Positions 1-42,095 of a DNA stretch of 42,095 nt are shown one piece after another (within the stretch, counting starts at the first letter, position 1; every line of letters starts with the position of its first letter). The stretch spans positions 1 through 42,095 of IMG/VR virus record IMGVR_UViG_3300005537_000037; one strand, given 5' to 3'. The notes beneath the pieces are model-generated. The model was not told the DNA's origin and ran no database searches. It saw only the letters and a program-made list of their open reading frames with translations. The stretch comes from a virus. Position numbers and translations under genes: made by a program.

Positions 1-242
1 GTGCGCTGCTCCAGCGCCGCAATGCGCTGCTTGCGCCATTTCTGAAATTCGGGACTAAACGTGCCCGTTTGCAACGTTATGGAACTGTCCCACTTCTTCG
101 CTTCCTCCAGCCGCGCTTTGCGTGCCCAGGCGTCGAGCCGTTCTGCTACTTTTGCCAGCGATTCGTCGCTCTCATAGTCGTCTGTGCCCATGAATAGCAC
201 AGCCAGTTCCCGCGCCCGATTTAGAGCTGGTTCCGTTGCCAC
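1..242 (-). CDS. Small early protein, cut by the window edge (tandem paralogue of the gene at 41817-42077)
   Basis: Begins with GTG at 242-240 behind a GGAGG-like site and is open to position 1. The visible 80 residues are helical and charged, with the segments KARLEEAKKW and RIAALEQRT. Both segments recur in the protein encoded at 42077-41817 (KARLEEAKWW, RIVALEQRT), so the two are paralogues. If the sequence is circular, the frame continues from base 42095 and ends in TGA at 42076-42074, overlapping the next ATG by four bases. It overlaps the 32-aa membrane protein upstream. Function unknown. Confidence 0.7.
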   Translation of the reverse strand, partial: MATEPALNRARELAVLFMGTDDYESDESLAKVAERLDAWARKARLEEAKKWDSSITLQTGTFSPEFQKWRKQRIAALEQR

Positions 243-319
243 GTTTCAGCCCTCCATATCCCATAAAGCATTCCAAGAAGAAATCCTATCCCTATTCCGA
301 ATATGAACATCTCAGCCAT
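221..319 (-). CDS. Small single-pass membrane protein (32 aa)
   Basis: ATG at 319-317 follows a GAAGGTGAG ribosome site and overlaps the stop of the upstream gene by 8 bases. The product is nearly all one hydrophobic Gly-rich helix (FIFGIGIGFLLGMLYGIW) followed by a short polar tail. Its 3' end overlaps the GTG-started gene at 242. Size and tight coupling suggest a real phage membrane microprotein. Function unknown. Confidence 0.6.
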   Translation of the reverse strand: MAEMFIFGIGIGFLLGMLYGIWRAETWQRNQL

Positions 320-770
320 TTCTCACCTTCCCCACTAGATCATCCCACTCGGCTGCCAGCTTGGGCTTTATTTCTTGAACGACGAGACGCATCTCTCCAC
401 CACACTCCAGCAACTTCTCTATCACGGGCTGGAACTCGGCAAGCATCTCCGCAATTTTTACGCATTGGTCGCAATGGCGGTTCTGTTGCTCCATTAGAGA
501 GTGGTACTTTGCGCTAAGTCCGCATCCTTGACGTGCTAGCGTGCACCACTTCTCACTCAGCTTAGTTAGTGATTGCACGTCGCCAATTTCTGCCCAGTGT
601 TTGTAATTCTTGCGGTGATTCTCGCAAAACTCCGCTGTTACTTTCAGCGCACCATCGCAAAGAACGACTTCCGCCTTGCCGATAACTTCCCCATGATTGG
701 GCGTCCCGTCTGCTCCATCTTCTTTGCAATTACAACCAGGGTCATTCACATGAACAAGTAACCGGCTCAT
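312..770 (-). CDS. Cys-rich hypothetical early protein (152 aa)
   Basis: The start is taken at ATG 770, which overlaps the TGA of the lipoprotein gene as ATGA and has GAGG just upstream; an in-frame ATG at 785 is less likely. About nine cysteines are scattered through the protein, including a CNC near the N-terminus and HCDQC in the middle, which suggests metal binding. The C-terminal half is predicted to be helical (QPVIEKLLE, LVVQEIKPKLAAEW). No family was recognised. It belongs to the coupled early operon. Confidence 0.75.
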   Translation of the reverse strand: MSRLLVHVNDPGCNCKEDGADGTPNHGEVIGKAEVVLCDGALKVTAEFCENHRKNYKHWAEIGDVQSLTKLSEKWCTLARQGCGLSAKYHSLMEQQNRHCDQCVKIAEMLAEFQPVIEKLLECGGEMRLVVQEIKPKLAAEWDDLVGKVRNG

Positions 771-1093
771 GGCATCCTCACACACTTCACTCCAAACACT
801 CTCTGCAACCGCGTGTACTTCCAGAGAAAGATTCCTACAGGCGTAGGCTTGTCGCTCACCGGGTCAGAGCCTACGGTGTGGCAGATCCATTCAGGCTTAG
901 GTGTTGGCTGTTCAGGGACGCAATGTCCGTGCCCATCCGGTTTGTACCAAATCCAACCTCCATGACCGTCAGATTGGGCTACGCAGGTTTCTAGCGGCTT
1001 TGGAGCCGGGATCGCCGCCTTGGGCTTGTGCGCTGCGCAGCCGCAAAGCAGAATCGCTGCCAGTAGAATCAACTTCTCGTGCTTACAGGTCAT
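767..1093 (-). CDS. Putative outer-membrane lipoprotein (108 aa)
   Basis: The N-terminus is a lipoprotein signal: a short basic n-region, a hydrophobic core and the lipobox L-C-G-C with Cys19 as the lipidated residue. The mature part is rich in Pro, Trp and Cys with no recognised domain. ATG 1093 overlaps the previous stop (ATGA), and its own stop overlaps the next ATG. It could be an Rz1-like spanin or a superinfection-exclusion lipoprotein, but its position in the early operon away from the lysis genes favours a host-surface role. Function not assigned. Confidence 0.75.
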   Translation of the reverse strand: MTCKHEKLILLAAILLCGCAAHKPKAAIPAPKPLETCVAQSDGHGGWIWYKPDGHGHCVPEQPTPKPEWICHTVGSDPVSDKPTPVGIFLWKYTRLQRVFGVKCVRMP

Positions 1094-1230
1094 GGCTCCC
1101 CCATTTGGTCTCGCAATAAATCCACAATTGCCTGTACCGCGTCTCGCAGAGCTTCCTCATCGCCATTGTCGTGCGCGGCCAATAGCCGCTCAACAACATC
1201 CAATCTCTGATTTATAGTTAATGTCGGCAT
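1090..1230 (-). CDS. Small acidic helical protein (46 aa)
   Basis: ATG at 1230 sits 8 bases behind a very strong Shine-Dalgarno site (AGGAGGTG). The product is short and amphipathic (QRLDVVERLLAAH, ALRDAVQAIVDLLRD). Its TGA overlaps the ATG of the lipoprotein gene. No family recognised. The strong ribosome site and four-base coupling make it a likely real gene. Confidence 0.7.
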   Translation of the reverse strand: MPTLTINQRLDVVERLLAAHDNGDEEALRDAVQAIVDLLRDQMGEP

Positions 1231-1246
1231 CCTCTTTCACCTCCTG

Positions 1247-1423
1247 CTACAGCAAGACTGTCAGTTGAGCGACCGCACACAGGAGGCTAAGATTGTGGCC
1301 AGCCGCCGTAGCGTTCGCCGGGACGCTATCCCGACAGTATCGGCCATCACGTAATACGGTCTCTCCCTGTGCTTTACAGCGAGCACGGTCGCTCAACTCA
1401 CAATCCTTCTTGCTGCTCGTCAT
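1247..1423 (-). CDS. Hypothetical small protein (58 aa)
   Basis: ATG 1423 overlaps the TGA of the zinc-ribbon ORF as ATGA, with GGGGAGG close upstream. Four of its five cysteines fall in the first two thirds (DCELS, ARCKAQ, YCRDS) and the C-terminus is hydrophobic (LSLLCAVAQLTVLL). The sequence resembles no family known to me. Coding status rests on the coupling and ribosome site. Confidence 0.5.
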   Translation of the reverse strand: MTSSKKDCELSDRARCKAQGETVLRDGRYCRDSVPANATAAGHNLSLLCAVAQLTVLL

Positions 1424-1575
1424 GGCTTTGCCTCCCCACTGCCTTTGCAGCGAATGCAGATGATTTTGGGATGCGGATGCCTGCCAGTTCCGTGACAATC
1501 AGGGCATATCCACTTCTTCGATGGGCGCTTCCCCGCCTGATTGTGCGAGAGCGGCCTCCAGTTCGTCTGCAGCAT
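1420..1575 (-). CDS. Nested DnaJ-type zinc-finger microprotein (51 aa)
   Basis: The frame starts at ATG 1575 inside the 3' end of the 254-aa gene, with AGGA seven bases upstream, and ends in TGA overlapping the next ATG. It carries two CxxCxGxG knuckles, CPDCHGTG and CIRCKGSG, the zinc-binding repeat of DnaJ-type fingers. About half of it lies in a different frame within the upstream gene. The paired knuckles and the coupling at both ends argue that it is translated. Confidence 0.6.
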   Translation of the reverse strand: MLQTNWRPLSHNQAGKRPSKKWICPDCHGTGRHPHPKIICIRCKGSGEAKP

Positions 1576-2263
1576 CGGCTCGTCCTTCGTAATAACCTTC
1601 TAACCGAGAAAGTTCGTCACATTTCTTCAAGCTGCCATTGCAACGTTTCTCATCGTCGCGCCACTTCGCAATCAACTCCCGCACCTTGTCCTGAGGCCGC
1701 ATGAGCGCATTGAGCCGTCGCGTGAAGTTCTCAGCTTGTTTGACTCCAAACTCCAAATTGCAAGACATCATCAGGTCGCATATCTGCTCCGGCGTCACCC
1801 ATGCCCCGTGCTTCGCGCCCGCTTCAAACGCATCTCGCATTCCGTCCAGGTATGGCGACGCATCGGGATATTGTTCGTACCAACTATCGAAGGCTTCGTT
1901 TACTGCCTCCCGCACCTTGCCTTGAGGTTCGGCCTCGCGCTCAGTAATGAGCCTCGCTAAAGCTGCTTCAAACAACAAATCCTCTGTTCCGGGTGCATCG
2001 CCTTCACCGTCAATGATGTGGCCGATAAGTTTCTCGCGCCATTCGCGTGCTATTTCTCCAAGAGGCGAGCGGGGCATGGAGGAAATTTGGTCTATGATGC
2101 CTTGAGGTTCGGCGGGGAGCAGCTTATTCAGCCGTTCAGTAAAACGCGCAGCATGCCCGTCAGCTTCTGGCTCCTTCCACATTATGCCGTCCGTCATTTC
2201 AATGAGAATGCGTACAACATCAGGAACTTCCAACTTCCCAGCCTGCTGTGTTGGTTCGGTCAT
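1499..2263 (-). CDS. Hypothetical protein with internal repeats (254 aa)
   Basis: A charged, helical, cytosolic protein. The segments ARFTERLNKLL and NFTRRLNALM, and KVREAVNEAF and KVRELIAKW, suggest an internal duplication of a unit of roughly 100 residues. EPQG also recurs. The start overlaps the stop of the nuclease gene upstream (ATGA). No catalytic motif or named family recognised. Such proteins are common in early accessory regions of phages. Confidence 0.8.
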   Translation of the reverse strand: MTEPTQQAGKLEVPDVVRILIEMTDGIMWKEPEADGHAARFTERLNKLLPAEPQGIIDQISSMPRSPLGEIAREWREKLIGHIIDGEGDAPGTEDLLFEAALARLITEREAEPQGKVREAVNEAFDSWYEQYPDASPYLDGMRDAFEAGAKHGAWVTPEQICDLMMSCNLEFGVKQAENFTRRLNALMRPQDKVRELIAKWRDDEKRCNGSLKKCDELSRLEGYYEGRADAADELEAALAQSGGEAPIEEVDMP

Positions 2264-2583
2264 GCGGCCTCCCGCTTCAAATGCTCTGCCAGAAATGCCT
2301 TTGCCCGGCCCCGCATCACATCTTCCGTGCTGAATCGCAGCACGCGATAGCCCATCATCGTGGCCGCGTTGTATTTGTCCAAGTCGGCTTGGTAGCCTTT
2401 GCCTCGCGTGTGTCGGCCACGGCTCCAGATTGCACCTTCGATCTCAATGGCTATCCCTTTTTCCAGTAAGTAATAATCGAATCTCCACCGCCGCTGTTCA
2501 TGGAAACGATATTCCGGCGTCACCATCCCTACGCGCAATTCCTTTAGGTGCTTCTCAAACAAGATGTGGGCTGGCTGCTTCAT
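2260..2583 (-). CDS. PD-(D/E)XK endonuclease, DUF559/Vsr-like (107 aa)
   Basis: The start is taken at ATG 2583, overlapping the previous TGA as ATGA; the longer open frame adds an unlikely N-terminus. The core has the nuclease fold signature: RWRFDYYLL supplies the Asp, IAIEIEG the E-x-E strand, and later come GRHTRGKGYQADLDKYN and GYRVLRF. This matches the small phage endonucleases of the DUF559/very-short-patch-repair-like group. The likely role is DNA junction or nick processing, or host DNA breakdown. It lies next to an HNH nuclease gene. Confidence 0.75.
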   Translation of the reverse strand: MKQPAHILFEKHLKELRVGMVTPEYRFHEQRRWRFDYYLLEKGIAIEIEGAIWSRGRHTRGKGYQADLDKYNAATMMGYRVLRFSTEDVMRGRAKAFLAEHLKREAA

Positions 2584-2696
2584 CGAAACCCATACTTTCT
2601 CTGCAATCGAACACCGCTCACATGAATGTAGGCATCGAACGCCCATTCCCAGCCAAACCACCAATACAAGTGCTTTAGAATTGCTTCTCTCATCAT
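2580..2696 (-). CDS. Small aromatic-rich protein (38 aa)
   Basis: Starts at ATG 2696, overlapping the HNH stop as ATGA, and ends overlapping the nuclease ATG in the same way. The product has a WW and W-rich amphipathic stretch (YWWFGWEWAFDAYI), which may touch the membrane. No family. Support comes from perfect four-base coupling at both ends. Confidence 0.5.
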   Translation of the reverse strand: MMREAILKHLYWWFGWEWAFDAYIHVSGVRLQRKYGFR

Positions 2697-3121
2697 TGCG
2701 CCGCTCTTTCTGCCCGGTCTGAACGAATCACGCGGCCATGTTTCTTCGCGTGGCACGGCTTGCATGACCAGCGCAAATTGTGGTCGCACCAGCAACGCTG
2801 CAAGCCAAATCCACCCTGTTTATGCTCAAGCTCTCCCCGCCAAGCCAATCCGCGACAGCCTTCTAGCTGCAACTGGCATATCCCCCTGTCGCGCATCGAA
2901 ATGCGGTCTCGCGCTGCGCTCGCATCTTTCCCTTTCAGGTAGACATGTCCGTTGCGATGCCAGAAGGAACGGCGATCAAGGAAGTTCGCTGCCGTGGTGC
3001 GCTCCACGTCAATGGAACTGCTCCGATGGCTTAGGGCTTTGCCTTTCCTTGTGCGCCGCGCCTTGCGCCGAGAGCGCAATTCTTTGACAAGTTCCTGCTC
3101 AGTGAAGTCGCGTAAACTCAT
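2693..3121 (-). CDS. HNH endonuclease (142 aa)
   Basis: A basic N-terminal helix (KELRSRRKARRTRKGK) precedes an HNH core: ISMRDRGICQ, then CRGLAWRGELEHKQGG with the E-x-H pair, then CDHNLRWSCKPCHAKKHGR with the CxxC and the final His. This is the usual ββα-metal arrangement with a structural zinc site. It may act in recombination or packaging, or be a selfish homing-type nuclease. It is collinear with its neighbours and couples to the next gene, unlike the two plus-strand HNH genes. Confidence 0.85.
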   Translation of the reverse strand: MSLRDFTEQELVKELRSRRKARRTRKGKALSHRSSSIDVERTTAANFLDRRSFWHRNGHVYLKGKDASAARDRISMRDRGICQLQLEGCRGLAWRGELEHKQGGFGLQRCWCDHNLRWSCKPCHAKKHGRVIRSDRAERAAQ

Positions 3122-3127
3122 CGTCGC

Positions 3128-3409
3128 TCACCACTCCACATGGAGCGCAGCGTCTGGATTGTCTTTGCAGCACTCGCCGCACACTACCCAGCCACCTTCA
3201 CCGTGGCAGATGTAACAAGTTTCCATGTCGCCTGGGTCATACCAGAGCGGATCTTCCTCATAGCCGTCGAAGTAACCGTCCTGACAGCCATTCCAGCAAG
3301 GAACCCAGCCCGTAAAATCAATTTCGCCGTGATCAGAGCAAACCCAAGTGTCCTTCGCCTTGTCGAATACGAAGCTGTAAGGCTTTTTCTCTTGGGCTGT
3401 CTCGCTCAT
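3128..3409 (-). CDS. Cys-rich zinc-binding protein (93 aa)
   Basis: Contains nine cysteines. CYICHGEGGW followed by CGEC resembles a DnaJ-type zinc knuckle, and the CWNGCQDGYFDGY segment may form a second site. The N-terminus is polar, with no signal peptide. ATG 3409 overlaps the TGA of a 28-codon ORF as ATGA. Probably a small metal-binding protein of unknown role. Confidence 0.75.
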   Translation of the reverse strand: MSETAQEKKPYSFVFDKAKDTWVCSDHGEIDFTGWVPCWNGCQDGYFDGYEEDPLWYDPGDMETCYICHGEGGWVVCGECCKDNPDAALHVEW

Positions 3410-3492
3410 TCGCGCCCCCGCAGCTTGGCAGCATGGGAGTGGATTTGAGATTTCAAACTCAAGAAAACTTCTCCTTTAGGGGTACCCCGCAT
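3406..3492 (-). CDS. Possible leader-like small ORF (28 aa)
   Basis: ATG 3492 lies behind GGAGG (spacing 4) and the TGA overlaps the ATG of the Cys-rich gene. The product is basic with no recognised domain. It starts 16 bases after the first copy of the 59-bp repeat. It may be a real microprotein or a translational coupling leader for the next gene. Confidence 0.4.
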   Translation of the reverse strand: MRGTPKGEVFLSLKSQIHSHAAKLRGRE

Positions 3493-3507
3493 CGCGCCTC
3501 CGGTCAT

Positions 3508-3566
3508 TTTGTGCTATCGATCACTCCATCCAGCTAACACATTTCTCCGTAGAGCACTGGCCCCAC
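3508..3566. repeat. 59-bp direct repeat, copy 1
   Basis: Matches 4313-4371 with two mismatches over 59 bases, at an offset of 805 bases. The two copies bracket the DpdA-like gene and the 56-aa gene. Read on the minus strand, GTGCT near one end and AGCAC at the other can pair, and CGG with TCG or CCG can extend the stem. One of the two copy differences is compatible with pairing (G-C against G-U). Confidence 0.9.
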
Positions 3567-3691
3567 AAATGACCGTTGTAACTCGCCACTGAGTAATGCA
3601 GCGTTCCCGTTTTGCAGACTGGACTCGATTGCCGATTCGATAGCGCGACTCGCCCGTTACTCAAATCCGGTTCACCCCTAGCGCGTGACAT
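3521..3691 (-). CDS. Small Cys-containing protein (56 aa)
   Basis: ATG 3691 lies inside the last codons of the DpdA-like gene. The product ends in a convincing compact module with three spaced cysteines (CKTG, GQCSTEKC) and several aromatics. Its last 15 codons lie inside the 59-bp repeat. In the other copy of the repeat the same frame gives the same C-terminal residues but has no obvious upstream start. This implies that the repeat is a duplicated gene end. Function unknown. Confidence 0.5.
   Translation of the reverse strand: MSRARGEPDLSNGRVALSNRQSSPVCKTGTLHYSVASYNGHLWGQCSTEKCVSWME
3637..3653. repeat. 17-bp repeat with internal palindrome, copy 1
   Basis: Identical to 6260-6276 over 17 bases. 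Here it falls inside the 56-aa gene downstream of the DpdA-like gene. The inner palindrome is shorter (GCGAGTCGC). Significance unknown. Confidence 0.55.
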
Positions 3692-4307
3692 GATTTCTCG
3701 GACTCAGTAAACTTGGCTGCCTTCGTGCGCTGTCTAGCATCCTGACATTGCATGAAAACATTGTTGCGCTCGTGCCATCGAATGAATCGGTGCCTGCCTC
3801 AGCGCACAGCCGAATTCTTTTAATCGTGTTTACACGGCCCACATGGTAGTAGCAACCTAAAGCATGGGCAGCACAGCCCCACGCGTGAAGAGTTTTTAGT
3901 TTCCATTCCGTTGAACCGCCTAAGAAAATTCCAGTTCCAAACAAACGGATGAACTTTCCTACTTCATCGACTGTCATCCCATCCTGAACAGCCAGAAGAA
4001 GTCGCCTGCAATGCTTTAGTCTGCCTATCCATTTGGCCGAAAAAACAAGACTCTCTTGCCCTTTAGTCACAATATCTGGAATCACAACGAAGTCAGCGGC
4101 TCCGCCATATTGTTCAACCAAGTTGGTGAATCCTTCGGTGTCAAATGGCTCTCCTGATTTCCAACAGGAATAGGCTCCATTGTCTAAAGCAAAGCGAAAC
4201 CGCTCTGGTAGTTTTGGATTCTTAGGCGAGAGCAGCACTCGCCAGTCATATTTACGCAACTCAGCGAGATTCCTTTTGGTGCCCGTATTGGAGGCGTAAG
4301 CAATCAT
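3678..4307 (-). CDS. dpdA: DpdA-like transglycosylase of the TGT family (209 aa)
   Basis: The sequence fits the tRNA-guanine transglycosylase superfamily TIM barrel in its compact phage form. Residues 42-46, DNGAY, correspond to the DSGGF motif carrying the proton-handling Asp. ADFVVIPDIV at 71-80, LLAVQDG near 104-110 and FLGGS near 128-132 follow. AGTDSFDG at 171-178 matches the G-x-D-x-F-D motif holding the nucleophilic Asp (D177). The C-terminal CxCxxC..H zinc site of the tRNA enzymes is not seen. Phage members (DpdA) exchange guanine in DNA for a 7-deazaguanine such as preQ0, which blocks host restriction. No preQ0 synthesis genes are visible, so the base would have to come from the host. 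The gene is bracketed by 59-bp repeats and lies near an ASCH gene and a methyltransferase remnant. Confidence 0.72.
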   Translation of the reverse strand: MIAYASNTGTKRNLAELRKYDWRVLLSPKNPKLPERFRFALDNGAYSCWKSGEPFDTEGFTNLVEQYGGAADFVVIPDIVTKGQESLVFSAKWIGRLKHCRRLLLAVQDGMTVDEVGKFIRLFGTGIFLGGSTEWKLKTLHAWGCAAHALGCYYHVGRVNTIKRIRLCAEAGTDSFDGTSATMFSCNVRMLDSARRQPSLLSPRNHVTR

Positions 4308-4312
4308 TTTTA

Positions 4313-4371
4313 TTTGTGCTATCGGTCACTCCATCCAGCTAACACATTTCTCCGTAGAGCACTGGGCCCAC
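4313..4371. repeat. 59-bp direct repeat, copy 2
   Basis: Second copy of the element at 3508-3566, ending 6 bases before the ATG of the DpdA-like gene on the minus strand. The same foldback (GTGCT/AGCAC) is present. Recombination between the copies would delete 805 bases containing the DpdA-like gene and the 56-aa gene. Confidence 0.9.
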
Positions 4372-4444
4372 GATCCTCGTAGCCGGCATCGGCCTTGGAG
4401 ATTTTCCCATCTGCAATCGCCTCATCTTTAACGCGCCTTTGCAT
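4319..4444 (-). CDS. Possible small protein ending inside the repeat (41 aa)
   Basis: ATG 4444 lies inside the end of the ASCH gene, and the frame runs into the 59-bp repeat before TAG. The first half looks protein-like (KDEAIADGKISKADAGYEDR); the tail is supplied by the repeat. The ribosome site is weak. The gene may have been joined to the repeat by recombination and so have lost its original C-terminus. Confidence 0.4.
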   Translation of the reverse strand: MQRRVKDEAIADGKISKADAGYEDRGPSALRRNVLAGWSDR

Positions 4445-4841
4445 CCCAATCCCAAATTGATTGGTGCCCCTTCGCCCCAAACGGAGGATCTAATTTTTGA
4501 ATGAGTGTACAAAACCATCCGAAGCGCCCCATCGAGAAATCGCCGTATTTTCCTTCTGGATAGTTCGGGTCGCTCGCACGTAACTTCATCTCGTTTTCAA
4601 AGTCTTGGTCAAATTTCAGAAATCTGTCGAGTCGCACAATCGCAACCACGCAGCCGCGCGGAATTGTCAAAGCGTCATAGCCAAAATCCTCGCAGGCATC
4701 TTTGTCCACGTGCATCGTTGCGTGAATCGCTAATTTTTGTCCCAGCAACCACAGCGGCGGGGGCCAGTGTCGCGTCTCAATCTTTTTGCGACCATCAGCC
4801 ATCAAAGAAGCCCACGGTTGCCAAAGACTCAATGCCTTCAT
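4428..4841 (-). CDS. ASCH-domain protein (137 aa)
   Basis: The N-terminus LSLWQPWASLMADGRKKIE followed by TRHWP is the hallmark of ASCH proteins: a β-strand, a Trp-rich turn, then G-x-K-x-x-E-x-R. Further on are KLAIHATMH, PRGCVVAIVRL and GRFGWFCTLI. These form a PUA-like barrel; ASCH proteins are thought to bind nucleic acids or modified nucleosides. ATG 4841 follows AGGAG at good spacing. It is next to the DpdA-like gene, so reading or handling a modified base is a reasonable but unproved role. Confidence 0.8.
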   Translation of the reverse strand: MKALSLWQPWASLMADGRKKIETRHWPPPLWLLGQKLAIHATMHVDKDACEDFGYDALTIPRGCVVAIVRLDRFLKFDQDFENEMKLRASDPNYPEGKYGDFSMGRFGWFCTLIQKLDPPFGAKGHQSIWDWDAKAR

Positions 4842-4857
4842 GTGCGATTTCTCCTAT

Positions 4858-5016
4858 TCAGGCAAGACCTGTCAGTAGAGCGACCGCCATCAGCTCCTTG
4901 CCAGCGTTGTAAGGCGGACTGGTAATCAGCAAATCGCAAGCATCCAGGCCTGGCAGCACTTCTCTGCAATCTCCGTGGTAAATCGTGATCCCTGCGTGTT
5001 GGTAGTACGGCTTCAC
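4858..5016 (-). pseudogene. N-terminal remnant of a DNA methyltransferase (52 aa)
   Basis: GTG 5016 opens a frame that reads like the start of an N4/N6 amino-methyltransferase. ITIYHGDCREVLPGL leads into DLLITSPPYNAGKE, where TSPPYN is catalytic motif IV. After this the similarity ends: a few unrelated residues and a TGA follow directly before the ribosome site of the ASCH gene. The SAM-binding FxGxG motif and target domain are missing, so the product cannot be an active enzyme. The remnant was probably left by a deletion that joined its 5' end to the ASCH leader. Confidence 0.7.
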
Positions 5017-5078
5017 TCAGCCACCGGCTTTCCCAGTTGCGCACCATCTCTCCAATGGCGCAATCCTGACGCGGGCTT

Positions 5079-5555
5079 TCATGGCTGCGCCTCCCGCCTG
5101 CCTCGGCACAACCCGCACAGGCATTGAGCAGTATGCTTTCCGTCCGCGCCTAGCAGTGGCTTGCCCGCTAGTTCTCGAAACTTATTGAGAAACGCTCGGC
5201 CCTCCGGGCAGTCTTGCGGCCTGAAAAGCTGGTCGCCAGTCACCGGGTCAATCGCCACCGTGATAGTTCGCCCCGTTTCGGGATCGCGGGACTCGCGCTT
5301 TTTGTAGTCGTACATCCAAGAGTTCGACGGCATGCACTCGCCGCAAATCGTCTGCATGAGTTTGGGCGTAGGGAATCTCTCCAATTGCTGCTCGGCCCGC
5401 GTGAAAGCCACGGACATAACCCGCGTCGGAAACCTCTCCAGCGCGTCTTTGAACACGCGGATTTTTTCGTCCGTCATCTTGCCGCCGAGCGCCTGACCGA
5501 GCATCTGCACACGAATCCCGATGTACTCCCTGCGCACTTCAGTTGATTCCTGCAC
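5079..5555 (-). CDS. Replication-region protein, possible helicase-loader-like (158 aa)
   Basis: Lies directly downstream of the replication initiator and overlaps it by 17 bases. The N-terminal half is helical, with a segment MTDEKIRVFKDALERFP and then FTRAEQQLERFPTPKLMQ, a pattern seen in phage proteins encoded after O-like initiators. The C-terminus has CLCGLC and two other cysteines. Position suggests a replisome accessory or helicase loader. The sequence alone does not prove this. Confidence 0.7.
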   Translation of the reverse strand: MQESTEVRREYIGIRVQMLGQALGGKMTDEKIRVFKDALERFPTRVMSVAFTRAEQQLERFPTPKLMQTICGECMPSNSWMYDYKKRESRDPETGRTITVAIDPVTGDQLFRPQDCPEGRAFLNKFRELAGKPLLGADGKHTAQCLCGLCRGRREAQP

Positions 5556-6237
5556 GTTGCTCTATCTCCTTTCGCTGCTGTTCAAGACTTTTCCCGTTGC
5601 TATTTGTGGCCAGCGGGTTTTCCTTCCACCGCTCGGCATTTAGAAAAGTGGCCGGGTAGGGAATGTACTCGCGGTCTTGCCATTGATTGGTTTTCTTCCA
5701 GCTTGCGAGTCCGGCCAGAATCTCGCCAAGGTGTTCTTCCGCCAGTTTTTTGACCCAAGCCTTCCGCGCCTCCATCTTGCCAACGTGCCTGGGGTAGGCT
5801 TCCCAAAACGTGTCAAATCCGGGTGAGGGAACTCTTTTAGGTTTTTCTTTAGTATTAGTATTGGAGTATTGGGAATGGTATGTGCTGATTTTCAGGCCAT
5901 TGTCAGGCGCTTTGTCAGGCATGATGTCAGGGTTTGTATGCCTATGATTCTTTTGCCACTTACGCCATTGTGCGCGCTTTTTTGCCTCCTTTTCGTACCG
6001 TTTATTCGTAAATCCGGTGCTAGTTTTTTTGAAAAAATTCTGCAAAATAAATTCAACCGCAGATCGCTCTTCTGGAGTGTTTGCCTGACAGATTCGGTGG
6101 GCGTCTTCGGTCGACGGGATGCGCTGCTGTGTCGCATAGAGTTCGTCCAGGAGCAAGGTGTAGGCTCCGTGGTGCATCAGCGTCAGCTTGCGCGTGTCCT
6201 TCAAGTAGTCCCCTGGAAACCGTCTGTAATAGTTCAA
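5539..6237 (-). CDS. Replication initiator, DUF1376/O-like (232 aa)
   Basis: The start is TTG 6237, seven bases behind GAGGA. Residues 1 to about 90 match the DUF1376 domain (FPGDYLKDTRKLTLMHHGAY, LLDELYA), a winged-helix-like module of phage replication proteins. A polar linker follows, then a C-terminal module with FDTFWEAYPRHVGKMEARKA and PATFLNAERWKEN, typical of O-like initiators. It probably binds the phage origin and recruits the host helicase with the next gene product. Confidence 0.85.
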   Translation of the reverse strand: MNYYRRFPGDYLKDTRKLTLMHHGAYTLLLDELYATQQRIPSTEDAHRICQANTPEERSAVEFILQNFFKKTSTGFTNKRYEKEAKKRAQWRKWQKNHRHTNPDIMPDKAPDNGLKISTYHSQYSNTNTKEKPKRVPSPGFDTFWEAYPRHVGKMEARKAWVKKLAEEHLGEILAGLASWKKTNQWQDREYIPYPATFLNAERWKENPLATNSNGKSLEQQRKEIEQRAGIN

Positions 6238-6259
6238 TCCCGTGTCCTCAGCTTGCTCC

Positions 6260-6276
6260 TCGATAGCGCGACTCGC
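6260..6276. repeat. 17-bp repeat with internal palindrome, copy 2
   Basis: tcgatagcgcgactcgc occurs here and at 3637-3653. On the minus strand this copy extends to a perfect 6+1+6 palindrome (GCGCGAGTCGCGC), 23 bases before the initiator start codon. It could be a protein-binding site or a short hairpin. Confidence 0.6.
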
Positions 6277-6336
6277 GCCTTACCACCAAAACCGGGGTAC
6301 CTTAAAAACTCTTTCTCTTTCCTCTCTCCGCCATGC

Positions 6337-6580
6337 TCACGCGTCAATCTCATGCAACAATTCCAAGCCAACTAACTTGACCCAGCGGCATCGGCGCGTA
6401 ACCCATTTGCCGCTTTGGCCGATAGGCCCATCCTCGACTGTGCCGCCAACTACCTGCCGTTGCGCTTTGGCAACCGCCTGCAAGCCATCCCCGTTCGCAA
6501 CAACTTTGAGTTGCTCTCGCTGCAATGCGCCTAACCCGGTGTACTTCGCATCAAAAGTTACTTTCCATAGGTTTTTTCAT
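6337..6580 (-). CDS. Small protein needing a frameshift in a six-A run (about 80 aa)
   Basis: ATG 6580 has a strong ribosome site (GAGGAAAG, spacing 3) but reads only nine codons before TGA. Removing one A from the run at 6577-6572 joins this start to the long open frame (KNLWKVTFDAKYTGLG, then LQREQLKVVANGDGL). That frame has no good start of its own except TTG at 6525. Either the read has a homopolymer error, the gene is broken, or polymerase or ribosome slippage is used. Product family unknown. Confidence 0.6.
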
Positions 6581-6665
6581 CGCCTTTCCTCTCTCAGTAC
6601 TTTCCCTGCTTTACACTCCATGCTTCATCGGAGAACAGCGGGCGAAACTCCAGCCCAAATTTTTT

Positions 6666-6803
6666 TTACCGCGACAGCCAGCCGATCACGAATGCAATCA
6701 GTAGAGCGATGAAGCCAATCAGCTTCACGAAGAACCATGCCAAGTCACGGCCTGTCAGTTCCCGCCGTTGCTGCGTAGCCACAAACTCAGTCCACAGGCT
6801 CAT
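6666..6803 (-). CDS. Small C-terminal-anchored membrane protein (45 aa)
   Basis: ATG 6803 overlaps the stop of the Cys-rich gene as ATGA. A polar N-terminal half (TEFVATQQRRELTGRD) is followed by a hydrophobic helix (FFVKLIGFIALLIAFVIGWL). It is a tail-anchored membrane protein of unknown role, sitting between recombination and replication genes. Confidence 0.65.
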   Translation of the reverse strand: MSLWTEFVATQQRRELTGRDLAWFFVKLIGFIALLIAFVIGWLSR

Positions 6804-7012
6804 TGGACGCGCTCCAGATTCGCCGTCTGCCCGTATTCCGCTCGCAAGGCTTCCTCCAAGTTGGCGCAGCCGAAGCAATAAATCCTCCGCTCCTTCCCGG
6901 TCGCGCGGTCAAACTGTCTGCGGTCATCGCAGCCGCACACCAGCATGTCCTCGCAGAAGTAGCAGCGGTGCCAGTGCAGTTGATTCACCTTGAAGTCGTG
7001 TTTGTTCTCCAT
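6800..7012 (-). CDS. Cys-rich zinc-binding protein (70 aa)
   Basis: Contains CYFC, CGC and CFGC motifs spaced for one or two zinc sites. The start ATG 7012 has AAGGAG upstream. A long hairpin lies directly before the ribosome site. Probably a small zinc protein of the recombination/replication operon; function unknown. Confidence 0.7.
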   Translation of the reverse strand: MENKHDFKVNQLHWHRCYFCEDMLVCGCDDRRQFDRATGKERRIYCFGCANLEEALRAEYGQTANLERVQ

Positions 7013-7028
7013 TTGCTGTCTCCTTTCT

Positions 7029-7092
7029 CCCCCGCGAGGAACCTGAGTGCTGCAAAGCTGCTGGGGTCATAGGCTCAAGTCCTCGCAGGGGG
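7029..7092 (-). promoter_or_regulatory. Long RNA hairpin upstream of a ribosome site
   Basis: Arms 7029-7040 and 7080-7092 pair over 12 bases (CCCCC and GCGAGGA against TCCTCGC and GGGGG, with one bulged base). The stem extends through 7042-7047 and 7074-7079, where one pair is G-U only in minus-strand RNA. That points to function as transcript, not as DNA. There is no U-run after it; the ribosome site of the 70-aa gene follows. It may be an RNase site, a translational control or a stability hairpin after the exonuclease gene. Confidence 0.6.
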
Positions 7093-7097
7093 ATTTG

Positions 7098-7808
7098 TCA
7101 CGCATCTGACAAACTCTCTCCCTGCCAAGCTGGAATCTGCGCTCGCGGCACAAGGCTTTCTCGCAACAGACCTTCGAGTCCATGCCGCAACCTCAGCGTC
7201 AGGTCGTCCACTTCTTTCAGGAACACGATTGCTTCCGCTTCCATTACCGCGATCTTCTGCGGGTCACGATTCAGCCGGCAAACGAACAGGTCTAGCGGGT
7301 CGGGGAAGTCGGGATTGTAGGAAACGAAGTCCACCCACTTCCGCCCGGTACACGCCAATTGCCAAGTCATCTGCGGGAGATATTCGTCGGGCACGGTTTC
7401 GCCTAGCAGGTACTCCGCATGGGTGTTGCGCTTGGGACACTTGATTTCCAGCAACCCCTCTTCGCCCACGAGTCCGTCAGGTGAGCACCCGGCCATCGTG
7501 ATTTCGGGATGGAGAACAAAGTCCACGGTCTCAACCGAGCATTCCGTCCGCAGTTCGTAGGCGCATCGTGCCAGCGGCTCAAACTCGATTCCGCGCTCCA
7601 TCCAAATCGAAACGTAATGGTCGGCGGGTTTGCGCGTGATGCGTTCAACGGCCAAGTCCATCCGCAGGTCGAGGTAGGCTTGCAGCGGTGTTTTTGGATC
7701 TCGCTTACGCTTGGTTACGGCGTCAGCGATGCGGGAAGCTGTCAGTTTCCCTAGGTGCTGCTCGAACCAAAGCTCAGTGCCCTGTCCGCCGCAGTTGATG
7801 ATGTTCAT
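7098..7808 (-). CDS. YqaJ/λ-exonuclease-like recombination nuclease (236 aa)
   Basis: Matches the YqaJ viral recombinase family. GTELWFEQHLGKLTASRIAD is near the N-terminus and ERGIEFEPLAR near 71-81. The catalytic core is CSPDGLVGEEGLLEIKCP at about 108-125, with Asp111, Glu121 and Lys123 as the PD-(D/E)XK triad. PQMTWQLACTG follows. It resects 5' ends of linear dsDNA to give 3' tails. Its start overlaps the ERF gene by four bases, so the pair forms an exonuclease-annealase system. Confidence 0.93.
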   Translation of the reverse strand: MNIINCGGQGTELWFEQHLGKLTASRIADAVTKRKRDPKTPLQAYLDLRMDLAVERITRKPADHYVSIWMERGIEFEPLARCAYELRTECSVETVDFVLHPEITMAGCSPDGLVGEEGLLEIKCPKRNTHAEYLLGETVPDEYLPQMTWQLACTGRKWVDFVSYNPDFPDPLDLFVCRLNRDPQKIAVMEAEAIVFLKEVDDLTLRLRHGLEGLLRESLVPRAQIPAWQGESLSDA

Positions 7809-8557
7809 GCGCGTAACTCACTCTCGCGCTTCTTGCGAGCTTCCATGTAGAGCGTCACGGCTTTGGCAGATTGCTTCTTGAGCCCGTCTGCTACCGCGTC
7901 TTTGTAGTGCTTTGTCAGTTCTTCGAGCGTTTGAGATTCCACGATCAGCGCGAGGAAGTCCGCCGCCTCGCCCATCGTCACGCCGTCCGTGTCCTCGTCG
8001 CCCGTGGCTCCGCCTGTCACACCCAGGAACGTATAGCGCCGCAGATAGCTCACGCCCGAACTGATGGACTGAACAGGATTCTTTGACCCGCTAGTATCGG
8101 GCGGCCCTTCCAACGTGTTCGTCTCGAAGTGCCCCGCCGTATGCTTGAGAATGCAGGTGACTGAGATTGACTTCCCGTCAGGGCTTTGGCTCTGCGTCCA
8201 CTTGTAGCTGAGGCCGTGCTTCGCCATGATCGGGCGGTATTGCTCGATAGCCTCATCGAGCGGGGTGTACTTGTAGGCAGTTTTCCCCGGCCCGAAGCTG
8301 ACTTCTTTCGTCTTTCGGAGCACCGGAGCCTCAGCCTGAAAAGCCGCGAACGCCGCGTCGAACGCCTTACGAGCTTCGGTCTTTTCAAATCGCTCCTGAA
8401 GCTCCAAGAGCTTTGTCAGTGTTTCCACGTCCGCGCCGCGCTGAATCGCTTCGTAGAGCACGCTTGTCGGCGTTGGCAGGGCTGGCGCGGCTTTCACGAT
8501 CTCCGCTCCGCTCTCACCATTCGCCGGAACCAAAGTTGCCTGTTTAGTTGGCCCCAT
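7805..8557 (-). CDS. erf: ERF-family single-strand annealing protein (250 aa)
   Basis: Residues 60 to about 190 carry the ERF pattern: KAFDAAFAAFQAEAPVLRKT, YKYTPLDEAIEQYRPIM, GLSYKWTQS, SVTCILKHTAGHFETNTL, and SSGVSYLRRYTFLGVTGG with DEDTDG. Such proteins bind ssDNA and anneal complementary strands in phage recombination, and circularise packaged genomes in P22. It is paired with the YqaJ nuclease. Its start overlaps the 54-aa gene by 14 bases. Confidence 0.93.
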   Translation of the reverse strand: MGPTKQATLVPANGESGAEIVKAAPALPTPTSVLYEAIQRGADVETLTKLLELQERFEKTEARKAFDAAFAAFQAEAPVLRKTKEVSFGPGKTAYKYTPLDEAIEQYRPIMAKHGLSYKWTQSQSPDGKSISVTCILKHTAGHFETNTLEGPPDTSGSKNPVQSISSGVSYLRRYTFLGVTGGATGDEDTDGVTMGEAADFLALIVESQTLEELTKHYKDAVADGLKKQSAKAVTLYMEARKKRESELRA

Positions 8558-8708
8558 CGCTCACCTCCTCCTCTTGAATCTTCGGTCTCGGTCTGCTCAA
8601 AGGAGAGCCGCCGTACAAGCTGGAAAAGAGGTTGCGCTCTAGTTCCTCGATTGGCTCGTCCCACGGCCCGTCATGCCATTGGTAAGGAGGAGGTTCTAGG
8701 TTGCTCAT
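8544..8708 (-). CDS. Small acidic, proline-rich protein (54 aa)
   Basis: ATG 8708 overlaps the stop of the Ala-rich gene as ATGA, and the 3' end overlaps the start of the ERF gene. The product has a Pro/Trp-rich N-terminus (LEPPPYQWHDGPWDEP) and an acidic C-terminus. No family recognised. Confidence 0.6.
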   Translation of the reverse strand: MSNLEPPPYQWHDGPWDEPIEELERNLFSSLYGGSPLSRPRPKIQEEEVSDGAN

Positions 8709-9559
8709 AGCTGCACCGCTATCATTCGCTCAACAAGTTGGAGAGCGGATTCTTGCATGCTGGCGACGGTAGGAGCCAGCTTCGCCCTGGCAGCGTCCCA
8801 GGCAGCGGCCCTGGCAGCGTCCCAGGCAGCAGCCCTGGCAGCGTCCCAGGCAGCAGCCCTGGCAGCGTCCCAGGCAGCGGCCCTGGCAGCGTCCCAGGCA
8901 GCGGCCCAGGCAGCGGCCCCGGCAGCAGCAGCCCCGGCAGCGTCCCCGGCAGCGTCCCCGGCAGCAGCAGCCCCGGCAGCGGCCCTGGCAGCGGCCCAGG
9001 CAGCAGCGTCCCAGGCAGCGTCCCTGGCAGCGGCCCAGGCAGCGTCCCCGGCAGCGTCCCTGGCAGCGTCCCTGGCAGCGTCCCAGGCAGCGTCCCAGGC
9101 AGCGCTTGCATCTTTCCGCACTGCTTCTATCGGGCCACGAATGGACGGCAACTGCGAGAAGGCGGTAATTTCTGGAAGGTTGGCGAGTGAATCCGCTTGC
9201 GCATTGAGTCCTGCGAGGCGCAACCATGCAACGGTGTGCGTGCGAATCAGCCAATCCGCCGCCATGACTCCGCGCTTTTCTTCTAGCGATTTATTGCGCG
9301 TGTTCACCAACTTTGGAATCAAGGGCTTGAGCAGGCGGTCGCGCTCGGCATCCGTGGGAAGTGAATCGTTCCACGAACGGAGAAATGCAGAGATAATTGG
9401 GCAGGCGCATTCGGGATTGTCGCTCCACTTTTCCCCGGCCACATACGCAACTGCTTCCATTACGCAGAAGGTCGAATCTGGCGAGTGTGCGCCTTTCTTG
9501 AGTGACCATTTCTCGAATTTCTTCCAGCGTTCCTCAATGATTTGAACTTGTGTCGTCAT
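8705..9559 (-). CDS. Ala-rich tetrapeptide-repeat protein (284 aa)
   Basis: The start is ATG 9559, behind GAGAGGGAAA. Residues 1-150 form a globular domain with CVMEAVAYVAGEKWSDNPEC, then FLRSWND and MAADWLIRTHTVAWL. This resembles a widespread bacterial and phage hypothetical family that ends in Ala-rich repeats. Residues about 152-257 are tetrapeptides of the type [W/R/G]-[D/A]-A-A, expected to form a long helix. A short helical tail follows. No enzymatic residues are obvious. Immunity-type proteins with similar repeats exist, so a protective role is possible. Confidence 0.8.
   Translation of the reverse strand: MTTQVQIIEERWKKFEKWSLKKGAHSPDSTFCVMEAVAYVAGEKWSDNPECACPIISAFLRSWNDSLPTDAERDRLLKPLIPKLVNTRNKSLEEKRGVMAADWLIRTHTVAWLRLAGLNAQADSLANLPEITAFSQLPSIRGPIEAVRKDASAAWDAAWDAARDAARDAAGDAAWAAARDAAWDAAAWAAARAAAGAAAAGDAAGDAAGAAAAGAAAWAAAWDAARAAAWDAARAAAWDAARAAAWDAARAAAWDAARAKLAPTVASMQESALQLVERMIAVQL
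8789..9104. repeat. Imperfect 12-bp tandem repeat array
   Basis: About 26 units of GGCAGCGTCCCN or GGCAGCGGCCCN, with a few GGCAGCAGC insertions. The unit length is a multiple of three, so the minus-strand gene stays in frame, and four other frames also remain open through it. Unit differences are mostly single bases, consistent with growth by slippage. Confidence 0.95.
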
Positions 9560-9570
9560 GGCTTTCCCTC

Positions 9571-9801
9571 TCAGGCTTGCACATGCTTTTCCTCCCACTG
9601 CTCCCAATAGTCCGCAATCGCTTCCTCTTCGGTTTCTCCATAGCCTTGGCATGGATGGCAGTCCTCGCATCCGCAATAACCCGGCTCCCAGTAGGCTACA
9701 AATTGCATCGAGCGAGGCCCGTAAGTCGGGCTGACTGTCAGCTTGGCTTCCTTGTTCGGCGCATCGCCGCCAGTCCACAGGATTGCTTTTAGTTCGCTCA
9801 T
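9571..9801 (-). CDS. Cys-rich hypothetical protein (76 aa)
   Basis: ATG 9801 follows TGAGGAGC. The centre has YCGCEDCHPCQGYGETEEEA, a compact set of four cysteines followed by an acidic helix. The N-terminal part is β-like. It looks like a small phage metal-binding protein in the early operon; function unknown. Confidence 0.7.
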   Translation of the reverse strand: MSELKAILWTGGDAPNKEAKLTVSPTYGPRSMQFVAYWEPGYCGCEDCHPCQGYGETEEEAIADYWEQWEEKHVQA

Positions 9802-9811
9802 GGCTAGCTCC

Positions 9812-10129
9812 TCACTTCGGCTTGAGAAGTCGAATAGGCTTCGCTCGCGGTGGAAGTCCAAGCTGCGCACCAGCCGCCAGACGCATTTCGTAGACCAGCC
9901 TGTCGATGTACTCCTTGCCGTAGATTGCAGCCAAGGCTCCCGCATTGTCCGAACGGCGCACGCAACGCTCGCACTCGCCGGTCAGTCCTTCCTTGAACCG
10001 CTCCGCTATCGCCTCGATCTCTTCGATGGGCAAAGCACGGCTCTGCCGAGAGGGAAGGCGAACGTTCCGCGTCGGGAGCGTTATATTATGTTTCCAAGCA
10101 ATTTTCGCAAAGGTTTCGTGGGCTTTCAT
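9812..10129 (-). CDS. Hypothetical early protein (105 aa)
   Basis: A basic, mostly helical protein with a CERC pair near residue 55. ALPIEEIEAIAERFKEGLTG precedes this motif. It starts at ATG 10129, five bases after the previous stop. No recognised family. The next gene starts ten bases downstream. Confidence 0.7.
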   Translation of the reverse strand: MKAHETFAKIAWKHNITLPTRNVRLPSRQSRALPIEEIEAIAERFKEGLTGECERCVRRSDNAGALAAIYGKEYIDRLVYEMRLAAGAQLGLPPRAKPIRLLKPK

Positions 10130-10134
10130 GGGGA

Positions 10135-10293
10135 TTATTCCTGCTCGGCTTTCTGGATGGCTTCGCGCAGCAAAGGTACAGATGCCTGAATTTGCTGGCA
10201 GAACATCTCGCCGGAGTGCTCATCGAGAAACGTATGTTTCACTGCGCCAAATGACTGCACAGGGCCGCGCTTGGTTTCAAACCAGTTGCTCAT
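10135..10293 (-). CDS. Hypothetical small protein (52 aa)
   Basis: ATG 10293 overlaps the previous stop as ATGA. The product contains WFETKRGPVQSFGAVKHTF and a helical C-terminus (VPLLREAIQKAEQ). Third gene of the early operon behind the HTH gene. Function unknown. Confidence 0.6.
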   Translation of the reverse strand: MSNWFETKRGPVQSFGAVKHTFLDEHSGEMFCQQIQASVPLLREAIQKAEQE

Positions 10294-10448
10294 GCTGCGG
10301 CTCCCTGCTCCTTGGATTGCTCGCCAGTTTGCTTCCTATCCTCAGCAGCTTTGGCGCAATCTGCACAAACCTTATGACCACCGACGAAATACAATCCTGG
10401 CCGCTTGTTGCAATCGTCACAATTTCGGACTGCCCATTCGTATCTCAT
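10290..10448 (-). CDS. Zinc-ribbon microprotein (52 aa)
   Basis: ATG 10448 overlaps the stop of the HTH gene (ATGA). It contains two CxxC pairs, CDDC and CADC, about 18 residues apart, forming a zinc ribbon. The C-terminal tail is polar and helical. Probably a DNA- or protein-binding adapter; role unknown. Confidence 0.65.
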   Translation of the reverse strand: MRYEWAVRNCDDCNKRPGLYFVGGHKVCADCAKAAEDRKQTGEQSKEQGAAA

Positions 10449-10663
10449 GCTGTCACGCTTTCCGCTTCCCGCGCCTTGGGCCGATATTCGGTTATGGCTT
10501 CCAATCCCAGCGGGTCAAGCAAGGATACGCCGGGGCTTCGCAGCCCGTTCAAAACATCTGACAGGTAAGATGGCGAGATGCCGAGCTTTTTGGCCAAGGC
10601 AGCCTGTGAGCCTTCCTCTTCGGCCATCCGATTGAGCTTTTTGATTAGTTGCTGCGATGTCAT
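10445..10663 (-). CDS. Cro/cI-like HTH regulator (72 aa)
   Basis: Residues 18-40 (SQAALAKKLGISPSYLSDVL) form a typical XRE-family helix-turn-helix with the recognition helix SPSYLSDVLNG. At 72 aa it is of Cro size, with no C-terminal dimerisation domain. It is the first gene of the early operon. Its promoter places the -10 box six bases from the ATG, and a 20-bp palindrome covers both, so it probably represses itself. No divergent partner repressor is present nearby. Confidence 0.88.
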   Translation of the reverse strand: MTSQQLIKKLNRMAEEEGSQAALAKKLGISPSYLSDVLNGLRSPGVSLLDPLGLEAITEYRPKAREAESVTA

Positions 10664-10665
10664 GA

Positions 10666-10698
10666 GCGCATATTCGCTTATGCGCGTATGGATGTCAA
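10666..10698 (-). promoter_or_regulatory. Early promoter with overlapping operator
   Basis: On the minus strand a perfect -35 (TTGACA, 10698-10693), a 17-base spacer and a -10-like GAATAT (10675-10670) lie six bases before the ATG of the HTH gene. This predicts a leaderless or almost leaderless mRNA, as for λ cI. The palindrome at 10666-10685, arms GCGCATA/TATGCGC, covers the -10 box and is the likely operator. Confidence 0.7.
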
Positions 10699-10751
10699 GC
10701 GGAAAATGGAGTACTAGCGAAAAACGGTACTACTTCTGTGGATTTGTGTCT

Positions 10752-10812
10752 AAAAAGGCAGCCCCGCCCCCTAAAGAGCCTGAGTGGGGTCAGGCCGCTA
10801 GGGAAGCGGGGC
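10752..10812 (-). terminator. Intrinsic terminator of the late operon
   Basis: On the minus strand GCCCCGC pairs with GCGGGGC. Inside it CCCTA pairs with TAGGG, and the apex is CCTGA/TCAGG. CTGCC and a run of five T follow. It lies 25 bases after the last late gene and before the early promoter, so it insulates the HTH gene from late transcription. Confidence 0.85.
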
Positions 10813-10836
10813 CGTGGGGTGGTAGAGGGAAAGTCT

Positions 10837-10998
10837 CTAAGGTCTGCTGCTAGGGTCTCTGGAAATGGCTCCCAAGGCTGCTACGGCGGCTGCTAGAGCC
10901 AACTGCTTCCAGTTTACCCCGTTTATGAATACGTGCGCGGCTGCTATGGCTGCGCCGCCGAGAGTGGTCTTCAGATGGCCGAAAATGTTGCTCAACAT
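10837..10998 (-). CDS. Small holin-like membrane protein (53 aa)
   Basis: ATG 10998 follows GGAGGA. The sequence starts like many phage holin-type microproteins: a short amphipathic helix (IFGHLKTTLGGAAIAAAHVF), then NGVNWKQ, then a hydrophobic helix (LALAAAVAALGAI). It overlaps the stop of no gene and is the last gene of the late operon. Its place beside the DUF5675 gene supports a lysis role, but this is inferred. Confidence 0.65.
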   Translation of the reverse strand: MLSNIFGHLKTTLGGAAIAAAHVFINGVNWKQLALAAAVAALGAISRDPSSRP

Positions 10999-11001
10999 GG
11001 G

Positions 11002-11445
11002 TTATTCCTCCAAGTCTAAGGTTTCTACTGGTCGTTGCTGTCCGGGCGGATCGAAAATCTGGATGGAGCAGCCTTCCGGTGTTTGCTCGACGGCCTGCTC
11101 GATAGCGGGATACAGCGCGTTGAAGGCATCCCGCGTGAAGAAGATTTGATCTTGGGCCTTGCTCTTGCCTACCAGGATGCAGCCCTCCGAGGCTCCCGGC
11201 ACGTTGCCCCAATGGATTTCGCAATAGGAAACGCCGGGGGTGTCGCGCAGCAAGGGCATGGGCCTGCCAAAGTGCGGGGAGTTATAGATGCTGATTTTAT
11301 AGGTTCCGGCCTGTACCCGATGGAAAGGAGAATTGACGCTTGGCCCGGGCCGTTCCAGCGTCCAACAGCCATGCACGCCGTCAATGAACAATTCGCCTTG
11401 GGTTGAGATCGCGGATTCCGACTGGCGGTAAAGAGCAAGCCTCAC
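11002..11445 (-). CDS. DUF5675 / YkuD-like protein, possible lysis enzyme (147 aa)
   Basis: GTG 11445 is the start. The fold markers are ELFIDGVHGCWTLERPG, then VQAGTYKISIYNSPHFG, and a core EIHWGNVPGASEGCILVG. In the core a His and a Gly-Cys pair resemble the catalytic arrangement of L,D-transpeptidases. DUF5675 proteins are common in phages, often near lysis genes. No lysozyme, amidase or transglycosylase is otherwise visible, so this is one candidate for the cell-wall enzyme. Confidence 0.75.
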   Translation of the reverse strand: MRLALYRQSESAISTQGELFIDGVHGCWTLERPGPSVNSPFHRVQAGTYKISIYNSPHFGRPMPLLRDTPGVSYCEIHWGNVPGASEGCILVGKSKAQDQIFFTRDAFNALYPAIEQAVEQTPEGCSIQIFDPPGQQRPVETLDLEE

Positions 11446-11446
11446 T

Positions 11447-11650
11447 TCAATGTCCGTTCATCCCGCGCGGATAGCGGATGCCTTTGACTTCCAGCGGCCC
11501 CTCGTCTTCCTCATGCAGATGAGGCCGATATTCCCCAAGTGTCCACATGAGTTTGCGAAAGCCAAAGTAGGCGGCTGCAAGCGTCGGAATGAGATAGACA
11601 GCCCCTTCCGTCAGGATGTGCTGCCAGTTAAGACCAGTTTCAGGGGGCAT
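11447..11650 (-). CDS. Holin-like protein with one membrane helix (67 aa)
   Basis: ATG 11650 follows AGGAG. A hydrophobic segment (GAVYLIPTLAAAYFGF) lies at about residues 17-33, then a polar, acidic C-terminus (HLHEEDEGP). It is grouped with two other small membrane proteins and the DUF5675 gene, so a pinholin or antiholin role is likely but unproved. Confidence 0.6.
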   Translation of the reverse strand: MPPETGLNWQHILTEGAVYLIPTLAAAYFGFRKLMWTLGEYRPHLHEEDEGPLEVKGIRYPRGMNGH

Positions 11651-11658
11651 GGGTTCTC

Positions 11659-11778
11659 CTAGGGAATCCACAAGATCGCTGAGATCACACACAAGCAGAC
11701 TAAGACTCCGCACAAGAATCCGCCTACCCAGATGTGGATGTCGCGCATTTCGCTTGGGAACAGGTTGCGGAGGTTCAC
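11659..11778 (-). CDS. Small membrane protein (39 aa)
   Basis: GTG 11778 overlaps the stop of the upstream gene as GTGA. One hydrophobic helix (VGGFLCGVLVCLCVISAILW) fills the C-terminal half. It belongs to the probable lysis block. Confidence 0.6.
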   Translation of the reverse strand: MNLRNLFPSEMRDIHIWVGGFLCGVLVCLCVISAILWIP

Positions 11779-12032
11779 TGGAGCGCGTCCCTTTCGGCTT
11801 GCTCTATTTCTTCTGCGCGGCGCAAATCTCCCTGCTCGGCTTTCACTCCGTGGTTTGGCTGAATTTTGTCGAGCCACCAGACCATGAATTTGCCCAACAG
11901 GTTCCCACGTTGCGCGGCTCGCTGACTTCTGGCACTCATTGTTTCGTCGGGCAGACCGCCAGTGATGATGTTGGCCTCTTGGTCTGCCCCGACGAGCACG
12001 TTATGGATGTATTCCTCTAGCTTTTTGAACAT
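11775..12032 (-). CDS. Conserved phage hypothetical of the lysis block (85 aa)
   Basis: Contains GLPDETMSARSQRAAQRGN and then FMVWWLDKIQPNHG, a pattern seen in proteins next to holins in many tailed phages. The C-terminus is a charged helix. Starts 17 bases from the divergent plus-strand HNH gene. Molecular role unknown. Confidence 0.7.
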   Translation of the reverse strand: MFKKLEEYIHNVLVGADQEANIITGGLPDETMSARSQRAAQRGNLLGKFMVWWLDKIQPNHGVKAEQGDLRRAEEIEQAERDALQ

Positions 12033-12049
12033 GGTAAAATAGCCTTGTT

Positions 12050-12490
12050 ATGCCTGGTCATCGTGATCGAGAACCTCTTGCTAATCGCTTTTTGAAAAAA
12101 GTTTACAAGACTGAGAATTGTTGGTTTTGGCTTGGAAGCCGATTCAATAATGGGCATGGCAAAATGACCGTTGCCGAAGTGCAGCAAGTCGCCACGCACG
12201 TTTCTTGGTTTCTTGCGCATGGCGAATGGCCGCCCGCTGACAAGTTGGTTCTCCATACCTGCGACATCCGCCAATGTGTTAGACCGGATCATCTCTTCCT
12301 TGGAACTCAGGGCGAAAATACAAGGGATGCGGTTAGTAAGGGCTGTCACGGTCGCATCCCTGGAGAAACATGCAAATGGGGACATCGGTATGACCGCTTC
12401 GTGCCGCATACAAATCCAAGCGGCAGGGTAATTCGGCGCGGTATCTGTCTAGCTTGCAAACGAGCATCTTGGCGAAGAACTAGAACGTAA
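12050..12490 (+). CDS. HNH homing-type endonuclease (146 aa)
   Basis: A plus-strand gene within a minus-strand operon. It has the HNH_3-type core: CWFWLGSRFNNGHGKM, then HVSWFLAHGEWP, VLHTCDIRQCVRPDHLFLG and TQGENTRDAV. The catalytic region is LHTCD..C..PDHL. A second Cys pair (CKWG, CLACKR) in the C-terminal part suggests a zinc finger for DNA binding. Opposite orientation and tight fit between two late genes suggest a mobile insertion. It overlaps the next gene by 11 bases tail to tail. Confidence 0.88.
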   Translation: MPGHRDREPLANRFLKKVYKTENCWFWLGSRFNNGHGKMTVAEVQQVATHVSWFLAHGEWPPADKLVLHTCDIRQCVRPDHLFLGTQGENTRDAVSKGCHGRIPGETCKWGHRYDRFVPHTNPSGRVIRRGICLACKRASWRRTRT

Positions 12491-12986
12491 AATTGATCGT
12501 CCCCACTGGCACTTTAATCAACTGATAGCTCGGCCCGACAAGGAACTTGTAGCCGAAGCCGATCTGCGTATGGTCGGACAGTGGCTTGCTTCCGTAGATG
12601 CCGAAGTTGCCGACGATGTGATGCGTGCGCGGCTTGCCAACGCCGTTGGAAATGCTTTCTTGTCCCGCTCCGGCTTGGAAGGTCACAAGATAGTTGCTCG
12701 GGTCAATGAGCAATTTGGACTTGAGACTCTTCGGCAAAAATGTTCCTGCTTCCACCGTGTAGTTCGCCACGCCGCTGCCGTAGCGGGTAGCGGAACTGTC
12801 AGAAGGGTTGGTGATGAACTCGTAGGCTACCGATACGCTCTTGGTGAGCTGGAAGCCCGTCGAAGAAATGGATGCGGGCTGGCCCGAAGCAGATCCGCTG
12901 ATTACAAAATGTTGCTCAGTCTGCGCCGAAGCATAGCCGCAAAACCCCAGGATGAGTAACAACAGTGATGCGATTCGAGATTTCAT
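12480..12986 (-). CDS. Exported protein, outer-membrane β-barrel candidate (168 aa)
   Basis: The N-terminus is a Sec signal (about 1-21, cleavage after YASA, leaving Q). The mature 146 residues alternate polar and apolar residues (VSVAYEF, NYLVTFQAG, HHIVGNFGIYG, TQIGFGYKFL). The protein ends in TINFTF, with the C-terminal Phe typical of outer-membrane β-strands recognised by the Bam complex. Size would suit an eight-stranded barrel. No named family. It could alter the host surface. Confidence 0.65.
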   Translation of the reverse strand: MKSRIASLLLLILGFCGYASAQTEQHFVISGSASGQPASISSTGFQLTKSVSVAYEFITNPSDSSATRYGSGVANYTVEAGTFLPKSLKSKLLIDPSNYLVTFQAGAGQESISNGVGKPRTHHIVGNFGIYGSKPLSDHTQIGFGYKFLVGPSYQLIKVPVGTINFTF

Positions 12987-12998
12987 TTTTTTTCTCCT

Positions 12999-13301
12999 TT
13001 AGCTCAGATGAGATTGCATTTCCGATGTTTCGTGGTGGCACTGCTCCAACAAAAGCTCAATGTCTCGTGCAACGTCCACTAGCGAAAGTTCCGCTGGCTT
13101 GGGCGGTTCGCCCTTGCTGGCTTCATTCGTTGGCTGGATTCCCCGGATGGCCTTGTTGACGCTGCGAAGGCGGCTCCGCAACTCGATTAGGCCGCGCACT
13201 TGGTCGCCCAACCGTGTAATGACCGCAGGCCCGGTTTGTCCTTCGCCGCCGATGCTGTTCACGGCTAGTTCTTCAACTGCCCTTGGTGTCGTGTAGTTCA
13301 T
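12999..13301 (-). CDS. Hypothetical helical protein (100 aa)
   Basis: ATG 13301 follows AAGGAGAAG at good spacing; the longer open frame upstream lies opposite the HNH gene and is not used. It is charged and helical (VITRLGDQVRGLIELRSRLR, VDVARDIELLLEQ). No signal peptide, no recognised domain. Starts 36 bases from the divergent HNH gene. Confidence 0.7.
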   Translation of the reverse strand: MNYTTPRAVEELAVNSIGGEGQTGPAVITRLGDQVRGLIELRSRLRSVNKAIRGIQPTNEASKGEPPKPAELSLVDVARDIELLLEQCHHETSEMQSHLS

Positions 13302-13337
13302 TTCTTCTCCTTTTTGGTTTAGAATTACCGAAACTCC

Positions 13338-13718
13338 ATGTCCAGTACGCTCCGCAAATGCGCTGACGGCATCTGGCGACGGAAATTCAAGTCCTCGCGC
13401 TACAAGCGTCCGCGTGTCTTCTGTTATGTGGAAATTCCCGGCGAAGCGGTCAAACTCATCGAGCAACCCCAGAAGCAAAGCCCCCTGCCAAAATGCTGGT
13501 ATTGCGGAGCGCCCGCGAAGACGAAAGACCATGTAATCCCTCGCTCGAAAGGAGGACGCGGGGCGGGCAATAAGGTCTGGGCATGCCTCCGCTGCAACCA
13601 AGAAAAAAGCAATTTGCTCCTCGAAGATTACCGGGCATTCGTCGCCATGCGTAAGAATCTGCCGATTGAGGAAGTTGTGTTTTTTCGGGAGCGAGCCGTG
13701 GTCACTTCTTCTCCTTAG
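13338..13718 (+). CDS. HNH endonuclease (126 aa)
   Basis: A basic N-terminal region precedes a canonical HNH core: CWYCGAPAKTKDHVIPRSKGG, then KVWACLRCNQEKSN with the second CxxC and catalytic Asn/His positions, then the helix LLLEDYRAFVAMRKN. It lies on the plus strand among minus-strand late genes and overlaps the lipoprotein gene by 17 bases at its 3' end. Probably a selfish or homing nuclease. Confidence 0.9.
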   Translation: MSSTLRKCADGIWRRKFKSSRYKRPRVFCYVEIPGEAVKLIEQPQKQSPLPKCWYCGAPAKTKDHVIPRSKGGRGAGNKVWACLRCNQEKSNLLLEDYRAFVAMRKNLPIEEVVFFRERAVVTSSP

Positions 13719-13965
13719 GATTCACTTCCAAAGTCTCGCCACACTGCGGTTTGTAAACCATCTTTAGCGGCGCACAGGTCAGCGTCCCTTTGTCGTTTTC
13801 GCGGCACTCCGTCTCAGGTGTAAGGGCTACGCTTTCAATGCAGAATCGCGGGATCACCACTTTGGCCTGCACTGGTTTCTTCGGAGCACAACCGACAAGA
13901 GCTAACAAGGCAATCGCTAGAATCAAGAAAAGCTCTATCGCTATCTGGAGCCTGCTCGGGCGCAA
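13702..13965 (-). CDS. Putative lipoprotein (87 aa)
   Basis: TTG 13965 has GGAAAG upstream. A long hydrophobic stretch ends in the lipobox L-V-G-C with Cys26. The mature part holds four more cysteines (FCIES, TECRE, LTCAP, PQCGE), probably as two disulphides. It could be an outer spanin component. No inner spanin partner with a membrane helix and coiled coil was recognised next to it. Confidence 0.7.
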   Translation of the reverse strand: MRPSRLQIAIELFLILAIALLALVGCAPKKPVQAKVVIPRFCIESVALTPETECRENDKGTLTCAPLKMVYKPQCGETLEVNPKEKK

Positions 13966-14099
13966 TGGTCTTTCCGAATCTGCTCTGCAAAGGCTCGCCA
14001 GCCCATCTCACTGAGCACTTTCTGCCACTCAAGTTTTGTCAGGCGGTGCACTGTTACTTTTGGCGGGTTGCTGCTGCGGTCTACTACGTTGACGGTCAT
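13941..14099 (-). CDS. Small basic protein (52 aa)
   Basis: Frame from ATG 14099 to TAG. The product reads VHRLTKLEWQKVLSEMGWRA, then FAEQIRKDH, a plausible helical protein. It overlaps the zinc-ribbon gene by 71 bases and the lipoprotein start by 25. Coding status is moderate; function unknown. Confidence 0.5.
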   Translation of the reverse strand: MTVNVVDRSSNPPKVTVHRLTKLEWQKVLSEMGWRAFAEQIRKDHCARAGSR

Positions 14100-14226
14100 C
14101 TGTTTTACTCGGCGCAATGGCGCACCATTCCGCTCCACACGGGCACTTCAACAACTCGGGGTAGTGCGGAACTTCCGCGAAGTACAGGCTCGCCCCGCAG
14201 CCGAAACAGAATCCGTGGAAGTGCAC
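14029..14226 (-). CDS. Zinc-ribbon protein, start uncertain (65 aa or longer)
   Basis: From GTG 14226 the frame gives FCFGCGASLYF and then CPCGAEWC, a zinc ribbon. The same frame is open far upstream into the FnIII gene and there encodes CTNCGCQPISEWKQ, another cysteine knuckle, but no ATG, GTG or TTG start was found in that stretch. The true N-terminus may be missing, or reached by frameshift from the upstream gene. The C-terminus is Gln/Pro-rich. Confidence 0.55.
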   Translation of the reverse strand: MHFHGFCFGCGASLYFAEVPHYPELLKCPCGAEWCAIAPSKTDDRQRSRPQQQPAKSNSAPPDKT

Positions 14227-14252
14227 GCCCGATTTCTGCTGCTTCCATTCGC

Positions 14253-14594
14253 TTATTGGCTGGCACCCACAATTAGTGCAGAGGGCGCTTGCGGAAGAAT
14301 CCTCGCAGTGACTTGGTTCGATGGCAGGCTTTCCTGTCCATTCACAACCGTAGTCACCTGATAGCAGAAAGCTCCCACGGTGACAGTGGTGTCCGTGTAA
14401 GTGTTCACGGCAACGCCCGTTGTAATGGAAGCGAACACAGAACTCGTGGAACAGGCTCCCGCCGCGCGGTAGACAGTCACCAATCCGCCGTCAGTCGAAG
14501 CCGTCCAGTTCAGCGTCACGCTATGGGGCGCGGCCTGAGCCTGTGCCACGTTCGCAATCAGCACCAGCAATCCTGCAAGAATCAGTTTCTTCAT
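14253..14594 (-). CDS. Exported fibronectin type III domain protein (113 aa)
   Basis: ATG 14594 overlaps the previous stop (ATGA) behind GGAGG. A Sec signal (1 to about 20, ending NVAQA) is followed by one FnIII-like β-sandwich: HSVTLNWTAS, LVTVYRAAG, NTYTDTTV, CYQVTTVVNGQESLPSN. FnIII modules in phages are found on virion surfaces and bind sugars or proteins weakly. The export signal is unusual for a virion protein. Confidence 0.75.
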   Translation of the reverse strand: MKKLILAGLLVLIANVAQAQAAPHSVTLNWTASTDGGLVTVYRAAGACSTSSVFASITTGVAVNTYTDTTVTVGAFCYQVTTVVNGQESLPSNQVTARILPQAPSALIVGASQ

Positions 14595-14962
14595 TTCGCC
14601 TCCGGTTTGTAGTTCAAGTAATCGTGTATCCCGAATGCCGTCTGCGTTGCCGGAACCCAATAGGCCAGTCCGTAGCAGGCAGGTTTCGGGCCATCGTCCT
14701 TGTGGCACTTCTCGCTGGCAGCGATCATCGCGCCGCCCATGCCGATGGAAAACCAGTTGAACGCTCGGCGCGAGCCGTAGCCTTCGATGCAGCGTTCGAC
14801 ATCTCCACGCGAACAGTAGGTCGTCCCCTTGTACTGAACCGTGAAGGCTGCGGCCTCTGCGCCAACAGCGAACAGCAAACGTTTGTGGTGTTTGGCCCAG
14901 TTAATCGGCCCAGCTTGAGCCGGAGCCGCGAATAAAAGCAAAGCGAGAAGAAGAGGTTTCAT
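14591..14962 (-). CDS. Exported Cys-containing protein (123 aa)
   Basis: Start ATG 14962 overlaps the spike stop (ATGA). A Sec signal (LLLALLLFAAPAQA) is followed by NWAKHHKRLLFAVGAEAAAF, a hydrophobic region, then paired cysteines (YCSRGDVERC, KCHKDDGPKPAC). Gly- and Ala-rich helices (SIGMGGAMIAASE) suggest membrane contact. No family known. Together with neighbours it forms an exported cluster after the spikes. Confidence 0.65.
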   Translation of the reverse strand: MKPLLLALLLFAAPAQAGPINWAKHHKRLLFAVGAEAAAFTVQYKGTTYCSRGDVERCIEGYGSRRAFNWFSIGMGGAMIAASEKCHKDDGPKPACYGLAYWVPATQTAFGIHDYLNYKPEAK

Positions 14963-17208
14963 GGCGTAACGCATGTGATTTGAACTATCTCTGTGCTGCT
15001 GGCCGTGGGTGTGAGGCTGAAAGTAAAAGTGACTCCGGCTGTACTGAGGGCGGATGGCGTAAAAGTCCCATTCGCATTTGTCCCCCCAGTCTGAGTAGCG
15101 GAGCAAGAGAACGGAGCGACCAAATAGGGTGTGGGGAAAGTATAGGTGATGGTTGGGGAGGCTCCAGTCGAAGCAGACCCGTTCGTGATAGTGAATTGAA
15201 TGGGCGCATCGCCACCAGAAAGCGTTCCTACTGCCGCGCCTGTTCCCCAGTTTGCGCTGAGAACCAACTTGCCAGCCGTCACTGGAACAAAGTTGGCGTC
15301 TCCCGCTTCGTTGATAACCGCTCCGGCAACCACGGGAGCATGGCCCGTGCAGGTGTTCCCGCCGTTGCTTATATATGTGCCGCCTGCTTGCACATTCAAG
15401 CAGGCCGTGCTGGTTCCAGCGAATCGGGAGTTTACGGCACTTACTATGCCAGGAGAGCCTATGAAAATCCCGTTCAGATTTGCCGCTAAGGAAAAACGTA
15501 GATTCGTCAGGCGGGCGGTCCCTTGGATATTCGCCCCGTTATTATTTGAATTGCCCCCGAGGATGGAATCTCCGACTGAATCCCAAAAGCCGCCAGTATC
15601 CACCCCAACGACGCTTCTGCCTGCTCCGGCTTGGCCCAAATAGCAACTTGTGGTTGTCACCTGTGCGCTTGGGGCAATGTAGAGATTGGCGATGTTCGTC
15701 AGGCCGCCGATATTTGCGCCGTTGTTATCCCCAGCGAAACAATCATTAATTGTGTTGAATGGCCCCAGTCCGGCGTTCCGTACAACGATGCCTATTGCTC
15801 CTGCGCCATCTTCAATGATGTTTTCGATGTAGGCTCCTGGCCCTTCCATCTGAACGCCAATCAATGAATTGTCGGACGCTCCCCAGCAGCAGACTTGAAA
15901 ATCAATGAAGTTGTCGTCCGTGGAGGTGGTTATGATTGCAAAGGCATGGGTTCCGGTTGACGCTATTTCGCCACCTGAAATTGTAAGGTCTCGAATGGAT
16001 TTTCCTTGAATACCGAATGCACAAGATGGAACCGTACCTAGCCCCGTGCAGGTTCCGGTATAAGACCCAGCCGTAAAAGTCGGGGTGAAGATAAATCCGC
16101 TGTTATTCCGGCCAATGCCACGAATGACCATTCCCTGGTCGTTGAAATTCCCAATCGTGTACCTGCAAGTCGGTGTAGTATTACCGAACCCCTGTGCGTT
16201 GCCACTCACTCCAGGCTGAACGATAAACCAGCCCGTCACAAAAATCGTTGGGCATGGGCCTACTGTTCCGTAGGCGGCAGCTATGGCGGCTTGCACCGCT
16301 GTTGTAGCGTCCAAACCAAAATAGAATTGGCAGCCGCCGTTAGCCGTTAGCTGGCATGAGGCATTGCTGGTCGCATTTATCGGCGTCGTACAGGTTCCAG
16401 TTGTCGTACAAATGCTGGCAGTATTCCCGTTTACAGAATTGATGACTCCTTGCGTGATATATGCAAGAGATGAAGTTTTAACTGGTCCACCGGCTGCACC
16501 GCAGCAGGATACCCATGCGATTTTTCCGATATCAGCGGAAGTGAAAGTGTAGTTATTGCACGTCACGACGTTTGAGCCGGTGGTGATGCTGAGATTACCA
16601 TTGCTGCACAGATTGGCTTTCGGCGCTCCATAGGGGGCCACGCTTATATCAATGGTGTTATAATAGTTCCCCATAATCGACCAAGAATTTGCGTTTGGCC
16701 CGCAACTATAGACGCCAAACGGGGCAACGTTAAGCTGAGCAGGAGCCGTCACTCCCGGCGTACACGTCCCCGGCAGTGAAGAGACGGAAGAGATGCCGCC
16801 TCCGCTGCCCGCTGGCCCTGGAGGACCGATTAGCCCGGTATTCAAGCCTGTCGAGATCGTCACAACCGCTGTCCCCGAGGTATAGGCCGAGCAGCGCACC
16901 CGAATGTCCGTAAAGCCATTAGTGTTGTAAGTGGTGGTTCCGGCAGCGGAGAGCGTTGCTGCCGTAGCCCAAGTCTGGCCGCCATTGTTAGATTCTTCGA
17001 CAAGCAGAGTTGCGGTGAATGTTCCCGTGATCGCAACTGTTGAAATGTTTGCATTTGGAGGAAGCGGGCTTTCCCAGACACAGCTAGAGGGAACGGAAGT
17101 GCAATTAGTGGAAGTGGCCGAGATGTTTCCCGTTGCGGAGTTCTGTGCCGACAGGCTCCCGCTTGCCATCAAGCAGAAGATGGTGAGGAAAAACAGTTTA
17201 GTTTTCAT
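14959..17208 (-). CDS. Tail-spike-like β-helix protein with Sec signal (749 aa)
   Basis: ATG 17208 is chosen because it begins a clean Sec signal (LFFLTIFCLMASGSLSA, then QNS). After a β-rich region comes a collagen-like GPPGPAGSGGG, then a right-handed β-helix-like body with a pectate-lyase flavour (ISGGEIASTGTHAF, NFIDFQVCCWGASDN, YIENIIEDGAGAIGI) and a β-sandwich C-terminus. It has about two dozen cysteines, many paired (SCC, CTTTGTC). It probably binds or cleaves a surface polysaccharide. The signal peptide and cysteines suggest exposure to the periplasm at some stage. Confidence 0.8.
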   Translation of the reverse strand: MKTKLFFLTIFCLMASGSLSAQNSATGNISATSTNCTSVPSSCVWESPLPPNANISTVAITGTFTATLLVEESNNGGQTWATAATLSAAGTTTYNTNGFTDIRVRCSAYTSGTAVVTISTGLNTGLIGPPGPAGSGGGISSVSSLPGTCTPGVTAPAQLNVAPFGVYSCGPNANSWSIMGNYYNTIDISVAPYGAPKANLCSNGNLSITTGSNVVTCNNYTFTSADIGKIAWVSCCGAAGGPVKTSSLAYITQGVINSVNGNTASICTTTGTCTTPINATSNASCQLTANGGCQFYFGLDATTAVQAAIAAAYGTVGPCPTIFVTGWFIVQPGVSGNAQGFGNTTPTCRYTIGNFNDQGMVIRGIGRNNSGFIFTPTFTAGSYTGTCTGLGTVPSCAFGIQGKSIRDLTISGGEIASTGTHAFAIITTSTDDNFIDFQVCCWGASDNSLIGVQMEGPGAYIENIIEDGAGAIGIVVRNAGLGPFNTINDCFAGDNNGANIGGLTNIANLYIAPSAQVTTTSCYLGQAGAGRSVVGVDTGGFWDSVGDSILGGNSNNNGANIQGTARLTNLRFSLAANLNGIFIGSPGIVSAVNSRFAGTSTACLNVQAGGTYISNGGNTCTGHAPVVAGAVINEAGDANFVPVTAGKLVLSANWGTGAAVGTLSGGDAPIQFTITNGSASTGASPTITYTFPTPYLVAPFSCSATQTGGTNANGTFTPSALSTAGVTFTFSLTPTASSTEIVQITCVTP

Positions 17209-17215
17209 GGGATTT

Positions 17216-20200
17216 TCAGAAAGTCGCTTTCGCATAAATCGTGTATTGCGGAATCGGAGAGCATCCCGCAGAGTTCAGCACGCTGGTCGTGGTGTACGTG
17301 ACGGCGGTTCCAGCCTTGGCGACGATGGAAGTCGCTGTTGTCGTTCCAGTCGCCACGCCACTGTCCACCGCCCCATTTGCACTTATGCTCAACGTTCCTA
17401 GCGTAATCGTCTCCGCCGTATTGCCTGGGGCCGTCCATGCCAAAGTTGCAAAGACGGTGTTGGCTCCAGCCCCGCAACCGGCCCCTGCAAGACTCTGCGT
17501 GGTGGCGATGTTGACCGTCACCATCTGCGTCTGCGGCATGCTGGCAATAACCGTCTGAGTACTCAGATTCGTTCCAAAATTCGTTCCCGCGCTTGTCTGC
17601 ACGCCGCTGCCGAACGGATTGCCCGCAAGTGTGATCCCCGGCGTCGCAATCCCCTGCATCCCCGGCATCAGCATCGTCGGGCCACCGCTAGGCAATGCTC
17701 CGTTGCTCGCGAACGAGTTTAATGCGAAGGAACTCCATACAAGAGATGTCGTGCTGGCCGCGAGCGGGTCACCAAACGTGTTCGCCGCTGCAAATCCACT
17801 TGTACAATTCGTTCCATTCGAGACGCAGTAGTACAAATTCTGCGACTTGGGGTTGCCCGCGAATCCGCCCAGGTTGCTGATAGTGATGGTCTGGTTGCCT
17901 GTTGTCGTGGTGCAAGCGAGAGACGCTGGAGAATACGAACCTTCTCCGCCATTCTGCCACACAGGGACAATCACGAATTGGTAGGAACCTATTGCCAGCG
18001 AGCCACCGGCGCTGACCGCACAAGTCGGAGCGGAATGCGGCGCGCTGTTCACGAAGATGGGATAGTTCACTCCGGTTGAGAGGGCAGTATCGAAAATGTT
18101 GTTGCAGTATGTCGAATAGTTGGAGCCGAAAATCCCGTCGGATGCTCCGCCTTGACAAACTGGGCCAAATGCGCTGACGTTTGGGCTGACTTGGGGAGTA
18201 TTGCCAACCCCGCCAAGGATGTAAATGGGCAATCCTTCTACACCGGAGATCACAAGCCCATTAGCAGGAGATGATGGAGTGCAAACGCCGCCGCTCGGAA
18301 AAGCTACTGCGCCGGCTGAAGCGGCGAAGATGCACGGCTCTGCTATGGTATCTAGCGTAATTAGGTTGAGAATCGCGCCCCAGTTGTTAGTGTAACCAGA
18401 GAACGTGTACAGAGGAGTCGAGCCGCCGTTGATGTAGCTGTGGTCAATTTTCCAACCTCCACCCGATGCCACACCATTTATCTGGCCGCCACGGTGGACG
18501 TAGTAAGCCGACCGCACTTGCCCTTGCCCGCAGAGGTTGCAGTAGAAAACCGGAGTCTGCGAGCCGCTGTCGCTCACCGGACCGCCTGGAGCGAATCCAT
18601 CTTGGTCTATGATTACGTTCGTGGCCGATTGCCCCGCGCTGCCTCGCAGGTACAATCCGATGCCCATGTAATCGTTGTTGCCACTGCCGGTGAAGAAATA
18701 GTCCTGCGTGAACGCCATGTTGAAGCCGCCCTCGTAGAGAGCGCCGAGGATGCCATTGACGCTGCCTCCATTGCTGAAAGTGACTCCCTGCAAAACCACG
18801 CCAAATAGCAACGAGTTATAGAGTGCGGGGTGCGCGGCGTTAACAGAAATCGCCGGATTCCCACGCCATATGCCGGGGCCGCTTGTGTTGTTTCCAACCG
18901 CCGAGCGGTCGCCGTACCACTGGCACTTGCAGGCAATCGTCTCGTTGCTGTACAAGCCACCCGATTGCATGACGTTCACGTTTGGAAACGCCTGAACATC
19001 GATGTAGGAATTGATGGGGAATGAACCGCCGCTTGGGTCAATGGGAATGTAGACCGAACTCCCATTGGCGCTTGCCGCTGTGAATGCAGCAAGGAGTGCT
19101 GGGCCGCTCGAAAGCCGAATCGAGACCCCGCTGACCGACTGGCTTGCCGCGTTTGCTACGGTCAGAGTGGTGCTCCCACCGCCGCTGACAATCGTTGTGT
19201 TCAGGTTGCCGTTGACGGGGCTGCTCGGGGCCGTCGTCGGCACGTAGGCAGGAAAAATCTGGTTGTCCATCATCGGCGAGCCGAAGTCGTCGAATGTAAG
19301 GTCGGTATTCGTGCCCTGCGGCATCGAGCGCCCGATGAGCGCGAACGTGCCGGGATTCGCTCGGTCGCTGTAAATGAAATACTCCACCGCCGCAGACCCG
19401 CTGCTCGCCCATGTGATGTGGTTTGCGTTGTACCAAATCAGCACGCCGCCCGTGCTGGCCGTGCTCGCGCCTTGGCGCGTGTCCAGCGAGTCCAAATAGA
19501 CGAAGTGCGTGTTGTCAGCCGTCGAATTGACAACATGCCGCCCGTAGAAGCTGCCATCTGAGAGACTATTTCCCGCTCCGATTTTAATTTGCGCCCCAGC
19601 CACTAAGCCGTGCGCTGAAGCTGTAATGCACGTCACGACATTGTTGCTCCGCGAACAGGACGTGATGTTTACCTGCTGATTGCCGAGAGATGCTGCCCCG
19701 GTTGTCGTAGTCGCAACGGTGCTCGCGGCGGTCTGCCCGCCCAGCGCATCCCGCCCGGTCACTTTGTAGTTGTAGGTCGTCGCTCCCGTTGGCCCGTTGA
19801 CCACGATTCCGGTTCCAGTTCCCGCCTTGGCAAGCACCGGCGTTACCGTGACGGCTCCTGGCGTCGTGATGCTCGGCGTCGGTCCGCAGCCATATGCCGA
19901 AATTCCATCGCCGTTCACAAACGTGCTCGCCGAGGAAAGCGTCAGCGTCGTCGTCGTTCCACTGCAAGTGGCAGTTATTCCCGCTGCAATGGGAGCAAGG
20001 TTTACGTTCCCCGCCCGCGCCCCATAGCTCGTAATATCCACATACGGATTCGGCCCTTTGAAGCGAGCGTTGAGGCTTGTAGAAAAATTCGTTCCGTTGT
20101 CGGTCTCGGAGCACGCGGAGAACGTTAAGCCATTCGTGCATTGGAGGGTGCCGCTAGGCCCAGCGGGGAGACCGGATGCGCCACTGAGGGAAGGCAAAGC

Positions 20201-20599
20201 AATATAGTTTACTGTGGGGCTGCCGTACCCACCATAGATGTCAGCCCCTTGGTTCTGCGCCAAAACCAGTGTCACTGCTCCGTTAATCGTGCAATTGCTA
20301 CAGGTAATTGTCACCGTTCCGGCGCCGAGGTTAATAACAGAAAGCATCGTTCCTGGACCGAATCCCAAAGTCGCCCCACTTGGTAAGGTCACAGCTACGG
20401 GGCTGGCATTATTGAAAGTCGTGACCCGCGTGGTGTCGGCTGCTACAAACTGATAACTTGTACCTGTCTGAGCATTCGGCGTAGTCAACATTCTGGCGTT
20501 CGTCTGGGCGTAGCAAGCAGGGGATAGGGTAAACAGGCAGGCGAGCACAAACAGGCTGGCAGTGAGCGTTCTTGAGCGTTCTAGGGCTATCAGGAACAT
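17216..20599 (-). CDS. Large tail-spike/fibre protein with Sec signal (1127 aa)
   Basis: The start is placed at ATG 20599, giving a signal sequence ending in SPACYA before Q. The longer open frame would add 85 basic, low-quality residues. Residues up to about 130 share a module with the 450-aa fibre (T.NNA..VAVTLPSGAT..GFGPGT...NLGAGTVTI, QGADIYGG). VDITSYGA begins a pectin-lyase-like part. A middle region has an FnIII-like segment (YNYKVTGRDALGG), and β-rich repeats lead to a C-terminal sandwich. More than twenty cysteines are present (CSNC, CKC, CNLC). Likely a receptor-binding or depolymerase spike. Confidence 0.8.
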   Translation of the reverse strand: MFLIALERSRTLTASLFVLACLFTLSPACYAQTNARMLTTPNAQTGTSYQFVAADTTRVTTFNNASPVAVTLPSGATLGFGPGTMLSVINLGAGTVTITCSNCTINGAVTLVLAQNQGADIYGGYGSPTVNYIALPSLSGASGLPAGPSGTLQCTNGLTFSACSETDNGTNFSTSLNARFKGPNPYVDITSYGARAGNVNLAPIAAGITATCSGTTTTLTLSSASTFVNGDGISAYGCGPTPSITTPGAVTVTPVLAKAGTGTGIVVNGPTGATTYNYKVTGRDALGGQTAASTVATTTTGAASLGNQQVNITSCSRSNNVVTCITASAHGLVAGAQIKIGAGNSLSDGSFYGRHVVNSTADNTHFVYLDSLDTRQGASTASTGGVLIWYNANHITWASSGSAAVEYFIYSDRANPGTFALIGRSMPQGTNTDLTFDDFGSPMMDNQIFPAYVPTTAPSSPVNGNLNTTIVSGGGSTTLTVANAASQSVSGVSIRLSSGPALLAAFTAASANGSSVYIPIDPSGGSFPINSYIDVQAFPNVNVMQSGGLYSNETIACKCQWYGDRSAVGNNTSGPGIWRGNPAISVNAAHPALYNSLLFGVVLQGVTFSNGGSVNGILGALYEGGFNMAFTQDYFFTGSGNNDYMGIGLYLRGSAGQSATNVIIDQDGFAPGGPVSDSGSQTPVFYCNLCGQGQVRSAYYVHRGGQINGVASGGGWKIDHSYINGGSTPLYTFSGYTNNWGAILNLITLDTIAEPCIFAASAGAVAFPSGGVCTPSSPANGLVISGVEGLPIYILGGVGNTPQVSPNVSAFGPVCQGGASDGIFGSNYSTYCNNIFDTALSTGVNYPIFVNSAPHSAPTCAVSAGGSLAIGSYQFVIVPVWQNGGEGSYSPASLACTTTTGNQTITISNLGGFAGNPKSQNLYYCVSNGTNCTSGFAAANTFGDPLAASTTSLVWSSFALNSFASNGALPSGGPTMLMPGMQGIATPGITLAGNPFGSGVQTSAGTNFGTNLSTQTVIASMPQTQMVTVNIATTQSLAGAGCGAGANTVFATLAWTAPGNTAETITLGTLSISANGAVDSGVATGTTTATSIVAKAGTAVTYTTTSVLNSAGCSPIPQYTIYAKATF

Positions 20600-20688
20600 C
20601 GCTCTGGACTTTCTAGGCGAATCATAGGCGAACCTTCGCTGCATTTTCGGGATTGCGCTGCGATGCTGGACAGCGGGAAAATTGAGGC

Positions 20689-21048
20689 ATGAAAAAGCTT
20701 TTGCTTCTGACTGGGCTCCTGATGTTGGCTCCGATGGTGAAGGGGCAGCCTCCTTGGTGGAATGCCGCCGAGAAAGCCAGCGCTGAGGCTTGGTTGCGAA
20801 CTGCCCATTGTCAGTGCGAACAATCCTTCGCCGTCGATGTTGATGGTCCCGCAATTCAAATAAGAGTCTTTAACCCGCTTCGGTCTGGCTCGCACGAATC
20901 TGCATTTACGGTCAATCTGCATACGGTTGCGATCTTCCACACGCATCCGAATGATTCCGTTCCTTCAAGGGAGGACAAAGAGTTGGAACGTAGATACCGA
21001 ATTCCATTCTTCGTAATCCACGGTTCCGATCTTATCGAATGTCGATAA
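20689..21048 (+). CDS. Exported JAB/JAMM-like metalloprotease candidate (119 aa)
   Basis: A plus-strand gene filling the gap between two spike genes. The signal peptide is about 1-19. The mature part ends in a JAMM-like motif: Glu70, then IFHTHPNDSVPSREDK with His84, His86, Ser93 and Asp96 as possible zinc ligands, followed by IPFFVIHGSDL. Spacing between the second His and Ser is six, one shorter than in RadC. JAB-type domains cut isopeptide or peptidoglycan-type bonds. Exported and expressed against the late operon, it could act on the cell wall. Confidence 0.65.
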   Translation: MKKLLLLTGLLMLAPMVKGQPPWWNAAEKASAEAWLRTAHCQCEQSFAVDVDGPAIQIRVFNPLRSGSHESAFTVNLHTVAIFHTHPNDSVPSREDKELERRYRIPFFVIHGSDLIECR

Positions 21049-21049
21049 C

Positions 21050-22402
21050 TCAGAAAGGTCCTTCTAGTCGGATGTGGATTGCGTACTGCATCGGAGTTGC
21101 TCCCGAGGAAACATAACCCGCTGTTGAATACTGAATCGCCACACCATTTTTCGCGAAAAAGCCTCCACTGAACGGATTCAGGCTCGGATTCACTTGGCCG
21201 ATCGTGTTTCCTGTGCTGGGATTTGTGATCGCAATGGTTTCTGCCACACTCGAATCAGCGTCCGTATACGTGACTTGACATTGAGGAAGCGTCGAACTTG
21301 TCGTCGCTGCTTGCGTCACGACGAGATAACAAGACATGCGGTAAAACCCGTTGGCGCTGGGCGTAATGATCGTCGTGGCTGAGATATTCGCTGCTTGCGT
21401 CGTCAAATTCACGGCTCCAGCTATCGGAGCGCCGCTCCCTGTCCCCTTCTGCGTTTCGTAATTCGTACCGTCGCTGTAGATATCTGCGCCTTGGCCTGTG
21501 ACTAGGACTAAAGTTGCTGTACCATCAATGGTGCTCGTCGCTGGCGTGATGGTTACTGCGCCCAGTCCCAGATTGCGAACGTGGAACTGCGTTCCTGCGC
21601 CGAAGCCTGTCGTAGTCGCCTGTGGGAGCGTGACGGCGATAGCGGCAGCGTTCGAGAACGTAATGAGTTTCTGCTGGTCTGAGGCAGCAATCGTGTAGCT
21701 GACGCCCGTCTGACTATTTACGCCATTGATCGGAGGAACATCCGCTGCCTGAATCGTGCCGTCCACGTACTGCGTCCCATTGTTGCGGGGATAATGGCCC
21801 GCCGTGTTTGTCGAGTTCTTCAGTGTGTTCGCGGAGATGTCGATGGTTTTGTTTGTGAGCGTCTGAATCCCGGTGTAACTAACGATGCAGTCCCAGAACG
21901 TGACGAATTCTCGGATACAGCCAAGGTCTGACCTATACCCAAGTTCCCCCGCTGCGCCTGTCGGATCGCTTACCACGGCGCCGAAAGTTATGTTTTGAAT
22001 GTTGTTCAGGATTTGGTAGGCGGAAACGTTGTCAGTACACCACTGCTGAACGAGCGAAGAGTTGTACCCGCAGAATTTGTATGACTGATTGGAAAGCCAG
22101 ATGCCTGTCTGCGTTGAGCCGTTGGAAGGGGCGCCGGTTGCGTCCAGCGGAATCGGCCAAGCATTTATGATTGAGCCGGTGCTGTCGGTGTAGGTGTCTT
22201 GGCGCGTCGTTGTGCCTGCTTGGTAGGTGTAGACGAAGCCTCCGGCCAAGACTTTGCCCGTTGCGTCGAGAAACTGCGGATGCACGGACGGCGCGAGGGC
22301 GACCGGGATTTGGGCCTTGCCGGAAAAAACGCAGGCGAGTAGAATAAAACCAATGCTGCACGCCTTTGCAACCATCCTCGTTATTTTCGTGCTCATGTTC
22401 AT
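21050..22402 (-). CDS. Tail fibre/spike with head-binding domain and Sec signal (450 aa)
   Basis: Start ATG 22402, with GGAGA nine bases upstream. Residues 1-30 form a signal sequence (FILLACVFSGKA, then Q). Residues about 40-130 are a typical podovirus head-binding domain: QFLDATGKVLAGGFVYTYQA, TTRQDTYTDSTG, PIPLDATGAPSNG, GIWLSNQSYKF. Then come NKTIDISANTLKNS, the shared module (IAVTLPQAT..GFGAGT, GQGADIYSDGTNY), and a β-sandwich C-terminus. In known phages this N-terminal domain docks on the tail, which is hard to reconcile with export. Confidence 0.85.
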   Translation of the reverse strand: MNMSTKITRMVAKACSIGFILLACVFSGKAQIPVALAPSVHPQFLDATGKVLAGGFVYTYQAGTTTRQDTYTDSTGSIINAWPIPLDATGAPSNGSTQTGIWLSNQSYKFCGYNSSLVQQWCTDNVSAYQILNNIQNITFGAVVSDPTGAAGELGYRSDLGCIREFVTFWDCIVSYTGIQTLTNKTIDISANTLKNSTNTAGHYPRNNGTQYVDGTIQAADVPPINGVNSQTGVSYTIAASDQQKLITFSNAAAIAVTLPQATTTGFGAGTQFHVRNLGLGAVTITPATSTIDGTATLVLVTGQGADIYSDGTNYETQKGTGSGAPIAGAVNLTTQAANISATTIITPSANGFYRMSCYLVVTQAATTSSTLPQCQVTYTDADSSVAETIAITNPSTGNTIGQVNPSLNPFSGGFFAKNGVAIQYSTAGYVSSGATPMQYAIHIRLEGPF

Positions 22403-22425
22403 CGTGCGATTTCTCCAGGCATTTT

Positions 22426-23940
22426 TCAGGGCGCTGTTTGCTGTAATCGCTTTAAGAGTTCGTAGCCGCCGAAGGCCGCACCCATACCCGGTCCCGCGAC
22501 TCCCAGAAGTTTCTTCAAGGCAGCTAGGTTAAACGCGCTGCTCGAAGGCAGCGGGGTGTACGGTGAGGAGATTGGCATCGCGGGCACTGCTTCTTCCGCT
22601 TTCTGAACTGCGGTCTTTGGCGGACTCCATTTCCCTGCCATGTACTTCCCGGTGTTCTGTCGCACAGTGTCCACTGCTTGCGCCAAGTCCCCGTAGTGCA
22701 TGTCCACGGTTTTCATGCCGGGGACCGCATCATGCAGGTCATTCGAGACAGCGCTGTAGATCGCACGCCCGATGCCCCTCAAAGAATCCACTGTTGCATT
22801 GGGACTGAAATTCGCATCATTTCTAAGTGCTTGGCGGAGCGCAAGAGTCTGCGTCGGCGTAGCTTTACGAATATCGGCAATGCCTAACTCTTGCTGATGG
22901 CTATTGATAATCTCCATTGCTTTTTCTTGCAGCCCAGGGTCCTTGACTTGGTTTTTAATTACACCTGTAACGGATTTCCCGGCGTCCAAGGTGATTCCCT
23001 GCTCCGTCGCTTTGTCGGCGGTTGCCTGAACTGCTTTCCCCGCAGCCTGAAAGCGCGGGCCTATAGCAGCGGCTTGCTCTGGCGGCGTCATCTTTTGCAG
23101 CGCTTCTGTCGTGAAGCCTTCCGCTTCGAGGCCGCGTCCTGGAATCCCATAGGCGTTCTCGATGTTGGCCGAGCCTTTGGCGATACGGATGGCTTTCGCG
23201 CCAGTCGTGCCGATGGATTGATTCAGGTCGCTCCAGTTTCCGAGTTGACCTTGTGGCTGTGCAGCTTTCACGGCGGCGACGTTGGCTTGCCCTTCTGCAA
23301 CTGCCTGAGCGCCTTTCTGCTCAACCGCCAGATAGCGGGCAAGGTTCGCATTCTTTGCTTCTTCGAGAGCCTTTGTATAGCCCGTGACATTGTTCCAAAA
23401 ATCCCCGAGTTTTTCAGCGGCAGGAGCGAGGAGTTTCTTGCCCATCGAAGAAAGGGCGGACGTGGCAAGCTCGGCGGCAGGTTGAAGAACAGTCGCTGCC
23501 GCTCCCGTCTGTAAAGCCTCTTTCGGCGTTGCACCGCCAGCAAACGCGCCCGTCCCACTGCCAACCCCTGTGGCCAATGCACGAAGCGCCATTGTTGGGG
23601 CCGTCCCGCCTGCCATCGCGCCCGCTGCCGCTCCAGCAAATTCCCCCGATGATTTCTGATAAGCATTTTGCACGTCCGCTGTCTTTGCAGTCGGCGGCAA
23701 ATCCAAATCATTTCGCAAGCGAAGCTGAGACTCGCTCTGGCCGGCTACTGCTTGCGCCGTAGGCGTTCCGAGGTTTACGCCAGTTAGGTGCGCAATGTAG
23801 CCTTTTTGACTTTCCGGGTCCATGCCGCTGAAGTTCTTATCGACATGCGACAAATATCCGCGCTGCTGGTCTAATGTCATGGCGCGAAAGGTCGCGTCCT
23901 TTGAGAGCGCGTCGTAATCTACTTGGGGCGTGTCGGCCAT
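22426..23940 (-). CDS. Ejection (DNA transfer) protein, gp16/gp20-like (504 aa)
   Basis: A long helical protein in the ejection slot before the spike genes. The N-terminus (RGYLSHVDKNFSGMDPESQK) has small repeated motifs, then come Ala/Gly-rich helices (GEFAGAAAGAMAGGTAPTMA, ATGVGSGTGAFAGG) that may insert in membranes, and long amphipathic helices. No signal sequence. In P22 the corresponding proteins leave the virion and form the trans-envelope channel. Confidence 0.75.
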   Translation of the reverse strand: MADTPQVDYDALSKDATFRAMTLDQQRGYLSHVDKNFSGMDPESQKGYIAHLTGVNLGTPTAQAVAGQSESQLRLRNDLDLPPTAKTADVQNAYQKSSGEFAGAAAGAMAGGTAPTMALRALATGVGSGTGAFAGGATPKEALQTGAAATVLQPAAELATSALSSMGKKLLAPAAEKLGDFWNNVTGYTKALEEAKNANLARYLAVEQKGAQAVAEGQANVAAVKAAQPQGQLGNWSDLNQSIGTTGAKAIRIAKGSANIENAYGIPGRGLEAEGFTTEALQKMTPPEQAAAIGPRFQAAGKAVQATADKATEQGITLDAGKSVTGVIKNQVKDPGLQEKAMEIINSHQQELGIADIRKATPTQTLALRQALRNDANFSPNATVDSLRGIGRAIYSAVSNDLHDAVPGMKTVDMHYGDLAQAVDTVRQNTGKYMAGKWSPPKTAVQKAEEAVPAMPISSPYTPLPSSSAFNLAALKKLLGVAGPGMGAAFGGYELLKRLQQTAP

Positions 23941-25455
23941 TTACGGATTAGCGCCCTTCTTTTGCTGCGCGAGCCAATCGGCGGGAGAAAGAACTTTGCC
24001 CTTACTCTCCGCCTCCGGCGCAGAAGTTGCGCCCAATCGCGCTTTGATGTCCTCAATCTGTTGCTGGTAGCTTACGTGCCGGTTGCTCATGTCCTGCTTG
24101 AGCGTGTCCGCAAGGTGCATGATCTGGCCCACTGTTGCGCTGGCGGGAATGAACGAAGCAACTTCTTTTCGTGCGGTGTCCGAAAGCTGCCCAGCCAGCC
24201 CCGGCGAGGACGTAACTTTCGCAATCTCGTTCACGGCAACTTGCCGCGCGGCCTCGAATGATGCTTGGTCCTTTGACCCAAGCATTCCAGCCGCGCTACG
24301 TAGCGGAGCGTTTGCGAGCGGAATCCCGGTGTCGATGGCTTTCTTGGCAAGCCCGGTGAACATATCGAGGTTCTTGATTGCCGTGCTCTCGAACGCGCTG
24401 ACTTGGTCGAGATTCGCTTGGAGTTTGGAGAGCGAAGCTTGATTCGCTTTGTATTCTGCCGAGTTTGCGGCGAGCGATTCCCCTGGATGGAGTTCATTTG
24501 CGCGGTTCATTATGGCCTTGTTGAAGGCCAAAGCAGGGCCACCCCTGCCAGTGGGAGGTAATGTCCCAGTGGATCTGTATTTTTCGGCCTGCTGGTCGAA
24601 AGCAGCTTGGGTCATTCCGAATTGCTTCGCTACATCGGCAGGAGAAGCCCCGACACCAGTATTGTTCATTAACTGGAAGTTGTAGGCCGGGACGATCTTT
24701 TTCATTGCGATTGTGTAGTCGCTGAAACCTTTGTTTTCATTCCCCGGCTTTGTTTTCCAATCGGCATAGCTAATGTTTTCGGCGGGGACACCCGGCGCTC
24801 CCACGCCAGGATGCTGCTGATACCAGAGGGCTTCCTGCTTCTTGGCGTTGGCGGTTTGTAAGGCTTCCTCGCCTTTGTTTTGCGCCTGTATCGTTTCCGC
24901 CGCCTCTTTCCGCTTGTCCTGCTCCTGCTTGAGATAGGCTTCTTGAAGTCCGAGTGCGACGCCGTGCTGCTGGAGTTGCTGCTTCGTCAGCGGTTGGTTC
25001 GGGTCTACTTTGGCGTTGTTGCCGGGGATGCTGTTGAACTGTTGCGAGATCGCAGGCCACTGCTTCGCTAAATCCTCATCCGATAGTCCGGCAACGTTGC
25101 TGTAAATCTTCTGCTGCTGGTCATGGACTTTCTGGAAGTTGTCGAGTTCCGCTTGTGTCGCCTGCGCGTGCTTCTGGCGGATCGAAGCATCGGTGTCCAG
25201 AAGGCTCGTATAGGTGGGCAGCGAAATTTTCCCCTTGAGGGCCGTCGCGGCATCGGAAAAAGTGTCGTTGGGATTTTCCTGCATGTGCTGCATGACTAAT
25301 TTTTGGTCTGCTACTTTTTGCTGCTCTAGGGCGAGTTGCTGCTGCTGAATCTGCTGGCCCTGCATCATGGACTTCAACGCAAGCAGTCGCTGAATCCCCG
25401 CCGTTGGGTCTTGCGGAGGTTGAGCACTCAGAGCTGGGAGAGGTATCGAGCCCAT
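23941..25455 (-). CDS. Ejection (DNA transfer) protein, gp20-like (504 aa)
   Basis: Gln-rich helical protein: LALKSMMQGQQIQQQQLALE, then coiled-coil-prone segments (AELDNFQKVHDQQQKIYSN) and a C-terminal domain with NMSNRH-like helices. Ala and Gln dominate, as in ejection proteins. It begins one base after the previous stop and shares its length (504 aa) with the next gene by coincidence. Assignment rests on composition and synteny. Confidence 0.72.
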   Translation of the reverse strand: MGSIPLPALSAQPPQDPTAGIQRLLALKSMMQGQQIQQQQLALEQQKVADQKLVMQHMQENPNDTFSDAATALKGKISLPTYTSLLDTDASIRQKHAQATQAELDNFQKVHDQQQKIYSNVAGLSDEDLAKQWPAISQQFNSIPGNNAKVDPNQPLTKQQLQQHGVALGLQEAYLKQEQDKRKEAAETIQAQNKGEEALQTANAKKQEALWYQQHPGVGAPGVPAENISYADWKTKPGNENKGFSDYTIAMKKIVPAYNFQLMNNTGVGASPADVAKQFGMTQAAFDQQAEKYRSTGTLPPTGRGGPALAFNKAIMNRANELHPGESLAANSAEYKANQASLSKLQANLDQVSAFESTAIKNLDMFTGLAKKAIDTGIPLANAPLRSAAGMLGSKDQASFEAARQVAVNEIAKVTSSPGLAGQLSDTARKEVASFIPASATVGQIMHLADTLKQDMSNRHVSYQQQIEDIKARLGATSAPEAESKGKVLSPADWLAQQKKGANP

Positions 25456-25456
25456 T

Positions 25457-25753
25457 CTACTGTTGCCCCAAAAGCATCATAAGTGCGCGAAGGTTGCCGA
25501 AATTGCCTTGTGGCATTCCCGGCGACTGCATCGGAACTGTAGTCTGACCGGGCAGCCCTGAATAAATCGGTGCTCCGCCATCCGCCATTGGCGGGCGGCC
25601 CCCCCAGCCTTGCGCCGGTCCCGGCATTGGTCCGCCATAAGTATGTGGTGCCACGCCAACGGGTAGACCTATGGGATGCGGCATTCCGCCAGTAAGACCG
25701 TGCAGCGCCGCGAGGTTCGCGAAATTCGGATTGAAATTGAAGTTGGGAAGCAT
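25457..25753 (-). CDS. Pro/Gly/Met-rich small virion-region protein (98 aa)
   Basis: Asn/Phe-rich N-terminus (NFNFNPNFANLAALHG), then Pro/Gly-rich, disordered (GGPMPGPAQGWGGRPPMADG), and a Leu-rich end. It lies between two ejection-type genes. It is likely a small virion or assembly protein of unknown role. Confidence 0.6.
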   Translation of the reverse strand: MLPNFNFNPNFANLAALHGLTGGMPHPIGLPVGVAPHTYGGPMPGPAQGWGGRPPMADGGAPIYSGLPGQTTVPMQSPGMPQGNFGNLRALMMLLGQQ

Positions 25754-25754
25754 G

Positions 25755-26555
25755 TTATGTGAGAAAATCAGGGCTGAGATAATTTGGAGTTACGTCCGAA
25801 AAGCTGCCACCGCCTCCAAGGAGTTTCTGCATCATGAGCAGATTCATGATGTTGCTCGTCCCGCCGCCAAATGCGTTTCCTGCGCCCACGTAGCCTGATG
25901 CCTCTGCCGCCGCCGCGTTTTGAATGTCTTGCCCCTGTTGGGCTCCGGTCGTGAGGAAGATGTTTCCAACATTGCCTGCTGCCGCTTGTCCTTCTTGCCC
26001 GAGAGTGTTTGCCGCCGTCTGTCCTGTCCCTGAAAGCGCCGCCAGCCGGTTGAGGATGTCGTTGTGTTGCCCGTACCGCTGGAGGTATTGCTGAAACGCT
26101 TGGTTATAGACGTTCGTGTAATCGCTCTGCGCCGACTGCTGCCCGTAACGCGCGAGTGCCTCTTGTGTGTTGCCGGAGTAGAGAGCGCCTTTTGCGGCGG
26201 CAGAATTTTGCAGCGCCTGTTCGCCTTGCTGCTCTTGGAATTGATAGCCGGGATATTGCGCCGCTTCCTCTGCGGTTGGCGGCTTGAAAGTTTCGTCCCA
26301 ACCCTGCCCCGGTTCCGCGAGAATCCCTTCTAAGTTGCTGAGTGCGCCTTTACCCGCTGAAAGCCACGGCGCAAGATTCGCTTGCTGGGTGTTCCATTCC
26401 TGTTTTTGGAAGTCGAGCGCATTCTGGGCTTCTTGGGCTTGGAGTTCGGCGGCGCTCCTTGCTGCTCCTGCTTGCTCACCTCCAGCCATAAGGGAAGTAG
26501 CCCCGCCGATTCCAGCGGCTGCGAGACTCCCTCCAACGATAGCTGCTGTGCTCAT
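25755..26555 (-). CDS. Ejection/DNA-transfer protein, gp7-like (266 aa)
   Basis: ATG 26555 overlaps the acetyltransferase stop (ATGA). The N-terminus is a Gly/Ala hydrophobic stretch (AAIVGGSLAAAGIGGATSLM), then a Gln/Ala-rich helical body (AAELQAQEAQNALDFQKQEW, YNQAFQQYLQRYGQ). This pattern is found in podovirus gp7-type DNA-transfer proteins and related tail proteins. It probably interacts with the host membrane during injection. Confidence 0.78.
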   Translation of the reverse strand: MSTAAIVGGSLAAAGIGGATSLMAGGEQAGAARSAAELQAQEAQNALDFQKQEWNTQQANLAPWLSAGKGALSNLEGILAEPGQGWDETFKPPTAEEAAQYPGYQFQEQQGEQALQNSAAAKGALYSGNTQEALARYGQQSAQSDYTNVYNQAFQQYLQRYGQHNDILNRLAALSGTGQTAANTLGQEGQAAAGNVGNIFLTTGAQQGQDIQNAAAAEASGYVGAGNAFGGGTSNIMNLLMMQKLLGGGGSFSDVTPNYLSPDFLT

Positions 26556-26974
26556 ATACGTTTCGTAAAGGCGTAGTCGCTCAGCCGATAGCCCAAAGCG
26601 GTGAAGAGTTTCGACTGGTCTCTGTGAACCTTGCAGGTGAGATAAATCTTGATAGCCTTCTTTTCGTGCGCGAACGATTCCATATATTTCAGGAGTGCCA
26701 ATCCGGTCCCCCGCCGATGCTCGGGAGCGACGTAATAGGCATCCACAATCAGCATGAGGCCCGAGTTCCGATAGTGCAGGTGTGGTGTAAGCAGCGCCCA
26801 GAGATAGCCGACGAGCTTCCCTTCATGCCGCGTCGTGAGAACGTGCCACAGCCCCATTTTTTCGAGCATGGCCATCTTGTCAAAGTCAGGATCGCCGCGA
26901 AGGTCAAGGTCGAGGCCAAGTTCTTGCCAATGCTCATAGATGAGCGGCGTAGCTTCTCTAACAAACGATTCCAC
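26552..26974 (-). CDS. GNAT acetyltransferase (about 140 aa)
   Basis: Motif A is clear: AYYVAPEHRRGTGLALLKY, with R-R-G-T-G-L as the acetyl-CoA pyrophosphate loop. Then come IKIYLTCKVHRD and FTALGYRL. The start is uncertain: GTG 26974 is used here, but homologous-looking residues (TTFQVEP) extend a few codons upstream into the acyl-carrier gene, reachable only from a CTG. GNAT genes occur in the tail modules of other podoviruses. Substrate unknown. Confidence 0.85.
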   Translation of the reverse strand: MESFVREATPLIYEHWQELGLDLDLRGDPDFDKMAMLEKMGLWHVLTTRHEGKLVGYLWALLTPHLHYRNSGLMLIVDAYYVAPEHRRGTGLALLKYMESFAHEKKAIKIYLTCKVHRDQSKLFTALGYRLSDYAFTKRI

Positions 26975-26978
26975 GGGC

Positions 26979-27218
26979 TCAACTTGGAACGTGGTCAGGG
27001 ATGAGACTGCACAAGTCTCCAACGGTCTGAACCTCCGTATACCGCTTATCGGGAATCTTGAAGTTGAAAGCATTTTCTACGGCTGAGACGAGAGAAAGAA
27101 ATTCGAGCGAATCGGCAACGAGCGAATCGAGCCGCGTCGAAGCCAAAATGTCAGATGCTTTCGCGCCTGTCTCTTGCGCAATGACCGTTAGAAGTTGTTC
27201 AGGGGGATGCGCTTCCAC
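26979..27218 (-). CDS. Acyl carrier protein (79 aa)
   Basis: GTG 27218 lies seven bases behind AGGAG. Length, acidity and four-helix pattern fit acyl carrier proteins. The Asp-Ser-Leu motif (Ser37) marks the phosphopantetheine site, followed by FLSLVSAVENAFNFKIP, then DKRYTEVQTVGDL as the helix III-IV region. It carries acyl groups as thioesters. No ketosynthase or ACP synthase is nearby, so it would rely on host enzymes. Next to it is a GNAT acetyltransferase, the two forming a small acylation cassette between tail genes. Confidence 0.85.
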   Translation of the reverse strand: MEAHPPEQLLTVIAQETGAKASDILASTRLDSLVADSLEFLSLVSAVENAFNFKIPDKRYTEVQTVGDLCSLIPDHVPS

Positions 27219-27433
27219 TGATTGACTCCTATGCAGACATACAAAAAGTTTCCATCCTGCTCCAACCCTTGAATTTGCAGCGGCGTTCCCGCTGAACCGC
27301 TGGTTTTCGGCGCTCCGCTATTCGAGAGCCATTGCTGCACCGTCTCAAGCCATCGCCTGAAGAAAAAGACAGGCTCGCCATTCTTGTCGATGATGACTGT
27401 TCCCGGAGGGGCTGGCGGTTGGAATTTAGGCAC
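27188..27433 (-). CDS. Small tail-region protein (81 aa)
   Basis: GTG 27433 overlaps the stop of the gp10-like gene. A Pro-rich N-terminus (VPKFQPPAPPGTVIIDKNGE) leads to FFRRWLETVQQWL and a β-rich C-terminus. Similar small genes lie after the gp10 gene in other podoviruses. It could be a tail closure factor, but it is too short for the P22 gp26 needle. Confidence 0.6.
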   Translation of the reverse strand: MPKFQPPAPPGTVIIDKNGEPVFFFRRWLETVQQWLSNSGAPKTSGSAGTPLQIQGLEQDGNFLYVCIGVNQWKRIPLNNF

Positions 27434-29273
27434 GCTTCGCCATCTCCGTCGCGAGTCGTGACGCTGGCACGGGGTCTGAATCGGTGAATAGGTATGCGTC
27501 GATGATTTTCCAGTCGGCGGCGTCTTCCATCGAGATTTCATAGACCCGGTCGCGGGCTTGCCCGAGCCTTCGCCAAATCACGCGCTTGGTATATTCCCCG
27601 CCCTGCCCACAATCGCGGTCAATTCCGTCTGACCATGTATGCCCGCCGTCGTTCGACCATTTGAGCGTCATGAGCGGCCCGCGTCCCACAATCCCTTGCG
27701 GGATAGCTACGAGGTCGCCGATACCCCCGCCAAAGTTCACTAAGTTGAGCGTCCAGTTTTGATCTCCGAGGATGCTTACGAACGGGATAGAAACGGGATT
27801 CGAGTCAATGTAGTTCGCTTGCAACGTGGCTGAGATAACCCCCAAGGCGCTGATTTTGATTTGCCATGAAGTTGTATTGCCTTCGTCGTTGATGAAGAGT
27901 GTTTGCGCGGAGGAAATATCTCCCGCAGGATTCAGCGGCGCTTGCAGGATGCCGTTCTCGCCCATCTGCAGGCTGCGCAGATTCCCGTTTGCGTCCAGCA
28001 TGGGAATGATTGTGGGCACGGCTGCGCCTTGAAACTGTGGCCCTAACCCCGTTTCCACGGGCACTTGCAAGTAATCATGGAAAATGCGGGCTTCCTCTTT
28101 TGCGATGTGCGGTGCACGCCGCACGCGGCGAATAACGTTTCCGAAGTCGCTCAGAATGGCACTGGATTGCTGATACACAATGCCGGTGGTCGGATCACCG
28201 ACAAGGTGCCCGCCGAAAGCCGGGTTGAACGTATGGCAGAATGCCCGATGCATCGTAAAGACTCCGGGCTGCGGATTCCAGAAACCTTTTTGCAGCCACT
28301 GTCCGGTTGCCACGTCGAAAGCCCAGGTCTTCTGTGCGGTGGGGAAATTGAGCACAACAAAAGTGTGGCCTTGTTCCTGATAGGAATAGGTCACAAGGTC
28401 CGCGATTGTTGGATAGGTGCTCCACTCATATTCCATCGCGTGAGTCGAAACGCGCTGCGGGGTGTAACCGTTGGCCCGCCAGAAGATACCGGAGCCGCGC
28501 TCATCCTGCCCCATCCAGAAGATGCTATTGTCGGCTTTCACCGGAGAGGCTGGCGCCGCGATGCCCTGCTCGATCTTCGCCCCTTGAATCACGTCATAAG
28601 GGAATGGGAAGTTCCCCGAATCATAGTAGGGCTGTGTCGCGGTTGCGCCGAACACCCATAGCAACCGCTGATTGTCAAAGATGGCAGAGACGTTGCCGGG
28701 AAACACAGAGACAGCGGTTTGCGCTACTCCCTGCCAGGTGGAGCCGTCGCCTGGATTCGATGCTTGAATCTGATTCGAATTGACAAAAGAGACAAAGAAG
28801 AAGCCATCCGCATAACGCACTTGGGCGGGCACTCCGAGCAAGCCCAAACCTGTCGCGTTGTTAAAGGGCTGGACGGGAGCAAAAGCATTCGTGGCCAGCG
28901 TGAAGACGTACAGATTCCCTGCGCTCACGATGAGCACTTGCGTGTTGCTTGCCGCCATGTAGACGGAATTCCCGTCGTTTACCACCACGCCGCGGTTGAT
29001 GAAGTTCGGAGCGGCGTTTGGCGCGAGAAGCTCATTGAACTGTGTGCCTGCCACTGCGAACGTGCGCCCTAGAATCGTGAGCAATCCATTCCCGCGAAAG
29101 CCCGCCGCACCGACGTTGTAGAGTTGCTTCAACCCTGGTGTCCGATACAGCGCCGCAGTAGACTTCCCCATTCCGCTCTCGATGTTCTCCATGTAGAGAT
29201 TCATCAAGACTTGGCAATCAGCGCTGACTGACTGCGAACGGTAGGCCGGACCGATCAGTCCGAAGCGTCCCAT
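27426..29273 (-). CDS. gp10-like tail hub / DNA stabilisation protein (615 aa)
   Basis: Starts FGLIGPAYRSQSVSADCQVL, then MNLYMENIESG and LYRTPGLKQLYNVG, the pattern of packaged-DNA stabilisation protein gp10 in P22-like phages. The body is β-propeller-like (AMEYEWSTYPTIADLVTYSY, HTFVVLNFPTAQKTWAFDVA). The C-terminus includes SNDGGHTWSDGIDRDCGQGG and VIWRRLG. It should form a ring below gp4 and close the portal. Its position two genes after the gp4-like gene supports this. Confidence 0.85.
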   Translation of the reverse strand: MGRFGLIGPAYRSQSVSADCQVLMNLYMENIESGMGKSTAALYRTPGLKQLYNVGAAGFRGNGLLTILGRTFAVAGTQFNELLAPNAAPNFINRGVVVNDGNSVYMAASNTQVLIVSAGNLYVFTLATNAFAPVQPFNNATGLGLLGVPAQVRYADGFFFVSFVNSNQIQASNPGDGSTWQGVAQTAVSVFPGNVSAIFDNQRLLWVFGATATQPYYDSGNFPFPYDVIQGAKIEQGIAAPASPVKADNSIFWMGQDERGSGIFWRANGYTPQRVSTHAMEYEWSTYPTIADLVTYSYQEQGHTFVVLNFPTAQKTWAFDVATGQWLQKGFWNPQPGVFTMHRAFCHTFNPAFGGHLVGDPTTGIVYQQSSAILSDFGNVIRRVRRAPHIAKEEARIFHDYLQVPVETGLGPQFQGAAVPTIIPMLDANGNLRSLQMGENGILQAPLNPAGDISSAQTLFINDEGNTTSWQIKISALGVISATLQANYIDSNPVSIPFVSILGDQNWTLNLVNFGGGIGDLVAIPQGIVGRGPLMTLKWSNDGGHTWSDGIDRDCGQGGEYTKRVIWRRLGQARDRVYEISMEDAADWKIIDAYLFTDSDPVPASRLATEMAKRA

Positions 29274-29276
29274 TTT

Positions 29277-29483
29277 TTACCGTTGCACTCCTATTGCGTC
29301 AATCATTTGCGGATTCGGTTGGCAAGTCCAGCCCGCCCATTTCACTTCTGGAACGTAGTAGCCGTCAGGACATTCCCAATGCCCTTCGTCGTATTCGCTT
29401 TCAACCCAGCGCGGTTCTGGATTCGGCGCACGATGCCCAATGCACCCGCAAAGCAGGAGTGCCAGCGAGAATAGGCTTTTCAT
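29277..29483 (-). CDS. Small lipoprotein inside the tail operon (68 aa)
   Basis: ATG 29483 follows the gp4 stop directly. The signal ends in the lipobox L-C-G-C with Cys14. The mature part (RWVESEYDEGHWECPDGYYV, then VKWAGWTCQPN) has two cysteines and many aromatics. A lipoprotein between gp4 and gp10 genes is unusual. It may be a superinfection-exclusion or spanin-type factor. Confidence 0.65.
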   Translation of the reverse strand: MKSLFSLALLLCGCIGHRAPNPEPRWVESEYDEGHWECPDGYYVPEVKWAGWTCQPNPQMIDAIGVQR

Positions 29484-30257
29484 TTACTCCCGCATACCCG
29501 TCAAGAAATTAAAGTCCGGTCTCCCACCCTTGCGACTGTTCGGGCTTCCATCATCCGTGTCAATTCGCGGCGGCTTGTCGTTGTTACCTTCAATAATCCG
29601 CATGGCCTCTCTGTGCATCTCTTTCAGGTCTGCGGAGAAAGGCCGGTTGAATACGGGCGAGAGTTTCCGCGCGAGACTCAGCACCGTCGCATCCCAATAC
29701 CCCGGAGGCAGTTGCAGTGTGACGTTCGGAGAAATAGGCTGTGCGATGGAGTTCCACATCTCAAGCCGCACTGGATTTGCCACGTTGCAGATTGGCCAGA
29801 AGTTGAGATTCCCGAGCGGAGTGGAAGGGTCGTAGTAGAGATGCGTAACAATGGAAGAAACCAACGACTTTGTGGGGTTGGAGTTCCACCACGCTTCGTC
29901 CTTGATGCGGATTTGCGGCGAGTCGATTGGATTGGAACTTCCAGAGTTAAGGATAAAGTTTGCGCCGACGATCTTCACGGGCCGGAGCGGGATGTTGAAA
30001 TCGCCATTCGGCCCGATGGTGTGTGGTGCGTGGTTCGGAATTAGGTTGAACAGCAAAAACGAAATGGAGTAAATCAGCTCCCGCCGCGCATTCACTTGGT
30101 CAATCCAGCGTTGCAGCCTTGGCATGCCGACGCTGAGGTCGCCCGCCGAAACCTTCTCGCCTTCGGCAATGACGCCGATTTCTTCTAAGGCTCCCTGAAC
30201 AATGTCAGAGGCCAGCGCTGCTACCGCGTTATTTGTGTTCGTGAATGCGACGGTCAC
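29484..30257 (-). CDS. gp4-like tail accessory protein (257 aa)
   Basis: GTG 30257 overlaps the previous stop. Helical N-terminus (ASDIVQGALEEIGVIAEGEK), then SVGMPRLQRWIDQVNARREL, then IGPNGDFNIPLRPVKIVGAN, RLEMWNSIAQPI and LPPGYWDATVLSLARKLSP. This is the usual layout of the P22 gp4-type DNA-stabilisation protein, which binds below the portal. The expected neighbours (coat upstream, gp10 downstream) are present. Confidence 0.85.
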   Translation of the reverse strand: MTVAFTNTNNAVAALASDIVQGALEEIGVIAEGEKVSAGDLSVGMPRLQRWIDQVNARRELIYSISFLLFNLIPNHAPHTIGPNGDFNIPLRPVKIVGANFILNSGSSNPIDSPQIRIKDEAWWNSNPTKSLVSSIVTHLYYDPSTPLGNLNFWPICNVANPVRLEMWNSIAQPISPNVTLQLPPGYWDATVLSLARKLSPVFNRPFSADLKEMHREAMRIIEGNNDKPPRIDTDDGSPNSRKGGRPDFNFLTGMRE

Positions 30258-30649
30258 TTGGCGGCTTTAGCTTTGGCCTTTGGCCCATAGAGGCCGGGAG
30301 ACTTCGGAACCGCTTTCGGGATGTAGGGCTCTTTCACCCAGCCCTCTTCCATCGCGGCTTTGAGTTCGGCTTCATCCTTGACGATCTTCGTCAGATGCTC
30401 TGCCGGCAACACTTCTGTCCCGACGAGTTCGAACTTGTCATTGCGATGCTCGATTTCCTGAAATGGCTCGTTGGGATGCATGTAGACGACGCGCGGGAAG
30501 TCCATGTGCGGAATCTGTCGCACTGGCAAGCCCTGCCCGACAGTGCCCTGCCAGTTTTCAGGCAACGGGTCAGGAACTAGCTCTTGGGGACGCCCCACAA
30601 TCGTCTGCATTTGCTTCTTTAGCGCTTCTTCGTGAATTGCAAAACCCAT
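30254..30649 (-). CDS. Conserved phage head/neck protein (131 aa)
   Basis: Segments PRVVYMHPNEPFQEIEHRN, HLTKIVKDEAELKAAMEEGW and VKEPYIP are familiar from proteins encoded near coat genes of podo- and siphoviruses. The C-terminus is Lys/Ala-rich. ATG 30649 has GGAGG at short spacing. Molecular role unknown; possibly head completion. Confidence 0.7.
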   Translation of the reverse strand: MGFAIHEEALKKQMQTIVGRPQELVPDPLPENWQGTVGQGLPVRQIPHMDFPRVVYMHPNEPFQEIEHRNDKFELVGTEVLPAEHLTKIVKDEAELKAAMEEGWVKEPYIPKAVPKSPGLYGPKAKAKAAK

Positions 30650-30706
30650 TACGCCTCCAAACTAAGATGTGCGGGCGCAGCCGAAGCCACGCCCGCAGTT
30701 GAATTG

Positions 30707-31756
30707 TTAGAAAATCCCGAAATACGGGCCGACCGCTGTGGTGAACGTGGTCGGGACGGTGATGGTCGCGGGAACAGTGCCGAAAGTTCCGGCAATCGAC
30801 TTGGTGAGGTACTGGTCTTGCGTCTGTGTTACCAGCATCCTCACCGTCGCCGTGGTGCCGTTGGACTGCGTGCAAGCGAAATACTGCGCAGGCCCAACAG
30901 CGTAGTACGGCGTGGTGAAGGAGATTTGCTGATAGTTCGATGCAGTTGCGGCCAGCACTCCAGCGGTAGCTGAGTTAGCCAGAAGGGTGCCGCCGCTGTC
31001 ATAGAGAGCCACAAGGTGGTTGTCCGTACCGACTACGGTGCCGTTCAGGACCGCAAGCCCGGTAATCAGCTTCGAGTAAGGAAGCTGAATCTCCGTGCAA
31101 AATAGCGTTCCTGCAACTGGCGCTGTGCCCGTGCCGTTAATCGACGTATAAATTACGGCACCGGGTTGAGGCGCATACAGCACCTTGGAATGGTTGCGTG
31201 TAGTCTGCGCCGCATCGCCATTGATCCACTGACCGCCAAGGCAATCGGAAATCGTTCCCGAACTGAATTGGATGCGAGGCAAAAAGAGTTCATTTGTCCG
31301 CGTGCAACTCCCTTGGGGAAACGATGGTCCTTGCGGCCCGGAGTCAGCGCCGCCGCCAGACCATACCCCGATAGCACTGGCCGGAACCACGAGCACCAGA
31401 GCGCCCGAAGCATGAGAAACCGTGGCGGTCCCGCCCATACCGCGAATCACGGTAATGGTGGTTCCAGAAACGGCCTTCACTTGCATAAGTTCACGGTCAA
31501 TGTAGAGGTACGACTGCGCGTCAGAAGTGGCGATTAGCCCAGAGGTAAAGCTGGTATTCGGTGCCGGGGCGCTGATGCCCGTAGCCGAGGCAACAGTGAG
31601 AATGCTCATGTTGCCAGTGGGCGTAGCGCCGTTCACCGAACCCATGCCCTGGAGAGCCGACGAGAGTGTGGTATTGACGAGCATGTTCTGTGCGCCAGCA
31701 AACGACGCACAGAACAGAAGGACTGCAAAAAGCAGTGTTAGTTTTTTGATGTTCAC
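30707..31756 (-). CDS. Exported β-rich protein after the coat gene (349 aa)
   Basis: GTG 31756 starts two bases after the coat stop, with GGAG upstream. The N-terminus is a Sec signal (LLFAVLLFCASFAGA, then Q). The N-terminal domain (TGLIATSDAQSYL-type strand, YIDRELMQVKAVSGTTITVI, RGMGGTATVSHASGAL) resembles a phage surface domain seen in tail or decoration proteins. The C-terminal sandwich (AVLNGTVVGTDNHLVALYDS, YAVGPAQYFAC) may bind sugar. Its position suggests a head-decoration or fibre protein. Confidence 0.75.
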   Translation of the reverse strand: MNIKKLTLLFAVLLFCASFAGAQNMLVNTTLSSALQGMGSVNGATPTGNMSILTVASATGISAPAPNTSFTSGLIATSDAQSYLYIDRELMQVKAVSGTTITVIRGMGGTATVSHASGALVLVVPASAIGVWSGGGADSGPQGPSFPQGSCTRTNELFLPRIQFSSGTISDCLGGQWINGDAAQTTRNHSKVLYAPQPGAVIYTSINGTGTAPVAGTLFCTEIQLPYSKLITGLAVLNGTVVGTDNHLVALYDSGGTLLANSATAGVLAATASNYQQISFTTPYYAVGPAQYFACTQSNGTTATVRMLVTQTQDQYLTKSIAGTFGTVPATITVPTTFTTAVGPYFGIF

Positions 31757-31758
31757 GA

Positions 31759-33000
31759 TTACGCTCCCGCCACTGCAACGGCCCCTGCATCGGACCAGCC
31801 ATTGCCGAATCCGTAGCAGATGTCGAAGCGGTTGGTGATTTTGCGATTGAACTGGTCGTAAGCCACGACCAAGGACAGGCTCGCGCCGGTCTCCGGGTCC
31901 ACAGCTTCTTCCGCATGCTCGACCGCATCCGGGTTTTCAAATCGCCCGAATGCTTTCAAGAATGCATATTTGCTGAGACCCAGGCCGACTGTTCCGCTCA
32001 CACCTGAAGGGCTGGCAGTTCCCGGCCAAGCCGTCAGTGCCGCGGCGTTCGCCGGGAGAGCATCAACGTTCTGATACTGGCTGCCAGGGCCGAAGATTGC
32101 CGGACTGATTGGCAGCGTGTCATTACCGCCCGTGAAGGTGAACGTCGCGCCGCCCGTATAGACGAACTGCTTCAGTCCGAGCGGGGTCTTGGTGCGCGTG
32201 CGGGGGTTGACCGCATTCACGGAAGCGATGGTGAACTTATCGCCAGGTTGAATCGTGTCGTTAAGCGTGCCCGTGACAATCAGCGAAGAGCCTGATTGTC
32301 CTGCACCCGTCACCGTCACGCCGTGAGTCGGGAATGTTCCGATGGTGTGCGAGAAGAGGGAATTGCTGCGGAACCATTTCCAGCCCGCCGCTGTCCCTAA
32401 CACGCCGACACGAAACATATCGCTGATAGCCTTTTGCGGATTGAACTGCGTGACGTTGTTCTTCACGTATTGCCGCATCAGACCGGAACTGATGATGAGG
32501 TGGCGATCTCCGTCCGCTGGGCAAGCCAAGTTGAAAAGCACCTGGTCGGCGGCCAGCGCGAAGTCGATGGTTGTGGAATCTGTTCCCAGAGTTCCCACAA
32601 CGTTATTGGTCCAGAGTCGTGCCCAGTTCGCCGCGTCGGAATCAACTTGCTGGGCAAGCTGCAAACCGGCAGGGCGGAAATAGGCTTCGTCCAGTTCTTT
32701 TTCGCTGCGCTCCATCTTGACGAGCTTCTCGTAGGAGTCGTAGCCGAAATGGACGTTTTTGATCTGGTCGAGGTTGATGGTCGTGACCCGGCGCTGGATA
32801 CCCTGTTCCTGGTAGGCCAAGCCGGTAGTGACGAGCCATTCTTGCGGGAGTTTAATCTGGGCTTGGGAGCCGACCGGAAACTTCTTTTTGAACTCGTCTT
32901 CCCAATCCGAATTAAACATCGCCGCAACCTCAAGCGAGTTTTTCAAAAACCAAAGGATTTTCATAGAAACCCAATTGGTTACTGCAAAATTGTTAGCCAA
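31759..33000 (-). CDS. Major capsid protein, P22 gp5-like (413 aa)
   Basis: TTG 33000 has AGGAGG ten bases upstream. N-arm and E-loop: ILWFLKNSLEVAAMFNSDWE, VGSQAQIKLPQEWLV. Spine helix: VKMERSEKELDEAYFRPAGL. The I-domain-like insertion lies around residues 225-300 (TLNDTIQPGDKFTIASVNAV). The C-terminal β-hinge has FDICYGFGN. It lies after the scaffold gene. Pattern and position fit the P22 coat superfamily. Confidence 0.9.
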   Translation of the reverse strand: MANNFAVTNWVSMKILWFLKNSLEVAAMFNSDWEDEFKKKFPVGSQAQIKLPQEWLVTTGLAYQEQGIQRRVTTINLDQIKNVHFGYDSYEKLVKMERSEKELDEAYFRPAGLQLAQQVDSDAANWARLWTNNVVGTLGTDSTTIDFALAADQVLFNLACPADGDRHLIISSGLMRQYVKNNVTQFNPQKAISDMFRVGVLGTAAGWKWFRSNSLFSHTIGTFPTHGVTVTGAGQSGSSLIVTGTLNDTIQPGDKFTIASVNAVNPRTRTKTPLGLKQFVYTGGATFTFTGGNDTLPISPAIFGPGSQYQNVDALPANAAALTAWPGTASPSGVSGTVGLGLSKYAFLKAFGRFENPDAVEHAEEAVDPETGASLSLVVAYDQFNRKITNRFDICYGFGNGWSDAGAVAVAGA

Positions 33001-33043
33001 GGATCAGCGGCCTCCTGAGCCGCTATGCGTCGAAGGTTGAGGT

Positions 33044-33985
33044 TTAGGACGCACGAAAATACTTCCGCTGCTGTTCGGCTTCAAAATCGCTGAATTTGCC
33101 GTCACGCGCAGCGGCAGTTGCGGCGTCCTCGGTTGCAGCTCCACGCCCGCCAACTTCTGACGGCGGTTTGGGAGCACGCGGTTTCGGTTCAGGAGCTTTT
33201 TCCTCGGGCTTGACCTCTGGCGGGTTCGAGAGAGCTTTCGTAATGTCCAGTTCCATGTCGCGCAACACACGTAATGCTTTGCCGGGATTGGTTTTCGCCG
33301 TTTCCAGCAAATTGCTGAGTGTGGTTGGGTCTGCGAGCGTGTAAAGAAGGTCGCCCAGCACTTCCGAATCGTTGACGAAGGACTGCACGAAAAGCGGTGC
33401 TTTCCCTACGATCTCGGATGTGGCTGTCTTGATCTTCTCGGCTGCGTCGGGATGCTTGGCAGTCGCCTGCTTCAGCATCTCGGACATGGACTTCTGGGCT
33501 TCCGTCTGAGCTTGTTCCTGGCGGACACGCGCTACAGCTAGAGAATCGCGGTGTGCTTCGTACTCATCCATCGCCTTGTCGAAGTCCTCTTGCGTTCCGG
33601 TCCAGGTGAATGGGTTCGGGCGCTTGGGAGGTTCTTTCGGCTTGGATTCAACCTTGGGAGCGGTTGCTGGTGCGGCTTTCGCTTCACGCAACTGCCTTTC
33701 AAGATCGTTCGCGCGATCTTCGGCTGCCTTGCGTTCCGCCGTTAGTTGAGAAATTCTCTCTTCCGCGTTCGGCTTGGCCTTTGGTTTCGTCTCCTGCTTT
33801 GCGGCTCCCGGTTCCGCGTGTTTTTCCTCGGGTTTCGCCACTTTCGGCGGGTCAGAGGCTGCCGGTTCCTCTTTCTTCGGCGGTTCGGGCTTTTTGATAA
33901 CAATGGGTCGCCCGGTTTCGTCCCAATTGTCTGCGATTGCTGCCGCGGCTGACGGTTCCGCGACTGTTTTTTCGTCTACTGGCAT
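33044..33985 (-). CDS. Scaffolding protein, gp8-like (313 aa)
   Basis: Highly charged, Ala/Lys/Pro-rich. It has a long coiled coil (ISQLTAERKAAEDRANDLER) after a disordered start and a Pro/Lys-rich C-terminal half, ending in a short basic helix (QQRKYFRAS) as in P22 gp8. ATG 33985 follows AGGAG. It lies between portal and coat genes, the normal scaffold position. Confidence 0.85.
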   Translation of the reverse strand: MPVDEKTVAEPSAAAAIADNWDETGRPIVIKKPEPPKKEEPAASDPPKVAKPEEKHAEPGAAKQETKPKAKPNAEERISQLTAERKAAEDRANDLERQLREAKAAPATAPKVESKPKEPPKRPNPFTWTGTQEDFDKAMDEYEAHRDSLAVARVRQEQAQTEAQKSMSEMLKQATAKHPDAAEKIKTATSEIVGKAPLFVQSFVNDSEVLGDLLYTLADPTTLSNLLETAKTNPGKALRVLRDMELDITKALSNPPEVKPEEKAPEPKPRAPKPPSEVGGRGAATEDAATAAARDGKFSDFEAEQQRKYFRAS

Positions 33986-33997
33986 AGCGTTTCGCTC

Positions 33998-34204
33998 CTA
34001 AACTTGCGCTCCATCTGGGGCAATACAAAGAACTTCCACTCGTCCGCGTATTTCTCCCGAGTGCGCATCCCATTGCAAAGGGATAGTCCTATAGGCCACT
34101 GGTTCGTGGCCCTGCTGTCTGGCGAAGGCAGCTAATTCCATTTTCAATTTGTTTGGGTTCATGTTTTCCAGTAGAACTGTTGACCACGATTGATTTATTT
34201 TCAC
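33998..34204 (-). CDS. Hypothetical small protein after the portal gene (68 aa)
   Basis: ATG 34204 overlaps the portal stop as ATGA. The product (NPNKLKMELAAFARQQGHEP, VAYRTIPLQWD) is likely cytosolic and α/β. No family recognised. Retained between portal and scaffold genes. Confidence 0.6.
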   Translation of the reverse strand: MKINQSWSTVLLENMNPNKLKMELAAFARQQGHEPVAYRTIPLQWDAHSGEIRGRVEVLCIAPDGAQV

Positions 34205-36309
34205 TGTCCCCCTCCTGCCGCTTCCGGCTCCGCCGTTTGCGCGGCCATTGCTGATTGATGTGCTTGGTCAGAAGTCTGTGCCGCTGCTGCGGTTGCGGCA
34301 TTCTGTGCGGCCAACTCCTGTGCGTTCTTGTGCTCCTGCATCATCGAAGCAAATTCGTGCGCTTGGTCATGCCACTGCTTGAAAAGGTCATCAATCATCG
34401 CCACGCGTTCTGACATTTGCTGCGCTTTTGTGGTGATTTCCGCGACGGCGAGCTTGGTTTCGCGGTCCTTGTCCGCCTCGGCCATGCGAGCGCCGAACTC
34501 TTTGTCGGCCAAATTGCTCTTGGCCTGCATCTCCATAACCTTGCCGAGTTTCTCTAGGCGTAGCTGATTGAGTTCCGCCATTGCCTGCTGCAACTGGCCT
34601 TGGAGTTGCGCGATGGCTGCTTGCGCCTGTGGCGGAAGATTGTTTTGATCTGGCGGGGAGAGCAATTCCGCGATTTCATCGCCTAACGCCCCAAGGTTCC
34701 GCATCTTGGTAGCAAGCGCCAACAGTTTCATCGTGATCGGAGTGGGCAATCCCAACTTTGCGGAGAGTTCCCAAATTTGGTCTGCAAATTCAGACTGTTC
34801 TTCCCGCTCAGATTGCTTGCTTGGGCCGTCATTCACCGAAACATCGAACTGCCCGCGATGCGCGAAGAACACATCAGCCTCTGGTAGATGTTCTGAGCTT
34901 TCCGGTGGGGCAGTGCCTTTGTCAGCGACTTTAATGCGCACATCCTCGTCCTTTTTGTTGCGACCGAGAATCTGTTTTGGCAGCGAATCGAGTTCCGCTA
35001 GCTTCGTGATGAGTTCATTCAACTGGAGTGCGGTGTTGTGAAGCGCCCGCACGAAGTTGTCAGTAAAGTGAAACGCTCCGGTTGCGCCTGCGTCCGCGAT
35101 CTTTTCAAGTGCTACGCCTGATTTGTCATTGATTTTCTGCGCATCGGTCGGCAGCGGATTGCCCGAGATGGCCGCCTGGTGACTCCGGCGCCAACGCTCA
35201 TAAGCCATTTCGTAGGCTTGGATTTGCGGCTGGTACGGTAGCCTCTGAGGAAAAGGCGGCGGACCCCATGCCTCAGGCCAATCAACAGGGATGTTGAGGT
35301 CTACATAACCACGAGGGTCTTTGTGTAGGTTTTTGTTCTGCTCGGGGTCAAGCACTCCCTTCCAGTCCATCCACGGCGAGCGCGGAGCCATCGAAAACTC
35401 TTCCTGCTCCTGGCTAGCAATGAATGCCATCATTTGCTGCGCCACGCGGCCCCGGCGAATCATGGACATGATCCGGCGCTTCGATTGTCCGCCTTCTTTG
35501 ATGTAGATTTCTTCGCCTACCACGGGGATTATGGGTATCCAAGACCCTATCCAGTCGTTTTCTTCAAGAATCTCGATGCCGTTCACGATACACTGCTTCA
35601 CCTCGTAGCGCGTTTCCCCGTCATCGGCCTTGATTTCCTTGCGGCTCCAATACTCCGCTACGACCACGTTATCGCCTTGCAACCAATCAGGCGCGGTCTG
35701 GCGATCTTCCGAAGTGAAGCTCTGCTTTTTCGCTTTGGGATATTTGCGTTTGAACGTCGACTCGCGCATCCGGTCGAGCACAAAGCATATCGACATATCG
35801 GAAAAGTCCGCTTCCATCGCGTCTGGGTCCATGTACACCGTTGCCCAGTTCGGAATGCGGCGAAGCCGCGGCTCTTGCTCGCCATTTGGCCCTGTCACTT
35901 TCAGCGCCACGCGCCAAAAACCAAACCCACACTCCGTGGCAGATTCATGCCCGGTCGAATAGATGGACTGAGCCTTGGAAGCGTACTCAATGCCATAAAT
36001 GTAGGCTTGGCGGTGCTCGGCATCTTTGTCTGTGGCGTCTTGCGAGCGAGGGGAAACTTTGATGCTCCGCTTGTTCTGCCGCAGATTGTTGTTCGCCTGC
36101 TTGATGTACTGCGAGGTTTCGTCCGGCCAAATGCAGGGACGCCCCGAGCGGTCATCGGAGAACTCTTTCGGCGGTATCCCTGCCATGCAATCCATGTCTT
36201 TCGCGGACTCGTCGTAGTTCTCGCGCCAGTAGGAGCGGCAATAGGCGAAGTCCTCGCGGATCTGCCGGAGCTTCTTCTCTTCTGGTGTGCCGATTTCTTT
36301 ATCAGGCAT
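34201..36309 (-). CDS. Portal protein, P22 gp1-like (702 aa)
   Basis: Length and sequence match P22-type portals: FAYCRSYWRENYDESAKDMD, QANNNLRQNKRSIKVSPRSQ, RRIPNWATVYMDPDAMEADF, IIPVVGEEIYIKEGG, RRGRVAQQMMAFIASQEQEE, SGVALEKI. It ends in a long Gln/Ala-rich helical barrel region and coiled coil (QAAIAQLQGQLQQAMAELNQ). It forms the dodecameric DNA channel at one capsid vertex. It overlaps the upstream gene by 8 bases. Confidence 0.93.
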   Translation of the reverse strand: MPDKEIGTPEEKKLRQIREDFAYCRSYWRENYDESAKDMDCMAGIPPKEFSDDRSGRPCIWPDETSQYIKQANNNLRQNKRSIKVSPRSQDATDKDAEHRQAYIYGIEYASKAQSIYSTGHESATECGFGFWRVALKVTGPNGEQEPRLRRIPNWATVYMDPDAMEADFSDMSICFVLDRMRESTFKRKYPKAKKQSFTSEDRQTAPDWLQGDNVVVAEYWSRKEIKADDGETRYEVKQCIVNGIEILEENDWIGSWIPIIPVVGEEIYIKEGGQSKRRIMSMIRRGRVAQQMMAFIASQEQEEFSMAPRSPWMDWKGVLDPEQNKNLHKDPRGYVDLNIPVDWPEAWGPPPFPQRLPYQPQIQAYEMAYERWRRSHQAAISGNPLPTDAQKINDKSGVALEKIADAGATGAFHFTDNFVRALHNTALQLNELITKLAELDSLPKQILGRNKKDEDVRIKVADKGTAPPESSEHLPEADVFFAHRGQFDVSVNDGPSKQSEREEQSEFADQIWELSAKLGLPTPITMKLLALATKMRNLGALGDEIAELLSPPDQNNLPPQAQAAIAQLQGQLQQAMAELNQLRLEKLGKVMEMQAKSNLADKEFGARMAEADKDRETKLAVAEITTKAQQMSERVAMIDDLFKQWHDQAHEFASMMQEHKNAQELAAQNAATAAAAQTSDQAHQSAMAAQTAEPEAAGGGQ

Positions 36310-36565
36310 TGAAACTGCGTTTCACGACTTTGCGAATCGGACGAGAGTGTTTGTAGTTTGACGCGGAACCGGAATATTTCTTCATCTCAGCTTTCTGGCG
36401 TTGCTTGGCGTCGATTGCTGCTCGTTCTCCGCCCTTGGTGTGTTTCACTTCATGCTCTTTACCGCCCACGACAACGGCCTTCGCGGTAAATGGAATACCG
36501 TGCATGTGTCGATAGGCCATATTCTTACGGTAGGCTTGCTTGGATTTGAAATGCTCAACAGACAA
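36302..36565 (-). CDS. Basic hypothetical protein before the portal (87 aa)
   Basis: The start is taken at TTG 36565, overlapping the previous stop; an ATG further in is possible. The product is strongly basic (KQAYRKNMAYRHMHGIPFTA, RAAIDAKQRQKAEMKKYS, RKVVKRSFNA). It may bind DNA or RNA or act in packaging. No named family. Confidence 0.6.
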   Translation of the reverse strand: MSVEHFKSKQAYRKNMAYRHMHGIPFTAKAVVVGGKEHEVKHTKGGERAAIDAKQRQKAEMKKYSGSASNYKHSRPIRKVVKRSFNA

Positions 36566-36827
36566 AGGAAACCCCTGCGCCAGGAACGGCAAAGCGGACC
36601 TCTCCGACTGGAACGGCCGAGTCACAGAACCATTTCATTCCCTCACCTACTCCAAACAATTCCCGTTCTGTGCCAGACGAAGGACGAGCGGAACTGACAA
36701 CTGAAAGGCCTTTAATTTCAGAAAGAATTTCGGCGATATCTAGTGGATGCATGAGCACTTCTTTAGGTGACTGACCATAAAAGTCTTTATACTGCGCAGC
36801 GTGTTCATATACTTCTGAGAGTGTCAT
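36555..36827 (-). CDS. Hypothetical protein (90 aa)
   Basis: ATG 36827 lies behind ACGGGGAAA. MTLSEVYEHAAQYKDFYGQS and PKEVLMHPLDIAEILSEIKG suggest a small α/β domain like those in head-region genes. The end is β-rich. Function unknown. Confidence 0.65.
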   Translation of the reverse strand: MTLSEVYEHAAQYKDFYGQSPKEVLMHPLDIAEILSEIKGLSVVSSARPSSGTERELFGVGEGMKWFCDSAVPVGEVRFAVPGAGVSFVC

Positions 36828-36841
36828 TTTCCCCGTCCTGT

Positions 36842-37030
36842 TCAAGAAACTTGGGCATCGGGCCTCCGCCAACTCACCACAAGAACTCCGTTGGGCACCA
36901 AGCAGCAGCGCACTTGTCCGCCAGCGGCCTGCAACTGGGAAGCAAGGACTGCCAACCCTTCAAAGTTCACTGGTCTTGCCAGAGTTGCTGCATTCCATTG
37001 GCAATCAGAACTGATGAGCGTGCGCTTCAA
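36842..37030 (-). CDS. Hypothetical small protein (62 aa)
   Basis: TTG 37030 overlaps the previous stop (TTGA). The centre is LARPVNFEGLAVLASQLQAA, then GQVRCCLVPNGVLVVSW. No known family; accepted because of coupling and position in the late operon. Confidence 0.5.
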   Translation of the reverse strand: MKRTLISSDCQWNAATLARPVNFEGLAVLASQLQAAGGQVRCCLVPNGVLVVSWRRPDAQVS

Positions 37031-37596
37031 TTTACAAATCCTGATTTCTTGATGCAGTTCGGGCAGGTCCACTTCTCTGGCATCCTCATCCAACCGGCTT
37101 TTCTGGCGGCAATCAACGCACCCACCGGCGTATCGGCAGCGAAGCGCTTCTTCTTCCAGCACCGTTGACAATGAAGCGTGGCCACGGCATGAGTGGCGTC
37201 GGCTGCCGAGGCTTTGAGATATTTCTTTCCACCAACTTCGATAGGATGAGGACTCCGGCCTTCGACTCGCATGGCGCCTTTGCTGGTCAGCCGGTTTACG
37301 CGCTCCGTCATCATGGCTTCATAACTCAAAAGCGGCAGGGGTTTGAAACTGAGATAAGGCGTAATCGCTGCATACATTTCGCTGCGTACAGTCGGGTCGC
37401 ATTCGCTGAACAGGTCGCGCAAGAACTTGTGCCGGTCAATCCATTCGCCGTGACGGTTGGGAGTGGCTTGCCAGTTGTTCACAATAGAGGCGATTTGCTG
37501 AATCAGTTCCGGCGAGGCTGCACCGTTTTCTTCGAGCCCAGCCAGCCCCATCTTTAGGAGCTGCGTATCGAGTTGGCGTCTTTCGGTTGCGTCCAA
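37027..37596 (-). CDS. Zinc-ribbon hypothetical protein (189 aa)
   Basis: An N-terminal helical region (LDTQLLKMGLAGLEENGAAS, KFLRDLFSECDPTVRSEMYA) leads to a C-terminal zinc ribbon with CQRC and CPNC pairs about 43 residues apart. It has no obvious enzyme motif. It lies between the terminase and portal genes. Confidence 0.7.
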   Translation of the reverse strand: MDATERRQLDTQLLKMGLAGLEENGAASPELIQQIASIVNNWQATPNRHGEWIDRHKFLRDLFSECDPTVRSEMYAAITPYLSFKPLPLLSYEAMMTERVNRLTSKGAMRVEGRSPHPIEVGGKKYLKASAADATHAVATLHCQRCWKKKRFAADTPVGALIAARKAGWMRMPEKWTCPNCIKKSGFVN

Positions 37597-37598
37597 GA

Positions 37599-37913
37599 TT
37601 AATCCTCGTCTTCTTCCTTCTCGGGCTCTTGGCTTGGCTCACCATGCGTTTTGCCGATGACTTCATGCGGGATGCCAAGATGCTCGGCGATGTGCTGGAG
37701 GACGTGCCCCTTGGCCAGCTTTGGCTTGCCTTCTGGCTCGGCGAATACATGCGTTTCCGGCTCGTGGTACGCGCCTGTTCCACTCTCAAAATGGTGCTCT
37801 ACGACGTGACCGCCGTTCTCCGCTTCCTCGATGCGCAGCTGGTTGAGCACCGCCTTGCTCTTATTGCCCTTGCGTACCGCGGCGTTGTGGTCTAAGGCTT
37901 GTGCATATTCCAT
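37599..37913 (-). CDS. Hypothetical protein with acidic tail (104 aa)
   Basis: ATG 37913 is preferred, behind AGGAGG with seven bases spacing; it overlaps the TGA of the HiPIP-like gene. A central His/Glu-rich part (HVVEHHFESGTGAYHEPETH) leads to KLAKGHVLQHIAEHLGIPHE, then a strongly acidic tail. The His-rich part might bind metal. Function unknown. Confidence 0.65.
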   Translation of the reverse strand: MEYAQALDHNAAVRKGNKSKAVLNQLRIEEAENGGHVVEHHFESGTGAYHEPETHVFAEPEGKPKLAKGHVLQHIAEHLGIPHEVIGKTHGEPSQEPEKEEDED

Positions 37914-38089
37914 CAATATTCCTCCTGCTTTTTCTTTTCCTTAAATTTCCTGCACCAATCTTCGGGTCTCACTGGAGGCCGAACGATAGCGCACTGCCCG
38001 ACTTTGCCTCTCCAGTGAGTGCATTCCCCGCAGTGATCCTCACCCTTGGCTGGATGCTCGAAGCCAACAGACTTATGAGAGAACTTCAC
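37913..38089 (-). CDS. HiPIP-like iron-sulphur protein candidate (58 aa)
   Basis: GTG 38089 overlaps the upstream stop (GTGA) and its stop overlaps the next start. Cys20, Cys23, Cys33 and Cys46 sit in CGECTHW, then QCAIV and EDWCRKF. This fits the signature of high-potential iron-sulphur proteins, with the last Cys in a W-C-x-x-F. A zinc site is the alternative. Small HiPIP-like genes occur in other phages, often near head genes, with no proven role. Confidence 0.6.
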   Translation of the reverse strand: MKFSHKSVGFEHPAKGEDHCGECTHWRGKVGQCAIVRPPVRPEDWCRKFKEKKKQEEY

Positions 38090-38289
38090 TTGCCGAGCAC
38101 CCGATTCGCCTTCGCTCGAATCTTGGCCGCGCTCGAAGCGCTTAACTTCCCGCGCTTGACCATCTGAGTCGCCCGCGCTTTTGCGTTGGCGGCATGGCTA
38201 CGATCAGGCATCGGATATTTGCGCGAACCTGGCAAGCCGAATTCCTGAGAGGGTAGTGCGTTGCGGCGTGCGACTTTCAGCTTTGCCAT
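38086..38289 (-). CDS. DUF6582-like small basic protein (67 aa)
   Basis: Contains LPSQEFGLPGSRKYPMPDRS followed by HAANAKARA, a pattern seen in small phage proteins of the DUF6582 type near head genes, and a basic helical C-terminus. Starts one base after the terminase stop, and its stop overlaps the next GTG. Role unknown. Confidence 0.65.
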   Translation of the reverse strand: MAKLKVARRNALPSQEFGLPGSRKYPMPDRSHAANAKARATQMVKRGKLSASSAAKIRAKANRVLGK

Positions 38290-38290
38290 T

Positions 38291-39775
38291 TCAACTCCAC
38301 GTGCCTACTCGGGGAGGGGGTGTGGCTGAACTCTTTGGCACTGGTTTAACCGTCATTTTCGAGATGCGGCTTTCCAGATATCGCATCGCGTCCATCAAGT
38401 GATCGTTGTTCTTTACAACGCGCCCCTTTTCGTCGCGCCGGTACATACGAAACTCCGAGAGCCATCCCTGCATCGAACTGAAAACTTTCAATCGTCCCGT
38501 GCTCATTCGGTTCCAGACCGAATAGAGACCGGACTCTACCCCATTGTCCGCAGTTTGGAGATGCAGGCCGAGATTCCGGTAATCGTTAAGGAGCTGCTCG
38601 CCATCCCGCTGCCCACGGCCTCGGCTGGCCGGGTCTATGAACCCTTGCTGCCAGTCACCGGGAGCTTTGATTCCGTGAACATGCACGCTCGGCTCTGCTT
38701 GGCTGCGCCGGTATTCATGGCAAAGATAAAGCGTATCCGTCTCGCGGTCGTAGGCTCCCCAAACCGCTGCCGTATTGTTCCACCCTACATCCATGCCGTA
38801 TCCACGCGGCCAGTGTGCGGGAATCACAAACGGGGACACTAGCAAGTCCGATTCTGGCACAGGGTAAATAGCGCCAGCGCCAAGCTGCGGAATACCTTTT
38901 GATCTCGCATCTCTCTGAAATGGCGGTAAGGATTTCCATAGTTCGTCTTTCGCGGCTTGGTCCAAGTGCGGGGCATCGTCCCACGTCGCCATGACGATGG
39001 AGCGCCCGTCAATCTCGCTCGTTCCCTCTGGCAACTTGCCATTTGGCAGGAACTGCAAAACTACTTCCGACATGCCTTCCAATGGCGTGAAGGTCAGCAT
39101 CAGCATGCCGTTATTCGTCATCGTGCGAATCAGGCATTCCGTATAAACGTCAAGGGGCGGTTCCTCGTCCAGCCAAATAATGTCTTGCTCCGTACCCTCA
39201 AATCCCTCTCTCCCCATCTCGTAAGACTTGAAGGTGAGCTGACTGTCGCCGCCATCCGCGTGCTTCACGTATACCGTGTCAACCGTATCGGCAATGCCGC
39301 CCGAGGCTCGCACGATGCGTGAAATCGAATCGCCAGGGATAAGCCCCGTTCCCCAAGCACTCACCGGTCCTAACAGTTTGTTCTGCAAAATGTCGAAAAC
39401 TTTCTTGCTGTTGTTCCCCGAGGCCCATGCCTTTACCGCATGATCGAATCTGCGGCCAGTCCACCAATCGGGATACTTGCCCGTCAGATGAAGAGTTAGC
39501 TCATATCCGCCTACGCCTTCTGTTTTGCCGACGCGGTTAGCCGCGAGCATCAGCCGCTCTCGATGCGTGAGACCGGCTGCAAAGAATTCCATGTGCTTCG
39601 GGTATTTATTCCGCGCAAATGGGCCTGTCTCTGGGTAATACATTTGCAGTTTTCTGCGGGATTGCCGACGCCTCAACTCCTCGGCAATTTGGACTGCCTC
39701 AATCTTTTGGTCGCGCTCTAAGCGCATAAAGATGGCGGGATTGGCGAGTTGCTCTAGGACATGGTGCGTGCTCAC
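38291..39775 (-). CDS. terL: Terminase large subunit (494 aa)
   Basis: GTG 39775 overlaps the previous stop. ATPase: Walker A AANRVGKTEG at 78-87 and Walker B IIWLDEEP at 199-206, with Glu204-205 as catalytic acids; motif III is LTFTPLEG near 227-234. Nuclease domain (RNase H fold): GYGMDVGWNNTAAVWG with Asp329, then FIDPASRG with Asp381, and NDHLMDAMRYL near the C-terminus. It packages DNA through the portal. Confidence 0.95.
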   Translation of the reverse strand: MSTHHVLEQLANPAIFMRLERDQKIEAVQIAEELRRRQSRRKLQMYYPETGPFARNKYPKHMEFFAAGLTHRERLMLAANRVGKTEGVGGYELTLHLTGKYPDWWTGRRFDHAVKAWASGNNSKKVFDILQNKLLGPVSAWGTGLIPGDSISRIVRASGGIADTVDTVYVKHADGGDSQLTFKSYEMGREGFEGTEQDIIWLDEEPPLDVYTECLIRTMTNNGMLMLTFTPLEGMSEVVLQFLPNGKLPEGTSEIDGRSIVMATWDDAPHLDQAAKDELWKSLPPFQRDARSKGIPQLGAGAIYPVPESDLLVSPFVIPAHWPRGYGMDVGWNNTAAVWGAYDRETDTLYLCHEYRRSQAEPSVHVHGIKAPGDWQQGFIDPASRGRGQRDGEQLLNDYRNLGLHLQTADNGVESGLYSVWNRMSTGRLKVFSSMQGWLSEFRMYRRDEKGRVVKNNDHLMDAMRYLESRISKMTVKPVPKSSATPPPRVGTWS

Positions 39776-40134
39776 TTGGACACCAACTTAGCCAACCGCT
39801 TCAGCAATTCCTCGTCGGTCATGGTTGCGATGGTCAGGGAGACCTCTGCCTCTTGTGCAACTTTGCCTTCAATGCGCTCCGCCGACTCCCGGCGCTCCAA
39901 CACTCCAGCCATTCCCTTGCGCGTCATGGTAGCGATAATTTGCTTTTTGACCTTTTCGCGGATCTCCGGATCGGCAAAGATTTCTTGATAAATCTCGGTG
40001 ATCGGCTTCGACTTTGGGCGCCCCCCTGGATTCCCAGACTGCCCCGGCTTGAAACCCCTCCCCGTAATGCCTCCAAGCATTTTCCCGTTGATTTTTCGCT
40101 GTTCTGAACGCTTCTTTGAAAGCCGGTCTATCAC
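39772..40134 (-). CDS. Terminase small-subunit candidate (120 aa)
   Basis: The start is taken at GTG 40134 (GTGA overlap). It begins with basic residues, then GRGFKPGQSGNPGGRPKSKP, a DUF5681-type motif, followed by helices (ITEIYQEIFADPEIREKVKK) and an acidic C-terminus. It lies immediately before terL. Sequence similarity to classical small terminases is weak, so the call rests on position and DNA-binding character. Confidence 0.7.
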   Translation of the reverse strand: MIDRLSKKRSEQRKINGKMLGGITGRGFKPGQSGNPGGRPKSKPITEIYQEIFADPEIREKVKKQIIATMTRKGMAGVLERRESAERIEGKVAQEAEVSLTIATMTDEELLKRLAKLVSK

Positions 40135-40358
40135 GCTGCCCTGCCTATCGCCCGCAACGCCTGAATCCATCCCATGACTTCTGTTCGCTCACTTGGGCCG
40201 CTGCCTTTGGGCTTGATTGGCGCTTCGGGCTTAGGCTCAATTACTTCGCCATTCAGCTTCGCTAGGCTAATCAGGTATTGCTCTTGCAAAACAAGGAGTT
40301 TCAACGCTTTACGCAATCTTTCGCCCTGTGTTCGCTTAAAAAAAGTACTAGTATTCAC
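40131..40358 (-). CDS. Small helical protein before the terminase genes (up to 75 aa)
   Basis: The helical core is ERLRKALKLLVLQEQYLISL, then KLNGEVIEPKPEAPIKP and EVMGWIQALRAIGRAA. The start is unclear: GTG 40358 is used; TTG 40316 is also possible, and longer ATG starts would run into the divergent promoter. It overlaps the next gene by four bases. It could take part in terminase function. Confidence 0.55.
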   Translation of the reverse strand: MNTSTFFKRTQGERLRKALKLLVLQEQYLISLAKLNGEVIEPKPEAPIKPKGSGPSERTEVMGWIQALRAIGRAA

Positions 40359-40365
40359 TTTAGAC

Positions 40366-40395
40366 TTGACAAAACCCAAGCGCTTAGCATACACT
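40366..40395 (+). promoter_or_regulatory. Plus-strand promoter of the divergent early-type operon
   Basis: TTGACA at 40366-40371, an 18-base spacer and TACACT at 40390-40395. ATG 40402 follows six bases after the -10 box, the same geometry as at the HTH gene. Confidence 0.65.
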
Positions 40396-40401
40396 CTGAG
40401 C

Positions 40402-40704
40402 ATGGAGGTAAGGCACATGGTCACGAAAAGCACAGTTGAACAGGGACTTCGGACTTATCAGCGAAACTGGGAATCTGAGCACAAAACCGCTCTTGGAACT
40501 GGTGGCCCCGCCGACGCTATCGAGTACGTTGCCTGCGCTTTTCGAGCACAGAAAGACAGCATCCACGAACCGTTCCTCGCTGACGCGAAGGCGTTTCTTG
40601 CGAGTGCTCGCAACGAAGAACTGAACGAAAATTATGAACAGTGCTTCAAAGATTTGTTCAGCGCCGTCGATTCGATGTTCTTCTCTCCCGTGGGGCCGGA
40701 CTGA
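40402..40704 (+). CDS. Hypothetical early protein, probably leaderless (100 aa)
   Basis: The promoter -10 box ends six bases before ATG 40402, so the transcript would start at or next to this codon. ATG 40417 is an alternative with GGAGG upstream, but that site would lie too near the mRNA end. Helical and acidic (DAIEYVACAFRAQKDSIHEP, AFLASARNEELNENYEQCF). No family recognised. Diverges from the terminase operon. Confidence 0.7.
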   Translation: MEVRHMVTKSTVEQGLRTYQRNWESEHKTALGTGGPADAIEYVACAFRAQKDSIHEPFLADAKAFLASARNEELNENYEQCFKDLFSAVDSMFFSPVGPD

Positions 40705-40772
40705 GCCGCAGTGAGCACACATGAGGTTCGCTATGACAAAGTGGCAAGCCGAAAGGATTTTAACCGAGTCCC

Positions 40773-40898
40773 ATGAATCCTCACGCTAAAGCCCTCGGCA
40801 AGCTCGGCGGAAAGGTCAAGTCCCCTGCCAAGGCTAAAGCTGCCCGCGAGAATGGCAAGCTCGGCGGACGCCCTCGTACTAAACCTGTGCAAAAGTGA
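40773..40898 (+). CDS. Small Lys/Gly-rich protein (41 aa)
   Basis: Begins NPHAKALGKLGGKVKSPAKA and ends ENGKLGGRPRTKP. Two copies of a GKLGG motif are seen, as in a group of very small phage and plasmid proteins. Highly basic, perhaps nucleic-acid binding. AAGGA precedes the start at some distance. Confidence 0.6.
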   Translation: MNPHAKALGKLGGKVKSPAKAKAARENGKLGGRPRTKPVQK

Positions 40899-40974
40899 GT
40901 TCCTTTCAAAAGTGTGCAAAATTGAACAGCGGGCCCTCCCGGCCTTTGCCATACTCCCTTGCCGTGGAGGAGTC

Positions 40975-41166
40975 ATGCAACGCATTGCCTGGGTGAACAA
41001 TGCGCCAAATCCCGTCGTTCCAAGACGGCCCGAGGAAGCGCAGTTCATCGTTCGCATCTGCTCAGAATCCGGCGTGAAGGAGAATCTGCTGCCATACTCC
41101 GATGCTGTCCAAGTCCTCCGAACGCTGAAAAAAGAAGGGTACGATCTGCGGTTTGATGAATCATGA
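40975..41166 (+). CDS. Hypothetical small protein (63 aa)
   Basis: ATG 40975 follows GGAGGA. The product has RRPEEAQFIVRICSESG and SDAVQVLRTLKKEGYDLRF, an α/β arrangement. Third gene of the plus-strand operon. It overlaps the minus-strand 92-aa gene by 6 bases tail to tail. Function unknown. Confidence 0.65.
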   Translation: MQRIAWVNNAPNPVVPRRPEEAQFIVRICSESGVKENLLPYSDAVQVLRTLKKEGYDLRFDES

Positions 41167-41439
41167 AGGCCACGCTTCTGCCCGCTCAAACTGGCGTACT
41201 AAGCCCTGCACGCTCTGCATAAGCTCGAATCGCTTCTTGCCCTTAAGTTCGAAGATGAATCGGCCAGCAAGGAAGGAGGGGCCGGTAAGCTGCTGATTGC
41301 TGACGTGGAGGTTTTCTTTGCTGAGGTATTCGCGGGGGCCGACTTGCTGGAGGGAGGCGATGAGGATGTCACGATCAGCGCGGCTGACGTAACGCTTGAA
41401 TCCATTGCTGTAGCGTATCAGATAGTCCCGGTGAGCCAT
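41161..41439 (-). CDS. Hypothetical protein (92 aa)
   Basis: ATG 41439, no clear ribosome site. RYSNGFKRYVSRADRDILIA, SLQQVGPREYLSKE and RFIFELKGKKRFELMQS suggest a small α/β protein. Convergent with the plus-strand operon. No domain recognised. Confidence 0.65.
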   Translation of the reverse strand: MAHRDYLIRYSNGFKRYVSRADRDILIASLQQVGPREYLSKENLHVSNQQLTGPSFLAGRFIFELKGKKRFELMQSVQGLVRQFERAEAWPS

Positions 41440-41527
41440 TCAGAGACGCGAAAACATTTGGGTGAAGAAGGTTTGCTTCGCACGGCCTGCTATTCCCGCC
41501 GTTTCGGGCTGCTCCACTTTCAAGAAG

Positions 41528-41560
41528 CGAGGCTGAACTGGCTGTGACAATCCAGCCTCG
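41528..41560. other. Inverted repeat in the gap 41440-41641
   Basis: CGAGGCTG and CAGCCTCG form 8-base arms around a 17-base loop. A competing inner hairpin (GGCTG/CAGCC) can form on the minus strand. It lies 82 bases after the last gene of the early operon. With no T-run it is a weak terminator candidate. Nothing else is seen in this 202-base gap. Confidence 0.5.
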
Positions 41561-41641
41561 CCGCGGTGTGATGGCCTCGAAGTGGAGATATACCAGTTAT
41601 GGTGTAAGGGATTTCCCTGAGAAGATCAAGCGAAGAATGGT

Positions 41642-41836
41642 TTACAGAATGGTTCTATGGCAGTGCGGGCAGGTCACTTGCGGTTGGCTTTTCCAGCTTC
41701 GTCCGTTCAGGATCTTCCAGATTGTGAGCTTGGATACGCTGAACCGCTTGGCAATTTGCCCCATGTTCTCGCCGGGGTAGCGAAGCCGGATTTCTTTGAC
41801 CTGCTCGGCTGTCAACTTACGTCGACGATCTGGCAT
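41642..41836 (-). CDS. HTH protein with C-terminal zinc knuckle (64 aa)
   Basis: KLTAEQVKEIRLRYPGENMG and QIAKRFSVSKLTIWKILNGR form a recombinase- or resolvase-type helix-turn-helix (Hin-like). CPHCHRTI at the C-terminus adds a half zinc site. Likely a DNA-binding regulator and the last gene of the early operon. It overlaps the upstream gene by 20 bases. Confidence 0.75.
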   Translation of the reverse strand: MPDRRRKLTAEQVKEIRLRYPGENMGQIAKRFSVSKLTIWKILNGRSWKSQPQVTCPHCHRTIL

Positions 41837-42077
41837 GTTCCTCTTTAGGATTGCTGCTTAAACTTTTCTTCTCTCCGGTGCGCTGCTCCAGCGCCACAAT
41901 GCGCTCGCATTCAACGCACCCGCATGGACTTATTCTTGTTTGGTGGGCGATAATTCCTCGCCTAGCGCACCACCACTTCGCTTCCTCCAGCCGCGCTTTG
42001 GCAAATTCAGCTTCCAAAATCCCGCGCCATGCTCCAAGTTGCGGAATGTCTCCGACATAAGCCCGCACCGTGTTCAT
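41817..42077 (-). CDS. Paralogue of the edge-cut gene at position 1 (86 aa)
   Basis: ATG 42077 is preferred over TTG 42089. If the ends are joined, this ATG overlaps the stop of the gene at 242-1. KARLEEAKWW and RIVALEQRT match that gene. An extra segment with CGCVECER suggests a metal site. The two appear to be a tandem duplication. Function unknown. Confidence 0.7.
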   Translation of the reverse strand: MNTVRAYVGDIPQLGAWRGILEAEFAKARLEEAKWWCARRGIIAHQTRISPCGCVECERIVALEQRTGEKKSLSSNPKEEHARSST

Positions 42078-42095
42078 AAATGCGTCCAAAGGGTC

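Follow-up and report, generated by a model that had tools for sequence, protein, structure and literature searches.

Textbooks describe the morphogenesis of tailed phages as taking place in the cytoplasm, with spikes as the last component added there, and, to our knowledge, all known P22-type tailspikes assemble in the cytoplasm. Sec-dependent export has been described for phage proteins of another kind, such as lambda Lom, the Rz/Rz1 spanins and the T5-type exclusion lipoproteins, which are not virion spikes. In addition, phages of Porphyromonas gingivalis encode five exported proteins, of unknown function, that follow the Q-rule (PMC10367356), a term that refers to the presence of Gln at position +1 in the signal peptidase I substrates of Bacteroidetes (PMC5837995). 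No report of Sec-exported tailspikes was found in a literature search in which subscription papers were thinly covered. A preliminary description of the DNA studied here had stated that no described phage is known to carry this set of export signals; none was found, the P. gingivalis phage proteins being the nearest precedent.

The IMG/VR record analyzed is a whole virus record of 42,095 nt that was used entire (hereafter, the window), and its genes are named by their start position on it (e.g., 22402 is the gene at 21050..22402, minus strand). By its matches to PHROGs, the window is a P22-like podovirus. A single late operon holds the P22-type portal, scaffold, coat, and gp10-like hub genes (phrog_156, phrog_8865, phrog_283, and phrog_578), and the order of the P22-like genes in relatives is similar to that of the window. 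The components of this core are listed below; the names of genes 30257 (gp4-like), 25455 and 23940 derive from position only.

39775-38291, terminase (PHROGs)
36309-34201, portal (PHROGs)
33985-33044, scaffold (PHROGs)
31759..33000, minus strand, major coat protein, signal-less internal control (phrog_283, E 2e-47)
29484..30257, minus strand, gp4-like adaptor, signal-less internal control (named by position)
27426..29273, minus strand, gp10-like tail hub/head-closure protein, signal-less internal control (phrog_578, E 4e-85)
22426..26555, minus strand, ejection-protein genes 26555, 25455 and 23940, devoid of signals (one assigned by phrog_598, the rest by position)
26555-25755, the gp7-like ejection protein among them (phrog_598)

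All three ejection-type proteins are cysteine-free in the window and in its relatives G003, G004, G005, and G016. Outside this core, a two-gene recombination module, formed by a YqaJ-type exonuclease and an ERF-type annealing protein, was observed at 7098-8557. Degenerate Ala-Trp-Asp-Ala-Ala-Arg repeats form a long stretch of the protein encoded at 8705-9778, and a tandem array with 12/24-base periodicity lies within its gene at 8784-9104.

The window shares with P22-like podoviruses the head, portal, hub, and ejection gene set, and also a tailspike head-binding domain of the P22/Pam1 type, located in 22402. In contrast to those phages, the head-binding protein and the other large late surface proteins of the window start with Sec signals and are Cys-rich, with even counts; the absence of export signals from spikes, a trait of P22-like phages, was not observed here, as the candidate spike genes are all signal-bearing. 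The genes with predicted signals are the following (a slash marks the predicted cleavage site):

30707..31756, minus strand, 31756, candidate for a virion-surface protein, its gene immediately following that of the coat; signal predicted at 31691-31756, VNIKKLTLLFAVLLFCASFAGA/Q
29277..29483, minus strand, 29483, small putative lipoprotein with an LLCGC motif, its gene flanked by those of the gp4-like and gp10-like proteins
21050..22402, minus strand, 22402, candidate fibre/spike protein with a C-terminal fibre region; predicted signal 22313-22402 (...GKA/Q)
17216..20599, minus strand, 20599, large spike-like protein of 1127 aa; predicted signal 20507-20599 (...CYA/Q)
14959..17208, minus strand, 17208, spike/fibre-like protein of 749 aa; predicted signal 17146-17208, MKTKLFFLTIFCLMASGSLSA/Q
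14591..14962, minus strand, 14962, small protein of 123 aa with a predicted export signal and 4 mature Cys
14253..14594, minus strand, 14594, small protein of 113 aa with a predicted export signal and 2 mature Cys
13702..13965, minus strand, 13965, putative lipoprotein (LALVGC) with a TTG start, possibly lysis-related
12480..12986, minus strand, 12986, predicted exported protein of 168 aa whose mature chain is Cys-free

The preliminary description had assigned Sec signals to seven late genes (31756, 22402, 20599, 17208, 14962, 14594, and 12986), with A-x-A before Gln in several of them, and lipoprotein signals to 29483 and 13965. Translation confirmed the seven N-termini, all seven have an A/G-x-A-type site followed by Gln, and both lipoprotein N-termini are present at their starts, 13965 being the least certain of the nine signals. 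Signals were scored with a home-made classifier, different from SignalP, that combines the von Heijne prokaryotic matrix with the charge of the n-region and the hydropathy of the h-region. Clean passes were obtained for 31756, 20599, 17208, 14962, 14594, and 12986; the matrix score of 22402 was 2.9 against a threshold of 3.5, yet this protein has a plain GKA/Q site and passes a relaxed rule. The features expected for Sec and signal peptidase I (a positive n-region, an uncharged h-region, and small residues at -3 and -1) are present, 22402 being borderline by the matrix, and the predicted mature N-termini start with Gln at +1 (e.g., QIPVALAPSVHPQF..., QNMLVNTT...). The classifier was passed by 0 of 36 other plausible genes of the window, and the sole extra positive was gene 1093, a third putative lipoprotein that weakly matched an Rz-like spanin in PHROGs. 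This gene, together with 13965, 29483, and perhaps 12986, may belong with Lom, the spanins and the exclusion lipoproteins, unlike 22402 and 31756, which have virion-type domains. The C-terminus of 12986 (...INFTF) shows, by eye, a terminal-Phe pattern similar to that of outer-membrane beta-barrels, and the protein is possibly Lom-like.

Ribosome-binding sites are good upstream of 31756, 22402, 14594, 12986, and 29483, and weak upstream of 20599, 17208, 14962, and 13965. A downstream restart skipping the signals is nevertheless unlikely, because later starts are absent, poorly placed, or unconserved: gene 17208 has no start codons from codon 14 to 90, the first start past the signal of 22402 is a GTG at codon 40 that borders the conserved domain and lacks a ribosome-binding site, and relatives of 31756 do not conserve its ATG at codon 25. 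A downstream-start reading was rejected for 22402 and 20599, as was a lipoprotein reading of the LLAC and VLAC motifs contained in their respective signals. In the case of 22402, neither the lipobox nor its Cys is conserved: LLAC occurs in the window only, and the relatives, which do not fit a lipobox, have a signal peptidase I site followed by a conserved Gln.

The preliminary description had also placed one of the signals before a podovirus head-binding domain. This gene is 22402, whose domain spans approximately residues 41-130 of a protein with six mature Cys; its profile matches PDB 7eeq, annotated as tailspike head-binding domain (E 1.5e-11), which we take to be from cyanophage Pam1, as well as the 9vyg tail spikes (E 1.4e-9). 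The structure model of 22402, confident at residues 41-130 only, was left out of the fold search; in this model C111 and C122 are located one in each strand of a predicted hairpin of the domain. For the AF2 model of 31756 (pLDDT 78), the top matches were PDB 9jwb chain Z (4e-6), which belongs to the capsid asymmetric unit of cyanophage A4, and mycobacteriophage tail-tip fibres. Its fold also resembles that of Anabaena phage A-4L protein A0A059PYA7 (Foldseek E 1e-5), the matches to A-4L and A4 being partial alignments of ~200 aa at 14-16% identity, and in BFVD the model matched phage fibre or minor-tail proteins. The C-terminal part of 31756 is DUF4082-like, under the Pfam cut-off. These structure matches, along with the position of the gene directly after that of the coat, suggest that 31756 is a head-surface or fibre protein.

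The two remaining large proteins, 20599 and 17208, are candidate spike-like proteins on the basis of their size, their position, and a module near the mature N terminus of 20599 that is common to residues 229-309 of 22402. The mature chains of 20599 and 17208 contain 22 and 25 Cys, respectively, the latter being the single odd count in the window, and the N-terminal part of 17208 is common to signal-bearing genes of relatives. Neither protein matched an informative family in Pfam, PHROGs, NCBIfam, or solved structures; the large signal-bearing proteins in general gave no informative family match in Pfam and PHROGs, and tblastn of 31756 and 17208 against 50,697 public phage records yielded no match.

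Relatives of the window were collected through the terminase (80 found with TerL), the hub protein (1 found with a gp10-like single-protein search), and the 31756 protein (73 found with its alignment), and whole records were laid out where possible. An alignment of the head-binding domain was dropped as a scanning query since it was too diverse. The resulting census comprised 98 records and 2,348 genes. Genes for head, hub, and packaging proteins were called signal-bearing in 3 of ~350 cases: TerL 0/33, portal 0/57, scaffold 0/28, gp7 0/37, gp20 0/11, coat 1/70, gp4 1/73, and gp10 1/55. On the other hand, signals were called in 53 of 65 members of the 31756 family, in 15 of 34 head-binding-domain proteins, and in all 8 proteins similar to 17208. 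It has to be noted that the 31756 set was gathered through 31756 itself, so that 53/65 is a biased estimate of frequency; the contrast with the neighbouring core genes stands. In the window, G003, G004, G005, and G016, all large late genes directly past the ejection genes are signal-bearing, and the coat, gp4-, gp10-, and ejection-type genes are signal-free. As regards conservation, which the preliminary description had proposed to examine in related phages, signals of the 22402 and 31756 types are kept throughout a broad clade. Within the clade of the window, the signals of head-binding proteins are diverged and functional-looking; those of L193, L194, and L196, near-identical to one another, were missed by the classifier and recognized by eye.

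Chance hydrophobic N-termini or wrong starts in ordinary cytoplasmic phage proteins might account for the calls, and the weak ribosome-binding sites at 4 of the 9 starts would be consistent with this. Such an artefact is nonetheless extremely improbable: the classifier gave 3 false positives at 20155 internal in-frame M/V/L positions of core proteins (0.015% per start-like position), the signals are conserved in dozens of diverged relatives, and both the lack of usable downstream starts and the Cys parity described below argue against it. Judged from these alignments and counts, the signals are not due to chance.

Relatives without signals, which the preliminary description had considered a possible refutation, do occur in a sister group; what is missing from them is the whole signal segment, and no bypass through a downstream start was observed. 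A signal-less head-binding protein that starts near the predicted mature end was found in 15 relatives, among them the sister phages G006, G007, G010, G012, G013, G017, G018, G022, and G029 and the public records OR003940, MW202483, and MW202674, in which the protein has its own Met near the predicted mature N-terminus. Signal-less homologues of 31756 are present in G003, G016, L177, and L210. In the coat-protein tree, in which L193, L194, and L196 are wrongly labelled, signal-bearing phages extend over deep branches and signal-less ones occupy a few others. G006 (the record of locus L019) is mixed, two signal-less head-binding proteins adjoining a signal-bearing one (5735-8551) with 918 mature residues and a single Cys; the latter may represent an intermediate or a separate acquisition. 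G003 (the record of locus L011) encodes at 46785-51062 a late protein of 1425 residues that contains 42 cysteines and starts with a short signal (MWKLLPILLLAVTATA/Q), for which family searches gave no match.

Even numbers of cysteines are favoured by the extracytoplasmic proteins of many bacteria (PMC7678975), and a control set of exported E. coli proteins showed 10 even and 2 odd counts. Among mature signal-bearing phage proteins with any Cys, the count is even in 128 of 139 (p about 1e-26), and it remains so in 70 of 80 when one protein is taken per cluster at 40% identity (p about 1.6e-12), with counts that reach 60. In core structural proteins, even and odd counts are as frequent as expected by chance (131 and 139, respectively), and the Cys density is 0.67 per 100 aa vs 1.8-2.0 in signal-bearing mature chains. 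When the Cys of the signals are also counted, the pattern collapses (even in 92 of 146): chains whose signal contains an odd number of Cys are even in 43 of 49 cases as mature forms and in 6 of 55 as precursors. The parity is present in the mature chain only, and therefore export is supported and, indirectly, so are signal removal and the mature form being the functional one. In signal-bearing 31756 homologues the four mature Cys (C151, C172, C220, and C295) are nearly invariant, and they are absent from the signal-less proteins of L177 and G003; a shortened homologue in L180 keeps the signal and the C151/C172 pair and lacks the C220/C295 region.

Conservation of Gln after the cleavage site was observed in 39 of 41 members of the 31756 family and in 11 of 13 head-binding proteins; when all phage signal proteins with a length of 160 aa or more are taken together, 89 of 116 have this Gln. 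The cleaved ends would possibly carry pyroglutamate. The same measure gave 32/44 for a Granulicella plasmid, compared with 5/17 in E. coli and 2/8 in Sinorhizobium. These values point to a host with a preference for Gln at +1. The Granulicella tundricola plasmid (L219-L223, L228-L230; Acidobacteriota) shows a Q-rule-like preference outside Bacteroidetes. An Acidobacteriota host was first favoured on GC content and Gln at +1, and this proposal was countered by the Granulicella exported proteins, whose Cys parity is random (17 even, 19 odd). Other approaches to the host were of limited use: no 31756 homologue was found in 395 Bacteroidota genomes, in a search run without a positive control, a TerL search of GTDB contigs detected only six metagenome-assembled genomes (Alphaproteobacteria, Dechloromonas, and Bacteroidetes), and plasmid searches gave nothing useful.

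The parity and Gln data bear on whether the signals are removed. The hydrophobic N-terminus could be retained, for instance as a membrane or assembly anchor, with spikes attaching in the cytoplasm as the known P22-type tailspikes do. We consider this quite improbable, because the counts are even only once the signal is removed, cleavage sites are followed by a conserved Gln, and orthologues that lack a signal have their start close to the mature N-terminus; moreover, a heavy enrichment in even-numbered Cys is hard to reconcile with a reducing cytoplasm. Export and cleavage of the outer proteins are strongly supported by these sequence patterns. The preliminary description had left three alternatives: display of exported proteins on the infected cell, attachment to virions outside the cytoplasm, or uncleaved signals. 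Export is strongly supported, retention of the signals is disfavoured, and attachment is favoured over display because 22402 has a head-binding domain and other spike genes are missing: in the window and its relatives, no large spike or fibre gene was found besides the signal-bearing ones.

Display would mean that the exported proteins stay on or around the infected cell as non-virion components, with roles such as receptor or surface blocking, superinfection exclusion, or release of free capsule-degrading spikes. Signals and Cys parity would suit any exported protein, the genome further encodes small products that lack a virion domain (three exported proteins and two to three lipoproteins), and the exported Q-rule proteins of the P. 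gingivalis phages could be taken as a parallel; like the proteins described here, they have Sec signals and expose Gln upon cleavage by signal peptidase I. However, in the window the signals sit on a virion-surface module with a tailspike head-binding domain, and this domain occupies in 22402 the place where several sister phages have a signal-less version. Furthermore, the fold of 31756 resembles those of phage capsid and tail surface proteins, and display of the full set would leave virions with no receptor-binding protein. On balance, display is an unlikely reading.

The best explanation, which we regard as reasonably probable, is that surface proteins are exported, cleaved, and oxidized, and then joined to virions at lysis. 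The sequence shows the signals and their conservation, head and hub genes that are free of them, the Cys parity of mature chains, and the head-binding domain; that the host does export and cleave the proteins, that disulfides form, and that attachment takes place outside the cytoplasm is what we infer. According to this model, 22402, 20599, 17208, and 31756 would be synthesized as Sec precursors that cross the inner membrane and are cut before Gln by signal peptidase I, and the mature proteins would fold in the periplasm with disulfide bonds. Heads with hub and ejection proteins would assemble and package in the cytoplasm as usual. Upon opening of the membrane at lysis, periplasmic surface proteins and tailless virions would meet, and the head-binding domains would then fix the spikes to the tail. 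Joining is placed at lysis because capsid, hub, and ejection proteins stay unexported and the compartments mix only at that point. The in vitro assembly of P22 heads with tail parts (Israel et al. 1967, a reference of PMC3741392) makes late joining plausible.

A mixed set that complements this explanation is credited with a similar, fairly good probability: 31756, 22402, 20599, and 17208 would be exported virion proteins, and 14962, 14594, 12986, 29483, and 13965 may be ordinary envelope or lysis proteins of types well known from phages, acting in lysis, at the outer membrane, or in exclusion. The second group is small in size, includes lipobox motifs, and lacks virion domains; against this division, a small signal-bearing gene similar to 14594 adjoins the spikes in G016 and its Cys count is even, so that it could be a spike accessory.

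Several observations run against the best explanation. The sister group has apparently similar spikes without export signals, and therefore this architecture can be built without export; the Cys count of 17208 is odd; 31756 homologues without a signal exist in G003, G016, L177, and L210; the spike assignment of 20599 and 17208 is positional; and exported proteins of Granulicella, a candidate host type, lack parity. Altogether, the P22-like virus group of the window, which is large and uncultured, probably finishes its virions outside the cytoplasm. As to the fuller proposal, that this lineage secretes, cleaves, and disulfide-bonds its head-surface protein, fibre, and spikes and adds them during or after lysis, we see the case as evenly poised.

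If this proposal is true, a lineage that exports and oxidizes its spikes would alter the textbook view of tailed-phage morphogenesis, and it would explain how very Cys-rich, disulfide-stabilized spikes are made. In addition, annotation in which a signal peptide counts against assignment to the virion would misread this group. Whether virions can be completed at lysis from two cell compartments is made a testable question by these observations.
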